Shown: piece by piece, positions 1-64,000 of the stretch | How the letters are laid out: every line of letters begins with the position of its first letter | Position numbering within the stretch: the first letter of the stretch is position 1 | DNA from: Ectocarpus siliculosus | Taxonomy: Eukaryota; Sar; Phaeophyceae; Ectocarpales; Ectocarpaceae | DNA: 64,000 nucleotides | Direction: 5' to 3' | Assembly: GCA_000310025.1 (NCBI GenBank) | Contig: FN649730.1 | Span: 1,266,701 to 1,330,700, forward strand | The notes under the pieces: model-generated | Seen by the model: only the letters and a program-made list of their open reading frames with translations | Database searches by the model: none | Told to the model about the DNA's origin: nothing | Made by a program: the position numbers and the translations under genes

Positions 1-326
1 TTTGGGGGGGGGGGGGTTGACATCTCTGCCCGCCTTCGGACGGAAACGGAGCGTCTACCTCCTTTGTACAACCCAAGCATCATGATCGGAATGCATGCGT
101 GTCTGCGTTGCAACCATACGGGCCATATTTTTCTTACTCTGATAGAGCGCGCGTGGATGCCATCAAGATACTCGCGGCATAAGAATCCATGCTACTCACC
201 AAAAATGAAACTGGCAACACAACCGACCGTCGTCTTAGGGCAGAGAGACGCATGCAAGAAAACACGGAGGAGAACGCGCATCGGCACTGCTTCGTTCATC
301 TTTCGGTGCAATGTCCGTCCCACTAG

Positions 327-475
327 CCCGGCCGGCACGTTTGGTTAGCCCAATCAACCCATGGCATGTCTGGTTTGGCACAACCGGATGGTGATCAGGT
401 TCTGGGTCGTCCTCTTGAAACGTAGCCTGGCATATTGCTCCGTCTCGGTATTGTAGGGACGCGAGGTGTATGGCC
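327..475 (-). repeat. Dispersed repeat R1, inverted copy
   Basis: This stretch is the reverse complement of the R1 family found about a dozen times in the window. It shows the R1 landmarks in reverse order: the GCTCCGTC block, then a GGGACGCGAGGT block. The 1-563 region otherwise holds only a poly-G run at 7-16 and no exon I can recognise; the next exon of gene B should lie beyond the left edge or be unrecognised here. Confidence 0.6.
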
Positions 476-563
476 AAGGAGGTCAACAACGGCCAGGCCT
501 GCGCTATTGTTTCATGAAGACACCCCACTGCGGCAGGCCTCTTCATGAATACATCCCACTCAC

Positions 564-912
564 ACAAGGCTCCACCGTCCTCTAAGGCGTCGTTGCTCTC
601 GAACAAGCAGTCCAGAAACTTCACCGGCGTGCTGGGGTCCTCCTCTCCATCGTCGTCGGCGCCATCGGATTCCGCCGCAAGCAGTGACGTCACAGTCGTG
701 CCGCCCCCCACGGTGGTGGTGAGAGAAGGCGTCAGGTCTTCCGGGTCGTAGCCGCTACCGCTCGTCAGGATGGCGATCTCCCGGGACTTGGACGTCGAAC
801 CGGAAGCCGAGGAGAAGGACGAGGAGGAGGCCGAACCGCCGGAGGAGAACAGCGCCACGGCGCCCCCCCAGAGGGCGGAGTTGCGCGTAAAGTTAGCATT
901 CTTGAAGGTCGC
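564..912 (-). CDS. Gene B exon 11: rung plus Ser/Thr/Asp-rich linker plus rung
   Basis: The exon starts in phase 0 after an ACAG acceptor and completes the rung begun in the previous exon (ATFKNANFTRNSALWGGAV). A Ser- and Asp-rich linker follows, then a rung ending FLDCLFESNDALEDGGAL. The donor is T|GTGAGTGG in phase 1. The last part matches gene A exon 29695-29770 (FLGCHFEDNLALEDGGAM), which has the same donor position. Confidence 0.8.
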
Positions 913-3900
913 CTGTTGGGACGGTTTCGGTTTCAACGACAGGGGTCGAGCGGGAATCGGAGCGTTTTAAACAAAGTGATTAGGCCGTCGGGCGGGACGA
1001 AGCCAAGCAAGAGTGAGTGCGAAGCGACGTCGCCAAGAAGATCTGGTCCAAATTTGAAAAATCACGACGTGTCCGAACGCAGCCAGCTGTACACACGCGC
1101 GAACAGTGAAATCGGATGCTGTGCTGTAGGATGGGTTTGCACCATTTTGTGTCGTACGCAAGTGTTGTGCGCAGAAACGTCGTAGGTTGTGGAGGTTGTG
1201 CTGGAGGATGGCATTCACTCACACCGTTGTGTATCGCACCGTACGCGAGGGATGTGCGCGTAGGGGCTGAGCTTGGGGGGTGTACTCATAGTCGTGCATG
1301 CCGTAGTCGGTAGACCATTGACCTCGCATGCCTACAAAGCCGGGACGGAGCACGCCGGGTTCTCACCGGACCAGGCTCCCGTATTGGAATGAAATTACGG
1401 GGCATCGTCGCACTCGCCCGTGATTGCCATCCGATGCAAGCTGTTCTCATGTAAGCACTACGCAAAATCACGTTGGCTAGCCGGTTAGCTCGGTCGATGC
1501 CATCTAAAAAATACACAAGTATGTGATGCCTGATTGGTTTGAATCTTCTCCTTGTACTCTCCCGAAGCCGGACTCTGTCGTCCGACTCCTTCGCGCGCCC
1601 CCTATCGGTAGAAACCCTTACCCTTTGATCAGGAAACGTCTGCGTTTTTCATCCCGCTACAAGACGGATGTCTTTTCATTGGTCAGCCGGTTAGCGCAAT
1701 CGCTGCGACTAATAGGAAGGTTTGTTCGTCGAAGCAGATAGAATAAACTGGTGTTTATTTTGTAACAGTCGAATTAGAATTTGGCTTCATTTTCTACCGG
1801 AAACCCAGGGTCACGGTGTTTGGAATTATTAGTCTATAGTTGGGGATGTCATTCCGTGATCGAGTCCACGCAGGGGCTGTAGCAAAGTCGGGTAACGTGT
1901 GACAGCTACAGAGCGCGTGAAGCAACGGAAGGACAGCAGCAGCCGCCTAACGCAGTAGCGGCGGCAGTTTAGTGTACTCGTGTCCAACATCCATCGTGTC
2001 GGCCGTGTTCCTATTCGCGTCCCGCTACTCTTGTGACCTCACCGCTGCGTGCATTTAGCACGAGGGGGGAGGGTGCAGTAAGATAAGCGGCGGCAAGCCA
2101 ACGCAGTCTCGCTCGCCGCGCCGCTCAGATAGGTCCCTTCCCAAACATGGGATGCGGTTCATCCCAACCGAGACGTACTCTCGCTGAAGAAAAAAAATGC
2201 GGTTCGTCCCAACCAGACGTACTCTCTCTGAAGAAAAAATTCAACGGCAAAAAGAAAGAGCGGGGCCTGTTGTATGGTCGCACGCTGACTTGTCGCGGTT
2301 GATAGCAGCCATTGTACTGCACGGGGTGGAGGAACCCTGCGGCATCGGACATAACCAATCGACCCGCGGCAGTAGGGCATGATGCTGTCACGATTATGCA
2401 CATGAGGCAGGTGCCTTGTTTTCTGTTTCCCCCGGCTTACTAGGGACTACTTGCCGGTACAATCTTGTCTGTGCCGCGCACAGAGGGGCATATAGCTGAA
2501 GGAATCGACGATAATATGCCCACTCACGTAAGCAATCGTCTCCACGGATGGTATTGACAAGTCCCCACTGATGGTATCGACAAGTCCCATGGCATACAAA
2601 GCGGTCGCATACGTAATCGGAAAGTGCATTCAACAGCATTCACGGGAACGGATAAAAGCAAAAACACATGCATGCGAGAGAAAGACTCAAAGAAAAAGAC
2701 TGAAAAACAATGAAGACGAGAAAAAAAAAACGAGACAGCGAACTACGTGCTGTATGCATAAGGAAAAAGAAGATGAGAAAAAAATAGGGGGGGGAGGTGG
2801 ATGTGACACGCGAGGTTCGAACTCGCGAGGAACGTCAGGTAGCGGTCCATGTGAGTGCATCACGGTCTCGAGGGGCATCACGTCAAATTTATTGCCGCCG
2901 TGACACAAATCTTCTATAAGAATACGTCACGTCCATCGACGATTAAGCGACCAAAAACGCCCGGACAGCAATTGATGCATGCCAAAAACTCGTCAACCTG
3001 CCGTAGGATTGTCTATGCGGAAGTGATCTCAATGAAAATAAAAAAAACAAGGACACGCACCAGCACGGGACGCGCCAATAGTGGAAGCACTCGTCCGTGC
3101 TGTTGGCGAGTGGAAGTTAACCGATCTCAACGCAACGAAACACGAAGTCATACATGTATCAGCACGGGATGCGCCAATGAGTGGAAGCACCCGCGCTGTT
3201 GGCGAGTAGAGTTAACCGAATTCAACGCAGCGGTAGAAAAATACCACAAATCATGCATCAGTACGGGACGCGCCAATGAGTGGAAGCACCCGTGCTGCAT
3301 ATGTGATGTCAGCCTCAGCACGGGACGCGCCAATGAGTGGAAGCACTCGTGCGGTTGGTGAGTAGAGTTAACCGATCTCAAAAAGAAAGAACAAAACGCC
3401 GTACATGTATCAGCACGGGACGCGCCAATGAGTGGAAGCACCCGCGCTGTTGGCGAGTAGAGTTAACCGAATTCAACGCAGCGGTAGAAAAATACCACAA
3501 ATCATGCATCAGTACGGGACGCGCCAATGAGTGGAAGCACCCGTGCTGCATATGTGATGTCAGCCTCAGCACGGGACGCGCCAATGAGTGGAAGCACTCG
3601 TGCTGTTGGCGAGTAGAGTTAACCGATCTCAAAAAGAAAGAACAAAACGCCGTACATGTATCAGCACGGGACGCGCCAATGAGTGGAAGCACCCGCGCTG
3701 TTGGCGAGTAGAGTTAACCGAATTCAACGCAGCGGTAGGAAATACCACAAATCATGCATCAGTACGGGACGCGCCAATGAGTGGAAGCACCCGTGCTGCA
3801 TATGTGTTGTCAGCCTCAGCACGGGACGCGCCAACGAGTGGAAGCACTCGTGCTGTTGGCGAGTAGAGTTAACCGATCTCAAAAAGAAAGAACAAAACGC

Positions 3901-6900
3901 CGTACACGTATCAGCACGGGACGCACCAATGAGTGGAAGCACCCGCGCTGTTGGCGAGTAGAGTTAACCGAATTCAACGCAGCGGTAGGAAATACCACAA
4001 ATCATGCATCAGTACGGGACGCGCCAATGAGTGGAAGCACCCGTGCTGTATATGTGTTGTCAGCCTCAGCACGGGACGCGCCAACGAGTGGAAGCACTCG
4101 TGCTGTTGGCGAGTAGAGTTAACCGATCTCAAAAAGAAAGAACAAAACGCCGTACACGTATTAGCACGGGACGCGCCAATGAGTGGACGCACCCGTGCTG
4201 TTGGCGAGTAGAGTTAACCGAATTCAACGCATCGAAAACGAAGTCGTACACGTATCAGTACGGGACGCGCCAATGAGTGGAAGCACCCGTGCTGCATATG
4301 TGTTGTCAGTTTCAGCAAGGGACGCGCCAATGAGTGCTGTTGGCGAGTAGAGTTAACCGATCTCAAAAAGAAAGAACAAAAACGCCGTACACGTATCAGT
4401 ACGGGACGCGCCAATGAGTGGGCGCACCCGTGCTGTTGGGCGAGTAGAATTAACCGATCTCCACGCCATCGAAAACGAAGTCATACACGTATCAGTACGG
4501 GACGCGCCAATGAGTGGAAGCACCCGTGCTCATATGTGTTGTCAGTTTCAGCAAGGGACGCGCCAATGAGTGGAAGCACCCGCGCTGCGTACAAGTATCA
4601 TCAGTGCGGGTCGCGCCAATGAGTGGAAGCACCCGTGCTGCATATGTGTTGTCAGTTTCAGCGAGGGACGCGCCAATGAGTGGAAGCACCCGCGCTGTTG
4701 GCAAGTGGAATTCACCGTATCCAACGCATCGAAAAAAAAAAAAACACGTATCAGCACGGGACGCGCCAATGAGTGGAAGCACCCGTGCCGATGGCGAACC
4801 GGGGTTCACCGAATCCAAGAAAATATATATATAAAAAAAAAAAAAGAGAAACCATCGCTAGTGTTCCAAAGAGAGAAATATTCGGGATTGGTCGACGTCC
4901 GGTGACCGTAGCGTCAGCAGCAATAATCACTCCATTCAATCCACAGGCGTCGAGAATGAACTAACGCGAGCTCGCGATATAACAACGCGTCGTTCTGGGC
5001 CCGACGAAAACCCACGTCAGATAGTTTCGCCCGAAGATAGGATTTGTAGACCATTCTAACTGCAGATCCAGGCGCGCGATCGACTACGCCCACGATGAAG
5101 AGGAAAAGAAGTGTTCCCGCAACGCCGCCCTGACGCTCGCCCGCCGCCTGCCGCCGGTCCGCTGCTTATACGACTCCAACCGCGACCAGATGCCGACACG
5201 GGCCTCCACGCGGAGCGGCAGGGCAGCGGCTGGGCAAGCAGGGCGAGGTCGGGCGGCGACACCTTCGACACCACGCACGAGAGGTCTACCGCGCGATCGG
5301 TGGCGAGCTCGACGGCTCGCCCCTCGACGCGCAGCGGATCACGTACTCCCGCGAGGCGTCGAGCGGTATCCTCCTCGCGAGCGCCAGGGACAGGCACCCG
5401 CGGCGACCCCCCCGCTGATGAGACTGAGCTCGCTTCTCTCCGCGGGCTGGTGGACGGCCTGAGGGAGGAGCTGCAGCGGAAGCGCGATGAGGCTGCCGGT
5501 GATCGCCAGCAGCTTCAAGCAACGATCGACGACCTGATCGCCACCCAAGCAGCAGGACCTGGCCTTCCGGGGGGGGGTGCAACTTGTGGGCACAACCGCC
5601 CCACCATCGGCCTCTCGGGCCCCCGCTACACCCAGCGCCGAGGCGGCTAAGGCTACGGCAAAGGATAGAGCGCGGATGTGGGGGGACCTCCGCCGGGTAA
5701 AAGCGTGGCTCATCCTGGGGCGGCCCCCGGCAGTTTCAAAACTGTCGCAGATGGAGTGGCAATCCTTGCTTCGCAAAGGCGTCCTGGTGACAGAGAAAGT
5801 GGCGGCATCGCTCGACACGCTCGTGGTTACTGCTTCGCCTTCAACTCGTCGTCCGGTTGCCATGATCGTAACTGCCCACACATCCACGCCCAGAACCCTT
5901 CCCACGCTAGGCGCGGAGCGTCCGAAACTCCGGCAACCGGCGCGCGCGGCGTTGGCCACGGCAACGGGGGAGGGCGCGGAGGAGAGGCGCGCGCCGCTGG
6001 CGAGGGCGGCGCGAGACCCAAGGCCGCTGGCTTCTTCACCCACGGGAAAGACAAATAGGGGTGCGGGCTCTCCCGCGTAGCGGGGGGGCCTACCTCGGAT
6101 GGCAGCGCACCTGCGGCTAAATCGAACGGCAGCACGCCGGTCTACACGAGGTTGGCTCCAGGGCTATCAGCAGGTTCAGGACCTGGGACAGGCAGGACGG
6201 GACTTTGTTACCGACGTCTTGGCATGCAGCTCGTCGAGCACTCAGTTGCGTCTTCGTCTAGAAGGACTTACACGTCAGGCTTCAACTCTTGGTGCACGTT
6301 TCGCAGGCTGACGGAGAAGCCCAAGTTCCTAGGGCAACGTGCCGGGGACCTTCATGTGTGGGAGTTGATAGACTTCGTAGCCTGGTGTTTCGAGTCTGAG
6401 GGTAATCTAGCGAGTACAATATCCGGAAAACTCACGGCTGTACAACATTTTCATAGGCTGGAAGCTTCTGTCGAGCTAGACTTGTCGTCTCCGATGTTGA
6501 AATGTGCGCTAAGGGGGATTGCGAGGAACCACGTGGCTGTGGGGACGGTACGCCGTGTGCGCCTGCCTGTGTCTTGGCGTATGCTGCTGGACGGGGAAAG
6601 CGCAAGCCAGAACTGGGGGGTAGGGGGCAGAGTGATGTGGCTGTGTCTGTGCTTGTCCTATCTCTTTATCACACGGTCTGATGAGGTGTTCGCGAATGAT
6701 GCGGGCAGGGTGCATGAGGCACACTGTCTTACGAGGGCGGACGTAGCATTGTTTGCTGGCGAGACGCAATTAGTCTTTAGTCACTATCGTAGAGCAGACC
6801 GTGTCGAAATGAGGTTTAGAGGGCACAAGGCCGATCAAGAGCAGAAAGGAAACATACGGGTTCGTACGCGAGACGAAGTCACCGGACCGCAGTCAGGTGT

Positions 6901-9900
6901 GAGAGCACGCGGTGGCGCGGTGGCTCTTGTGGTGGAGCTGTTATCGTGTCATGCGACGTTCCCTGACTCCGCACCGTTGGCTTCGTACCGTAGTGGAAGA
7001 GCAGTGAGAGTAGTGAGGTATACTGCTGCCCTCCGTGCACTCAGAGAAGTGGTAGCGAGGTCGGGGCGTAACCCCCAGGAGTACGCGTTGCACTCGTTGC
7101 GAATTGGAGGCGCGACGGCTCTTGCATCGGGCGGAGACATCGCAGAACGAGTGATTCAGAGAGAAGGGAAGTGGAGGTCGGATGCATACAAGCCGTACGC
7201 GCGAAACAATGTAGAGGATTCGCGGCGAGTGTCACGGAAACTTACAGACGGCAGTAGGATCGTATCGAGACAGCCGGGGGAGGGGACCGTCTGGGGGAAC
7301 GGATAGTTGACTTATTCGGTAGTCGTCCAGAAACTGACCTCGATGTGGGTGTTGTAGAATGGTGTGTACCATTTGAGGACTTGGTCAGTTTTGGGACTCC
7401 TGCGTTTGCAGTCGTAGTCCCCCGGCTAGTATTTGTGGGGAGAGAGATGGATTTGTAAGAGTTGACGCCGGCCTTTGCAGCTAACGCGGCCGGAGAGACG
7501 ATGAGCGTTTCGTGCGTCTCTCTCCCCAACACGTAGCCTAGAAACCGAAGAAATAATGAAGCAATTCGAAAGAAAACAAAATAAAAGGAAGGTTTGTTCG
7601 TCGAAGCAGATAGAATAAACTGGTGTTTATTTTGTAACAGTCGAATTAGAATTTGGCTTCATTTTCTACCGGAAACCCAGGGTCACGGTGTTTGGAATTA
7701 TTAGTCTATAGTTGGGGGTGTCATTCCGTGATCGAGTCCACGCAGGGGCTGTAGCAAAGTCGGGTAACGTGTGACAGCTACAGAGCGCGTGAAGCAACGG
7801 AAGGACAGCAGCAGCCGCCTAACGCAGTAGCGGCGGCAGTTTAGAAAATCCCGCCCTCCCATCCCTTTTCTTTCGAAGGTGGGGGCATAAGTTCGGGAAT
7901 ATTCGGTATCTAGTCAGGTGTTGTAGAATGGTGTGTACCATTTGAGGACTTGGTCAGTTTTGGGACTCCTGCGTTTGCAGTCGTAGTCCCCCGGCTAGTA
8001 TTTGTGGGGAGAGAGATGGATTTGTAAGAGTTGACGCCGGCCTTTGCAGCTAACGCGGCCGGAGAGACGATGAGCGTTTCGTGCGTCTCTCTCCCCAACA
8101 CGTAGCCTAGAAACCGAAGAAATAATGAAGCAATTCGAAAGAAAACAAAATAAAATGAAGAACATACACACACACAATACCCCCAGATCGCGGCGTTTAG
8201 AAGCAGTTGTGATTTCAACCGCACTGAGACTGAAGTGTTTCCATTGGTCAGCCGGTTAGCGCGGTCGATGCTAATATGAAAAACACGAACGCTCACAAAC
8301 ACCAGTCTCTGCGAAACATGCGGTCGCCGCACCTGAGGAACGCTGGAACAGAAAATAGCGCCCCCAGACCCGTCAGGGGCAGAGTTGTCGTGGAAGGCCG
8401 GTTGGCCGGTAATACTCACCGATGCCGCGAATGAGAGGCGGATTGCGCCTGATGTCAAGACAGGAGGGGGCGCCGGCGCATAGGCGAGGGGGGGGGTACT
8501 CACTCGTGTTTATGCATTCCCTATTGTAGTATTGTCAGGCGCCGGCGGGGTGTTGGGAGCGCGAAGTCTAGCGATGAGGGTCGGGGTGGCACCGGGTGTG
8601 TTGTGGTGCGGTTCTGCTCGCAGAAGGCGGGGAAGGTGCAAACCGTTTCTCTTCCCCCACTTGTCAGTGGGTTTCGCATAGGTTTACGTCAACGACGGTA
8701 CGACTCCCGTCCATCAACAACACCACCACCATGAACTGCCATCACGACAACAGCAGGCTGCGCAACGAAGGGCATGAAACGCCGGCACACCTCCGTTGCT
8801 CGAGGCCGAGTTGTTCTCGTAGAGCTGGGTGCCGGACAGGGCGACGGTGACGCCGGTGTCGGCGTACACTGCACCTGTGCCGTGAAGAAACAAGCCAAAC
8901 GTCGGAAAGCAGAAACAAAACGGGTGCACGACGTGAGACCACGCACAAGTAAGATGCGTGAAGGGAAAGGTGGTCGCGTGCCAAGGACATGGTGTACACT
9001 AAGCGACGAGGTACTCGGTGGCGTCGATGCTACCGTTGTCAGGAAAATTCACGTTGTTCAATGTTGCTTTGCTGCTGCTACTACTTTGCATACTGTTGGC
9101 TGTTGTTGTCTAAGCCCCTCGTCTGCATCATCACGCCAGTCACACGGGGGCAGGGGCGCATCGGACGGGTAATGCATTTCACGGTGCCCCTGCAGTGGGA
9201 CACACGCGGCTTTCATGCACCGAAGCATGCTTGTACACGGTTTCAATCATAGCAACGTTTGGGCCGCCATATCCGCAGGACGGTAGTAGGCGCGAACTAC
9301 TAACGGAGCATGTTCTTCGATGACGTCTTTCAGTTTCGTCACCTCCTTCTTCCGCCGTATTGCCGACGAACGAAGTTTCGCCCACCGTCGTGATGATGAC
9401 GTCATCGTACGCATTAATCGCCCCTAGCAACAACCGTGGGGGCAAACACGGGGCCGAGCGAACACGTTCAAGGGCCACAACTCATCTCTTCACGGGGGTG
9501 TGGCGGGACCACCTACTGTTCATTGCTGGTTTGACGATTGGTTCCCACAATCTGGCCTAATGACCCGTGCAATCTGGATGCTACCGGGTGGGGCATGAAA
9601 GGGAACGTGGCATGGGACATGGAATGCTGAATACGTGTTTCCACGATGACAACAACGATGACGGCAATGACAAGAAGAAGAACAGGATCAGCAATAGCAC
9701 CAGCGACAGCGACAGCAGTAACAACGAGCGGTCTAGACCAGCAGAGCCACCGAGGAGACGAAGCAAGGTAGCAGTGGGTGGTGTACCTCCGAAGTTGCCG
9801 ACGGTGTTGTTGGAAAACGAGGTCCGCCCCGCAATCTGAACTCTGCAAGAAAACTCCGATTGGATGGCGCCTGGCGAATTCGTGCAAGAGGCAACATCAT

Positions 9901-12900
9901 TGGTCGGAGAGACAGCGCGAACAGACAAAAAAACAATGTGTTCTTCGTCAACACACAGGGGAGGGTTGTGGGATAGAATATGCGGCGCAGTACTCGTCGT
10001 TCGTTGCTACTTCATGCGGGAACTGGCTATTGCTTGCTGTACAGAATGGGACCAAAGTGATGGATAGATATCACCACCAAGAAAGAGAAGAGGCGTGCAA
10101 TCTCATCGATTCCCGTAAGTGTTACTCAATGATGACGATTCACGCATGTGACATTCACATGTGACATTCATATGGATGTTTATTGTTTTTCTTTCGAATT
10201 GCCTTGATTAATATTTTCTGTGGCCTACGGAGGGAGACTTCCCCCGTACCACACGTCCCGCACGGCACAAAGCCTCCGCAGTATCCTAACGTCTCTTCTA
10301 CTAAACAAAAATCTCCCTCCGAGTACCACCAGACGGGACGAAACTGTTGTACAGTAGCAGTCTCGGACGATTGAGCCTCCCAATGGTCGCGACGTTTCAC
10401 ACGTGCATTTTTGTAGTGAGTTGAAATTTTCACACCGAGTTCCATACGGAAGTTTCACACACGTGATGTCCATCGGGATGTTTCACACACGTACCGATGT
10501 TCACACGTGCGATCTTCATGGGGACGTTTCACACAAGCATTTCTCCGACGAGCGTTTCACAAATTCCATGGTCACAGGGACGTTTCACACATGAATACTC
10601 ATAGGGACCATAAACACAACCGATGTTCATATGGAGTGCTAGGATTAGATTGCGAACGTTCACACACACCTATTGGATAGCGGGTTCTACGCAGAAGATC
10701 GTACGTGTTACACATGCGAGCCTTCACTTGGGGCACTGACCTACAATAACAACAACAACAACAACAACAACGAATAATACACACCTCCGTCGTTGTAGGC
10801 AAAGTTGTTGGAGAAGGTCGTGTTGCCTCGGGTGCGCACGGCCGCGCCCTCCGTCACCATGACAGCACCTTTTCGGTGCAGAGGGGGAAACGAGGGGCGA
10901 GGGGGGGGGTCAGAATTTGATAACACAAGAATCCGCGCGTAGGAATGCAAGACATGTCTCGGGCTGCTAAACGATGCTCGCCAATGCCGATAAGATGTCG
11001 AAGACACATGACTATTGGGTGGCGTGGGGGGGGGGGGGCGTACTCATGTGCATGCCTTAGTTGGTAGATCATTGAACATATGCCGTAGTCGCTAGACCAT
11101 TGACCTCGCATCCCTACAATGCCGGGACGGAGCGACATGCCGGGTGTTCGCTGGCCCAGGCATTGCTCATCATCCTTCCGTTTGGGTGTGCCAAACCAGA
11201 TTTGCCATGGGTTGATTGGGCATCTGGGCTAACCAGACGTTTCACACTCGGCAGGGGTTGGACAAGACAAAAATACATCAGACAGCGAACGCCTGAAATA
11301 TTTTAACCCTCGCGGCCGCCGTAACGCTGGGGGCGTTTCGCTCGGGACCTAGTCCGCCGTAGCTTCGTCACAGCCAGCGCCGCGCATTAATCTCCAACGA
11401 ATATGTCGACGCCACGATAGCACAACCGCAAGGGCGACCCCCAACACACGTTAACACCCGTCTTTATTAACACTCAGGCGCTCCATCCCACTCGAACCTC
11501 ACCGCCGTAGTTCTGCGAGGTGTTTTCGATGAAAGAAGTGGCCCCGGTAATGACCACCTCTGACCCGTTGAAGGCCCACACGGCGCCCCCGCTGTTCCCC
11601 GCCTCGTTGCCGATGAACCACGTAGCCCCCCCCGTCCGCACGGTGCAAGACCGCTCCAGATGAACGGCACCTGCATCACGGAGAGGCACGAGATGGATGG
11701 GACAAACTCGGCGGTTACCTCTACACGGCGGGGATTCTTGTTTGGCGGTGGGGTTTGTTTTCTTGTTGGTGGGCCGGTGCTGCGCAACGGTATCCTTGGG
11801 TTTGGTGTGTTTTGAAACATTCGTTGAGCGACAACAAAAAGTAGACTGGCATTTGCGCAACCACGACGGGCGAAATGACACATCAGAAAACGCAGCACGT
11901 GGTTGATCTCCACACCTCCTTCAAGCTGCGCGGTGTTGATCGAGAGAGACTTAAGCCACAGTAACTCGGACCCCCACACTACAATAACCTCTATTGGTTG
12001 CCTCAAAACAAGTGGAGGCGGTTGCCCACAACAAGAGTTCGTACACTATCTACGAAAGCGGCGCGTTCCCCAGCAGCTGGGAGCCGACGAGGAGTCACAA
12101 CATTTTCGAAATAAGACTTGAAGAACGCAAGCAAGCTCCACTGTTTAAGAAAATGGTACCATCTGGTGAAGATTTCTGCAGAGGCTCGATCGAGGGGTTT
12201 GAGCTTGGCTTGATCTCACCTCCTTCAAACTGTGCGGAGTTGCTAGAGAGAGACACGAACCCGTCCCCGAAGGTCACGTCGGAGCTGTCTTGGGTGTGGA
12301 TGGCACCTGGCCAAAAAATTAGAAAGAGCGCGATGACAGCGAAACCAGCGTATCGGCAGGCGGCCCAATAATACACAAACCCACGTCGATATTTCTTAAG
12401 AGAAAGCGACCACATGGAACGAGCCAGAATTGTTTCCGTGCTGGCAACAAGATAGACATCTTAGCTGTCGTCATGATATGAACGTAAGAAGAGACTTGAA
12501 TAACGTAAAGTTCCAGAAATCAACCATACTTGGAACAAGATACGCATCGGTTGCATGCGGTTCAAGAATTCAACTGTACTAGCAACATCGGTGACCGTAG
12601 ATAAAATCCTCATCATAGTAAGACACCAATGGAAATTTCTAGAGTTTTAACCATGCCCGCAACAAGATGCACGCCGAATACAGTCTTGTTTTCGCTACAT
12701 ACGTGGTGCATGCCATCGGTGCGGGGTCGAGCGAGATACTGCATTCAGACCGAATGGAGCGTCCCCCTCCTCATCGAACGTTGCATACAGAAGCCTAGCC
12801 GAGGAACGGTGGTTATCATGGCGTGACAATCATAGTGGAAACGGGCCCTCGATTCACTCGGCTATTGTTGGCGCGAGCGGGCAGAATCAGAGGCGACAAT

Positions 12901-15900
12901 GCACGAACTTCAACATGCAACGGGAGGAATGCCCCCACCCACCCCCAAAACGTACCGGCACACATACAACGGGTCGACCTATGAGTTTTTTCGCTGAATG
13001 ATTCCCCCGATATGTGTCCCATCAACACAAAGGGGTTAGGCAGGGCGGACGGTGGGCAAAGGACGGAAGACCCTCGCCACACGGACACCAGTTTCGTAAC
13101 GGGCGTTGCAAACCAGAGCTGGCGTTTCACATACAAATACCATTAAAGAAGCGAGTCTATGTGAAAGGACAGACACCGTCTAACCCGGGCGGAGTTGGCG
13201 GTTCATCCGCGCACGTACCGTTGACGAAGCAAGACTACTGCTGCTGCGTAAAAGAATAGCGCACCTCCTAGCCGGGCGGCGTTGCCGTGGAAGGTGTTGG
13301 TCGTGCCATCTTGGGTGGTTACAGTTGAGGCGTCCTGGGCGTGCACGGCACCTGTGCGGGTTTCGTGGATGGAAGGGTTGAAAGCGCGGTTGGTGTGGTG
13401 CTCGTGGTGTGGTTGTCGTTGCTACGGCAGCTGTCGCGATGGTCGTGATACGCCAGGTGCCAGATTGCCACGCGAGGGCGGGGCCTAGGTGCTTATCGCA
13501 CTCGAGAGGCGAGAAAGCCGCTACGGCGCAAAACCGGGTTCAAACTAACGCCAGCCATCTTGCTGCTTCTCTGCGCGGTGTCACTCATCATGTTGGAGAC
13601 GTTGCCAACGCCGCTCGCTGCCGTCATCTTGTTCATCCGAAAAACACCTTCCTAACATCACGCCTCTTTGCAGTGCCTTTTGTCGCCTCTGATCCGGGAA
13701 CCAAATACAACGAAACGGGTCCCTCCCGCGAGAGTATAGCGCAGCACAACCCCCCCTCCGAGAAAACAAAACTCTGCCAGATTCGCCCGCTTCGTTTGCC
13801 GTCATTGTCGTCCACACGCACTCGTGCTCCCCCAACCATTTACAGATGCAGCTAGGGGGACCAACCAAAAATCATCGAGAAGACGTCAAAGACAAACAAC
13901 ACGTCGGGTTCAATCTCCCCTTTCGGGACTCTAGATGCGCGGGGGTAGGGCAGGTATCGCTCGCATTCGGAGCGGCAACACACATGAACAGGCCTCTCCC
14001 TCCCCCAAGCCACGTTCGAACCGAAATCCCGACCGACGGAGCCGGCCAGGCCTCAAGATCTAAAAAAGGCTTTGTTTCTAGATTGCTCCATCTGGGGACC
14101 GTGACTTGAAGCCTTTGCCCTTCACCATCTTCTGTTCAATTCAAGTCTTGGAAAACGACGTCATCCTGCACTCGTTAGCTCTTCGTGTTTTTTAGCCACC
14201 AACGTCGATTTCTATTATTTCTCAATGATGGGCGGGAGGAGCGGCTGCAGCAATTCTCGAGTGTTTGGCCCCGTTTCTGCACTCCAAATCGAACGCGCAC
14301 CTCCATATATGTCCGCGGAGTTGCCCGTGAAGTTTGCCCCTCCGGCGTTTAAGGTTGAGCCCCCTTCCAGATAGACGGCACCTGTCGTTCGGGGTCCCAG
14401 CGTGAGGCATGCAGTGCACGAGACGGGCCGGGTGTCAATCTCGAGAGAGTATCATGTTCGAGGAGCCATCAATAGCCATCAGTAGCAACAAGGGTCACAC
14501 GATGTTGTTGTTGTCGTCGTCGTCATCGTCGTCATCGTTGTGGTGGTTGTCGTTGTTGTTGCTGTTGTTGGTGGTGTCAAAACTTTGGCAGCAAATACCA
14601 CTTTCTTTCGCCAGCCACACGCTTACTGCTTCCAATACTGGATACACACTTCAACCAAAAGCAATGGCCCGGACCGTCCTTGTACTTTGCTCTCCACAAT
14701 CAACCGTCTATCGGAGTGTGCATCTACAGTAACCCCCCCCCATCTCACTCCGCGAAACGCGCACATAAATGAATGATCAAGACTCTCTCTCCTTGGGGGG
14801 TAAAACGTGTCTGTTGTTCAGGCGGACAGCGGTGTCATACATATGCGCGGTCGTAAATTCTGACGTTTCCGTCGGCGGCGTGCAAAGGGGCCACTCACGG
14901 CCGAGGGGGGGCGCCAAGTACTTGCGATGGATGAGCGCGAAGCGTCTTTTTTTATCGTCAAGAACGTGTTCCCTTGTGTACGAACAAGAGGCCGAATCGA
15001 GACGAGAAGCTGGTAGGTTTTGGCGAGAGGATGGCTACTTGTCCGCAGAGCGATATCGAGACGAGACTAAGCCGTGTCGCTGTCGGCGCGAAAAGGCGCA
15101 ACGCGGCAAACATGCGCCTGCTCTACAACGTGATAGAACGTAACACTGTCAGCCAACGTATGCGTCCGAGAACCAGCAAGCTCCAGGCTTGTCGCGGCGG
15201 TGGGACCAATATCATGGGTCTCTGTTCTTTTTCAGCTGGTCGGCCGTTCTCGCTTTCTTTCGCGACAAACACGCCACCGCGGGGGCAAAAGCTGCAACGC
15301 ACCAGAAGCGACGAACGCAGCACGAAGAACAACCATTTTCTGCGACACATGTGCGATCTTTTTCCTAACCAGCCAGCAAGCGGTGGGGGGCGCGTAGTGA
15401 GGCTGCTGCGCGGCTGCATATTGGGCCGACATCCAACGATGAAAAACTAACTCAAGATCGGCGCATGGGGGTTGCAACCCAAACAAATCATCGGGGGTTG
15501 GTTGCGAAAACGACCGGTAGGGCTTTGCATGCAACACAGCCCTCGCACGGGCGTCCCACCTTATGGTAACAGGAATTTTCTTGACTCTGCTGTCAACCAT
15601 AATGGGAGAAACACATGGGAGACCCTGTGGCATTAACCCGAAAGCGTCATTGATTGTCATTTCTTTCCGTGGAACACACAGCAACTTCGCCTTCACAGCT
15701 GCTGAGGGCGGGGAATGGTACAAACATATTATCGTTTTGTAACGTTGAAATACTTCCATACGAGGCGACGACCTTACGATTTCGTTCGACAAGAAAGGGT
15801 TGAAACTGCAAGACGCAGTCTCTTTAATATTAACCCCAGTCTATCAACCTAACAATGTAAGGGTCAATCTGGTACACAACAAGCACCCCAACTTGAACCA

Positions 15901-17943
15901 AAATAAAAAAAAAATACGTTTGTCGTCGTGAACACATATCCGCATGTGGGTGCGTGGGTGGGTTGGCGATCATTGGCCGAAGCTGGTGGGAATTACATGT
16001 AAGATACGTCTGCATGATATGAACAAAAAATCCTTGTTTCTTTGAATTTGCAGGTTGGGGCAAACCGCCAGCAAACATGTTATCTCACCTTTTGGGGAGA
16101 CACGAGCAACCGATCTGAAAGCTATACACCACACCGTGTGTTCCTGTGCGTTCATCATGCGCGCGTCGCCGCAAGCGTAGCTGCACATGCGGGCTAACCT
16201 TGTTTGCGAGTGCTGCAGCAGCTGGCGTGCTGCGTTGCCTTCTCCGGCTGTCTGACGCACTACAAGGAAGATCCGGTCCATTGGTGCTTGGTTTTCCGCA
16301 TTTACCCACCACGCATTGATATTGCCCATCTAGGACATCCCGTGCTCGTACTCCTTCAGAAAACCGTCAAAGTCTTGGAGCTTTGTCTAACGAAGGCTGA
16401 TACGGCCAGACAACCCATTCACCCACCCCGCTCTGAGCGCGCCGGTTGATGCAGGCAGCAAGCGTTATCGCGTGCTTGTGTCGGTTGCGCTCTCTGCTCT
16501 GTCTCAACCTCTCGAATTGGGAAGATCCAGGCTATTGGTGAATTTCACGCTGTGGCATCGGTTATTCGTGCCAGAAAACAGTGCTAGATGGTCGCACCAA
16601 TCAAGTTGTACGAATGTACCGTATACGACACAAGTTAACACCCCCCCTAGAACCGATTTTCAAGCTCGATTACGCCACGACGAAGAGGGTGCATATACGA
16701 AATGAAACGTTTTCGGAAAGCTCTCGACGAGACGGCTTAACGCCGCCGTCTTCGGCGCTGTGACTCTTCCTGCTGATGAGAAATCTAACTTTGAAAATCG
16801 GTCCAGGGGGTGTGTTATCTTGTGTCGTATACCTCCCTTTGCGCAGGACTTTCTTGCTCCCCCTCTGTAGATATGTTCAAACCCGTTTATATAATAAGCT
16901 ATTTTTGGGTTCAAAGCACCTGTACAGAAGACGATGGTGCTTTGCCGCAACCCCCCACCCATGAAATACTGCTGTGAACAACGCTCCTCTCCGAGAGAAG
17001 CTTCGAATAGTGTTCTTAAAAGTATTGTCTCGTTCCCTGGACAGGGCAGGTATCAACAGGTAGAGACAGCTGTTAGCTGTCTATGTGCCGTGGGATCAAA
17101 ATCGTTTCGTTCCAAATAGTCTAAATGCGTCGCGTTGCTTTTGTTCCGAGCGCGAATATATACGGATTGAATTGCCAAGATTGCCGGCACCGTTCGCCGT
17201 TCGTTGTTTATGGTACCTCCTACCACTGCTGCTATGCATACACGTGACATCTCCACAGTATAGGTAGTGAAGAATAGTGCTCGCCATACACCACAGGCCA
17301 AGAGGAAGAGGACCAGGGTGTGGCGAAACAACATGTTGACACATTTCTATTTCCGCCCCTCTGCCGCCTCGCATATTGTCCTCTCACACCACCACGACGA
17401 GCAGCGGGATCCCTTGGCATGAAGAAATTCGGTACAATTCTGTCCTCACTCACCTCCCTTCGATGCTGCCCTGTTGCCGTAGACATCGCAGTCCACCAGC
17501 GTCACCGACGATCCTCCCACCGCTGTCACCGCCCCTCCATCAACTCCATATCCCCCCGTGAGGCCAACGCTCTCTAGGTATAGCACAGACAGCTCGGACG
17601 CAACGAAGAGGCTGACCTCCCCTCCCCCATTCGCCACGGACTCCTCCTTGCTCTCTCCGGTTATCCTCAGAATCGTCGCGTTCGTCAGCTGCAGCGGTTG
17701 GCTGAGACCGATGGTCCCTCGCCAGTACACGTTGAACTCGAGCCCGGGGCATGCGGTCAGGTCTGCACCCAGAGTCAAGGCGTGGTCAGCCGTCGAGACT
17801 ACGCGGGCGTCTTGTGTTAAGCTGCCGCAGTAGACATCCGCGCTGCTCGAAGCTTGTTGGGCGAGAGCCCCGGAAAGGAAGCCAGTAGAGACGCACAGCA
17901 GTAGTCTCAACACCACCAGCACGGCAGTCGCTGCTGCGCCCAT
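564..17943 (-). CDS. Gene B: secreted beta-helix (Pmp-like) repeat protein, 3' end off the window
   Basis: This is the second of two tandem paralogues. Exons seen (high to low): 17455-17943, 14301-14381, 13265-13351, 12220-12306, 11503-11670, 10785-10868, 9787-9870, 9343-9423, 8791-8874, 8333-8448, 564-912. All junctions are phase-consistent: 1 throughout the rung exons, 0 between 8333-8448 and 564-912. The ATG at 17943 is chosen because it opens a clear signal peptide (MGAAATAVLVVLRLLLCV...) ending near ALA-QQ; an open frame runs further upstream but is Ala/His-rich. The protein then carries repeated rungs of the form GA[IV]...FxxN.A...GG, the motif pair of chlamydial polymorphic membrane proteins and other right-handed beta-helices. 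By analogy with gene A the missing C-terminus should be a multi-pass membrane domain. It is probably a cell-surface adhesion or sensing protein; the function is inferred, not shown. Confidence 0.82.
1278..1400 (+). repeat. Dispersed repeat R1, short copy
   Basis: This copy has the R1 head: a G-run, GTACTCATAGTCGTGCATGC, a tRNA A-box-like GTAGTCGGTAGACC, and the CGGGACGGAGCACGCCGGG block. It lies in the large intron of gene B. Confidence 0.65.
1462..1520 (+). repeat. Dispersed repeat R2, degenerate copy
   Basis: It contains TAGCCGGTTAGCTCGGTCGA followed by an A-rich tail, matching the R2 consensus TCAGCCGGTTAGCGCGGTCG. Confidence 0.5.
1655..1713 (+). repeat. Dispersed repeat R2, left part, split by the retroelement
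   Basis: The sequence CATTGGTCAGCCGGTTAGCG followed by ...GACTAAT is R2. Its expected A-rich continuation (TGAA.AACA.ACAC) is found at 8156-8180, on the far side of the tyrosine-recombinase element. This indicates that the element inserted into this R2 copy. Confidence 0.65.
1714..1972 (+). repeat. Split direct repeat A1
   Basis: This 259-bp copy matches 7586-7844, with one visible mismatch (GGGGATGTC here, GGGGGTGTC there). Confidence 0.85.
3062..4791 (+). repeat. Satellite array of about 22 hairpin units with a ~250-bp higher-order period
   Basis: The core unit is CAGCACGGG, a 21-base spacer (ACGCGCCAATGAGTGGAAGC plus A), then CCCGTGCTG: a 9-bp inverted repeat around a conserved loop. Three cores alternate with distinct linkers to make a higher-order unit of about 250 bp, repeated about four times between roughly 3160 and 4170. 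After that the order becomes irregular. About 22 cores are counted by the GTGG..GCAC landmark. Any open frames through the array follow from the repeat. Confidence 0.88.
5111..6058 (+). mobile_element. Gag-like region of the tyrosine-recombinase element, with CCCH zinc knuckle
   Basis: This Arg/Ala/Pro-rich coding region contains a short coiled-coil-like stretch (LRGLVDGLREELQRKRDEA) near 5435-5490. At 5831-5887 it has a CCCH-type zinc knuckle (CFAFNSSSGCHDRNCPHIH). A basic or structural region with a zinc knuckle upstream of a recombinase fits the nucleic-acid-binding gag position of such elements. The assignment rests on position and motif only. Confidence 0.5.
6152..7306 (+). mobile_element. 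Tyrosine recombinase/integrase domain of the element
   Basis: An open stretch of 384 codons has a SAM-like core-binding N-terminus (SSRRTYTSGFNSWCTF) and the catalytic C-terminal signature of tyrosine recombinases. The H-x-x-R motif is HSLRIGGATAL at about 7091-7123, followed by GKWRSDAY with the Trp of the H/W position and a Tyr nucleophile region YKPYARNN at about 7188-7211. This spacing is typical of DIRS/Ngaro and Crypton enzymes. The domain looks whole. The split repeats around it favour a retroelement over a Crypton. Confidence 0.8.
7348..7586 (+). repeat. Split direct repeat B1
   Basis: This 239-bp copy is identical by eye to 7917-8155. It abuts A2 directly, giving the B1-A2-B2 right end. 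Confidence 0.85.
7586..7844 (+). repeat. Split direct repeat A2
   Basis: This is the second copy of A1 (259 bp), joined directly to B1. Confidence 0.85.
7917..8155 (+). repeat. Split direct repeat B2 (right end of element)
   Basis: This is the second copy of B1. The match stops at 8155, where host sequence resumes with TGAAGAACATACACAC, the expected tail of the R2 repeat that begins at 1655. Confidence 0.85.
8223..8305 (+). repeat. Dispersed repeat R2
   Basis: It contains CATTGGTCAGCCGGTTAGCG, then CGGTCGATGCTAATATGAAA and an ACAC-rich tail. It is one of the best copies and lies just upstream of a gene B exon. Confidence 0.65.
8333..8448 (-). CDS. Gene B exon 10: one full rung plus start of the next
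   Basis: The acceptor is CATCAG|GC (phase 1) and the donor is CAG|GTGCGG (phase 0). It encodes GAIRLSFAASVSITG then FHDNSAPDGSGGAIFCSSVPQ, so one GG-AI junction here has no intron. It joins in frame to 564-912 across the intron holding the retroelement. Confidence 0.8.
8791..8874 (-). CDS. Gene B exon 9: single beta-helix rung (84 bp)
   Basis: Phase 1-1 mini-exon encoding GAVYADTGVTVALSG, then YENNSASSNGG. The acceptor is CACAG|GT and the donor is GGAG|GTGTGC. Confidence 0.88.
9343..9423 (-). CDS. Gene B exon 8: single rung (81 bp)
   Basis: Phase 1-1 mini-exon encoding GAINAYDDVIITTVG, then FVGNTAEEGG. The acceptor is GCTAG|GG and the donor is GGAG|GTGACG. Confidence 0.85.
9787..9870 (-). 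CDS. Gene B exon 7: single rung (84 bp)
   Basis: Phase 1-1 mini-exon encoding GAIQSEFSCRVQIAG, then FSNNTVGNFGG. The acceptor is GCCAG|GC and the donor is GGAG|GTACAC. Confidence 0.87.
10140..10640. repeat. Degenerate tandem repeat with GGGACGTTTCACACA cores
   Basis: Roughly 30-bp units share a core close to GGGACGTTTCACACACG, separated by variable TCATGG/ATTCATATGG stretches. About ten partial copies occur in the intron between exons 9787-9870 and 10785-10868 of gene B. No coding signal is seen. Confidence 0.6.
10785..10868 (-). CDS. Gene B exon 6: single rung (84 bp)
   Basis: Phase 1-1 mini-exon encoding GAVMVTEGAAVRTRG, then FSNNFAYNDGG. The acceptor is AAAAG|GT and the donor is GGAG|GTGTGT. 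Confidence 0.88.
11027..11260 (+). repeat. Dispersed repeat R1, partly duplicated head
   Basis: A G-run is followed by CGTACTCATGTGCATGCC and two consecutive versions of the tRNA-like head, then the GCCGGGACGGAGC block and a GATTTGCCATGGGTTGATTG tail. That tail is shared with the inverted copies at 327-475 and 55320-55620. Confidence 0.65.
11503..11670 (-). CDS. Gene B exon 5: double rung (168 bp)
   Basis: The exon is exactly two 84-bp units, phase 1-1. It encodes GAVHLERSCTVRTGG, FIGNEAGNSGGAVWAFNG, then FIENTSQNYGG. The internal GGAV is uninterrupted, unlike the intron-split GG-AV elsewhere. The donor is GGCG|GTGAGG and the acceptor is GCAG|GT. Confidence 0.88.
11916..11994 (-). pseudogene. 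Relic rung exon, partial duplicate of exon 12220-12306
   Basis: The 3' half reads SLSINTAQLEGG with a GGAG|GTGTGG donor. This closely parallels SLSSNSAQFEGG with a GGAG|GTGAGA donor in the neighbouring exon. The 5' half lacks the GA[IV] start, and a phase-1 entry would hit a stop, so it cannot splice like the other rungs. It looks like a local duplicate that has lost its acceptor. A phase-0 exon from an AG at about 11995 cannot be excluded. Confidence 0.5.
12220..12306 (-). CDS. Gene B exon 4: single rung (87 bp)
   Basis: Phase 1-1 mini-exon encoding GAIHTQDSSDVTFGDG, then SLSSNSAQFEGG. The donor is GGAG|GTGAGA. Confidence 0.88.
13265..13351 (-). CDS. Gene B exon 3: single rung (87 bp)
   Basis: Phase 1-1 mini-exon encoding GAVHAQDASTVTTQDG, then FHGNAARLGG. 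The acceptor is CACAG|GT and the donor is GGAG|GTGCGC. Confidence 0.88.
14301..14381 (-). CDS. Gene B exon 2: single rung (81 bp)
   Basis: Phase 1-1 mini-exon encoding GAVYLEGGSTLNAGG, then FTGNSADIYGG. The acceptor is GACAG|GT and the donor is GGAG|GTGCGC. The intron to exon 1 is about 3 kb. I found no further rung exon in it, only a MITE and low-complexity sequence. Confidence 0.87.
16617..16832. mobile_element. MITE copy 1 with ~40-bp terminal inverted repeats
   Basis: The left end, GTATACGACACAAGTTAACA, is inverted at the right end as TGTTATCTTGTGTCGTATAC, and the pairing continues through CCGATTTTCAA. The interior (GAAAGCTCTCGACGAGACGG, GGCGCTGTGACTCTTCCTGC) matches a second copy at 62195-62415. 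No coding capacity is present. It lies in intron 1 of gene B. Confidence 0.8.
17455..17943 (-). CDS. Gene B exon 1: signal peptide and N-terminal cap
   Basis: This exon encodes the signal peptide and an N-terminal domain (CPGLEFNVYWRGTIGLSQPL, TNATILRITG, YLESVGLTGGYGVDGGAV, VTLVDCDVYGN). It ends GGAG|GTGAGT in phase 1. It matches gene A exons 1 and 2 fused: gene A has an intron after LKIT, and gene B has none at that point. Confidence 0.88.
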
Positions 17944-19633
17944 GGCTGGTGCCGCTGCCGCTGCTGCTGCTGCTGCCGTCGTCAACCGGCAGTGTGCTAC
18001 TGACGACGACGGACGTAGCCTAGTCGCCGCTGGGAGCCTACTATGCGTCCATACAGCGGTACCACGCGTGTGCGTTACGTGTGTGTGCGGAGAGTTCACG
18101 CCGCTAACTAAAAAGGCAAGTTCCGGCACCACAAGACTGGGCGAGATGGGAGACGGGAATCGCGAAAGCCAACAAGCTGTGTAAGTCGCACATGAATCGT
18201 CACGAACTGCCAGAGTTGTAAGTTCAACTCAGATTGCCGAGATTACTCTTGGGAATTGGTTCCAAGCCCGCCGGCTGTCGCAGGGTGGATTGTCTTGTCT
18301 GACATGACGAGAAAGCTATAGGAGCGAACGGCTGCAATTGCTCCCATGTGAACACGGCTGTAGCGAGAGGGAGGCACCAGTCAAAAAAGATATCGCCTCT
18401 TCATCACTAGTCTATGCCCCATGATGAACTCCTGAGAACAACCGACCATTGCTTATTCTCTTCTGGTTCTGAGCAAAGCAGAGAGAGGGAACCAAAAAAA
18501 AGCGTGGACAGTTGTTGCTATGCGTGTTTTCCCCATCCATGCATCTAAGGTGTTCCCCAATTGTCCCTCGCTTATGTAGATGGCCACGCGTACCCCAGGG
18601 AGCAAAATGAACAAGTTGCCCCGCAGGAAGACCGTTCCAAAAAATTCTGATTGGAGATTTGTCATCCGTTTTGTTGGATACCACCGCCCATCGCAACCCC
18701 ACATCGCGCGGCAGGCAGCGCGTTACCCCGAATTGGTGTGGATGATGGGTGTCTACAGTATATGTGCAGTAGTCAAGGCACCCAACAGAGGTCTGGTCTC
18801 GTGCTAATGTCGGCCGTCGGCAGGCAGTCTTGATGTTGTGCGGATCACAGCCCGTGCGGAGGGCAGAGGGCACGATGAATGATGACAGAAACATGCACGG
18901 CCCGTATGGTGCGACGACTCTCTTGTCTCCTGAAAAGACCGAAAAAAAAATAATGAGATTGTCATGACCCCTCGGTGCCCGCATGCACCACGAAGTGTTG
19001 TCAGGAGAAGCACCAGTCGAGGAACAAAGAACAACTATTTGCGGCTCAACAGCAGCAATCGTGCATGCACATTCATGGTGTTGCTTGCTCTATGTCGCCC
19101 CGCTGACAACAACAAAGAGCGGTCTCTACTCGCAACATCCAACGGGGAGGGGGTGGGCCGCGTGCCTTTTCGGACAAGAGGCCTCGTCGTCAGTGGTGGA
19201 GGTTGAGTGCGCCTTCCGCGGCGGTGTTCATTGGAGAAGGCAGAGAGAGGAAGAGCGGAGCCACTTACTCCTATGATGTGGTACAATAACCTGCGGAAAG
19301 CGTATATCCACTCTGTACAGCAGCATATATATGTACACATGTTAAAATAAACACAGATCTTCTCGCCGTTGTTGATTTCACAGTAGACTGGCATGGGCTC
19401 CATAGCATCCCCTTGAGGCCTGTCTCAAGCCGGTGGCCCTTCTTCGATATCTGCATATGCATAGACCCCAAGTATAAGTAATGCACTCTGTACTGCATGT
19501 AGTGTACTGTACTTGTAGTTCGTGACAATATCCATGTTGAATGTGTAGGTTGAGGTAAATATGTGCCCACATGATCTTAGCGGATCTTATTGATGCAAGG
19601 CCAGGAGAACCGAGGTGGTTCTTCACCGGTCGG

Positions 19634-19671
<38 letters not shown>

Positions 19672-19920
19672 CTATCCCTTGTTCTTCTCCTGCCACGGCG
19701 TTAGTCGACGCCGCAACCCGGCCGTGTTCATCTACCGTAAGATTACACTATTGTTCGGAGAAGATACAGAGTGCCGCCGGCATTTACTTGTAGACCATAC
19801 GAATAATACTGAAATGGTACAGAAAAAGAGCAAAAACACGCTGAGGGCCTGCTTGTTCGTAAACTGCCACTCCCTCCTGCGGCCCGAATGCTTGATGGTC
19901 AGACGAGGTACTGCGCAACC
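17944..19920. other. Intergenic spacer between paralogues A and B
   Basis: This is the 2-kb gap between the stop of gene A and the start of gene B. It holds a GCT trinucleotide run at about 19637-19672 and otherwise no exon or repeat I can identify. It must include the 3' UTR of A and the promoter of B. A minus-strand open frame at 18412-18984 has no recognisable similarity or composition. Confidence 0.6.
19637..19672. repeat. GCT trinucleotide microsatellite
   Basis: About eleven GCT units in the spacer between genes A and B. Confidence 0.85.
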
Positions 19921-20622
19921 CTAAATGGTAGAAAAGCCGTCCGCGGCAGCGGTTCCGGCGAAATCGGCATCTGACAGAACCACCGAATAATCTTCGGACA
20001 CGTTCAACTCGTGCCCCTCCTGAGCCCCGCCCGTTGGGTTCGACCTCCTTGCTACTACCGCGGCCGACGAGCCCGGCATGAACGTCGCTTGCTGCTCGGG
20101 CATCTGGCGCCGCGGCCCCGATGGCGAAACTGGAAAGAAGCTCTCTTTGGCTGCAGGTGCCGCCACCTCCTCCCCCTTGACCTCCTCCCCCTCGTCTGCG
20201 TTTTCGGCGTCTCCCCCTGCCGACACTCCCGCGTGCCCGTTATCTTCCCTCCCTGCCCCCGCGTGTCTCCGCCGGGGGTATCCGAAACCGCCTCCATCGC
20301 GGCCTCCACCGTCGTTGTTGCTCTCGGCATAGAGCGGGTTGTGTGTGCTCACTTCCTCCCCTCCCCTCCCCTCGCCGTAATCGTCGTCGTCGCCGTCGCC
20401 GCCGCCGCCGCCGTCCTTTTCGTTTCCGAGGAGACCGCCTTGGCTTCCGAGGAAGGACCAATCGGTGGCCAAGCTGGCGCGGCTCTCGGCAGGCGCGGGA
20501 AACACCGTCTGCCGCTCGTTTTTGTCGGTCTTTCCCTCCCAGCCCATGAAGATGAGCAGCCCTTGGCCGAGAACCACGAGCACCATGCAAGCGTGGGCAA
20601 CCACAACTACGACGGCGAACAC
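19921..20622 (-). CDS. Gene A last exon: final membrane helix and cytoplasmic tail
   Basis: It starts in phase 0 with VFAVVVVVAHACMVLVVLGQ, a membrane helix, then a tail of about 205 residues ending in a TAG at 19921-19923. The tail is Gly/Asp/Glu-rich with an NPLYAESNNDGGG motif (NPLY resembles an NPXY-type sorting signal) and a long acidic run. The tail is predicted to be cytoplasmic and disordered. Confidence 0.85.
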   Translation of the reverse strand: MFAVVVVVAHACMVLVVLGQGLLIFMGWEGKTDKNERQTVFPAPAESRASLATDWSFLGSQGGLLGNEKDGGGGGDGDDDDYGEGRGGEEVSTHNPLYAESNNDGGGRDGGGFGYPRRRHAGAGREDNGHAGVSAGGDAENADEGEEVKGEEVAAPAAKESFFPVSPSGPRRQMPEQQATFMPGSSAAVVARRSNPTGGAQEGHELNVSEDYSVVLSDADFAGTAAADGFSTI

Positions 20623-21354
20623 CTGTGTTTTGCATGTCCACGCCGCATGTGCGGTTATTGCTCTCTTTGATTGGTGTTGCAATGATGAAGCGCTTTGGCA
20701 CAAAACACGAAACACGAAACGAAGACACGCCTATCAATATGGAGAGATGACCAAAGATGAGGGTGGCGAAAAAGGGCACCACTGGGTACAGATCGGCCAC
20801 ACGGATTTATTGTGGTGGGAAAAGGATATCGGGCGGTATGCACCCGACGAGAAATGATGCTCCATGTAATCCCGCCCCTGGTTGCCTGTGAGAGACAAGG
20901 TGGCGGCCCGAAGGGCCGAAAAAGCGGTACAGATAGTAGCGCAAAACACACATGCAACAGCGGGCAATTAAAACATCAGGCAACATGAAAGACTCGCTCC
21001 ATCTCTCTCTTGGCTGCCCGAGAAATGCACTCATGAACCTCTGAAGCGTTGGACGAAATGTCTCTCACCCCTTGGCTCTGATCTCCCTCGTCGGAGACAT
21101 CCACCCGCAGCAGCAAGGCCAGGTACATACTCGCGAACACCACGTAGTGTCCGGCGCGGTAGAGCCACATCTCGACGGGCCGGGCGAAGGGCGACAGGAT
21201 CTCGGACACCACCATGAAGACGACCGCGAGGAGCAGAACGATCGCGATCTGTGCGGAGCTGTCGGGGTAGATGAAGACCGCGAAGCCGGTGAGGGCGATA
21301 CGCCGGAAGCACTCGATCACCTTGTCGTTTGAAGGGGGGGAGGGTCAGATAAAC

Positions 21355-21439
<85 letters not shown>

Positions 21440-22506
21440 CACACACACACACACAACGAGAGGCAGCGGAGAAAGAACATGGGTAACCGTAAGAAGGGCG
21501 ACGGGATGCAAAGCTAGCTGGCACGAGTTGCTTGCGGATGCAGTCCGACCGAACATCAAGGGAAGAACATTGTCTTCGCCACAGGCATGGCGGAGATGGA
21601 CGCCTGCGTAGCGCTCGGCATGTGCCGTGTAGCGACCGGAGAAAAGCCTACAAATTTCAAAAGTGCGTCCCTGCACTGCGGAACCCTTCTCGTCTACACG
21701 CGCGCGGCGGGACACAAGTGAAGCCCGCTCGCTCCCCACAAACCTTCTCGTCCCCACAACCACACGACTGTAGCTACAGAGGAGAAGCCAACACCGGCCA
21801 AGCTCGCTGCCCCTCCCTTTGCTGACACTGACGCACTTCTACGGCATAACAAAGCAGGTGCCAAAATGCCACCAAACCTCATGACTTCTACGACAACCGA
21901 CTAGAGAGCAGACTCACCTCGTAGTAGTACCTCTCCGGCCTGTACGGCCCCCACAGGTCGGCGGCCGGGGTGATCCGGGAGTTGGATCTCCTTCCGACTT
22001 CGTCCGCGCGCAGGTCCACCCGGTGACGGAACAGCCACCAGCCGAGTGCGAACGGTATCCCCACGGGGTAAACGAAGGTCATCAACGCGGCGTAGATCTT
22101 GAAGCGTTGGTGGATGGGTGAGTCGCCTGCCACACGGCGGTGACGGCGGTGGTGGTGGTGGCGGCGGCGGCGGCATGCGTGTGTTGGCCGGCCCGCAAGC
22201 GTATCACCACGCCGACAGCCGGCAAGGAATCGGGAGGGAGACGTGTGTGCGTGTGTACTTTTGATATTGCGTCCCCAAAACTGGAACACCCAAACAACAA
22301 GCAACGCCCATTCATTGACCATGTCCTCTTGCGTCGCCCCCCGGAGGCAAGTCACCTAACTCCCGGAATACTAGCATCCACCACGCTAACCGGCTGACCA
22401 GCGAAAGTACGCCACTCTCAGGGCGGTTGAAAAACAGAACATTCTAAAGGCCACACGATCTGCGGACCCCGTGAGGGGGAGAGTATGTTATTCTCCGAGG
22501 TGTGTG

Positions 22507-22598
<92 letters not shown>

Positions 22599-23361
22599 AT
22601 TGCAAGCTTCGTCGTACCCCACCCCAAAAAAACACAACCAAAGAAAATAGAACACGCTTGAACCCGCGACTCTCCTGGACGCGTTCCCGAAGGAATGCTT
22701 AGTCCAATTCGTCGTGGGAGTCATCTCCGCTGGGAGCTTCGCTGGGAGCTAAACCAGATGCCGAGGTTTACGATCCCTCTCTCGGGGACACAGCTACCGC
22801 GAGATTCATTCGCAACGGGGACGACACAAACATGCGGACTTCTCAGGCACTAAAGGGGGAGAACCGCGTACCGACTGAGGCGGACAGATGGCACCCGCAC
22901 TCCATTGCTCCACAGCCAAGGGGGTGCGGGAAAAGGCAGATAATTCTACGGAAAGCGCTCTCTGAGACGTTTCGAAAACCGCCATTTTTGTGTGGGCACA
23001 ATCTTGGTCGTGGAGTACATAGTCGAGCCTTGAAATTCAGCCTAGGGGGGGGGTGCCACCTCTCCGCCTCTTACGGGCGCTGTACAAGCACATTACGTGC
23101 GGTAGGAGCGACAGAGAGCATGACAAGCTCGGGTGGCTGCAATACGCCACAGGACTCACAGTCCAGGCTGTAGTCGGCCCGCAGGTACGACTTTCCGTCG
23201 TCCAGGGTGTCGCAGACGAAGGTGTCGAGGATGGTGTGGGAGACCGTAGGGTAGACCACGAACACCAGCAGCAGGGCCACGGAGAGGTGCCGGTTCTGGA
23301 TAACGGTTACGACGGCTTCTTCTTCCGACGAAGGGCCGGCTGGTAGTTGTTGTTGTTGTTG

Positions 23362-23407
<46 letters not shown>

Positions 23408-26400
23408 TGCTGTTGCTGTTGTGTTTGTAGAGCGGGCGAGTGCGGTGCACCCCGCTCCCTCGCCAGTGACGCCTCCGCCGCGACGAAGAAAGAGGAAGCG
23501 CCGGGGCTGTTGCGGCTGTGGTGGTTGTTGCGCCGAAGGGCCAGGAGGTACGTGCAGCTGAGGACGCCCACCATCACCACCGGGCCGATCGTCGCGATCC
23601 CAAAACCTGGGCGTTGTTGTTGCTGTTGCTGTTGAATCTCACGAGATTAATAGTGGTTGTCATTCATCGAAACCCATCTCGGCATGTTTTGACCAAACCA
23701 CCGGCGCCTTGCTACCGGTACGAGTAACTCGGCAGCAAGCAGGAGCGAGCGTGTTCCTGTCGCTCCTTCTACCACCGATATCCTCGTCGTATGTAGACTA
23801 CTCGTCTACACAGCCCGCTGGCGGTATGGTCGCCAACTTTACAGAAACACACCAAGCGTTTGGAACTACTCACGGTGGTAGAAGCTGGTTTGGTACACGC
23901 ACGCGAAGGACAGCACGAACCCCACGTCGAGGTTGACCACGTCGACCGCCGACAGCAGCTGAGAAAGCGGGCTGGGGTACTGGACGTCCGCGACGTCGGA
24001 AAACTGTGATCGTGGTTAAGGCAGACGGAGGTGGAGGGAGAGGAGGAGGACGAGGAGGAGGGGAGGTGGGGGGCAGGGAAGCGTGTTACGCGGAAAAGAG
24101 AGAAGTGGCGACGGGGGGAGGGGCAAGGGGTAGAGCGAGACGAAGATAACGAGACCTAATGTGGACAAGACGGACAGTCAGACAGACAGGCAGACACAGA
24201 GGAAACAATCTAGAAGCAGGTATGGTAGCACACAGACAGAGCAAGCTGGCACACACAAACGAAAATGGAACTCCAACATAGACACCGCTACAAGACTGAC
24301 ATCTTTTCATTGGTCAGCCATGTATCGCGATCGATGCTAATGAGCAAAACACGCACACCTGTGTGACTATCTGCCACATAACCACAACGATCTTGAACGC
24401 AGCCAAGGGGAACTTCTGCCACACGCGCTGCTGCCAAGCGCCCACGAGCTGCTGGGTCAACATGCTCGGCTGGTTCTGTCATCACGATAGAGATTCAAAG
24501 TTTGCAGTGCAGGGGAGAGCAATGCGGTCGATAGACGGTAAAAGTAGGCGAGAAGAGTGCTTCTTGATGCCATCTCCCACACTACTGACAGTTTTGCTAA
24601 ACCGCCCATGGGACACCCATGGGACACCCATGGGACGCCCATGGTCACCCATGGGCGGCCCATGAAGTGCCCACCGTGGGCGCTTCAACCGAGAACTTAG
24701 CCAACGGCATATCAACCTAGAACTTGGCCACCTGCACATCAACCTAGAACGTAGCCACCAGCGCTCCTAGCACGCATCGTGCGGGCTTGGGGTTAGGGTT
24801 AGGGGTAGCGTTGGGGTTATTTACCGCTATAATGCCCGTTCCAGAGCAGATAAGCTCTTGCTTATGAGCACGCTAGTCCCGGTTGAAGGGTCTCATTGGC
24901 CGCCCGTGGGCTTCCCATGGGTTGCCAATGGGCCGCCGCCCAGGGCATGCCCTTGGGTCAACCATGGGTCAACCCTCTTGTTGTTCTGGTGAGTCCAAGC
25001 CAAAAGTAGGCGTTGATCGGCGGGAGGAACATCGCATGCGTGCATACCATCCGCTCGATGACACGTGGCACATTTGGGGGGGGAAGAGCTTATCCTCCTC
25101 TCGAAAATACTTGGAACGCAAGGCGGGCGAGGGGGGTTCCGGGACACGTTCTTCGTTTCTTATGGGCCTGGGCCGGGAGTTGTTCGCAGAAAGAAAATGC
25201 GAAAGCGCGAGGTGGGATGTGTTTGCGATGGCAGAAAACACAACGTCGTCCAGACCACAAGGTAGTTTTAAGCTATTTATTTTGTATCCCTTATTCTTTT
25301 TCCCTCCGATAAAGATAGCAAGCGATGATACCTTCGCATCCAGCGAGGGCTCGACTACGGACACCAGCCAACCCAGCAGCAGCAACAAGACCACGGCGAA
25401 CGCTGTAATGGCGATCGCCATTAGAGCGACGGCCCGCCGCTTGCTGTCTCCGACGCAAGACTTGCACACGTGGCGGTAGCCCGGGGCGTAGCTTTCCGTG
25501 CACACCGCGCAGTCTAGAATGCGTGTGGGGGGGTAGGGATGAAGGTGGGGGTCGAGCGAAACAAGCAGGTCAAGGAGAGAAAAAGACGTGCAACCGGCAA
25601 GATTTTCCTGTCTTTTCTACCAGCAGCTGTTGAAAGGAAAATTAGTCTATGTCTACAGTGCATTGCTCGTGGCTGATTGCCCACAACAGACTCAAGATTG
25701 CACGCTCTCGCGCGCATGCGCCCTTATCATGGGCCCCATGTCCGGACAAGATCGGGGTGAGGCGTGCCGGCTAATTTCTCTCCGAGGCCCGGACGAGATA
25801 TGGCTGCGGTGCAAACCCGGGGTGATACCCAATCAGTTTCAGCATTCACACACCACGGCAACCGGGGTGCGGGAGGGTGCTCCCAAAGAACAGCAATGAC
25901 TGGACAACGCTGCTGAACCACCCCCAGGACGTATCCCCCTGGTCCGGTGAAAACCCGGCGTGCTCCGTCCCGGCTTTGTACGGATGCGAGGTCAACGGTC
26001 TAACGACTACCGCATGTACGGTTCCTGCACCCGGCGCTCACATGGTCCGGTGTAACCGTCGGCACAGTACTCGCTCAGCAGCACCCCGCCCTGACACGCC
26101 TTCTCGTTGAAGCACCTTACGATGTCGGTGCTAGTGTTGGACAGGCGGTAGAAGCCCGGCTGTATCACAAGCGTCTCGACGGTCCCACCTGTCCCCCGTT
26201 CCCAACAACGTAAGTGGTACGGGTTTCCATTTGGGTTGGCTTGGTTCGGCTCGACTCAGGTCGGTTTTCGCCAAGCGTGAGAATCGTGAGCGAGTGAATG
26301 CACGCGCGAGATGTCTCAGAATCTCTATTGTCTGCTGTAAGTGCTGTGAATGAGTGTATACTCACTCCAAGATGCCAACCAGAAGTCGTATCGCATGGAG

Positions 26401-29400
26401 TGGGGGGCACGCCGTGGCCCCAGACATAGGCCACACCCCCACAATGGGTGGTGATCTGTTGCGACGAAACGAATGAGTGGCCTGAATTTCACAACAGTTC
26501 GAGATCTCAATCCATTGCCGCCTCGCAAATCTGGAATTTTCTCGAGAGCCAATGAAAGTGTTTCAAGGTGTATGGTCCCCTGGATTGTTGCCCGACAAGA
26601 TTCGCTGGCAAGCTTTGTCACTCTTGATTGATGCCCGCAAGGTTCTTCGATTTTTTTCAAGCTTATTTTCGTTTGGTCGCGGCGCACCTCTTGATGGCAT
26701 GGCCTCTGGATTTGTTGCCCTTTGACAAGCTTTGATACTTTGGTGGCGGCGCACCTCTTGATGGCATGGTCTCTGAACTGTTTCCCGTCAAGGTTCTTAC
26801 TGTTCAACTTCGGCCAGCTTCATAACTTTGGTCGGGGCGCACATACCTCTCGATGGTATGACGGAACCAAAGGGAGCGGGCTCGCAGCGGGGTACAGACG
26901 CCGAGTTCGTCAACGTGGTCCCTGCCTGGAGCTGACTCCCGCAGGCGCCCGCGCACCTAGAGCAGACCTCCGCGAACCGGCATGTGCGGTCATCTCCCTT
27001 CACGCGGAAGTGCCGCGTTCGAAAGTACAGACAGATCCGCAACAGCGTGTTGCCAGGACGAGGGAAGCACCGAATGAAATCACGCTAGGCAGTTTCCTGC
27101 CTTGCGCATCCATGGAAGGTTTGTGTGTGATATGTTTCACGTACTTGGGAGGCATGTTTCATCATCCCTCTTTCTCTTTCATGGATAACTTGGGGATGCC
27201 GGCTTCCGGGTTAATGTTTGGCACGTTTATCGGTAATCATATCTGCCCTGCACGTTGCCTGCGCCAGGAAAGTTTTCCAGGGCGAGTCTCCACCCAACAT
27301 GGCTCAATGCCGGCGGGTCAGCCATGCGACAACATGATGATGTTCGGGCGGAAGACATGCGGTCGCCGTATAATTGAAGGCCCGGAATATTCCTATCCTG
27401 TTGCCCGATGGCCCGCACCGAGAACCAGAATACTACTGTTATCATGCCGGGGGGAAGACCAGGCGGGGGTTCTTTTGACACCCCGCAATATTGAAGCACA
27501 TGAATAATGCGGCACTTCCCTCCAACAGCTGGCCCCCGCCCGCGCCCACCCACCAATGAAGTCATAAATGAACATGAGCACCATGCGAAAATCACAGTAC
27601 CAATGGACCGCTTTCGCGAGGGTGCAATCTATGGAATAAAGGTGGGATTTCGTGTCCCTGTCCCTAACCGTAACCCTAACACTATCCCCACTCAGTAGCT
27701 CATACAAAAGCTACGCTTGGTATCCTCGCGCAGCCTACTGATGCACATGCTCCGTCTCGTTAAGGATGAGTGATCGTGGTGTCAGCACGCTTATCAGCAC
27801 CGGTTCCTCCCATTTCATCCGTGTTCCCGACATGTCAACGACAAGGCATAGCTCACCGGAACGATCGAGACTTCGCGGCAATACGTCCCGACCGGGCAAT
27901 AGAAGCCGTTTTCCTGGAAGGCCACGCCCGTCATGGACTCCACGATGCCGAGGCTGAGCACCGCCGGGCCCTCGTTGCCGGCATCGTTACCCTCGAACAC
28001 CGTGCTCGACATCTCCGTGATCACTCCGGCGTGTACGAGAGCTCCTCCAGAGGACTCTGCCACGTTGTACACGGATGGGGGGGGGTGTACTCATGGAAAC
28101 GCATGCCGTAGTCGTTAGATCATAGACCTCGCATCCCTGCAATGCCGGGACGAGGCGTGATGCCGGGTGTTCACGTACCCAGGCTACGTTTCACAAGGAT
28201 GAACCAGAGGCTGGTCATCATCCTTGCTACTGTCACGGGGGGGGAAGATGTACTCATAATCGTGCATGCCGTAGTCATTTGTGCATTGACCTCGCGTCCT
28301 TAGAATACCGGGACGGAGCACGCTGGGTTCTCACCGGACCAGGCTCTCACATCACCAAGCGCGAAGCACCGTGAGGTATTCGGCGAGTCGCATGGATGGT
28401 GCACTGCATTCTGCAAAGGGCGTTCGGCATCTGGACCTTACCTCTTTGCAACGGATGACAGCTGCGAAATACTATGATTCTTTGAGGTGCTTCCACTTCC
28501 AGGGACAGTTTCGATCACTGTCTAACTGCCTCGAGCGTGCCGGGCCATTATTGACTCAACGCGGTGCTATCATCCATCCCCTTTGCGCGGAGTGAGGGTT
28601 GTCGACCCCGCACAACATATTCGACTCGACCACCTTGGGGGGGGGAGGGCTCCATTGGACGTTCTCCCTTTCATACAATGGCCATAGCCTTCCCACATTA
28701 CCTGCCCTGTTGCCGATGAACGTGCAGTCTCTCACGATGTCGTATTCCGCGATGCTATCTGCGAGGTTCCCGTGGTAGGCAGTTCGGGACGACGAGAAGA
28801 AGCGATGCACCAGGAGATAGATGAGGCGGATGCCAGCAACCAGGGAAGCCGAGGGGTGTTCGGACTTCTGAACCGTAGGTCAAATTGGTTACCTTCACCG
28901 AGGCCGACGCCTCCAGGACAATAGTAGAACCAACTGAGAGTGAGCAGTACACTCGGGGATTCACTTGGCATCGAAGATAAACATGCGGACTTTTGAGCGG
29001 GAAGAGATGCGCGACTGCATTTACACGAATAAAACAATTTCACAAAGACTTCCAAGGTTCCAAGGTAGGATTGTCCTAGTAGTGAAATTTACTACCCTGC
29101 TCTCAATCAGAGAACTCGAACTGTGTGTTGGGACCCCGCCCTCTTCATAACTGAGCCCAAGTCTTGCAGCTGTGGGCTCAATCGAGATGCGCGGCCGACG
29201 GCTGATGCGATTCCAGGGGCATGGCGAGGAGCGAGGCCACAAACTCCCTGGAGAAGACGGTGTTCGCTGATACTTTGTATGGAACTCACACCATGCGGGA
29301 TCGGCTGGTATATATTGTTGGGGGGTTCCAATGCACCATCGCCCTGCTTCTTCGCAAACTTTAAGTCTACCCGTGAAGTGCACCATCCAAGATATTTAGG

Positions 29401-32400
29401 CGTGGTTTACTTCCTACCAGCTAATCTACAGCCACACCCTTCGCTAATTGTAGGTGTGACATTCGTTTCACTCGTGGTAGACCGAAAAGGCACACGTGGT
29501 TAGGACCAGTCACTACCACGCCGACCTCTGTATGTTCAGATTGCCGACGACCCCAATTGGGCACGTGAATTTTCATGTATCTTCTTGCATTGGGGTCACA
29601 AATGGATGAACCCTGTTCTCCAGAAGCTCATGAAACCACCGGGCAGCCTCACCTGTGCATACATCATTTACTCTAACCGGCCGGGTGCACTCACACATTG
29701 CTCCCCCGTCTTCCAAGGCTAAGTTGTCCTCGAAATGGCAACCCAAGAACTCCACGGGAGTTGCCACGACCTCTGTGGTAGATGTCGTAGATGACGAGCT
29801 TAACGACAAAAAACGGCGTCGTCGAGCGAGCAAAATGTGCCGTGGAGAGAGCAGAAACGGGGGATCCAGTTTGAGTATGGAGGTGGGTCGAGTTGTGATA
29901 TGGATGCGGCGGAGTGAATGGGAGGGGGTGTTTGCGTTGTGTTTACGGGATGGTGTGCATTGGATTGATTAACTCAAACCAGTTGTATCTTGGAGTACGT
30001 CTGGCGTTTGTCCACCGCGCGGTGAAGGAGGAACGTGCGTGAGCACGCCGAGTAGTCATTCGCGGATGCTAGATACATCGCACGAATGATTTTTGAAACA
30101 AACCTTCTGCGCCAAAAATAGCTCGGGCAGCGCAATGATAGGTTACACACACGGCACATCTGACGCATGTCGAAAGGGGCACAGAACTATGAGGTGGAAG
30201 AGCAGCACGCAGCGATGATCTCCTTCCAAGGCTTGTGTGTTTGACATGCTGGAGCATTTCACTCCGAGAACACCCCATCAACAACGGTGCGTTGGGAGGG
30301 GATACCTAACACTCTGGAGAGCGTCGAATAGGGCACACAATTCCTGCTGAGCTTGTTTGATTTAGTGCTCTTGGTTACAGGTGGTTCGACGTTTTGTTCC
30401 TACAGCTTTCGCGGCATCATATAAGCAATATTTGTTCAACTGTGACAATTTTAAATTCATGTATTCAGAACGTATGTGTCCACACTTGCAAACTTGCCGA
30501 GGAAAAATCTGTCGGTAAAACTCAGACCGTGGGTCCACCCTTGCCGTTTACACACGGCCTCAAATGCCCTCTAGATATTGCCGACTCTGCAAGATGTTGC
30601 AGATCTGGCGCGGTACCTTCCCCACGTCGCGGTGGCATTTGTGTTTTCGGGTCAGTGTGTGCCTTCCTGATACAGTCCTCAAGGACATGCGGTCGGGGCG
30701 TACTGGTATGGCTCGAGGGTCCCCTGCCTGATGTTAAGCTGATTTTACCTGGAGGTGATCTCATCGATTGCTGCGGGGTCACTTTCGCTGCTAGACACCG
30801 GCGCTGTGCCTGAAGAAAACGTCGCAACTGCTCCACCCAGCATGGCGACCTTAGGTGTTCATAGCCGCAAAACACGGCAGATACGAGACAGATTATGAGT
30901 GAAAAACAGCCAGCCAGCCAGCAACAGTTAGTGTTGAAGTGTGATTCCGAACAAACTGCAGAAAATCGACTTGCCCCCCCACACAGAAAGTAGGTTCGGA
31001 AAATAGTATCGCCACCGTTGACAGTATGTGAGCACGAATATACCCAAATGAATATTGAGCCCAAATGTATTGCAGTACATCAGACACAGAAACGCGATGA
31101 GACTTGAAATGAACGCGGAGTCTATGAAATGAGACTTGAAATGAACGCGGAGTCTATGAACGCGGAGTCTTTGATGGGGAATAACTTCGCGTTGAAGAGA
31201 TTAATGTTGTCTACAGTATTTTGTACTGCTTGTGAAGTATAGCGTGTCTTCATTCTCACATTCCGGAAGAAGACCACATCCTTTATCCTCAGCCGGGAGA
31301 CGCTCCCGACGTAAATGGCGCCACCCGAACCTTCCAAGGCATTGTTGTACCAAAAATCAAAATTCTTCCCTTTGAACTTGACCATGGCGTTAACCAAGTA
31401 GACAGCACCTGAGAGAATGTGAAGGAAGCACGGAGGATGTAAGAATGGAGGAGACGAGGGGGGGCCGGGGGGGGGGACAAATAGATACGGCTTGAAAATA
31501 TACCGATTGTACATAATACATAGCCCAAACCGGACAAACTGTTCCAAGTTATTGTGGATCCCTTGATTGCGCCTTGCCGGCTGATTGTGTGAATGTCGGA
31601 AGGGGTTTGAGAAACCAATGAAGAGCGATTGTTCTGCTTTCATCAAAGAATGGTTCCGGGAATGGCATCGATTTCCAGTAGAAAAAACTAGGGAGTAAAA
31701 AACAATAGACTGCTTGCTGCCTGGAAGCACTCATCCACCCTCTGGCAAAAGACCCAGCCGCAAGCAGGAATCGGCATTCAGCCTCGCATGCTCCTGTTTT
31801 TGTCACCGTCATTGTTGGCGACCTCACGCGGTCTCGGTGAACATTCATTCATGCGTGCCTCTCTTGGAGTCAGCCAGGAAAGTTACTGTAAACCCACCGG
31901 GACATTCATCAAAGAGAATTGACTCTGAATGGTCGGAACGTAAAATACCACGAGCCACGACCTTGTTACAACTAAAGGATTGATGACCCCTCTACTGTCG
32001 AAAAGCAACCAAGACATGACCGCAGACGAGGTCCCATCTACGTGACCCATCCCATCTGTGTGACCCCATCGGGTGCGTACAGAAAACTAGAGGCACAAAA
32101 AAAACGAAGAAGTTCTGTTAGTGGATTGGACGGCAAGCGAAAGGTTGGTGCCTGACCTCCGTCATAAGAAGCGGTGTTGTTGGTGAGGATCAGGTCCCCG
32201 CCCAGCGATGCGGATGCCTCTTGCCGTCCGTGAATGGCCCCTGGCGTGTTCACCGAGTACGGGAAGGATTGTCAGTAGCTTTTGCGAGCATGTTATGCTT
32301 GGGTTCCGTAGGGGGTACGGGATTGGGTTGGGGGTTAGGGTTAGGGATAGGGATACGAAATGCCCTCTGTCGAATCTCATTGGTTAACAGTAAAGTCCTC

Positions 32401-33221
32401 TCGAAGGAGGTCCAGGGTTTACCCAAAAGGAAAGCGTTTTGAACGTGGGAAGGCGGCCAGGGTGGTCATTTCGGGCGCTCTCGCCCGTGAAGCGCCTACA
32501 CCGAAGTTTTTTTATGCCAATGGTATACTGTCAGCTGTTCTAGGTGTCTGCGACCAATGCTTTACCAACAATATTCACTATATTCTCACCGTGACACACC
32601 GTTGTTGTGAAATACCAAGGCAGGCTTCAACCCTTCAAGGGATTCGTGGCGTGTGGCACCTTAAAAGAAGCACGCGCGGCTCTACTGAAGCCCTGCCGTT
32701 GGTACGAAGATCCTCAAGAACGTCGTGGGATCGGTTTGCTCGCAATGGATTCGTGTGCGCGCCACATGCGTAGGTACGTTACAGACGGAGCTAGAGTGAG
32801 CGTTCACTAGCGGTACTAACCTCAACAAGAGTATTCTCAACGGGACTCACCGCCGAACTGTGCCCTGTTACCGACGAAGCGAGAGTTCCCTGTCGTCTTG
32901 AGTTTGGCTCTGTCGGACGCGTGTATTGCTCCTGTTCAAACGACGCCACGCGCTGTGGAAATGAGCGAACGACCGCAAGTCATTCTTGAACGCATCCGGG
33001 TGGAAGTCCCGCAGCATTTTCCCCCAACCCATATCCCTGGCGTGGGCTTTACACCACGGCTATGTTCCGTCCAAGGGAAAAAACGCGATTTGATTCGAAG
33101 GCCCTCTTCGGAGGTTGGTCTGACTCATCTGCGTTTGTGGTTCAATTCATACTGTACGTCTTGATTGTTTCGCGTAAGTGGTGCCGCAGCGGTCGTTGTC
33201 GTTGTCTTCGTTGTTAGTCGG

Positions 33222-33260
<39 letters not shown>

Positions 33261-36200
33261 GGTAGTGGTGGTGGTAGTGGTGGTGGTGGTGGTGTCTTGC
33301 ATGGTGATTTCCGAGTGAAATTGTTCTTGCTTCACCTCCGTTACTTCCTGCCACGTTCTCATCGAAGACCACGTCGTCCATGAGATACACGTAGCTTTCT
33401 TCCATCGCCTGAATGCCCCCTGCAGGCGCAAGCACGAGCGCCGAAAAAAGGTTTCGAGTGAAATCACTTCGTGATAATAAAAAGCACGTTGTTGTTGGTA
33501 CTTCCACAAATTCACAGGACACCTGCAAGGCGTTAACGTATTTCACATACTTATTATTACGGCGATCGGACATTCCGGGGGCAGCGTTTCGCGAATGATG
33601 CCATTGTGATTGAAACGAAACGCCGAGTCAGTCGGCTCACGCTTCTGGAGCAAGGTCCACGCCTCGGCAGCGTGTTCCTTGTCGGGGACTGCCCTCAAGT
33701 TTCTCTCCCATCATGCGTCGAAGAAGGCCGTTTGTCGCCGATGGGGGAGACAAACCCCGGGGTTAAGAGATAATGGGGGGGCATTCATCCTTTCCTTGTG
33801 ATACGTTGGGCTATTGGTACACACTATTATCAGAGGGTCGACGCGGTATGGACATAATACATGGAGCTGTGTAACATCGAGATAGTGCCATGAGATTGCT
33901 CGAGAAAACGCCCCCCAGGCCGAAGTCTTGCCCCCTTCTGTGGATTACCCGCCGCTGTCATGGCAATGGAATTGAGTGTGTGCGTGTCCTCATGATCGTC
34001 CATGCCGTAGTCATTAGATCATTGGACTCCCATCCCTACAACGCCGGGACGGAGCTCGCCGGGATCTCACCGGACCAGGTTCTCACATAACAAGGCGGGA
34101 AGAGTCGTGAGGTATTCGACGAGCCGCACGAACGGTGCGCTGCATCCTGCTAAGGATGTCCGGCATCTTGTGCTTACTTCCTTGCATACGGATGACAGCT
34201 GCGCATGACTTAATTTATTTTCTGGTGCTTTCACTTCCAGAGACAGTTAGTGTAAGCACTGTGTAACTGCTTCAAGGGTGCTTGACCGACTTAACGCAAC
34301 GTTGTACAGGCATCCCCTTTCCGCGCAGTGAGCGTTCTCGACCCCGCACAACATGGTGTTCCCGACCAACATAATGGCTACCGAAAAGAGAACAAACGAA
34401 AAAATAGCGGTAACCTGGTTGTCGGGCTCACAAAGCGACCGGCGTTTTTGTTCAACGCCGTTGCCAAGTGACCAAAACCAAACCCGAAAACTCCTCAGGG
34501 TGTCCTTAATGTTGCTCCTCTCGATTCTAAGTGTCTGCCCGCTTAATATCGATGTTCTATTCGTCTCCATTGCTCCTGTTAGGTCCTCCATCCGAAACTA
34601 TATTGTAATGAATATAGACCTGTGGTGACTCTTGGACCTTTCAGACTGAACTGGACAATTACTCGCAACCAAAGGGCAAAATCCTCGGCGCGGACATTTA
34701 CTACTGTCAGCACTGCCTGAAGCGACAAAAAATCTGCGCATGTTCTACGTAGTTTCGTCCTTTAACGACGTATAAATTTAGGTTAGGCTCAAAGTCGTTG
34801 GAAGCGTCGCAACAAGAAACCCCCGAAACCGCTGCGACAGCTCTCACTCGAAACCTTTAGCGAACCGTGTACCTGCAGTCTACACGGTGAAACTAGAGAA
34901 AAAACATGCACAAGTAACCACCATCAACGCGTGTCACACCTTCACCACCACCAATCGGCGCACAGCAGGATCCGAGCACCTACCTCCGTGGTGCTCGGCA
35001 GTGTTCCTCGAAAACGTCGTGTTTCCCGCCACCCGAAGGCCTGACCTCTCGCACACCATGATAGCGCCTGCTGTCCGAAGGCCGGGGGCGAGCTTCAACG
35101 CTATGTTTGGGTACACTGCTGGCAATTTTCCGGAATCGTTTCGTTGATTGTGTGCTGGCCCCCTACTCGACGTTGAGGTACGCCCGTGACCGGCCACCTA
35201 ACTCCGAAATCTCTTATAGCTTGGGTCACCGTACCCTACTCGGCGTCTGGGTATGTTGGCGTCCCTAGCTATTGCTGCCGCGAGGGGGGCAGGAAGCGTT
35301 GCCGGCTGAAGACGGGCGTTAATGACTACATCGCGAAGCAGTACCGAAATCAAGAAACAAAAGGGAGGTGCCCCCTGGGTGTAGAATATTTCCATCGGGG
35401 GGTTCAGAATCCAGCACGATCATCGTTGATACCCCTGTTTCTTTATTGTGATATTTCGGAAAGGTTCTTGTGGAACTGCCCAGCCCGTGTGATAATTACC
35501 ACGAGGCAAAGCATCCCGTGAACCATGTGGTTCGTACTATTTATCGGGGAACGGCGGCACGGGTGGTGGGTGGTACAAGGCGAACCGCCGCTATCCGCGG
35601 TAAGCGCATACCTTGTGTTTGGAAAAGAGTGCGGCCGAAATGACCAAACTTTCAAATGACCATACTTTCGATTGTAGTCAGCGTCACCGTCCGAACTGGC
35701 ACCTTAGACGTATTTTTCAGCACGTCTCAAACGACGAGACTCTTACCGCCGTGGTGTTTGGATTCGTTGTCGACGAACGAAGTGAATCCATCGTTGGTCG
35801 TTACCGTTGAACCCCGTCGGGCGTAGATCGCACCTGGATTGGAAAAAAAAAGGACAGAGAAGACGAACAGGCTTGAGAAGGCTCCTGGCGTGTGTGGACT
35901 GCAGGTGGTGGGATAGGATATTCCACAGGCCGAGACAACATATGAACTACGCCAGAAACAGCGGGGGGGGGGGGCTACGTAGATCGTAGCATTTCGATCC
36001 ACGGCACAACCTACAGTAGACAACAAACTCATAATTTGATACTCGGCGGCCACTGCAGCTGCTTTGGTTGGCCCTCTGCTGGCTTAGCGCACGTGACACA
36101 CAAGCTGCACAGAAAAACACGCTCACAAGCAATGGAATCAACAACACTGACAGCACACCTCCGTCGGCTTTGGCCTTGTTGCCGGCGAACGTCACAGATC

Positions 36201-36328
36201 CGTTGATGTCGACTTGGCTGCTGTCCTCGACAAAGATGGCACCTGTAATTGTGTTTGTCGTGGTCGTCGTCATCGTGGTCGTGGTCGTCGTTTTTGTTGT
36301 TGTTGTAGTTGTTGTAGTGTTGTTGTTG

Positions 36329-36360
<32 letters not shown>

Positions 36361-39032
36361 GGTGGTGTTGTTGTTGGTGTTGTTGTTGTTGTTGTTGTCG
36401 TTGTTGTTCTTATTGTTGTCGCAGTTGCAGTTGTTTTCGTTATTTTTGTTGTTTTTGACGAAATCGCCGAAATCCTACCAACAACAGGTGGTTCCGTCAG
36501 GACTTCAAAGCCTCTCGGTTTTCGTGCGCGCGCTGACTTTGCGCCCCGATCAGAAATCAACATTCGGCGGCCGAAGCGAAGGGAAATGGTGACCGTCTTG
36601 CCCACGCACTCACTCACCTCCAGATTTTGCTGCGTTTTCCCGAAAAACGTTGTCGAAGCTGCCCTCTTCTGTTGTCACCGTAGAGTTAACGGAGACGAAC
36701 ACCGCGCCTGCCCGGTGCGGCACGAGCACAAATTACAATCCGCCGCGAAGAAGAGGAAGGGTGGAGTATTATTCTCGGGTTCATGGGGGCTATCCTTAGA
36801 GGTGTTGTTCTCCACCGTTGCGCACTGCAGCAACGCGTTTCACACAAGAATGAATCGAAGTACCGCAGTCCCGCTCTTCCTCCTACGCGATTGTTCTAAG
36901 GCACGAAAACTTGCCTCCATACTTGTCCGCGCTGTTGTCTACGAAGCCGGTCCCGCCAGTGACGAGCCGAGACTCTTGAAGGAAAATCGCACCTGAAGTT
37001 TGTTTCGCAGCGAGAAACGCACGTGGTAAAAATGAGGAATGTTTTCGGTCGTGATGATCTTCCTGCGGGTCCTCCTGCGCCAGCCGACGATTCCGACTGC
37101 TAGTGCTGGTGCTGGTGCTGGTGCTGGTGCTGCTGGTGCTTCGACTGTGCACATGCTCAAACGGGAGTCCTTAAATGCGGGGAAGCTCGCGTGGACGGAC
37201 TGATATGAAAGGCGAATGGGCACGCGCCCTACAGAAGTAGAGACTCGCCCCCCCCCCCCCCCCCCCTGCTCGACCGCTTTCCACGTCAGCCCATTTGTTC
37301 TAAACCATGTTCGCGGAAAAACGGTCCAAAATCGTGTTCCGGAAGTACAGCGTGTAGGTGGATGCGAATGTAGCGACGGTAATGCATACCTCCGGAGAAT
37401 TGTTTGCTGTTTCGCTTCAAAGCAAGCTGCTGTGCATTGGTGCCTTCCGTTCGGGTCAAGAGAAATAGTTTGTACATAATTGTCTGGCGCATCTTAATTT
37501 TCTTATGAACGCCTGAATGTAGGCCGCGCGTTCTCTACGTGCAAAGAGAGACGCTCAAGGACCTTCGGAACTCGTGCAAGACGTGAATAATTGGCCACAC
37601 CCCCAACCCGCTCATCAACCGGACCGATTCCGACACGATAAACTCCCGCTTCCTTCCGTCTGGTAGGCACGAGAAGGTAGTTGGCGGCTACGGCGATGCA
37701 TGCTTTGCGCTTTGCGGGTACAAAAGTCTCTCGCTCAACCCCTCTCACCTCCCACGTTGGACACGGCATTCCCATACACCTCGCAGTCGATCAGCGTAAC
37801 CGAAGCGTTCTGGTAAGCTGCCACGACCCCCCCGCGCAGCCCCCCTCCACCCGTCAGAGACACGCCTTCTAACCACAGCGACGACTGGGAATCTTCCACG
37901 AAGAACATCGGGGTAGACAAGGACCCGTCCCCATCCACGACGTTCGCGCCATCAAAGGTAGCCGAGCCCTGTCGGCAACAGGACAGTGGCGAGTTGTGTA
38001 GAGAGGGCGTCACGCTTTCGGAGCTGGCCTTCAGAACGACCGTTCGCTTAGGGAAGGATATCGGTGCAGTGTTTTCTTCGGAATCCGCCACAGAAGTAAC
38101 CCTCTCTGAGATCTCTCGAAGACCCCATCCCAATTACCAGTAACCCCACACGTGAAGGTTAAGCCCAAACTCTGAACGAAGCCAGTGCCGCGTGATGGTT
38201 GTTATCGATGCACACCGTAACCGAAGGAACCGCCGCCAATATGATATCCTGACGTAGTTTTCATTGACGCTTTCCAGAGCGGCAAACATCATCCGTCAAC
38301 ACCAACCAACGGGTAAAGATAGGCTTACTCGACGATGTGGTGATCTGCCGTGCGATCCGGTCGCCGAACACTATAACGCCTGGTCGACATGGCCTACGCA
38401 ACTTTTTAATCGTAAGGCTCGACATGTTCTTCTCATCTCCAACTATTCGCAGAATGATGAGGTTGTTCTTCAAGCACAACAGCACACACTCAGATTCCAA
38501 CTTCGGCATTTGAGCCTTATCCCCTAGCACAAGGCAAGACTCCACGTGTCAATGTCAGCTTGTTCGAGTTGTACTCCACCCCGGGATCACGTTGTAGGTA
38601 TATGCACAACCCTACAACCCTCTTGGGAGACGACGTTCAATCTTGACATACCGTGATCTTGAGTGACGTGCCGGCCACAACGTCCAGCGGCTGCGTGATC
38701 CGGACATGGCCCATCCACTCGACCTCGAAGCTCGCCCCTGGGCAGTCCAGAATATCTTCCCCGAGGAGGGTAGCTTCGTCGGTGTTCGAGACCACCCGCC
38801 ATACTACGCAAACGGGGTCGATTGTGACCACCGTGGTGTCATTGCTGCTGGTCGTCGTGTCGTTGCTGCTAGTTGTGGTGTTGCTGCTGCTGCTGCCTGT
38901 GGTGTCGTTGACGCCATTTGTGGCGGTGCTGTCAATGAGGCCGCCGCTGCTTCTGCTCCCTCGTTGGCTGTACGTACCCGGTGGCGCCACCAGAAGAAAG
39001 AAGAGAAGGACGTGCAAGAGGAGAGGATGCAT
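19921..39032 (-). CDS. Gene A: beta-helix (Pmp-like) ectodomain fused to TRP-like multi-pass membrane domain
   Basis: The model is a complete, phase-consistent gene. Exons (high to low): 38652-39032, 37749-37968, 36915-36992, 36618-36707, 36159-36242, 35747-35833, 34984-35067, (34432-34575 damaged), 33336-33419, 32851-32931, 32157-32240, 31260-31408, 29695-29770, 28702-28758, 27857-28044, 26847-26967, 26042-26188, 25332-25513, 24359-24475, 23874-24003, 23160-23606, 21918-22126, 21069-21320, 19921-20622. The protein has a signal peptide (MHPLLLHVLLFFLLVAPPG), at least twelve rungs, a Cys-rich stretch, about eight or nine membrane helices and a roughly 205-residue cytoplasmic tail. This layout matches the 'polymorphic outer membrane protein homolog' family I associate with brown algal and oomycete genomes. 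It is probably a plasma-membrane sensor, channel-like or adhesion protein (inference). The ATG at 39032 is preferred over one at 39098 because it starts the signal peptide directly. Confidence 0.85.
21069..21320 (-). CDS. Gene A exon: membrane helices of the TRP-like domain
   Basis: Phase 0-0. It encodes VIECFRRIALTGFAVFIYP, then AQIAIVLLLAVVFMVVSEIL and a further helix ending ALLLRVDVSDEGDQSQG. It is the best-conserved segment of the C-terminal membrane domain in this stramenopile family. The donor is GGG|GTGAGA. Confidence 0.88.
21354..21455. repeat. Compound GA / GACA / CA microsatellite
   Basis: About 65 bp of (GA)n, then GACA units, then (AC)n, in a gene A intron 30 bases upstream of the acceptor of exon 21069-21320 in the gene's sense. 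On the coding strand it forms a long pyrimidine tract. Confidence 0.9.
21918..22126 (-). CDS. Gene A exon: membrane helix FKIYAALMTFVYPVGIP
   Basis: Phase 1 to 0. The helix FKIYAALMTFVYPVGIPFAL is followed by a loop ending LWGPYRPERYYYE, joined in frame to VIECFRR. The acceptor is GGCAG|GC and the donor is GAG|GTGAGT. Confidence 0.87.
22382..22412 (-). repeat. R2 fragment, inverted
   Basis: CGCTAACCGGCTGACCAGCG is the reverse complement of the R2 core. Confidence 0.45.
22509..22596. repeat. GA microsatellite
   Basis: More than 40 GA units in a gene A intron. On the coding strand it is a CT tract. Confidence 0.92.
23160..23606 (-). CDS. Gene A exon: two membrane helices flanking a polyglutamine loop
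   Basis: Phase 1-1, with donor T|GTGAGT. It encodes a helix (IGPVVMVGVLSCTYLLALRR), a loop with a run of about 25 glutamines broken by one Lys, and a second helix (HLSVALLLVFVVYPTVSHTI) followed by the family motif FVCDTLDDGKSYLRADYSLD. The glutamine run is encoded by a mixed CAA/CAG tract at about 23346-23425. Confidence 0.87.
23874..24003 (-). CDS. Gene A exon: loop and membrane helix
   Basis: Phase 0-1. It encodes FSDVADVQYPSPLSQLLSAV then NLDVGFVLSFACVYQTSFYH. The donor is C|GTGAGT. Confidence 0.83.
24290..24358 (+). repeat. Dispersed repeat R2
   Basis: It contains ACAAGACTGACATCTTTTCA, TTGGTCAGCC and CGATCGATGCTAATGAGCAA with an ACAC tail. It abuts the donor of the next exon. Confidence 0.6.
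24359..24475 (-). CDS. Gene A exon: helix AAFKIVVVMWQIVTQ
   Basis: Phase 0-0 (39 codons), starting NQPSMLTQQLVGAWQQRVWQ and ending FKIVVVMWQIVTQ. The donor is CAG|GTGTGC. Confidence 0.83.
24595..24975. repeat. CCCATGGG-rich palindromic repeat element
   Basis: At 24600-24665 a 12-bp unit GACACCCATGGG is tandemly repeated. At 24895-24975 related GCCCATGGG, CCAATGGGCC and CAACCATGGG motifs recur. Between them lie a duplicated TCAACCTAGAAC(T/G)TxGCCACC motif and the telomere-like run at 24788-24820. This looks like a small foldback-type element in a gene A intron. Confidence 0.6.
25332..25513 (-). CDS. Gene A exon: Cys-rich end and first long membrane helix
   Basis: Phase 1-0. It encodes CAVCTESYAPGYRHVCKSC, an EGF/granulin-like Cys pattern. 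A strong helix follows (VALMAIAITAFAVVLLLLLG), then WLVSVVEPSLDAK. The donor is AAG|GTATCA. This marks the ectodomain-membrane boundary. Confidence 0.86.
25935..26025 (-). repeat. Dispersed repeat R1, inverted short copy
   Basis: CTGGTCCGGTGAAAACCCGG, GCTCCGTCCCGG and GGATGCGAGGTCAACGGTC give the R1 reverse complement. It ends 17 bp before the donor side of a gene A exon. Confidence 0.65.
26042..26188 (-). CDS. Gene A exon: Cys-rich juxtamembrane segment
   Basis: Phase 1-1. It encodes VETLVIQPGFYRLSNTSTD, then CFNEKACQGG and a stretch ending EYCADGYTGP. The pattern GxC..GY.GP..C is completed by the next exon. Confidence 0.85.
26847..26967 (-). CDS. Gene A exon: Cys-rich segment VCSRCAGACG
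   Basis: Phase 0-1. It encodes VCSRCAGACGSQLQAGTTL then CEPAPFGSVIPSRG. The donor is GAGAG|GTATGT. Two other in-frame acceptors exist (after CTCCAG downstream); this one keeps the paired cysteines. Confidence 0.7.
27655..27692 (-). repeat. Telomere-like interstitial motif
   Basis: CCCTAACCGTAACCCTAACA preceded by ATTTCGTGTCCCTGTCCCTA. The same motif occurs in the opposite orientation at 32322-32358. Confidence 0.6.
27857..28044 (-). CDS. Gene A exon: last rungs and transition to Cys-rich region
   Basis: Phase 1-0. It encodes GALVHAGVITEMSSTVFEGN, then VLSLGIVESMTGVAFQENGF and YCPVGTYCREVSIVP. The YCPxGTYC motif opens the Cys-rich zone. The acceptor is TGGAG|GA and has a weak pyrimidine tract; the donor is CCG|GTGAGC. 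Confidence 0.78.
28076..28235 (+). repeat. Dispersed repeat R1
   Basis: A G-run is followed by TGTACTCATGGAAACGCATG, the tRNA-like head and GCCGGGACGAGGCG. The tail shares CCTTGC and TTCACAAGGATGA with other R1 copies. Confidence 0.65.
28239..28620 (+). repeat. Dispersed repeat R1, long copy
   Basis: It runs from a G-run through the tRNA-like head and on through CACCGTGAGGTATTCGGCGA, GGATGACAGCTGCGAAATAC and GGGACAGTTTCGATCACTGT to CCCCGCACAACAT. The order is the same as in the copies at 33990 and 43758. Confidence 0.75.
28702..28758 (-). CDS. Gene A exon: short rung segment (57 bp)
   Basis: Phase 1-1. It encodes SIAEYDIVRDCTFIGNRAG. Joined to its neighbours it gives a continuous LEDGGAMYSIAEYD and NRAGGALVHAG. 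The donor is GCAG|GTAATG. Short but phase-perfect. Confidence 0.72.
29695..29770 (-). CDS. Gene A exon: rung FLGCHFEDNLALEDGGAM
   Basis: Phase 0-1. It encodes VVATPVEFLGCHFEDNLALE then DGGAM, with donor T|GTGAGT. It is a close match to the end of gene B exon 564-912. The acceptor CAGAG|GT is inferred; a Ser/Thr-rich stretch upstream could also be coding. Confidence 0.72.
31260..31408 (-). CDS. Gene A exon: rung plus start of next
   Basis: Phase 1-0. It encodes GAVYLVNAMVKFKGKNFDFW, then YNNALEGSGGAIYVGSVSRL and RIKDVVFFRN, with an uninterrupted GGAI. The acceptor is CTCAG|GT and the donor is AAT|GTGAGA. Its phase fits exon 29695-29770. Confidence 0.8.
32157..32240 (-). CDS. Gene A exon: single rung (84 bp)
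   Basis: Phase 1-1 mini-exon encoding GAIHGRQEASASLGG, then LTNNTASYDGG. The acceptor is CCAG|GG and the donor is GGAG|GTCAGG. Confidence 0.87.
32322..32358 (+). repeat. Telomere-like interstitial motif
   Basis: GGGTTGGGGGTTAGGGTTAG followed by GGATAGGGATACGAAAT. It is the inverse of the motif at 27655 and resembles that at 24788-24820. Confidence 0.6.
32851..32931 (-). CDS. Gene A exon: single rung (81 bp)
   Basis: Phase 1-1 mini-exon encoding GAIHASDRAKLKTTG, then FVGNRAQFGG. The acceptor is ACAG|GA and the donor is GGCG|GTGAGT. Confidence 0.88.
33215..33297. repeat. GTT then TGG trinucleotide microsatellite
   Basis: About twelve GTT units followed by GGT-type units in a gene A intron just downstream of the donor of exon 33336-33419. 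Confidence 0.88.
33336..33419 (-). CDS. Gene A exon: single rung (84 bp)
   Basis: Phase 1-1 mini-exon encoding GIQAMEESYVYLMDD, then FDENVAGSNGG. The acceptor is GCAG|GG and the donor is GGAG|GTGAAG. Confidence 0.87.
33990..34485 (+). repeat. Dispersed repeat R1, longest form
   Basis: This roughly 0.5-kb copy is collinear with 43758-44265. It extends past CCCCGCACAACAT into CGGTAACCTGGTTGTCGGGC and AAACCAAACCCGAAAA. Its 3' end overlaps the damaged gene A rung exon at 34432-34575. Confidence 0.72.
34432..34575 (-). pseudogene. Gene A rung exon interrupted by an R1 repeat
   Basis: It opens like a rung with ACAG|GA (GAMETNRTSILSGQT) and runs for about 26 codons. It then enters sequence shared with the end of the R1 repeat, so the FxxN.A..GG half is missing. 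A donor T|GTGAGC at 34431 lies inside the repeat and is phase 1, so the frame could still pass through, giving one rung with a foreign 3' half. Skipping it also keeps frame. Confidence 0.5.
34984..35067 (-). CDS. Gene A exon: single rung (84 bp)
   Basis: Phase 1-1 mini-exon encoding GAIMVCERSGLRVAG, then FSRNTAEHHGG. The acceptor is AGCAG|GC and the donor is GGAG|GTAGGT. Confidence 0.88.
35747..35833 (-). CDS. Gene A exon: single rung (87 bp)
   Basis: Phase 1-1 mini-exon encoding GAIYARRGSTVTTNDG, then FVDNESKHHGG. The acceptor is CCAG|GT and the donor is GGCG|GTAAGA. Confidence 0.88.
36159..36242 (-). CDS. Gene A exon: single rung (84 bp)
   Basis: Phase 1-1 mini-exon encoding GAIFVEDSSQVDING, then FAGNKAKADGG. 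The acceptor is TACAG|GT and the donor is GGAG|GTGTGC. Confidence 0.9.
36250..36425. repeat. GTT/GGT trinucleotide-rich tract
   Basis: Long GTT, GTC and GGT runs in the intron immediately upstream, in the gene's sense, of exon 36159-36242. Long open frames here come from the repeat. Confidence 0.85.
36618..36707 (-). CDS. Gene A exon: single rung (90 bp)
   Basis: Phase 1-1 mini-exon encoding GAVFVSVNSTVTTEEG, then FRENAAKSGG. The acceptor is GGCAG|GC and the donor is GGAG|GTGAGT. Confidence 0.88.
36915..36992 (-). CDS. Gene A exon: single rung (78 bp) with a GC donor
   Basis: Phase 1-1 mini-exon encoding GAIFLQESRLVTGG, then FVDNSADKYGG. The acceptor is TTCAG|GT. The donor is GGAG|GCAAGT, a GC-AG intron matching the strong GC donor consensus; no GT lies at the required position. 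Confidence 0.85.
37249..37266. repeat. Poly-C tract
   Basis: An unbroken run of cytosines in the intron after gene A exon 2. Runs like this recur next to R1 copies, but no R1 is seen here. Confidence 0.8.
37749..37968 (-). CDS. Gene A exon 2: N-terminal cap and first rungs
   Basis: Phase 0-1. It encodes GSATFDGANVVDGDGSL, FFVEDSQSSLWLEGVSLTGG and VTLIDCEVYGN, ending GGAG|GTGAGA. It matches the second half of gene B exon 1. Confidence 0.87.
38652..39032 (-). CDS. Gene A exon 1: signal peptide, Thr/Asn/Ser linker, N-terminal cap
   Basis: The signal peptide ends near GTYS-QR. A linker follows with several N-x-T/S sequons (SSNDTTTSSNDTT), then VWRVVSNTDEATLLGEDILD and CPGASFEVEWMGHVRITQPL, ending LKIT|GTATGT in phase 0. 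Gene B aligns through CPG...F.V.W.G.....QPL. Confidence 0.88.
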
Positions 39033-40432
39033 CCAGCGAGGGTGTCCGCGATGGACTCTCGCCTCGATGCTGCCGGAACGGTGTCGCAGCAGCACCATCA
39101 ATAATCACTTTTGAGGGAGGACCCACGGGTCGAAAAACCGTGAAGATGTCGGACAAGATTGGTCAACCGCCAGTTAGGACCAGGAGCTTTGATCGTTTGG
39201 CGACGGCCCTGGGGTCGTCTGCTGACCGCGTGCACACGTTTTGCTACCGCTAATGGGTCGTGCGGTAATTGAGAGTTGGTCTTCCTGTTTGCAGACAATC
39301 TACGGCAGCATACAGTGCATAGTGCAACTTTTAGGTTTGGATGAGTCAACACGGATGGCATGTACCAGATCAGACCAGACGACATGCGTCTGGCCTGACA
39401 CGTGCTGTCGAAGAGGAACTACTGTACACGGCGTTCAGATAGCAAGATTTCTCTCCAGGAAAGGGTGGCAAAAAGGCAACTACAGTACATCGGCAGAGGC
39501 AGAGGCACGACCGTTGTATGCTTACTGGTATGCATAAGACACAGTTCGGTCATCTAAGGGATCAATCCATCGAGGGATAAAATCCGACGATGGTTGGTTT
39601 CGTACAAATCCAACTACAAGTACTGTTGTACACATCCTGACTGCACCCAGGGGAACACACATCCTGACTACCAGGGGAACACGGAAGCACTCCTCCCACT
39701 ATCCATCGTCACCTGAACGGCAGCGATGGTGTGTGTGGTGATCGCGGCCCTGCAGATATGCGGTGCGGTTTCCACCCAATAGGTTCCCCCGAACAAAAAT
39801 GCAGGCCTGATGGCTGTGGTGGTCTGCACCCACCCTTTGCTGCAGCTTTGATGTGGGAGCTCAGAGCTCCGCTGCTGCTGCTGGTGGTGCTGCTGCCGCC
39901 GCGGCTGCTGCCCCGAGCTGTCAACAAGCCGCAGCAGGTTCTTGATCACCAAGGAAGATCACGGTTCCTAGAAACCCTCGCTCTCGCGCGCGGGAGGGTG
40001 AGGGGCGGTGCTCACGAACGAAATGACACATGTGGGAGATGTGATGTACATACAGATGGAGTTTTTTCGGATCTTCAACGCGATTCGGAATTTTCGTAGA
40101 TCTTGAAGAAGGCGGAGAGACTTTCAAAAAGAAGGGACGGCGATTGGTTGGGTTGTTTTTTTCCCTCTCCCTCCGGTGCTGCTTGCTGTGTGTGTGTACA
40201 GGTATGTACCCCACCACCCACGCTGTAGTTGTTCGGCGACGACGAGGGTGGCGCGTTTGATGGAATGTAAAGTTTATCTTTGCCATAGAGGGGGCGGGTT
40301 AGCGGAGCGGCGGAGTATTACGAGCTGATATAAAAAAAAACTCTGACGCCCCCCGCCGCCGTCTTCATCTTTGTGGTACAGCAGTGCACACACACGCGGG
40401 AAGGAGAGCGATATTGTAGGGAGGGGGAGATA
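39033..40432. promoter_or_regulatory. Shared upstream region of divergent genes A and GH114
   Basis: This 1.4-kb segment separates the start codons of gene A (minus) and the GH114 gene (plus). It must hold both 5' UTRs and both promoters. No exon or R1/R2 copy is apparent, and I could not identify a reliable TATA or initiator element. Confidence 0.5.
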
Positions 40433-40528
40433 ATGCGACGATGGTGTGTCTGGCGGCTAGGAGAGCTGCTGCTGCTTCTCCTGCCTTCTTACGCTTGGTG
40501 GAGGCCAGGACCAGGGGTCAACTGGGAC
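40433..40528 (+). CDS. GH114 exon 1: signal peptide and WWRPGPGVNWD
   Basis: The ATG opens a signal peptide, with probable cleavage after SYA. It is followed by the family's opening W.P..G..W motif. The donor is GAC|GTGAGT, phase 0. The in-frame join to W-RLSG in exon 2 reproduces the typical GH114 start. Confidence 0.85.
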
Positions 40529-43500
40529 GTGAGTGCGCCAGCAGCAGCAGAGCCGCATGTTGTGGTACGAAGCTTGATTACCTAACATGGTTGTCTGGCT
40601 CTGTTCCCTTGTTTGAGCAACACATAACTTCCGTAGGTAGTGTGCTCCCTACCAAGGGCATCTGAGCGGCAATTATTATGTAGAACCAGCAGAGTTAGGG
40701 CACAGACGGGAGACAAGACAGGGGTTCGCTGCGCCTCGGCTTGACTCGCTCTCTTGATGGTCGAACTCCTCCCTGTACACACTCCTCTTCTAAAGCACTG
40801 TATCGTACCGTCCGTGGAATCCTGTCTTTTATTTTTTGAACTCAAACAAGTTGGCCAGCAAACTGCTGTCTGAAGCTGAGCCTGTTACCCACGGGACATA
40901 CGCCATTGTTTGCTGCTCGGCGAAAGCTTTAGAAGCACAGGCAGCCCATCTCAACATGGCTTCGTCGTTGCTACTCTTTCCCCTGGACTCCCTGGGACAA
41001 GAGTTACAGTAAAATGAGCCCGTCCGTTTCCGTGCAAAAAAAAAAAAAACATCATACGGGCCATATGTTTGCGTCACACAGCAGTGATGACGGTGGACTT
41101 TGCGGCGAAACCAACAAGGCAACTCCGAAGAATTACGAGACATGTTCGTTGCAGAGTAAGGCCAGACTTTGTTGAACCACCCCCCTTCAAGGCTCTAAAA
41201 ACAGGTGGTATACCGCGGTGCACGCAGCAATATCCCGGTGGTTTTGCCGTCAACCGTCAAAAAGTGTCCGCAACCAACAACATCCCGAAGTTTTAGTGCG
41301 GCACACACCGTTGTTGTGGTGTACCAAAGATTAAGATTTTTGTCGTCGTTGCGGCGTGCCTTGTGGCAGGTATGTGTGTCACCGCAGCTACAGTAGTAGG
41401 CAATGGACGCAGCCCGCCTCACACATGGGGTACAACGTAAGTACTTCATGAAAGTCGGTCCCTCATATATATCTGCATGTCACACGTCTTTCCCGAAAAC
41501 CACAAAAAACCAAGTACGATTCCATTATCGTATATTGCATACACAAGAACAGCACCATTTTTTTTCTAGGCATCCCGTTTATGTTTGTTCTTGCCGGCGG
41601 GCCTTTCGCCTTTCGGTTAATTCTGGACGAACCACCCCGAGTCACGCAGGAATGTGCGAGACCCCGGCTTATAGAACAGCTTAGAAATGAGCAGCCCCTG
41701 GTCTCATCGCCTCTGTCTGGTGATGTCCCTTCCGGTCCAGGGAATGCTTGTATTTTTTCTGTCTTCATCCATCTCCTAGATACATGGGCAATGAATCGAA
41801 ACGTCAACTCAACGGAAGCTACAGCAGCAGTACCTGCCTTTCCAATTTCCCGAGCAGCGTGCAGCTTTTTTTTTTGTTCGTTCTACATACACCCAATGAA
41901 TTTCTCTGAGAACCGCCGTTGTTACTGCGGATTGAACCATGAATTCTAGTGCCTGCCGCAAAAAGAATAGTACTGCAGTGACTGGTGATTATGTATCGAC
42001 TGCTGCATGTTCAGTGCCCATGGGTATTTCAATGCGTACTGCTGTACATGCACACGCCGACGTGCAGGTAAACTTTCTTACGCACAGACCCCTTTTGTTA
42101 CATAGCCGTTCTTCCGTCTCTTCCCCGTAAAGGTTGAAATAACATACCCACCCCGCTTGGTTGAACGCTTCCAATGCACGACTGGCCCACGTTCGGGCGG
42201 GGGGGGGGATGCCAACAAGGATAAGGATGGTTGTCTGCAGCACTTCCTTTAGGTGTTCAGATCTGTTGCGACCATGCAAAAACTGAAACAGATCACCATC
42301 ACTGCTGTGTACCACTCGCGGAAACGATCTTGAGAACACTCCTCTTTCGGTTATTATTTTCTTCGCCTGATCCTAGATTTTGGCACCCGCCCTCCCGGAC
42401 AACCAAAGTCATGACAGAAAGAGGCAGAGAAATGACACCCCCCCCCTCGACCAAATTTCGTAGCTCGATTACTCCACAACCAAGGCAACTCCGAAGAATC
42501 ACGAGACAAGGGTCTGCGTACCCACTCCCTGTTCTATTTACGGTAGCAGTCCCGGTATAATGCCCGTGCGGTCCAGCCGACTTCACCGGCATTGTAGCGG
42601 GCCATCGGCATTGTATCCAAGTTCGGCCCGGATAGTGCCAGTTCCGGCGTTATTCAGGTTCCGAAATTTCCGCTACAAATGTTGTTGTTGCTGTTGTCTT
42701 CATTTAAGATGGTGTCGGTTGCTAATCCCAAAATCTAGCGAAGACTCGGTCCGTGGTCACAAAAATGCTATTTAGAGCCTTCAGAAGATATATAGAGCAC
42801 GTAAACAAGCAAGAAAAGGGTACCCAAGCCCATGCCGGTACCGAAACTAGTCAGGAAATCATCGAGTTGTTCAGGACGAAAACGTGATCATACGCCAACG
42901 TATCGTATGCCACAAGCGTCACGAGATGGGGAAGAAAAAGTGGATGCCGAGTCAGGAGGTTTGGTAAGCATGCGGCGGCCGAGCACCATTCAGGGGCGCG
43001 TGCATCGATGGGCCGTATCTCGTCACTCAATGCATCTGTGGGTCTGCTGCACTCTTGTTTTGTAGTGCACAAACCTCAAGTTGGTCATTCTCGCCCGATG
43101 CCATCCCTTGACTCGCAAAACATACCCACGATATATATCGTAACGCAAACATCGGACGAGGGAAGTAGATTCATAGCTCCCGAGAAGGGCAATACAATGC
43201 CGCACGTCTGCCCCGAGTAACCCGTGGAGTTTCATAGGTTTCGGCAAGGCTTTGTGTGTGGGAGTTCTGGTCGTGCTCGTACCAGATATGTCACCAGAGA
43301 AAAACATGTATTATTTCTCCTTTTCTCGTCTTCTCCTCACTCGCGGCGAGTTTTCTCCGTGACGAAACGCCGGTGCAGCCGTGTGTCTCAACAAAATGAC
43401 TCTCCACCGCACATTTGGGGTCCAACACTAGTCTAGTTGGCCGACGGGCAAACGAAAGATAGTTTAGCTCTCAAGAGCCAGCGTGAAAAGAGGACTAGCC

Positions 43501-46500
43501 GCACACTCGCTTAGAACCATCGCCTGCCGTCGAAGGTTGTCGCTGTGGTGCCATACTCGTGTGCAAATCCTCGTCATAACCACAAGGCAAGAGTTTTTAG
43601 CGGGGATTTTGATGGGAATCGATTGTGGTCCGCATGTTGGCATACGACGATTCTCACAGGCATCAGCTTATACACCGTGTTGGCGCACGCACGCATGTAG
43701 AAGATGGCTTGCCGCGGTGCGTTGGTTGGCCCATCACAGATCTCCCGATCGGGGAGGGGGTACCCATAGTCGTGCATGCCGTAGTCGTTAGACCATTTAC
43801 CTCACATCCCTGCAAAGCCGGGACGGAGCACGCCGGGTTCTCACCGGACCAGGCTCTCACATCACCAAACGCGAAGCGCCGTGAGGTTTTGGGCGAGTCG
43901 CATGAAGGGTGCGCTGCATCCTGCTAAGGGTGTTCGGCATCTTGTGCTTACTTCCTTGCGTACGGATTACAGCTGCGAATTTCTTACTTTGATTTCTGGT
44001 GCTTTCACTTCCAGAGACAGTTATAAGCACTGTGTACCTGCCTCGAGGGTGCTTGGCCAATTTAACACACAACGTGGTGCGATCATCCCCTTCGCGCGGA
44101 GTGAGGATTCTCGATCCCGCACAACATAATCTACTCGACCACCATTCATTATGGTTACCGCAAAAAACAAATATAGGGGGGAAAAAAGCGGTATCCTGGT
44201 TGCCGAGCTCACGAAGTGATCGGCCTGTTTTACAACGTCGTGGCTAAGCGACGAAAACCCAAACCCTGATGGCAAACACTGGCGGGTTATGTGCGTGGGG
44301 GGGAATTTGTAAGGGAAGTGTGTGTGGTTTCAGGTAGATCCGCCAAGCAACCCTTATCTCACGATCTAAAAAATACTTCGTACCACCTAGGATACATATG
44401 TGTACGTGCATTTTTGCAGCGGGATCCAAGAGCTCCACCCTCTGGGGCAAGACCCGACAGAGGTATATTGGCATCGTTAACGTAATTCCTAAAATTGCAG
44501 ACGAAGAGAATAGTTGTCTTTTCTTCGTCGTTATTGGAAAAGAAAAGGACGAGGGCTCGCTCTTCTCGCGCCCTCCCTTTTCGCGCGGTCATGAAAGATG
44601 ACAACACGCTGCCAATAAACGACGGCCTGCCAAATTAGACGCTTGGCATCAACAAAAGCGTCAGATTGTGTCGTTCGGCGAGAACGCCGGTCAAGCTAGA
44701 CGTTTCTGACGGGAGTGTCATCTGGCGATACCAGGTGGGGTGGGTGGGGGGGGATGGCATGGTGCACTCTATTGGTGACAGGAGGGCGGCTTGTCCGCAA
44801 GTACAGAGCTGTTTGATTGGCTGTGCTTGGCTCCGGAAGTGACCCAACCGCTGGGTGTGAACATCGAAGGGTTGGCGGCACCCAGCAAGCATTCGTGCGA
44901 TCTCTTCTTAAAGTCGTGTCCGTTCATCCATGCGTCCCTGCCCCCCAAAAGCCAAACGTTGGAACACAATCATGATTGCATCGCATCGAACAAACCCCCT
45001 CTCTTTGTTCCGTCGGGATTGGTTTCTCTGGAAGGCGTAGCTGCCCGCCCGTGGGCGCGTGAGAGAGAACAAAAACGCACGACACAGATGCGACCACAAC
45101 AACCATTTGCGGGACACCAAGCGAGAAGAGACGGACCCTTGCTCCCGTCCACACTCTTGTCATTTTCGTTTGCGTGTACCCTCCTTTGATGACGCGTAGT
45201 CGATGGGTTAGCAGCTGAGGCATGCAATACACAATACATGACTACGCCCTCCCCTCCGCCCGCTCGCACGTCCTTTCGTCTGTTGTCGCAGTGGAGACTT
45301 TCTGGTAGTACTCCAAGGGCTAGCGCGGGAGTGGACGTTTTCGACCTCGATCTGTTCGGCAAGTATCCCACCTGTTCCCAAGAGTATATCGCTCTATTCG
45401 TTTGCGGCTGAAAAACGTTTTTTTGAGGTTCTGTGGATGCCGTCCACCGCGGCATCAACCTTTTATGATTCGACAATGCCTTGTCTCTGTCGATTCTGCC
45501 TGTGTAGACAATCTCGACCCATTTTTTCTTTTTGTATATCCTGCTCGCGTTCCTGCGTCCGTGCCGCTACCCCCCCCCCCCTGCCAAGAAGAGATACTTC
45601 TAATCTGCGTCACACCAAAACAAAAAGGTGGCGATGCATGCTTTCACCTTTTTGTCGGCGCTGATGTGCCTCATGTTTGTTTGTGTTCATCTTGTCAGTG
45701 GTGTCTTGTCCTTTTTTGCGCTATCAAATGCACTTCAAGACGGAGGCTGCCGAACCGTGACGCGAACCGTGACGACGCTGTCCCTTGAAGCACCGACACA
45801 AACCTGTCGTGCCCTGCCACGCTCCCCTATCGCCGTTATTCCGTTTCGCTACCTACCGTACGAACGATTCTCACGCCCTTGCGGGTTGCGGCGTACGTAC
45901 GTTCGGCGGGGCGGGGGCGGTCCTACTTTCCACCGCAGACGTGGAGTCCGCCGACATGTTGTCCCTCTCCGACAGCGGCATCGTGGTGATCTGCTACTTC
46001 TCCGCCGGTACCTACGAGGAATACCGCGACGACGAGGCCGACTTCCCGCGGTCCGCGCTAGGTAACCGTGTTGAGTATTACTCCGGCTCGTGGTGGATCA
46101 ACATCAATGACGAGGTGCGGCGGAGGGACTACTATTGGAGTGTTGCTCGTTCCACTTGGCGGATGGTTGGTTGGTTGGATTCAGCGTCGCCCTCCCTAAC
46201 GCCCAGCGCTCGACATGGAAGTCTTTGTGGAAAAAAATGGAGGATGTTGCTTTTCTTCGAGTTGCGGGCGATTTCTCTCTCAAGGGCGTTTTTTTTTTCT
46301 CTGTGGTGTGCTGGGACGCGGTGGATTATTGGCATCAACGGCGAGGTGCGGTGGAGGGACTTTGGTTGGTGGGTGATTGGATTTATTTTCGCGGGTCAAC
46401 ATCAACGTCGTGGTGCGGCGGCGGCGAGACTGCTGCCTGTTCGTCCAGTAGCCTTCAACAAAAACATTGACAACACATCCCCTTCGACTGTGGTATTATC

Positions 46501-49500
46501 TCTTTATCTCGAACTGGCAGTCTTCCTGTTATTGTACCTTTACTCGTTTTTTTTATCAACACCAACACCACCATCAACAATAACATCGACATAATTTGAC
46601 TGTGGTATTATCCGATACGGGTACGTAATCTCTTCTGTGATTGTATGTACACTTTCCTAACAACAACAACAACAACAATGAACGGCAGGACATCAAGCCC
46701 GTTATGGAGGGCCGGCTAGACCTGGCTTCCGAGAAGGGGTGTGACGCGGTGGATCCGGACTTCATGGAGGTGAGAACACTCACACGCCATTCGCACTACA
46801 GGGGGTGACAAGCTCACACACCCAGAGCACTTGCAGAGATGGGAACACGCCCACACCAATCATCGCGCGACACGCCCACACCAATCATCGGGGACACGCC
46901 CACACGAATCATCGCGCGACAGAGGCTAGAACGTTCCCACATACAGAGATGAGAAACTCGCATCCTAATCGCACTACAGGGGTGACAAGCTCACACATCC
47001 GAAGCACTACAGAGATGAGAACACTCACTCACGCACCCAGAGCACTACAGCGATGAGATGGGGGAAATACGGGGGAGTTTCTTACCTCTTTCGTGCGATT
47101 GGTGTGAGAGTTTGTCACCCCTGTGGTGCGTTTGGCGTGGGAGTGTGTTCACCTCTGTGGTGCGATTGATGTTTGGAGTTTGTCACCGCTGTTGTTGCCC
47201 TTGGTGTGTTTGTCTGTCACCCCTGTCGTGTCGTTGGTATGGAAGCGTTCTAACCTTTGTCGCGAGATTATTGCAATCGCCCCAATGCGGTGGCAAACTC
47301 CCATACCGCGGGCCCTCCCACACGATGGTTATTTCGGTGTCCTTACGCCCCTCTCCCTTTAGACCCCATCTGCTCGAGTTCGCTCTCCCACCCATGCACG
47401 GCGGCACCGCAGATGTATATCTCAACCCGAGCCTCAGTATCGGGACATACATCGGGTGTGTGCTCTTGATCAGCGACGAGAAAGGACACAACCAACAGAT
47501 TTTGTGCCTCGCGGACCTCTTGGTCCAAGTTTACCCTGAGCCTTTTTTTTTTTTCGCGCTGTTTCTGTCGCGGATGAAACCCAGTCGTTCAGCTTCGCGG
47601 CGAACGAAACCGGGTGGAACATCACCGCTGACGAGCAGCTGGGGTACAACAAGTGGATAGCGGACCAGGTGAGAGGAAGAAGAAGAAAGAGGGGGGGGGG
47701 GGGGGTACTCATAGTCGTGTATGCCGAAGTCGTTAGACCATTGACCTCTCATCCCCACGAAACCGGGACGGAGCACACCGGGTTCTCACCGGACCAGGCT
47801 CTCTCACATCACCCAAGCGCGAAGAACCGTGAGGTATTCGGCGAGTCGGGGGGACAATAAACACACGTGAAAATATCTCGACGATCGGTCCTGTGGGAGC
47901 AATGCTCCGTCCTCTCGAGGGACGCGTGGGTCAATCGTCTACCAGCCAAGGAATGCAAAGCATTAGAGTACGCCCCCCTCCCCCTTGATTGTCTGGGATC
48001 TCTGCCAGGCGCACGCGCGAAATTTATCGGTGGGGTTGAAGAATGACAGGCTCCAGATGGAGGAGTTGGAGCCATGGTTCGACTGGGCGCTGTCCACGGA
48101 CTGCTACGTTGAGGAAGACTGCGGCGTGAGTTTTTTTTTGTTTTATGTCGTTGCTTTCGTTTTTTTTTTGTTTTTGGTCTTGGGGCTTCCCTGCCTTCCA
48201 CCCTTCTTCCCTCCGACGCGCCGTCTTTGTGGTTTAGAAGTTAGATATATGGTGGAGACCACAAATTGAGAAGGGCTGGGTTTTGTTGTTCCTGCTTGTG
48301 CAGTGCGTTGCGTTTGTTGCGTTGGGGTGGGTTTGTGCTCTTTGTGTTTAGGCTGGTGACCAGCTGGTAGCACGCTATCTAGCAGCCGACCCATGAAATG
48401 ATATGTAGACGTGCTTCCGTTTTCTAAGCATCGGTCATGTTGAGATGCACGGACACCGTGCAAAGGTGAGCGGCAAGAGAGCCCAAGGGGACTCCATCAC
48501 CCATTAATGAAAATCACAACACTTCCCAAAACCACCCAGAGGCTCCTTGTGTCATACAGACCCCGGAGCCTCTTCACAGCTTGCCCAACGGGTAAAATGC
48601 AAACTATTTGTAGTTCCAACACCCAATACCTCCAGGAAAAGCACAATAAACAGTTGAACTATAATGCCGATGGAAAACCAACCGAGAACGCTAGGCCGAT
48701 GTTCGGAAAGCCTCAACAGGACGGTGCCGCGAGGCGAGGTGCCCAGCCCCAGCTTCGACAGCAGAAGAAGTGGAACGAATTCCCCGGGGGGTTATGAGGC
48801 TAGCGGAGCGTCGTCGTAAATCGTTCGATACCTCGTCACTGCCATATGCCGTCTTCGCGGTGGCGGCCTTTTGGTCGAGACCCAGGCGTCCAACTACGAG
48901 CGGCATCCAGCGTTTAGTCTTCCTCGGGAGCATGCCGCAGACGGAGAACATTTGCCACGCCCTCCCGAAGGATCGCCGAGTACCAGAAGCCGCCCAGAAT
49001 CGGACGCGTGGGTCTGGGCTTTGAAGGAGGCCATTGCGCAAGACCCTTGCCGGCGAGGCGGATGGATGTGGGCCAGTACGGACGCGGTCGGCTTACACAA
49101 GAACCCCCGGGGGATCCGTTCCTTTTCTCCTTTGGGGGGTCGGGATGCCCCTTGCGCCTTGCTGTTGGATGCACAGCGTATCCGCTATAGACTAGAAGGC
49201 AGCGCTGGCTTGTAGGCTTGGTGGATATGCTGTGCATCTGTAACGCTTTATTTCGCGGAAACACGCTGTAGCCGCTGAGGACCGGTTGAAAAGCCGGACG
49301 GGAAGAGTCCTTGTCCGTCCTGTCATTCCTGGTAAGCCGCACCAGCTTGGACTCGAACACACCCTCGTTGTCTGCGTCGGCATTTCACGAACAACCGACC
49401 TTCCGGCCCTCCTGGCAAGCCTCATTGGCTTCGACTCGAACACAGGTTTCCTGTCTGCCCTCTGCGTTTCATGGAAGCCCCGTGACCCGCCGGTACTCAT

Positions 49501-51764
49501 GTCAAGCCGCAGCTTCCGCTGGCGTACAGGTTTGTCTGTCATCTTCCCATCGTTAATGGTGAATGATGGCGCGGTCAACAAACCTGTATTCCAGCCGGAG
49601 CTGCGACTTGACATGCGGGCCGGCTGGACAAGGACTTTTCATGAATCGCAACACAGACGATAAACCCGGTTTCGAGTCTAGACAGCGGCGTTTGCGACGA
49701 AGGTCGAGACCAAACCCAAAACACCCCCCGTGCATCAGTTTTTTTCCCAAGCCGTACCTACCAACTCAAGACACTCTCCTACATCCGATTTTCTCTTACA
49801 GCTCGTTTCTCATAACCTGGACAACCACGTTTTATTCCCGTACATCCGGACGCTCTCTGGAACAAGCTCTCGTAAAAATATAAACCCGAAGAGAAACATC
49901 TTTCGCTCTCTTTTCTACGTACTGTCTCTGAAACCATATCGTAAAACCCACAGCCTCTGCTGACTACTGTGTGTGCTCGTTTGCTTGCGTGTGTATGTAT
50001 GATGGTAGTCGTTGTTGTTGTCGTTGTCCTGACATGAAAAACCGTTCCGACCTCTCTATCCAGTGCATTTATCTGTCCATACTGATCTAACACTTGACGC
50101 GGTCGATTCCGTGGTCAGGTTAACTTACCCTAAAGGGTATACTAAAATACATCGGACCCGGAGGGTCCACAAGTCAACAGAAGTCAAGAAAGAAAGACTA
50201 GAACCCTCAGCTCGCCTCTACCCGCTATGCGAGGTGAACATAGTCTGGTAGTCAACATCACGGGGGGGTAGGTATGTTCCCTGGTTCAATCTTGGTACGT
50301 CACAGAAAAAGAGAGAAGGCCAGCTAGAAGTAAAATCACAGAGAAGATAACGAAGAAGAACCGAAGAAGGAAAAGAGAATGGCACACGCCAGAACCACTA
50401 CTGCTGTGACGAACAACAAACAAACCAAGGAAGACAAAAAGAATGGTTGGTGCAATGTCGCACGCGCCTTAAATATGTACGTTCTCTTCAAGAAACCGCC
50501 GCCGCCGCTACCGACTAGTTTGATTGTGTGGTTGTGGGTGGTGGCAGTCGTACGCGCCTTATTTCCGCCCTTAGATCCACACGCTCCCATAAACAGTTGC
50601 CTCTTTAAATCCCAGCCGCAACTGACGGCATCAGCTTGTTTGTGTGTTTTGCTTGTTTGGGGTGTGTGTGGTGGCAGTCATATGGGCCTTTCGTTACGGC
50701 GGGAAAGGCTGTTCTTGACGCTGAGTTCGCGGTACAAGACTTGGGCCTATGCAACGACACGCTGTGGCATCCGATCGACTTCATCGTCAAGGTGAGTGCG
50801 TGTGAAGGGGAACGGTGGATGATTGTTGCCCTTTTTGTCGTTGACGTCGTTTGTTCTTCTTGATGCTGCTGCTCCTGCTGATGGTCTGGCTGTGTTGGTG
50901 GTGGTGGTGGTTGTTGTTGCTGCTGCTGCTGATGGCCGGCTGTGTTGGTGGTTGATGTTGCTCTTTCCTCCTGCTGCTGATGGCCTGGCTATGGGTATTG
51001 TTGCCGCAGCTCCTACTGATGATGGCCTGGCTTTGGTTGTCGCTGTTGTTGCTGCTGCTTCTCGTGCTGCTTACGGCCTGGCTTTGGTTATTATTGCCGC
51101 AGCTCCTACTGATGATGGCCTGGCTTTGGTTGTCGCTGTTGTTGCTGCTGCTTCTCGTGCTGCTTACGGCCTGGCTTTGGTTATTATTGCCGCAGCTCCT
51201 ACTGATGATGGCCTGGCTTTGGTTGTCGCTGTTGTTGCTGCTGCTTCTCGTGCTGCTTATGGCCTGACTTTGGTTGTTGTGGTTGTTTTCTTGGTCGGCG
51301 GTGGAAGGCGATGATGTTTCAGAACGCCCGCGCCTCTAGAGGTTCCCACTGTTGTACGTGTACCTCCCGCCCCCTCGTGTGATCAAATCCGTCCAGAGTT
51401 GTGACCCCCCCCTCCGCCCGCGTGATGGAATTAATCCTTCCAGAGTTATGAGCTGGACGAGCAGCGATGTAGCTGCGGCTTCCCGGAGACAAACTTCGAG
51501 TGCGACGAGGTCCTCGCGGCGCACGCGTCGTCGAGCAGCAGCAGCAGCACGAGCGGGGGAACAACTTCTTACACCTCCGGAGAGGGCTCCGCGGCCGGCA
51601 CCGGCGACGGCGGGGAGGGGGGAGAAGGGACCCCCACGTGGGTGATCGTGACCGCGATAGCGGTAGCGGTGCTTGCGGGGATGATGGCCTACGGCGCGGT
51701 GGTGTGGAGGAGGAGACGGGGGAAGAACGAGAAGGTGGAGGGCGTGGACGATTTTTGTGGCTGA
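40433..51764 (+). CDS. Glycoside hydrolase family 114 (alpha-1,4-polygalactosaminidase-like), membrane-anchored
   Basis: Eight exons join to 351 codons plus stop: 40433-40528, 45292-45358, 45939-46114, 46689-46769, 47585-47668, 48009-48125, 50678-50791, 51444-51764. The signal peptide is MRRWCVWRLGELLLLLLPSY. The family 114 (TIM-barrel) landmarks follow in order: WWRPGPGVNWDWRLSG, VDVFDLDLFD, VVICYFSAGTYEEYR, FPRSALG, EGRLDLASEKGCDAVDPD, LGYNKWIADQAH, LSVGLKND, WFDWALSTDCY and GKAVLDAEF. The Asp in CDAVDPD and the Glu in DAEF are where I expect the catalytic acids. The enzyme would hydrolyse galactosamine-containing glycans outside the cell; the algal substrate is unknown. A Ser/Gly stalk, one membrane helix and a basic tail (WRRRRGK) would anchor it in the membrane. 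The first intron is 4.8 kb and intron 2 has a GC donor. Confidence 0.9.
41088..41160. repeat. Repeat pair, copy 1
   Basis: CAAGGCAACTCCGAAGAATT followed by ACGAGACA recurs at 42475-42520 as CAAGGCAACTCCGAAGAATC. Both lie in intron 1 of the GH114 gene. Their flank CGATTACTCCACAA recalls the MITE interior. Confidence 0.5.
42425..42525. repeat. Repeat pair, copy 2, with MITE-like flank
   Basis: It contains CTCGATTACTCCACAACCAA (compare CTCGATTACTCCACGACGAA in the MITE at 62195) and then CAAGGCAACTCCGAAGAATC. It is possibly a degraded relative of that MITE. Confidence 0.45.
43758..44265 (+). repeat. Dispersed repeat R1, long copy
   Basis: Collinear with 33990-34485 from the head (CATAGTCGTGCATGCCGTAG) to AAAACCCAAACCC. 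It lies in intron 1 of the GH114 gene. Confidence 0.75.
45292..45358 (+). CDS. GH114 exon 2: strand motif VDVFDLDLFD, GC donor
   Basis: Phase 0-1 (67 bp), with acceptor TCGCAG|TGG. It encodes WRLSGSTPRASAGVDVFDLD then LF plus a split Asp. The donor reads TTCG|GCAAGT, so this intron is GC-AG. Confidence 0.82.
45939..46114 (+). CDS. GH114 exon 3: VICYFSAGTYEEYR core
   Basis: Phase 1-0, with acceptor CCGCAG|AC. It encodes VESADMLSLSDSGIVVICYF, SAGTYEEYRDDEADFPRSAL and YYSGSWWININDE. The donor is GAG|GTGCGG. Confidence 0.9.
46689..46769 (+). CDS. GH114 exon 4: catalytic Asp region
   Basis: Phase 0-0 (27 codons). It encodes DIKPVMEGRLDLASEKGCDA then VDPDFME. The donor is GAG|GTGAGA. Confidence 0.9.
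46770..47275. repeat. Intronic repeat array with two opposed arms
   Basis: From 46770 to 47050, units of roughly 30-45 bp contain ACTACAG(A/GG)GxTGA, CAAGCTCACAC and ACACGCCCACACCAATCAT. From 47080 to 47270 the same words appear as reverse complements (TTGTCACCCCTGTGGTGCG). The halves form an imperfect inverted repeat inside intron 4 of the GH114 gene. The first unit starts at the donor site itself. Confidence 0.65.
47585..47668 (+). CDS. GH114 exon 5
   Basis: Phase 0-0 (28 codons). It encodes SFSFAANETGWNITADEQLG then YNKWIADQ, the family's 'LT..DQ..YN.WLA' helix. The donor is CAG|GTGAGA. Confidence 0.9.
47690..47850 (+). repeat. Dispersed repeat R1
   Basis: A 16-base G-run, then TACTCATAGTCGTGTATGCC, the tRNA-like head, CCGGGACGGAGCACACCGGG and CACCGGACCAGGCTCTC, 22 bases after the donor of GH114 exon 5. 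Confidence 0.75.
47885..47985 (-). repeat. Dispersed repeat R1, inverted diverged copy
   Basis: It contains CTCCGTCCTCTCGAGGGACG, CGTGGGTCAATCGTCTACCA and GAGTACGCCCCCC. It matches the copies at 63755-63905 and, in reverse, the R1 head, ending in a C-run just before the exon 6 acceptor. Confidence 0.6.
48009..48125 (+). CDS. GH114 exon 6
   Basis: Phase 0-0 (39 codons). It encodes AHARNLSVGLKNDRLQMEEL, then EPWFDWALSTDCYVEEDCG. GLKND and the C-rich FDWA..DC are family motifs. The donor is GGC|GTGAGT. Confidence 0.92.
49165..49235. repeat. Short inverted repeat (hairpin)
   Basis: GATGCACAGCGTATCC pairs with GGATATGCTGTGCATC (one mismatch) across a loop of about 35 bases, in intron 6 of the GH114 gene. 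Confidence 0.65.
49395..49705. repeat. Long imperfect foldback with ~130-bp arms
   Basis: CATGTCAAGCCGCAGCTTCC ...ACAGGTTT is mirrored as AAACCTGT...GGAGCTGCGACTTGACATG around a 45-base centre. Pairing continues outward (TTTCATGGAA with TTTTCATGAA reversed, CGACTCGAACACAGG with CCGGTTTCGAGTC). The left arm also contains an internal ~97-bp direct repeat starting at about 49330. Confidence 0.72.
50678..50791 (+). CDS. GH114 exon 7: catalytic Glu region
   Basis: Phase 0-0 (38 codons). It encodes YGPFVTAGKAVLDAEFAVQD, then LGLCNDTLWHPIDFIVK. The donor is AAG|GTGAGT. Confidence 0.88.
50996..51270. repeat. 93-bp minisatellite, about three units
   Basis: GCCGCAGCTCCTACTGATGA recurs at 51003, 51096 and 51189, spaced by 93 bp. 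As 93 is divisible by three, two frames stay open and give hydrophobic repeats. It lies in the last intron of the GH114 gene and is not coding in the model. Confidence 0.85.
51444..51764 (+). CDS. GH114 exon 8: stalk, membrane anchor, tail, stop
   Basis: Phase 0, with acceptor TTCCAG|AGT. It encodes SYELDEQRCSCGFPETNFEC, a Ser/Gly/Thr stalk, a helix (TWVIVTAIAVAVLAGMMAYG), then AVVWRRRRGKNEKVEGVDDF and CG before a TGA at 51762-51764. Confidence 0.9.
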   Translation, partial: SYELDEQRCSCGFPETNFECDEVLAAHASSSSSSSTSGGTTSYTSGEGSAAGTGDGGEGGEGTPTWVIVTAIAVAVLAGMMAYGAVVWRRRRGKNEKVEGVDDFCG

Positions 51765-52364
51765 TGACGATTTGATCTATCCTTTGTTGAGGCTCTTCTT
51801 TTTTTTTTTTTGGCGTGTTGTTTCTTGACGATGGATCTCGTTTGTTGGTGAGGCTTGATTTGTTTCTAGTGAGGCTGGATTTCATTCTTGTGAGAATGGA
51901 CGTTTTTAGTAGGGGTGTGTTACTGGGCTGATGTTGGTGTGGAAGAGGAGAGATGGTGCGAAAAATCGGAGGGCATCGGGGCGGCGTGCTTCGTAGTTCA
52001 ATGGACTTTTGGAACGATTTTCCAAAACCGGTAAGGCTGGATTTAATTGGGGTTAGGGTGAACGGTAGAGTTGTACGGTAGGACCATCACAGTGACTTTT
52101 CTTGGCGAATGGTTTGCTGGAACTCGGCGAGGCGGCGGCGTGATTAACCGAGAACCGTTGCGGGGTCAGGTGTTGCCCTGATTCTAACTCAAGCGGAATG
52201 ACGCGCTGTGTAGAGGCCTCCGTGATGTGAGTGCGGCCGGCCTGGGGTGTTGGGGTCACTCACGCGGCTAGGCCTTAGCTCAGACGGGGGTAGTAGTCGC
52301 CGCGGTGACGGACGTCTCCACCAAGCGCCGATTGCATCTACGGCATGAAATAAGGTGGACACCG

Positions 52365-52620
52365 AACCATTGGCGCTGGTGGGGCGGACTCATGTTTTGG
52401 CATGCCTTAGCGGTTCGACCACGCGTCGAGGATTGGCACCGAAAGATTTGGCTGGAGGGGCGCATGTTTTGGGCATGCCTTTGCGTTCAGAGGACGCTTC
52501 CTCGAGAGGCAGGGTGGTGTGTAGCGTCCAGCAAATGGCTCCTTCGAGGCGCATGTTTTGCTTAACGTGGCGTTATCATTCGCCGTGCCGCTGGCTCTTG
52601 GAGGGGCGGCTCATGCTTTC
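52365..52620. repeat. Degenerate tandem repeat with GGGGCGCATGTTTTG core
   Basis: Four units of about 65-95 bp share TGG(A/T)GGGGCGCATGTTTTGG and CATGCCTT.GCG. No coding similarity. Confidence 0.6.
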
Positions 52621-54424
52621 TACCGGCACACGAGTAGGAAAGGCTGTATGCTTCGTCGTATCAGCATGTACAGAAGAGGGTCGTCTTGGTTACATTAGTC
52701 TTGTTCTTTGTGTACTTTGGAGGGGTGGGGTGGGGTTGGGGGGATGACACACACTTTACGATGTGGTACAATATATCTCTGCCGTCTGTCCATTGTCGAG
52801 ACACTTTAAGGCCGCCGCCGGCGACATTAACATGACACAACACCCAGTGATACTGTTGAGGAAATATTGAGCGAGTCAAAACTGCGGCCGGGTTGTGGTT
52901 TCATTCGAATATCAGGAGTCTTGGTGGCTTGTGTCGCCCATTTTGCTCGGTCTATGCCGGTGCTTCCGCCATTTGAGCGTTGCCCGGATATAAAATATGA
53001 TTTACCAACCAGTATTTTGACATATGTAGTCCGAGTTAACTGGTTGTCTCCGATGTGAGCACGGGGTTCCAGTGCCCTTCCGGAGAATTCGGAAGCGTTT
53101 CATGGGCGTTTTATTATCGTTTCGCCCCGGCCTTTCTCTTTTTCAGCCATAATGCAGTTTCGTCTGCATTTTGTGCCTTCATTGACTCGCGGGAAGGAGG
53201 AGCGTCGTATTCTCTCAGCCCCCCGCTTCGCGTGCGTGTTGCAAAGTGTCACGTGCAGACTCGAGAGAGTGGGCACGGACAATGCCTGAATCTGCGCGCC
53301 TGGCTTGATGCCGGCGCATGTTGTGAAATGTCTGCTACTCTGTTTTTTGACGGGGGAGCGGTCAGTCCGGTAGTACTCTATGGGTTTCCGTAAGTCTTGC
53401 CGTTCGTTGGGGCCTGCGTGATTCGCATGGATGTGGGGATGACGTGGAGTATTGGGGGTAATTTATTGGACGACATGTGGTTGGGTTTGTTTCTGTTGGC
53501 ACGAGGGTTGCTTGTTCATAGCAGGGGGGATTGTCGTACATAGTAGTCCGGGGAACGGGAGGATGAAATTGAATGAATCACGGTAGGTAATCGTGTACCA
53601 ATTTCAGTGAAAAGCGTGTAGTCGGGGGGTGCAAGAACGTTTGAAGCACCACTGGTGGTTGAGTATCCACAACAAGCTTGCTCGCTTTCATGTTTACAAC
53701 GCTTCAGCTGTGACATACCGAAACAGGCTAGGAGTTTATTGGGTATCACAGACGGTAGGAATTCGATGGCCCGGGCGACATGCAGGCCGTCATGTCGCCG
53801 AGAGCACACGACCCGATGCTGAGGCGGCCCCACCCACTTCATTCCCGAACCCCCCCGTTTGCATTTTCATCCTGCCGTGGAGCATCCATGCACTAGACAG
53901 CAGGGTGCTGAGGCTTTCTGGCCGTAGGCGGTGAATGAACTATTGGGATCCGGGTCATTCCGGCTGCTTGCCATGTGGTGTCAGGTTTTGATACAAACGA
54001 TCGAGCGTTCTAGTGCGCACGCATCGTCGGAGAAAAAGTGATTTTTCTTGCGTTGTTGCGTCTCACCATCACACTTACGTAGAAGCTACCATTGTCGCCG
54101 CGCGTCCCAAAGAAAGGTGGGTGCTGGTTGTGTGGTACCACCAACTATGCGTACGAGGACGTCTTGAGGGAAGGTTGCTTGAGACCGTTCCACTCCTAAG
54201 TGGTCCAGCAAAAAAAAATCAAACGGATGCACCCAAGGATGGGGTGGACCTCAGTCCGGCAGCGCAGTAGGCAAACGATCCTCTGTACGGAGACACCAGA
54301 AAAAGACACAGTAAGAACGCCGTCATGTGCCGCCAAACCTTTTCCTACGACCGTTTGGAAATAAATATTACCGCCGTGAGCTGCGCAACTTATACACGGG
54401 ACAGACGGCTCCAACACTTGAGAA

Positions 54425-54545
54425 ATTTCGTGGAACTTTCATTCCCCACAAATTCATTCCCCAGATGAGAAACTTGGTGGAAATTTCATTCCCATGATGA
54501 AAAACTTCGTGGAAAGTTCGTCCCCCAAACGCCAAACAAGGCGTC
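54425..54545. repeat. Degenerate tandem repeat, AAACTTCGTGGAA(A/C)TTTC
   Basis: Three related units (AGAAATTTCGTGGAACTTTC, AGAAACTTGGTGGAAATTTC, AAAAACTTCGTGGAAAGTTC) separated by ATTCCCC. Confidence 0.65.
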
Positions 54546-55319
54546 CCTGACAATTTCACTCCCGTTCCTTTCGGGGTCTTGCACAAAATACAGTAAGGCG
54601 TGTTGAATAGTTTCAAATAAAAGCGTTCTCTGGTTTCGAAAACAAGTCTATGTTTTCTGTTGTCGCGTTGGTTCGGTGCCATATCCTCTGTTACATGTCA
54701 CAGAGGGTCCACTCGTTGCTCGCAGCCTATCTTGGACAGGGACTTATCTCCTCCCCCGCACCCAAGCTAGAAACACGGCCTTCTCGTTGCCTGCCCTCCG
54801 CACACGGTCCGAGACGGCGGTGTACCCCGAAATCAACGACCTTCGACAGCAAACCTCTTCTCCGTCCATCCCAAGCAGCAACACGTGCGTCTAGGAAGGT
54901 ATCGCCAAAGCCAAGCCCCCATACAGCTACACCCCAACAGTTTTGTCTACTGAAAACACCGAGAGGCTACATTGCGATTCATCCTCGCTCGGCGTTTGGA
55001 AGACCCCCACCCTGCACGAGGTTTACCGCAGGCGGGAACGCAGGCCGCCGCGAGAGCTGTGATTTCCACCGGCCGCTGCTGCGGCCGGCCCTAGCGCCTG
55101 CTCCCCGTCGTCCACCCCTAAAGTTGTTGTCGAGCCACCAGGTCAGGCACCGAATGTCTAGGAGGCACACCTGGGGGATGACGGCGACCCCAAGGATGGC
55201 GGCGGGGGGGGGGGGGGGTTGTAGCCCCCGTTTCCGAAGTGAACACATCACTAGTTCAGTTCGCGACAAAACATCGGCAGAGGCGGCGGGGTGACTGTAG
55301 TTGTTGCGCTTCCTTCGAA

Positions 55320-55625
55320 CCGACTCGCCAATTTACCCGCCCTCGGCAAATCAACCCAAGGTATACCTGGTTTGGCACAGCAAAAGCAGGAATGATGACT
55401 AGGTAATCTCATCCTTTGTGAAACATAGCCTGGGGCGCCGGCGTAAACCCCGGCACATCGCTCCGTCCCGGCATTTGCAGGGATGCAAAGAGACCAATGG
55501 TCCAACGACTACGGCATGCGTTCACATGAGTACAGGCCCCCCTCTCTCGGCCGGCGAAAACCCGGACGTGTCGCTCCGTCCCGGCATGCGAGGTCTACAA
55601 TATGGCATGCGATAAAATGAGAGCA
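55320..55625 (-). repeat. Dispersed repeat R1, two inverted heads in tandem
   Basis: ACCTGGTTTGGCACAGC and GCTCCGTCCCGGCATTTGCA ...CTACGGCATG give one inverted copy. A second head (AAACCCGGACGTGTCGCTCC) follows immediately and ends in C-runs. Confidence 0.65.
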
Positions 55626-56458
55626 GCCCCCCCTCCCCCCCTGCAGTCTTCGCACCTGTATTTGTGGAAGCGACAGGGGGTCGCCTCCTGATCCTTCCGT
55701 CACGTGCGAAGTCACCGCGGCTGCTGCAGAGGAAGAACCTCCGTGTCCACTTGTCTTCTTCGCCTTGTTCGCGGCATCGGATTGCAGGGAAAGCTGCGAG
55801 TTCGGGAAGAACGGACGGGAGACGGGGGAGCACCGATGTCGGTGGGAGGTACAACGAACTTTAGATTGGCGATCAACGACTACGCCACAAGGCGCGCTTC
55901 CGGAGTGGGCTGGCACATCAGAGCACCGTAGTCCTCGAAGCGTGATGCAAGTTGCAAGCAAAGCATGTGTTGGTGCGGATCAACGGCCAGCTGCCATAAG
56001 CTCGAGCAGCTCACGCAGTTGACGCGCACGAAGAGCCCAGCAAACCTTGACCACCACAAAAAGAAAAAATACAATTCTGTAACATACATTCATACTACCA
56101 AAAAAAAACGTCTTCACCGCCCAGGTAAGATCACGTCCGAACGGGGGAGGGGCACAAGCCAAAGGAACAAGGTGCGGGGGGGCATACCACCGGTATCGAC
56201 TTCACGGGGCCGCCAACGAGGACGGGACGGGGTGGTTTCCGACGTAGGTACGCAACATCGTTGGCTACGGAAGCTGCGCGAAATCGTCATCGCGTGCCGC
56301 CCTAGCATCAAAATTTCCCTCCACACATCTCTATCACCGACAACAAAACGACGGAACAAGAGCTGAAAAAAAAGGGGGGGGGGGGGGGGGGGGGGGGGGA
56401 CCCCGCGGGCCCCCCCCTTCGGGGGGCAAAAGGGGGGGGGGAAAACCAACCCTTTGGC

Positions 56459-56558
56459 NNNNNNNNNNNNNNNNNNNNNNNNNNNNNNNNNNNNNNNNNN
56501 NNNNNNNNNNNNNNNNNNNNNNNNNNNNNNNNNNNNNNNNNNNNNNNNNNNNNNNNNN
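56459..56558. other. Assembly gap (100 N)
   Basis: Exactly 100 unknown bases, a conventional placeholder. The left flank is a long poly-G run with GGGCCCCCCC palindromes, probably a sequencing failure zone. Confidence 0.98.
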
Positions 56559-56775
56559 AGCTGAGCATAGGAACGTATGCACATGGTACTTACGACAAAG
56601 CACGCTGTCGAACCAGGTGCTGCAGCAACGCGCTCTGCAGATCGGGAGAAAAACAGGCAGCAATGCTCACCTGCAACCATCCCGCTGGGACGCTTCACAA
56701 AAACGCAAAAAAACGTCACGCGAGACATTTTTCTGCCAACGAAACCGTTTCGATAGAGCGTCCTAAAGACACCGC

Positions 56776-57172
56776 CTACAACAGACTGCTTTCGTCCGAA
56801 ATAACACGCCAACACCTGCCATACTTGTGGCACTTGATCTCAACGATACTACCACCCCTCGCGACCACCCCTACCTCTCGCCGCCGTGCCGACTCCAGAA
56901 GCTTCACATACGCCTCACGCCTACCGCCGCCGTCCCCCAACCACCGCCTCGCCTCCAGCCAGTGCGCGCACGCGTCCCGTCTCCTGCCCAGCCTCCACAG
57001 GGCGAGCGAAAAGTTGAACGTCGGGCGCGGCTCCTCCGGCAGTAGCAGCAGGCACGCCCGCAGCAGCCTGCAGGCCTCCTCTCCCCGGCCGGAGGCTATA
57101 AGGAGCACCGCCCGGTTGTTGAACGCCGCGGCCCGCGCGAGTCTACGGTCGCGGTCGTCCTGCGCCGTCGCC

Positions 57173-57205
<33 letters not shown>

Positions 57206-57543
57206 ATGTCGGCGCCGTTGCCACCGCCGTTGCCGTGCGGGGGCGGAGAGAAGGCGGGGTGGTTCCGGGAGTCGCTCTCTCCGCCGCCGCCGGTCGGAGC
57301 CGCCGTGATTTTCACCCGCGGCTGCTGCTGCCGCTGCTGCTGCTGCTGCCGCTGCTGCTGCTGCAGTTTGGGCGCAGGCTTCTTTCGCTTGGGCGCCGGC
57401 GGCGAGGATTCCCCAAATGCCGACCCCGTTGCTGCTGCTCGCGACGGCGGCGGCACGGACAAGTCCACCGGACGGCGGGTGAGGAGCCGCAACGCCCTGT
57501 CGAGGCTGTCTGCCGCGCAGGTCTCGTCTTCCTCCAGGCATAG
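56776..57543 (-). CDS. TPR gene last exon
   Basis: Phase 0 from CCGTAG|CTA, with the stop at 56776-56778. It encodes LCLEEDETCAADSLDRALRL, a basic/polyGln and polyGly linker, then the C-terminal TPR pair (FNNRAVLLIASGRGEEACRL and FNFSLALWRLGRRRDACAHW). Joined to the previous exon it restores MLRADAL-LCLEEDE, a full TPR helix. Confidence 0.83.
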
Positions 57544-60500
57544 CTACGGCAAGGGACACCGCGGGGGGGGGGGTATATCTACCGTCAGCAGACCGCCGTG
57601 TTAAGACCTACCGCCGCCGTTCACACTGCAGTTGGAAGAGGGGGGCGTTGTATACAGTAACTATTGCTTCTTGCAAAATATGGCAAACTGCCAAATTCCA
57701 ACTGTTATTTCATTTTTTCGGTTCCTCGGTCGAGGTTCTGCGGTCTACGGGTTTGGAAATTTGGAAGTGTGGGTATTGCGTCCCCAAAATATTGCGTCCC
57801 CAAAATGAAACACAAAAAAATACCTACAAACGTACAAAACACCCAACCTACAATGTAATTGAGCTGCTGAGGTTATCCACACACGTGGTTTGGAAGCATG
57901 CAACGCTCCCATCTAGGAGGAAGGTACAGTAGCACACACCTCTTCCCTCCTCGAGGCACAAGCCGTCGCCACCTTTCAGGTCGCGAGCTTGCAGACGGAT
58001 GGATTATGGCATGCCACGGACGCGTGTTGCAAAAGGTTGTCTCCCTACTCAGCACTCAGAATAAAGAGAGAGAGAGTCCGACACGATACTCACTCAGGCA
58101 ACGCGGGGCCAACGCTCGTATCCGTGAGGCAAGATCCAGAGACGAACAACAAAAGAAGGCGCACGTACACATTGTGCAGACAGATGGGAAGGTGGACTGG
58201 TTTTACGAAAGTCCGCGCGATATTCGGGGTGCCGCACATACTTCGGCATCCCCACGGGGCAGGGAGATATAACACTCCGGGTGGTCCGTGGTCTCCAGAG
58301 ACGCACCGCCCACAGCACGCAGAATTAGGCATCCTTGTTGTCGTTGCGGATTCAAACAAGCTGTCAATAACTCAGTGCGAGTGCTTCGCTATGCGGTAGC
58401 GCGATCGATGAGAAGAAGATGACAAGCCTTGTAGGGGGAACCAAAAACATTACCGCGCCTTCTACTAAAAAATATGTGCCTTTGTTGATTGGCATCGGCC
58501 GCGTTCAACGGCTGACCAATGAAATGATGTCTCTTTGCCAGCGGGCAAAAAGTCAAGGTCCCTGGAAGGGGGCCAAAGTTCGAAAAACGTGTGTATACGG
58601 GTATCATTCACCGACGTACCGACCCAAAATAGCAGAGGCCTCGCGCGCCGGATGCACCAAGAGAAACCAGAGCTTTAGAAAAGAGGCCCACGATGAATAC
58701 AACCTCCCTGTTTGAACACCACCTGTGACAACCACAAGTCCCATCAAAGAAAAAGCTGCAACGTCCATCAACATTTGGTTCACTCGTTCCTGCCCGTCCT
58801 CACCAAGGCATCCGCTCGCAGCATCAGCATCGCAGCATCCTCCTCCTCTCCGCTTCCACCGCCGCTACCGCTACCGCCGCCGCCGCCGCCGCCGCCGCCG
58901 CTGGACCCATCCCCCAGCACCATCCTCACCGTCTCAAGGGCATCGCGATACAGCCCTCTCTGGATCTGGCTGAAGGCGAGCGCGCGCAAGACTCTCGCTC
59001 TCCCGGGGCCGCGGCGCGACGCTCGGGCGCCCCCGTCCTTCGCGAAGGAGGCGAAGTAGTACGCCAGTCCCTCCCGGGATGATGCTACCCCGTCCGCCGT
59101 CGCCTCAGCGGCAACAAGCCCCTCCAGCGCAAGGATAGCGGTGGGCCAGTCCTTCGCTGCCATGGACGCTCTCGCCACTCGCCACATCACCTCCGCCGGC
59201 GCCACCGGTAGCACCACGAGGGCGCCGGAGGCGCCGCCGCCGCCGCCGCCGCTCGGTTGGAAACCCTGCCTCGTTGCCTCCAGCGGGAAGCACAGCCGGT
59301 GTTGGTGGGACGACGACCGACTGCTGCTACGTCTCCCTTGGTGGACGGCTGAGGTGGCGCCGTTCGAGGAAGGCGAAGAACCTCCTGAAAGTTCTTGGGA
59401 ACGTTCCCCGAGGAAGAGGAGGAGCTCGCGGGAGGCGGCGTGGTCCCCCGACTCTTGCAGGACACGAGCGACGCCGTACACCGCTGATGTTGGGTCCGGG
59501 GGGGGTGGGGGGGGGGTGGGGGGTTCGAGAGGGTGCGTGCTTTTATAACTGGGGAGAATTTGTTGGTGTAGCCATCACTGCGCATTGAGGTCGTTCAGAG
59601 TCTTCCCGCCATACTTTTAGGTGCTGGTCGAAACAAATTTGTGTCTGGGTCGCTCAGGAACGTTGGCGTCTGTTCTCGTCATTTTTTCCTCTCGTACCAA
59701 CACCGTTGTGATGGCTCTGTTCCACCACGTGGTCCCCAAAACACATGCCCAAAACCGCGGTGGCAAGTTGCGACCCCTGCAGCTCCCGAGTACCTTGTCT
59801 ACTGCCTCGAAACCAGAAAGCATTAGAGGTGCTCATGTTACTACAGACAAGTAGCGTGTGACCCCATTCCGACGACGGCGGACTCCAACCCTCCCCGCCC
59901 CAGCCGGCCTTGTAGCACCAATTTTGTCCAATGCACATCGCTTGCTGCGGCGGCAGCAGTTCAGCACCTAAGCCTCTTCCCAGAACGATATCGCGATTCA
60001 TCCAGATCGCGCCTCAAAGTCGCCGTGGAGCGAAATATTCTCCCGACACATGACCCTGACTTTTCAAAAAAAAAAAAACTTTTCACAAAAAAAAAAATAC
60101 TTCGAAGTATATGAAGTATGTATCAAGGGAAAAAAACGAATGAGGAACAACCGAAAAAAGCCATGGCCAACCTTCTCCCGACACATGACCCTGACTTCTC
60201 CAAAAAAATACAAAAACAACAGCAACAACAACAGCAACAACAACAACGAATGAGAAACAACAAAAAAAAAGCCATGGCCAACCTTCCAAGCACTGGGGGT
60301 CAAGCGCCAGCGCCCGCCGGAACATGGACACCGCCTCTCCGGCGTTCCCTGTCGCCCTCGCAGCGCACGCCAGCAAGACCCACGCCTCGACCCCGCCCCC
60401 GCCCCCGCCCGCCCTCCACATGCACCTCCCCGCTTCCCCTTCCGGTGGTGGTGCTGCTGCTGCTGCCGCTGCTGCTCCTCCTCCTCCCCGCAAGAGGATT

Positions 60501-62043
60501 TCTTGTTCGATGGAGTCGAAGTGGGCCGAGCTGCCGAGCGAGAGGACTCGGAGCAGCTCGTGGGTCCGTTCGTCGGAAGGTTCCCACCCGAGGCTTGTTG
60601 TCGTCGTCGCCGGCGAGGCGGAGGCGAAGCAGGAGATGTGGGCGAGGCAGACCGTGGCGTGGCGGTTCCGCGGGTCCAGGTCCAAGCTCTCCTGGAGTTG
60701 CGTGGGGGGAGTAGTGCCGTGAACAAATGCTTGTGGTCGCATGCTGCCGTCAAGTCGTTAGTTCGGTGTGGGAGGGGGTCGGGCCGCAAGCGTACGGGAA
60801 TAGAGAGGGGAGAGCGACTTCCGATCACAGCTACAGATCGTGAAAAGGTAATAGGAGAACATTATCGCGTAGTCGTATCTCTATCTCTCTCTCCCTCTTT
60901 CTTCTCGTTGCCTCCCCCCCCTCTCCGTATCTCTCTATCCCACTCTGCGACCCTCCCTCCCGCCGTTCCCCTCCAATATCATCAGCCGGCCCCCTGCCAC
61001 CGCCCCCCCCGCTCACCTCCAACCGCCCCGCGGCAGCCTCCAGATCCCCCTGCGCCAAGGACCCGAGTCCTCGCAAAAACCGACACATGGCTAACGCAGG
61101 GTCTCTCCCGCCGCCCCCACCCCGCAGAGTCCCATTCGCGCTGCCACCCCCGCCCTGCTTAGACGTGGCTGGGGCGAGAGGGTGAAGGGGTGCCGGGGGC
61201 GGCGGCGCGGTGTAGGTGGCTGAGGCACCGGTGGGTCGTGTGGAGAGGAGGAGACTGGCTCTCCGCCAGGCAGACCGGCGTGCTCCGTACGCGTGCTCCG
61301 CTGAGAGGGGATGGACGGATCGATCACACAAAACGTGTCGTGAGGCCATTGACGGTGTTTGTGTTGTTGTTGTTTTTGTTGTCCTTGTTAAGTTGTTCGA
61401 CGTCATATGATTGATATATTTGACGCCAAGGATTCATATAACCTCTTCATCGTTCCTGGCGCTAATGCGTCATACCACACTACCATATGGGTAATCTCCA
61501 GCCCCTTTCTTAGAAGTGGTCCACCGGAAACCAACAAGACCGAATCCCGTCGTTCGTCAAAGGTCGCAACAACCCAACCAACGTCACACGATAAAAAAAA
61601 AAAACACACACACAGCGATAAAACAAATGACAAAAACAACAAAAATATACAAAAACATGAAGTACAAAAAAAAGTGACAACTAAACGAAGAAATCAATGA
61701 AAAAAAACACAAAAAAAAAACAGCGATGAAAAAAAAAATAGCAAAACTTCCGTCTCTCACCCACGGAGACGAGGCGCGAGGCCGCGGCGGCACGGCCAAG
61801 GGCTAGGTTAGCAACGGCCAGCAGCCAGGACATCCGAAGCAGGTGCAGGAGGCGAGGCGCAGCTTCCGATAACGGCAGGCGCTTCCCTCTTTACGTGTAG
61901 CAGCGGCAATGGCGGGCGAGGTAACGTTGTGGGGCGGTGTTGTCGTTGTGGTTGTGGCATGCAAGAGGTTGCTTCATCGCTGTTCTTGGCGGCTACTCCA
62001 CACGACCCACCGGTGTGTTGTTGATAATTTCGATTTTGGGATG

Positions 62044-62083
<40 letters not shown>

Positions 62084-64000
62084 GATTTTGTGGTGGTGGT
62101 GATCGTTGTTATTATTGCTGTTGAAGAGCGAGCAGCACGCGTGAAGGGAGCATTAAAAAAAGCTCCTTGATTCACCTACAGGTCGAGCAGTGCGTACCGT
62201 ATATGACACAAGTCACTCACCCCCTGGACCGATTTTCAAAACTCGATTACTCCACGACGAAGAGGATGCATAAACGAAATGATACATCTTCGAAAACCTC
62301 TCGACGAGACGGTTCTAACGCCGCCGTTTTCGGCGCTGTGACTCTTCCTGCCGTTAAGAAAATCGAGCTTTGAATATCGGTCAAGGGCGTGTGTTATCTT
62401 GTGTCATATACGGTATGCGTGAACTCTCCGGGAGACCCCTCGACTCACCCAGCGCCCGGCCCCTTGAGCGCAGAGCCGAACGCCTCTCGAAGCGCGTCGA
62501 CCCCCCAAAACACGTCTCTAGCCGCCTCCTTCTCCTCCTGCTTCATCCTCTCCTCGTTATCCCCCCCGCCCCCCGCGCCCTGCCCGCGCCCCCCCCTGCC
62601 TGCGGCGCCGCCACCGCCTCCGTTGGATGCGATGCTTGCAGAAGTATCGGGGTCCGCGGCCGTACCCTGTGCAGCAGCGGCTGCGGCGGAAATGGTAGCC
62701 TTTCGGCTCGCCAGTACCCGCACGCCCACGGAGAGCGCCTTTGCGGGCTGGAGGTCGGGGGGGGGGGAAAAGGGGGGGGCGTCGTTGTTGGGGGAGGGGG
62801 GGCGAAGAAGGCGGAGATCTAGCTCTGGCTGGAGGCATGGGTTAGACAGAAGCGAGGGCTGGAGTGAAAAAAAAAACTGCTGTGTCATTCGTTGTCCCAT
62901 CTACCGACCCGTCACTTGCGGTAAATCAAACTACCCTGGAGCCTTGTCAAACAGAGCGAAGAGCCCCGACAAACAACGCAACATTAAGCAAAACACTCAC
63001 ATTACAGGGCGACGGTGTTAGCATGGGAGAATGATATGTCGGTAGAGCCTTTACCCTTTGTTTCGAAAGTGCTGGTGTTTTTCATCCTGCTAACAAGACT
63101 GACGTATGTTCATTTGTCAGCCAATTAGTGCGGTCGACGCTAAATAAGAAATCACACACAAGCGTTTCATGTGGCCAGCTATGGCTCGCGATCAAGTTTC
63201 CAAAGACAAAAGTTGACCCAAGAAGCAGTAACCCCCCCCCTTGCACTACGGCGGGGGTAGAATTTCCGGATGGTCCGCATGAAGAGAGTACACTTCATGA
63301 GAGAAAATAGGTGAACTTCAGACATGAAAGAGGGGAGAAGAGAGGGTTGTTCTCTCACGAAGGATGTCATTAAGATCTTGATGGATGCAGGAAGGTTAGA
63401 CTGGTTGCCTTGGACATTGAGAGGATCCTTGTACTCTCAGGAAAAAGTCGGTCGCCAAAAAAACTCCAAAGACGCAAGCAACAAGTCATCCCCACGCAAA
63501 GAATGGCAGACACGCGGAGAGAGGGGGGGGAGCTGGCCGCGCCTCTGGCAGAAACAATAAGGGTGCTCCTCTATATGCCTTGAACGTCAATCGTGGCCAA
63601 AACCCAAACAATCGAAAAAGCATGAGTCCCCAGCCGCCGCCGGAAGCGGGCTGAAAAGGCGGAAAGCAGTGATATAGAGAGGAGAGATAGGACAGGGAAA
63701 ACATTTTTGAGTCACCTTTGGCAAAAGTAGGAAGAAGCGATTGGCCATTGGTGGTTGGTCCTGTGGGAACAACGCTCCGTCCTCTAGAGGGCGCGTGGCC
63801 AATGGCCTAACACTTAAGGTATGCAAAACATGAATACGCCCACCCGTTGTCCTCTTTGGGACGCGTGATCAATGGCCTAGCAGCAAAGGCGTGCAGAACA
63901 AGCGAAAACAAAAACGCGATACCCCGCCCCTTTCCTTACCTCGCCCTGAGCCAGCCTCGCGGCCATGAGCGCGCAGGCCGCCTGAACCGCCACATCCTCG
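56776..64000 (-). CDS. TPR-repeat protein, possible FANCG/XRCC9-like, 5' end off the window
   Basis: Exons (high to low): 63940->64000, 62449-62858, 61761-61888, 61017-61300, 60284-60691, 58804-59483, 56776-57543. Every junction is phase-consistent. Degenerate TPRs appear in order: MCRFLRGLGSLAQGDLEAAA, EAWVLLACAARATGNAGEAV, VYGVARVLQESGDHAASREL, EVMWRVARASMAAKDWPTAI, RVLRALAFSQIQRGLYRDAL, MLRADALLCLEEDETCAADS and NNRAVLLIASGRGEEACRLL. The C-terminal LALWRLGRRRDACAHWLEAR strongly recalls, from memory, the human FANCG end (tLKRLDRRDEATALWWRLEA), and the repeat order agrees. FANCG is a TPR scaffold of the Fanconi anaemia core complex. Long Gly, Ala, Gln and Pro runs sit between repeats. It could instead be another TPR scaffold; the FANCG assignment needs a profile search. 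Confidence 0.8.
58500..58545 (-). repeat. R2 fragment, inverted
   Basis: GGCTGACCAATGAAATGATG is the reverse complement of the R2 core (CATTTCATTGGTCAGCC), in a TPR gene intron. Confidence 0.5.
58804..59483 (-). CDS. TPR gene exon (three TPR-like units)
   Basis: Phase 1-0 (680 bp), with acceptor ATCAG|CG and donor TTG|GTGAGG. It encodes VYGVARVLQESGDHAASREL, EVMWRVARASMAAKDWPTAI and RVLRALAFSQIQRGLYRDAL, with Ser/Gly-rich insertions. Confidence 0.85.
60284..60691 (-). CDS. TPR gene exon
   Basis: Phase 0-1, with acceptor CTCCAG|GAG and donor GAAG|GTTGGC (the G at 60283 closes it). It encodes ESLDLDPRNRHATVCLAHIS, an Ala/Gly-rich insert, then EAWVLLACAARATGNAGEAV and SMFRRALALDPQCLE. Confidence 0.85.
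61017..61300 (-). CDS. TPR gene exon
   Basis: Phase 1-0, with acceptor CTCAG|CG and donor GAG|GTGAGC. It encodes EHAYGARRSAWRRASLLLST, a Pro/Ala linker, then ALAMCRFLRGLGSLAQGDLE and AAAGRLE, which continues as ESLDLDP. Confidence 0.82.
61761..61888 (-). CDS. TPR gene exon, helical
   Basis: Phase 2-1 (128 bp), with donor GTGG|GTGAGA. It encodes KRLPLSEAAPRLLHLLRMSW then LLAVANLALGRAAAASRLVS. The phases at both sides fit the neighbours; the acceptor AAAG|A is less certain. Confidence 0.7.
62040..62087. repeat. GTT microsatellite
   Basis: About fifteen GTT units in an intron of the TPR gene. Confidence 0.9.
62195..62415. mobile_element. MITE copy 2 with terminal inverted repeats
   Basis: TACCGTATATGACACAAG at the left is perfectly inverted at the right (CTTGTGTCATATACGGTA). 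The interior matches 16617-16832. It occupies most of the 560-bp intron between TPR gene exons 61761-61888 and 62449-62858, 33 bases from the donor of the latter. Confidence 0.82.
62449..62858 (-). CDS. TPR gene exon, low-complexity and helical end
   Basis: Phase 0-2 (410 bp), with acceptor CTCCAG|CCC and donor GG|GTGAGT. It encodes SNPCLQPELDLRLLRPPSP, an Ala/Gly-rich stretch, then RMKQEEKEAARDVFWGVDAL and REAFGSALKGPGAG. Confidence 0.75.
63083..63165 (+). repeat. Dispersed repeat R2
   Basis: It contains AACAAGACTGACGTATGTTC, TTTGTCAGCC and GTGCGGTCGACGCTAAATAA with an ACACAAGC tail. Confidence 0.6.
63755..63905 (-). repeat. Dispersed repeat R1, two inverted heads in tandem
   Basis: AACGCTCCGTCCTCTAGAGG, CGTGGCCAATGGCCTAACAC and AATACGCCCACCC are followed at once by a second, shorter CTCTTTGGGACGCGTGATCA copy. 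It matches 47885-47985. Confidence 0.6.
63940..64000 (-). CDS. TPR gene exon, truncated by the window edge
   Basis: It encodes EDVAVQAACALMAARLAQGE, a TPR-like helix, with donor GAG|GTAAGG in phase 0, matching the phase-0 start of 62449-62858. Confidence 0.75.

What the first reader, a model, noticed from the sequence alone, without database searches (positions are those of the whole stretch)
11503..36992. One beta-helix rung equals one phase-1 mini-exon, split inside the GG-A-[IV] motif
Across genes A and B, fifteen exons of 78, 81, 84, 87 or 90 bp each encode exactly one rung. Each starts in phase 1 with the last two bases of a Gly codon followed by Ala-[IV], and ends after Gly-G. The intron always falls inside the second Gly of GGA[IV], the signature tetrapeptide of Pmp-type repeats. 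This is seen directly from the splice sites. Established knowledge: symmetric 1-1 exons are the classic substrate for exon duplication and shuffling. Inference: the ectodomain grew by mini-exon duplication.
Basis: partly seen in the sequence, partly recalled or inferred. Interest (0 to 1): 0.82.

Follow-up and report, generated by a model that had tools for sequence, protein, structure and literature searches.

The report
One exon per protein helix turn
In a brown-alga genome, a few predicted cell-surface protein genes carry each turn of a spiral protein on its own small exon, yet the spiral does not seem to have grown lately by copying those exons, since the freshly copied turns found here are in sister genes that lack such exons.

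Summary
Genes A and B (minus strand) contain 15 exons of 78-90 bp, all phase 1-1, all cutting the second Gly of GG-[AG]-[IV], each one Pmp-type (PF02415) rung long. The scan gives 19 matches, 15 of them these exons; 200 shuffles average 0.065. A collinear copy, gene C, outside the window keeps the edges: 7 comparable exons 66-91% identical, 13 of 14 flanks 38-59%. "Always" is too strong: one exon holds two rungs and several GGA junctions are uninterrupted.

The inference (growth by mini-exon duplication) is not supported for the time that A, B and C record. They are collinear rung by rung; A's rungs are no closer to each other than to other genes' rungs (0.376 vs 0.373); introns of one gene do not match, bar one repeat. 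Two dead half-rung copies lie in introns. Identical rung pairs occur in 2 of 10 unsplit paralogues tested. On a tree of the shared membrane domain the four resolved split genes need one change from 18 unsplit. Introns added to an existing array at its recurring GGA|GG site fits best; ancient exon duplication is not excluded. No transcripts were available.

The parts
17454..17943 (-). Gene A exon 1: ATG, hydrophobic N-terminus (signal-like by eye), cap, first rung; ends phase 1 GGAG|gtgagt
14301..14381 (-). A mini-exon, 81 bp, GAVYLEGGSTLNAGGANFTGNSADIYG
   Evidence: edge conserved in gene C
13265..13351 (-). A mini-exon, 87 bp
   Evidence: edge conserved in gene C
12220..12306 (-). A mini-exon, 87 bp; its 3' end plus donor is copied as a relic in the next intron
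11503..11670 (-). A two-rung exon, 168 bp, uninterrupted GGGGGCGCC between the rungs; 91% identical to its gene C counterpart, with 83% identity in the 60 bp downstream
10785..10868 (-). A mini-exon, 84 bp
   Evidence: edge conserved in gene C
9787..9870 (-). A mini-exon, 84 bp (counterpart not found in gene C, whose sequence has a run of N in that intron)
9343..9423 (-). A mini-exon, 81 bp (counterpart not found in gene C, whose sequence has a run of N in that intron)
8791..8874 (-). A mini-exon, 84 bp
   Evidence: edge conserved in gene C
8333..8448 (-). A exon of one and a half rungs, phase 1 to 0, uninterrupted GGA inside
564..912 (-). A downstream exon with rung-like sequence after a 7.4-kb intron (edges read by eye); gene A continues left of the window, with a membrane-domain fragment at L031:624-878 beyond a run of N
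38652..39032 (-). Gene B exon 1: ATG, hydrophobic N-terminus, Ser/Thr-rich stretch, start of cap
   Evidence: 3' edge read by eye
37749..37968 (-). Gene B exon 2: cap and first rung (GGV), ends phase 1
   Evidence: edges read by eye
36915..36992 (-). B mini-exon, 78 bp, GC donor
36618..36707 (-). B mini-exon, 90 bp
36159..36242 (-). B mini-exon, 84 bp
35747..35833 (-). B mini-exon, 87 bp (single rung opposite the two-rung exon of A and C)
34984..35067 (-). B mini-exon, 84 bp
33336..33419 (-). B mini-exon, 84 bp, GG-G-I instead of GG-A-[IV]
32851..32931 (-). B mini-exon, 81 bp
32157..32240 (-). B mini-exon, 84 bp
31260..31408 (-). B exon of one and a half rungs, phase 1 to 0, uninterrupted GGA inside; its 3' intron lies 11 codons from that of A (by eye)
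20000..30850 (-). Gene B remainder: further rung-like exons, Cys-rich module (about 25330-25520), multi-pass membrane domain in several exons, acidic tail; edges approximate
11903..11950 (-). Relic of the 3' half of mini-exon 12220-12306 with its donor, inside the following intron (83% over 48 bp; position computed from the hit)

Best explanation
Genes A, B and C encode predicted cell-surface, multi-pass membrane proteins: signal-like N-terminus, a Pmp-type beta-helix of about a dozen rungs, a Cys-rich module, a membrane domain whose relatives weakly resemble TRP-type channels, an acidic tail (A's and C's ends are only partly seen). They belong to a family of 36 loci by my grouping in this brown-alga genome. 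In one branch (A, B, C, D, C14a) the helix is cut by phase-1 introns at turn T4, inside GGA|GG. Shown: the split pattern, its conservation, and that the array has kept its order in A, B and C. Inferred: the introns were added to an already repetitive coding array at its recurring GGAG|G site, whose glycine codons supply the exonic donor context, while other members stayed unsplit and lengthen by in-frame duplication of rungs. Because each mini-exon is symmetric, skipping one would shorten the helix by one rung without a frameshift; whether the alga uses this is unknown.
For: PF02415 match. Rung order shared by A, B and C. Introns of one gene unrelated. Within-gene rung identity equals between-gene identity. 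15 paralogous ORFs with 6-30 uninterrupted GGA junctions each, 234 in all, 135 of 219 spacings at 26-30 aa. Membrane-domain tree of 27 rows: the six-row group with B, C, D, C14a, C455 and C21 has 96/93 support, the other 19 rows 92/88, with two C6 rows as outgroup; with C14a labelled correctly, split and unsplit need one change, also when the C6 rows are called unsplit. Mini-exons in D (108, 87, 84 bp) and C14a (81, 81, 81, 78 bp). Unsplit genes do not look like plain retrocopies: in 19 of 21 loci examined (17 of them unsplit) both parts were found, and in all 19 stop codons separate the Cys module from the membrane domain, which I read as an intron. Introns turn over in this branch: B and C share one membrane-domain intron and differ in others (B near query residues 48 and 127, C near 80), while D, C14a, C455 and C21 match without a break; A and B differ by 11 codons in one rung intron. 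First Gly codon is GGA at 21 of 25 interrupted junctions of A, B and C, at 73 of 234 in unsplit genes (p 4e-7) and at 2 of 11 uninterrupted junctions of the same genes (A and C are not independent).
Against: Many separate insertions at one equivalent site are needed unless one inserted intron was spread by exon duplication or gene conversion. Mini-exon number differs between deeper paralogues (B 8, D at least 3, C14a at least 4), which exon gain or loss explains as well. The GGA excess is also what selection on donors would give once introns exist. The root is uncertain: the C6 rows sit on a long branch, their ectodomains were not read (nearby rung matches are weak, in frames of 468-544 aa), and their membrane domain is itself broken into pieces. 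In the first tree run C14a was labelled unsplit, and a test of B+C+D alone as one clade was rejected (p 0.00017); C14a and C21 fall among them. The branch that unites C14a, C21, B and C is weak (77/78). Ectodomains of C455 and C21 were not resolved, and only 27 rows of the family were in the tree.
Confidence: 0.5

Rival explanations
1. One reading: one phase-1 rung exon duplicated many times in the common ancestor of A, B, C, D and C14a, then the array froze; the unsplit branch lost its rung introns.
For: Identical intron position and phase at the split junctions; mini-exon number differs between A/B/C, D and C14a; partial exon-plus-donor duplications have occurred, as relics in A and C introns; one repeat per exon with shuffling is published for brown-algal ROCO LRRs (72 bp, phase 2; PMC11378527, sections 11 and 15 read).
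Against: No intron or rung similarity left inside a gene beyond the background; unsplit genes keep a 3' intron while lacking rung introns, the opposite of 3'-biased loss through a cDNA (the bias is recalled knowledge); identical rung copies were seen in unsplit genes only (2 of 10 tested).
Confidence: 0.33
2. Exon skipping of symmetric rung exons makes many ectodomain lengths from one gene, as proposed for ROCO LRR exons; this use keeps the exons separate. (Not exclusive of the other readings.)
For: All 15 exons are symmetric and rung-sized; splice variants with different LRR exon content are reported for ROCO genes (PMC11378527, abstract and section 11).
Against: No transcript data here; conserved rung order and dN/dS near 0.25 between A and C give no sign of shuffling.
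Confidence: 0.2
3. The mini-exons are chance or a gene-model artefact.
For: No cDNA; one GC donor and one GG-G-I.
Against: 19 pattern matches, 15 of them the mini-exons, against a shuffle mean of 0.065; conservation of edges, frame and codon structure between A and C.
Confidence: 0.02

Closest known systems
Brown-algal ROCO (LRR) and NB-TPR genes with one repeat per exon (PMC11378527, abstract and sections 11 and 15 read; Zambounis et al. 2012 and Teng et al. 2023 known only as cited there; a look-up of the 2012 paper by a recalled DOI failed)
   Same: Brown alga; one structural repeat per short symmetric exon, same phase throughout an array; a recognition role has been proposed.
   Different: LRR exons are 72 bp and phase 2, here 78-90 bp and phase 1; beta-helix rungs on a predicted cell-surface protein; no sign of shuffling in A, B and C; unsplit sister genes in the same genome.
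Chlamydial Pmp repeat region, PF02415 (PMC10715098, passages and section 9 read; PMC11166332, passages read)
   Same: GGA[IVL] and FxxN once per rung of about 28 residues. In 8 of 10 comparable rung pairs of A and C (the identical pair and the last one left out) 19 of 42 residues between FxxN and GGA differ, against 2 of 24 in GA[IV]; Pmps carry their variable loops there.
   Different: A multi-pass membrane domain in place of the autotransporter barrel; introns.
PF06011 TRP (transient receptor potential channel)
   Same: 5 of 10 membrane domains scanned match the same part of the profile, best 25.6 bits, E 7e-6.
   Different: All five are below the curated cut-off of 28.5; D and C14a, the two scanned from the split branch, do not match (D, C14a); A, B and C were not scanned.
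Intron gain by tandem duplication of an AGGT-containing segment (PMC4974935, passages read)
   Same: A repeated exonic segment carrying AGGT can supply both splice sites.
   Different: Not shown here; proposed only as a possible origin.

Membership tests
PF02415 Chlam_PMP repeat protein | Score over the curated cut-off | tested here: met
   101.3 and 92.5 bits against 20.6 for the A and B rung arrays, introns removed
PF02415 Chlam_PMP repeat protein | GGA[IVL] and FxxN-like motif alternating at rung spacing | tested here: met
   the first residue of FxxN varies in some rungs
Chlamydial Pmp autotransporter | C-terminal outer-membrane beta-barrel | tested here: not met
   Gene B ends in a Cys module, hydrophobic segments and an acidic tail, read by eye; 10 relatives' C-terminal domains give no barrel family in Pfam
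PF06011 TRP channel | Score over the curated cut-off | tested here: not met
   5 of 10 domains match, best 25.6 against 28.5 bits
Beta-helix fold | Three-dimensional structure | not tested
   No structure job was run; the fold is inferred from published Pmp models
One-repeat-per-exon gene of the ROCO/NB-TPR kind | Each repeat on its own exon, same phase | tested here: met
   15 exons, phase 1-1; exceptions listed in the observation check
One-repeat-per-exon gene of the ROCO/NB-TPR kind | Signs of exon shuffling between genes or within a gene | tested here: not met
   A, B and C only; D and C14a could not be placed against them
One-repeat-per-exon gene of the ROCO/NB-TPR kind | Alternative splicing of repeat exons | not testable with these tools
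   no transcripts

The most novel reading that the evidence does not exclude
The rung array is a ready-made intron nursery: each GGA-GG[TC] boundary is an AG|G site, so splicing from one boundary to another drops whole rungs in frame, and duplicated rungs can decay into introns. One-repeat-one-exon genes would then arise from repeats becoming introns, not from exons being copied. The unsplit and split branches in one genome would be the before and after, and the half-rung relics in A and C introns would be late stages.
Probability: 0.12. Interest if true: 0.8.

Novelty: new variant of a known kind. Interest (0 to 1): 0.52.

Why it matters
Exact agreement of exon and protein repeat is usually read as evidence that exon duplication built the protein. 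Here one genome holds split and unsplit members of one family, and the identical rung copies found so far are in unsplit members. That makes 'exon copying or introns added later' directly testable with other brown-alga genomes, and bears on how the published LRR and TPR cases should be read.

Tried and rejected
PF02415 searched directly over the genome gave no match at E 0.001; I put this down to the short 19-position model in a 189-Mb search. A rung alignment could not be used on this genome. C455 (sister of D, 70% identical membrane domain): no rung above 4 bits in the 10 kb held, none convincing by tblastn, and a stop in its membrane frame, so possibly a broken copy. Rung order of D and C14a against A and B: scores too low to place. 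Membrane domain against solved structures: no match up to E 1; against NCBIfam: two families, 1-2 of 10 members, E 0.03 or worse. phmmer of the A array against solved structures: one weak match, E 0.014. Literature: no held paper has both 'Ectocarpus' and 'Chlam_PMP' or 'polymorphic membrane protein'; 'brown alga' with 'polymorphic outer membrane protein' gave one paper (listing and start of abstract seen). Other searches.

Slips that do not touch the mini-exons: and 72 gene B's exon 2 was entered 2 bases too long at its 5' edge, and exon 31260-31408 one base short; one search failed and was rerun; one search read the Cys exon in the wrong frame and was not used. Rows dropped before counts: one search left out three near-copies (L009, L011, L016) of 15 loci, used only rungs of 24-31 aa, and reported the 10 loci with 6 or more rungs; one search left out A (85 columns) of 28 rows; loci for which no sequence was held are not in the tree.

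Full report
What was checked. The window is 64 kb of contig C5 of a 189-Mb, 492-contig genome. 150 matches to the EsV-1-7 motif, a lower bound (150 of 880 candidates scored), point to a brown alga; that this family is expanded in brown algae is recalled knowledge. No tool names the organism.

The exons. On the minus strand 15 exons of 78-90 bp run from phase 1 to phase 1, start with the last two bases of a Gly codon and end GGNG|. Seven are in gene A (8791-14381), eight in gene B (32157-36992). The scan gives 19 matches on the minus strand, these 15 plus 4 rungs with one edge inside an exon; the plus strand has one match, without FxxN; 200 shuffles average 0.065, maximum 1. The rung arrays of A and B, introns removed, score 101.3 and 92.5 bits against PF02415.

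Do the edges hold without cDNA? Gene C, about 16 kb to the right of the window on the plus strand, is a copy of A with the same order of exons. In seven comparable exons identity is 66-91%. Of the 14 flanks of 60 bp, 13 are at 38-59% and one, downstream of the two-rung exon, at 83%. Over the joined coding sequence dN is 0.19 and dS 0.75. Two rung exons of A have no counterpart in the C sequence held; a run of N lies in that intron. Interrupted junctions of A, B and C use GGA as first Gly codon in 21 of 25 cases, unsplit genes in 73 of 234, uninterrupted junctions of A, B and C in 2 of 11, one of the 11 not being in a rung.

Exceptions. One exon carries two rungs (11503-11670); rung 1 sits inside a larger exon; exons 8333-8448, 31260-31408 and 564-912 cross GGA junctions without an intron. 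One mini-exon has GG-G-I and one a GC donor. In published Pmp models GGA forms turn T4 and packs against the FxxN of the same rung (PMC10715098, passages read). The exon edge at GGA therefore puts the two motifs of a rung into neighbouring exons: the exon is one period long but not one structural rung.

Did mini-exon duplication build it? Paired by eye with one gap, A and B align rung by rung: permutation p at its floor of 5e-5, 8 of 11 A rungs best with their partner; A and C 10 of 10; B and C 6 of 9. Mean identity among A's rungs is 0.376 and to rungs of 12 unsplit loci 0.373; for B 0.343 and 0.355. Adjacent rungs are slightly closer than others in A (0.393 vs 0.355) and not in B (0.345 vs 0.347). 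Introns within a gene do not match each other at E 1e-5; matches between genes are a repeat element and the start of the intron after the two-rung exon. A laxer comparison gives one 62-bp repeat match between introns 1 and 2 of C, and repeats within one C intron. Two partial duplications exist: 48 bp of the end of exon 12220-12306 with its donor inside the next intron of A (83%), and 44 bp of the end of C's exon 90623-90706 with its donor inside the next intron of C (89%). Both copies are incomplete; by eye the C copy has a stop codon.

The family. The Cys module and membrane domain of B give 62 matches in the genome (E up to 1), 36 loci at E 0.001 or better by my grouping, gene A not among them. 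Fifteen rung-bearing ORFs, some of them near-copies, were read: each crosses 6-30 GGA junctions without an intron, 234 in all, 135 of 219 spacings at 26-30 aa. Only about 3.2 kb of each was held, so introns elsewhere in their ectodomains are possible. Among 10 of them tested, rung pairs identical at 100% occur in two, C351 and C201. Gene D on C17 has mini-exons of 108, 87 and 84 bp, C14a has 81, 81, 81 and 78 bp. Of 10 membrane domains scanned, 5 resemble PF06011 (TRP channels) over the same stretch, best E 7e-6, all below the cut-off; D and C14a do not.

The tree. Of 28 membrane-domain rows 27 were used. They fall into two C6 rows, a group of six (B, C, D, C14a, C455, C21; 96/93) and a group of 19 (92/88), of which 18 are unsplit and one unresolved. 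In that run C14a was labelled unsplit; later calls show mini-exons. With that mended, split against unsplit needs one change, also with the C6 rows called unsplit. The test of B+C+D alone as a clade was rejected (p 0.00017); C14a and C21 lie among them. In 19 of 21 loci examined both Cys module and membrane domain were found, and in all 19 stop codons lie between them, so the 17 unsplit ones among them seem to keep an intron there and are not plain retrocopies. B and C share one membrane-domain intron and differ in others, while D, C14a, C455 and C21 match without a break; the C6 rows are broken too, at other places as far as the hits show. This favours intron addition in the split branch, with moderate confidence.

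How it probably works. A beta-helix on the outer side of a multi-pass membrane protein, with most variation between FxxN and GGA (19 of 42 residues differ between A and C, against 2 of 24 in GA[IV], in 8 of 10 comparable rung pairs), suggests an adhesion or recognition surface, perhaps coupled to a channel-like membrane part; this is inference. Symmetric exons would allow in-frame loss of single rungs; untested.

Against what is known. One repeat per exon is published for brown-algal ROCO LRRs (72 bp, phase 2, with shuffling and splice variants; PMC11378527, abstract and sections 11 and 15) and, as cited there, NB-TPR genes. The rung version is a new variant of that kind with a different history: order kept in the split genes A, B and C, identical copies in unsplit ones.

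Noticed in passing
window 11503-11670 and gene C 85913-86080 (window numbering continued into L034): The second rung of the two-rung exon is identical in protein between A and C, and similarity runs on into the intron start (83% over 60 bp), unlike the other exons compared: probably a gene-conversion tract between inverted copies.
   Followed up: partly
window 6152-7306 (+), within a 7.4-kb intron of gene A: A 384-aa ORF that by eye resembles a tyrosine recombinase (recalled impression; no Pfam match up to E 0.01), near duplicated stretches and a minisatellite: a mobile-element-like insertion.
   Followed up: partly
genome-wide, loci: A membrane domain of about 300 residues shared by the family resembles PF06011 TRP channels weakly in 5 of 10 members (best E 7e-6, below cut-off): a possible Pmp-helix plus channel-like architecture.
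   Followed up: partly
L019 (C351) and L021 (C201): Unsplit ectodomains with identical rung pairs; C351 carries repeated blocks of several rungs in one long open frame (by eye).
   Followed up: partly
window 56776-61406 (-): Neighbouring ORFs with weak tetratricopeptide-repeat matches; of four scanned, one passes a Pfam cut-off (TPR_2, 27.5 bits).
   Followed up: no
L068 / L053 (C455): Closest relative of gene D in the membrane domain has a stop codon in frame and no rungs found in 10 kb: perhaps a broken copy.
   Followed up: partly
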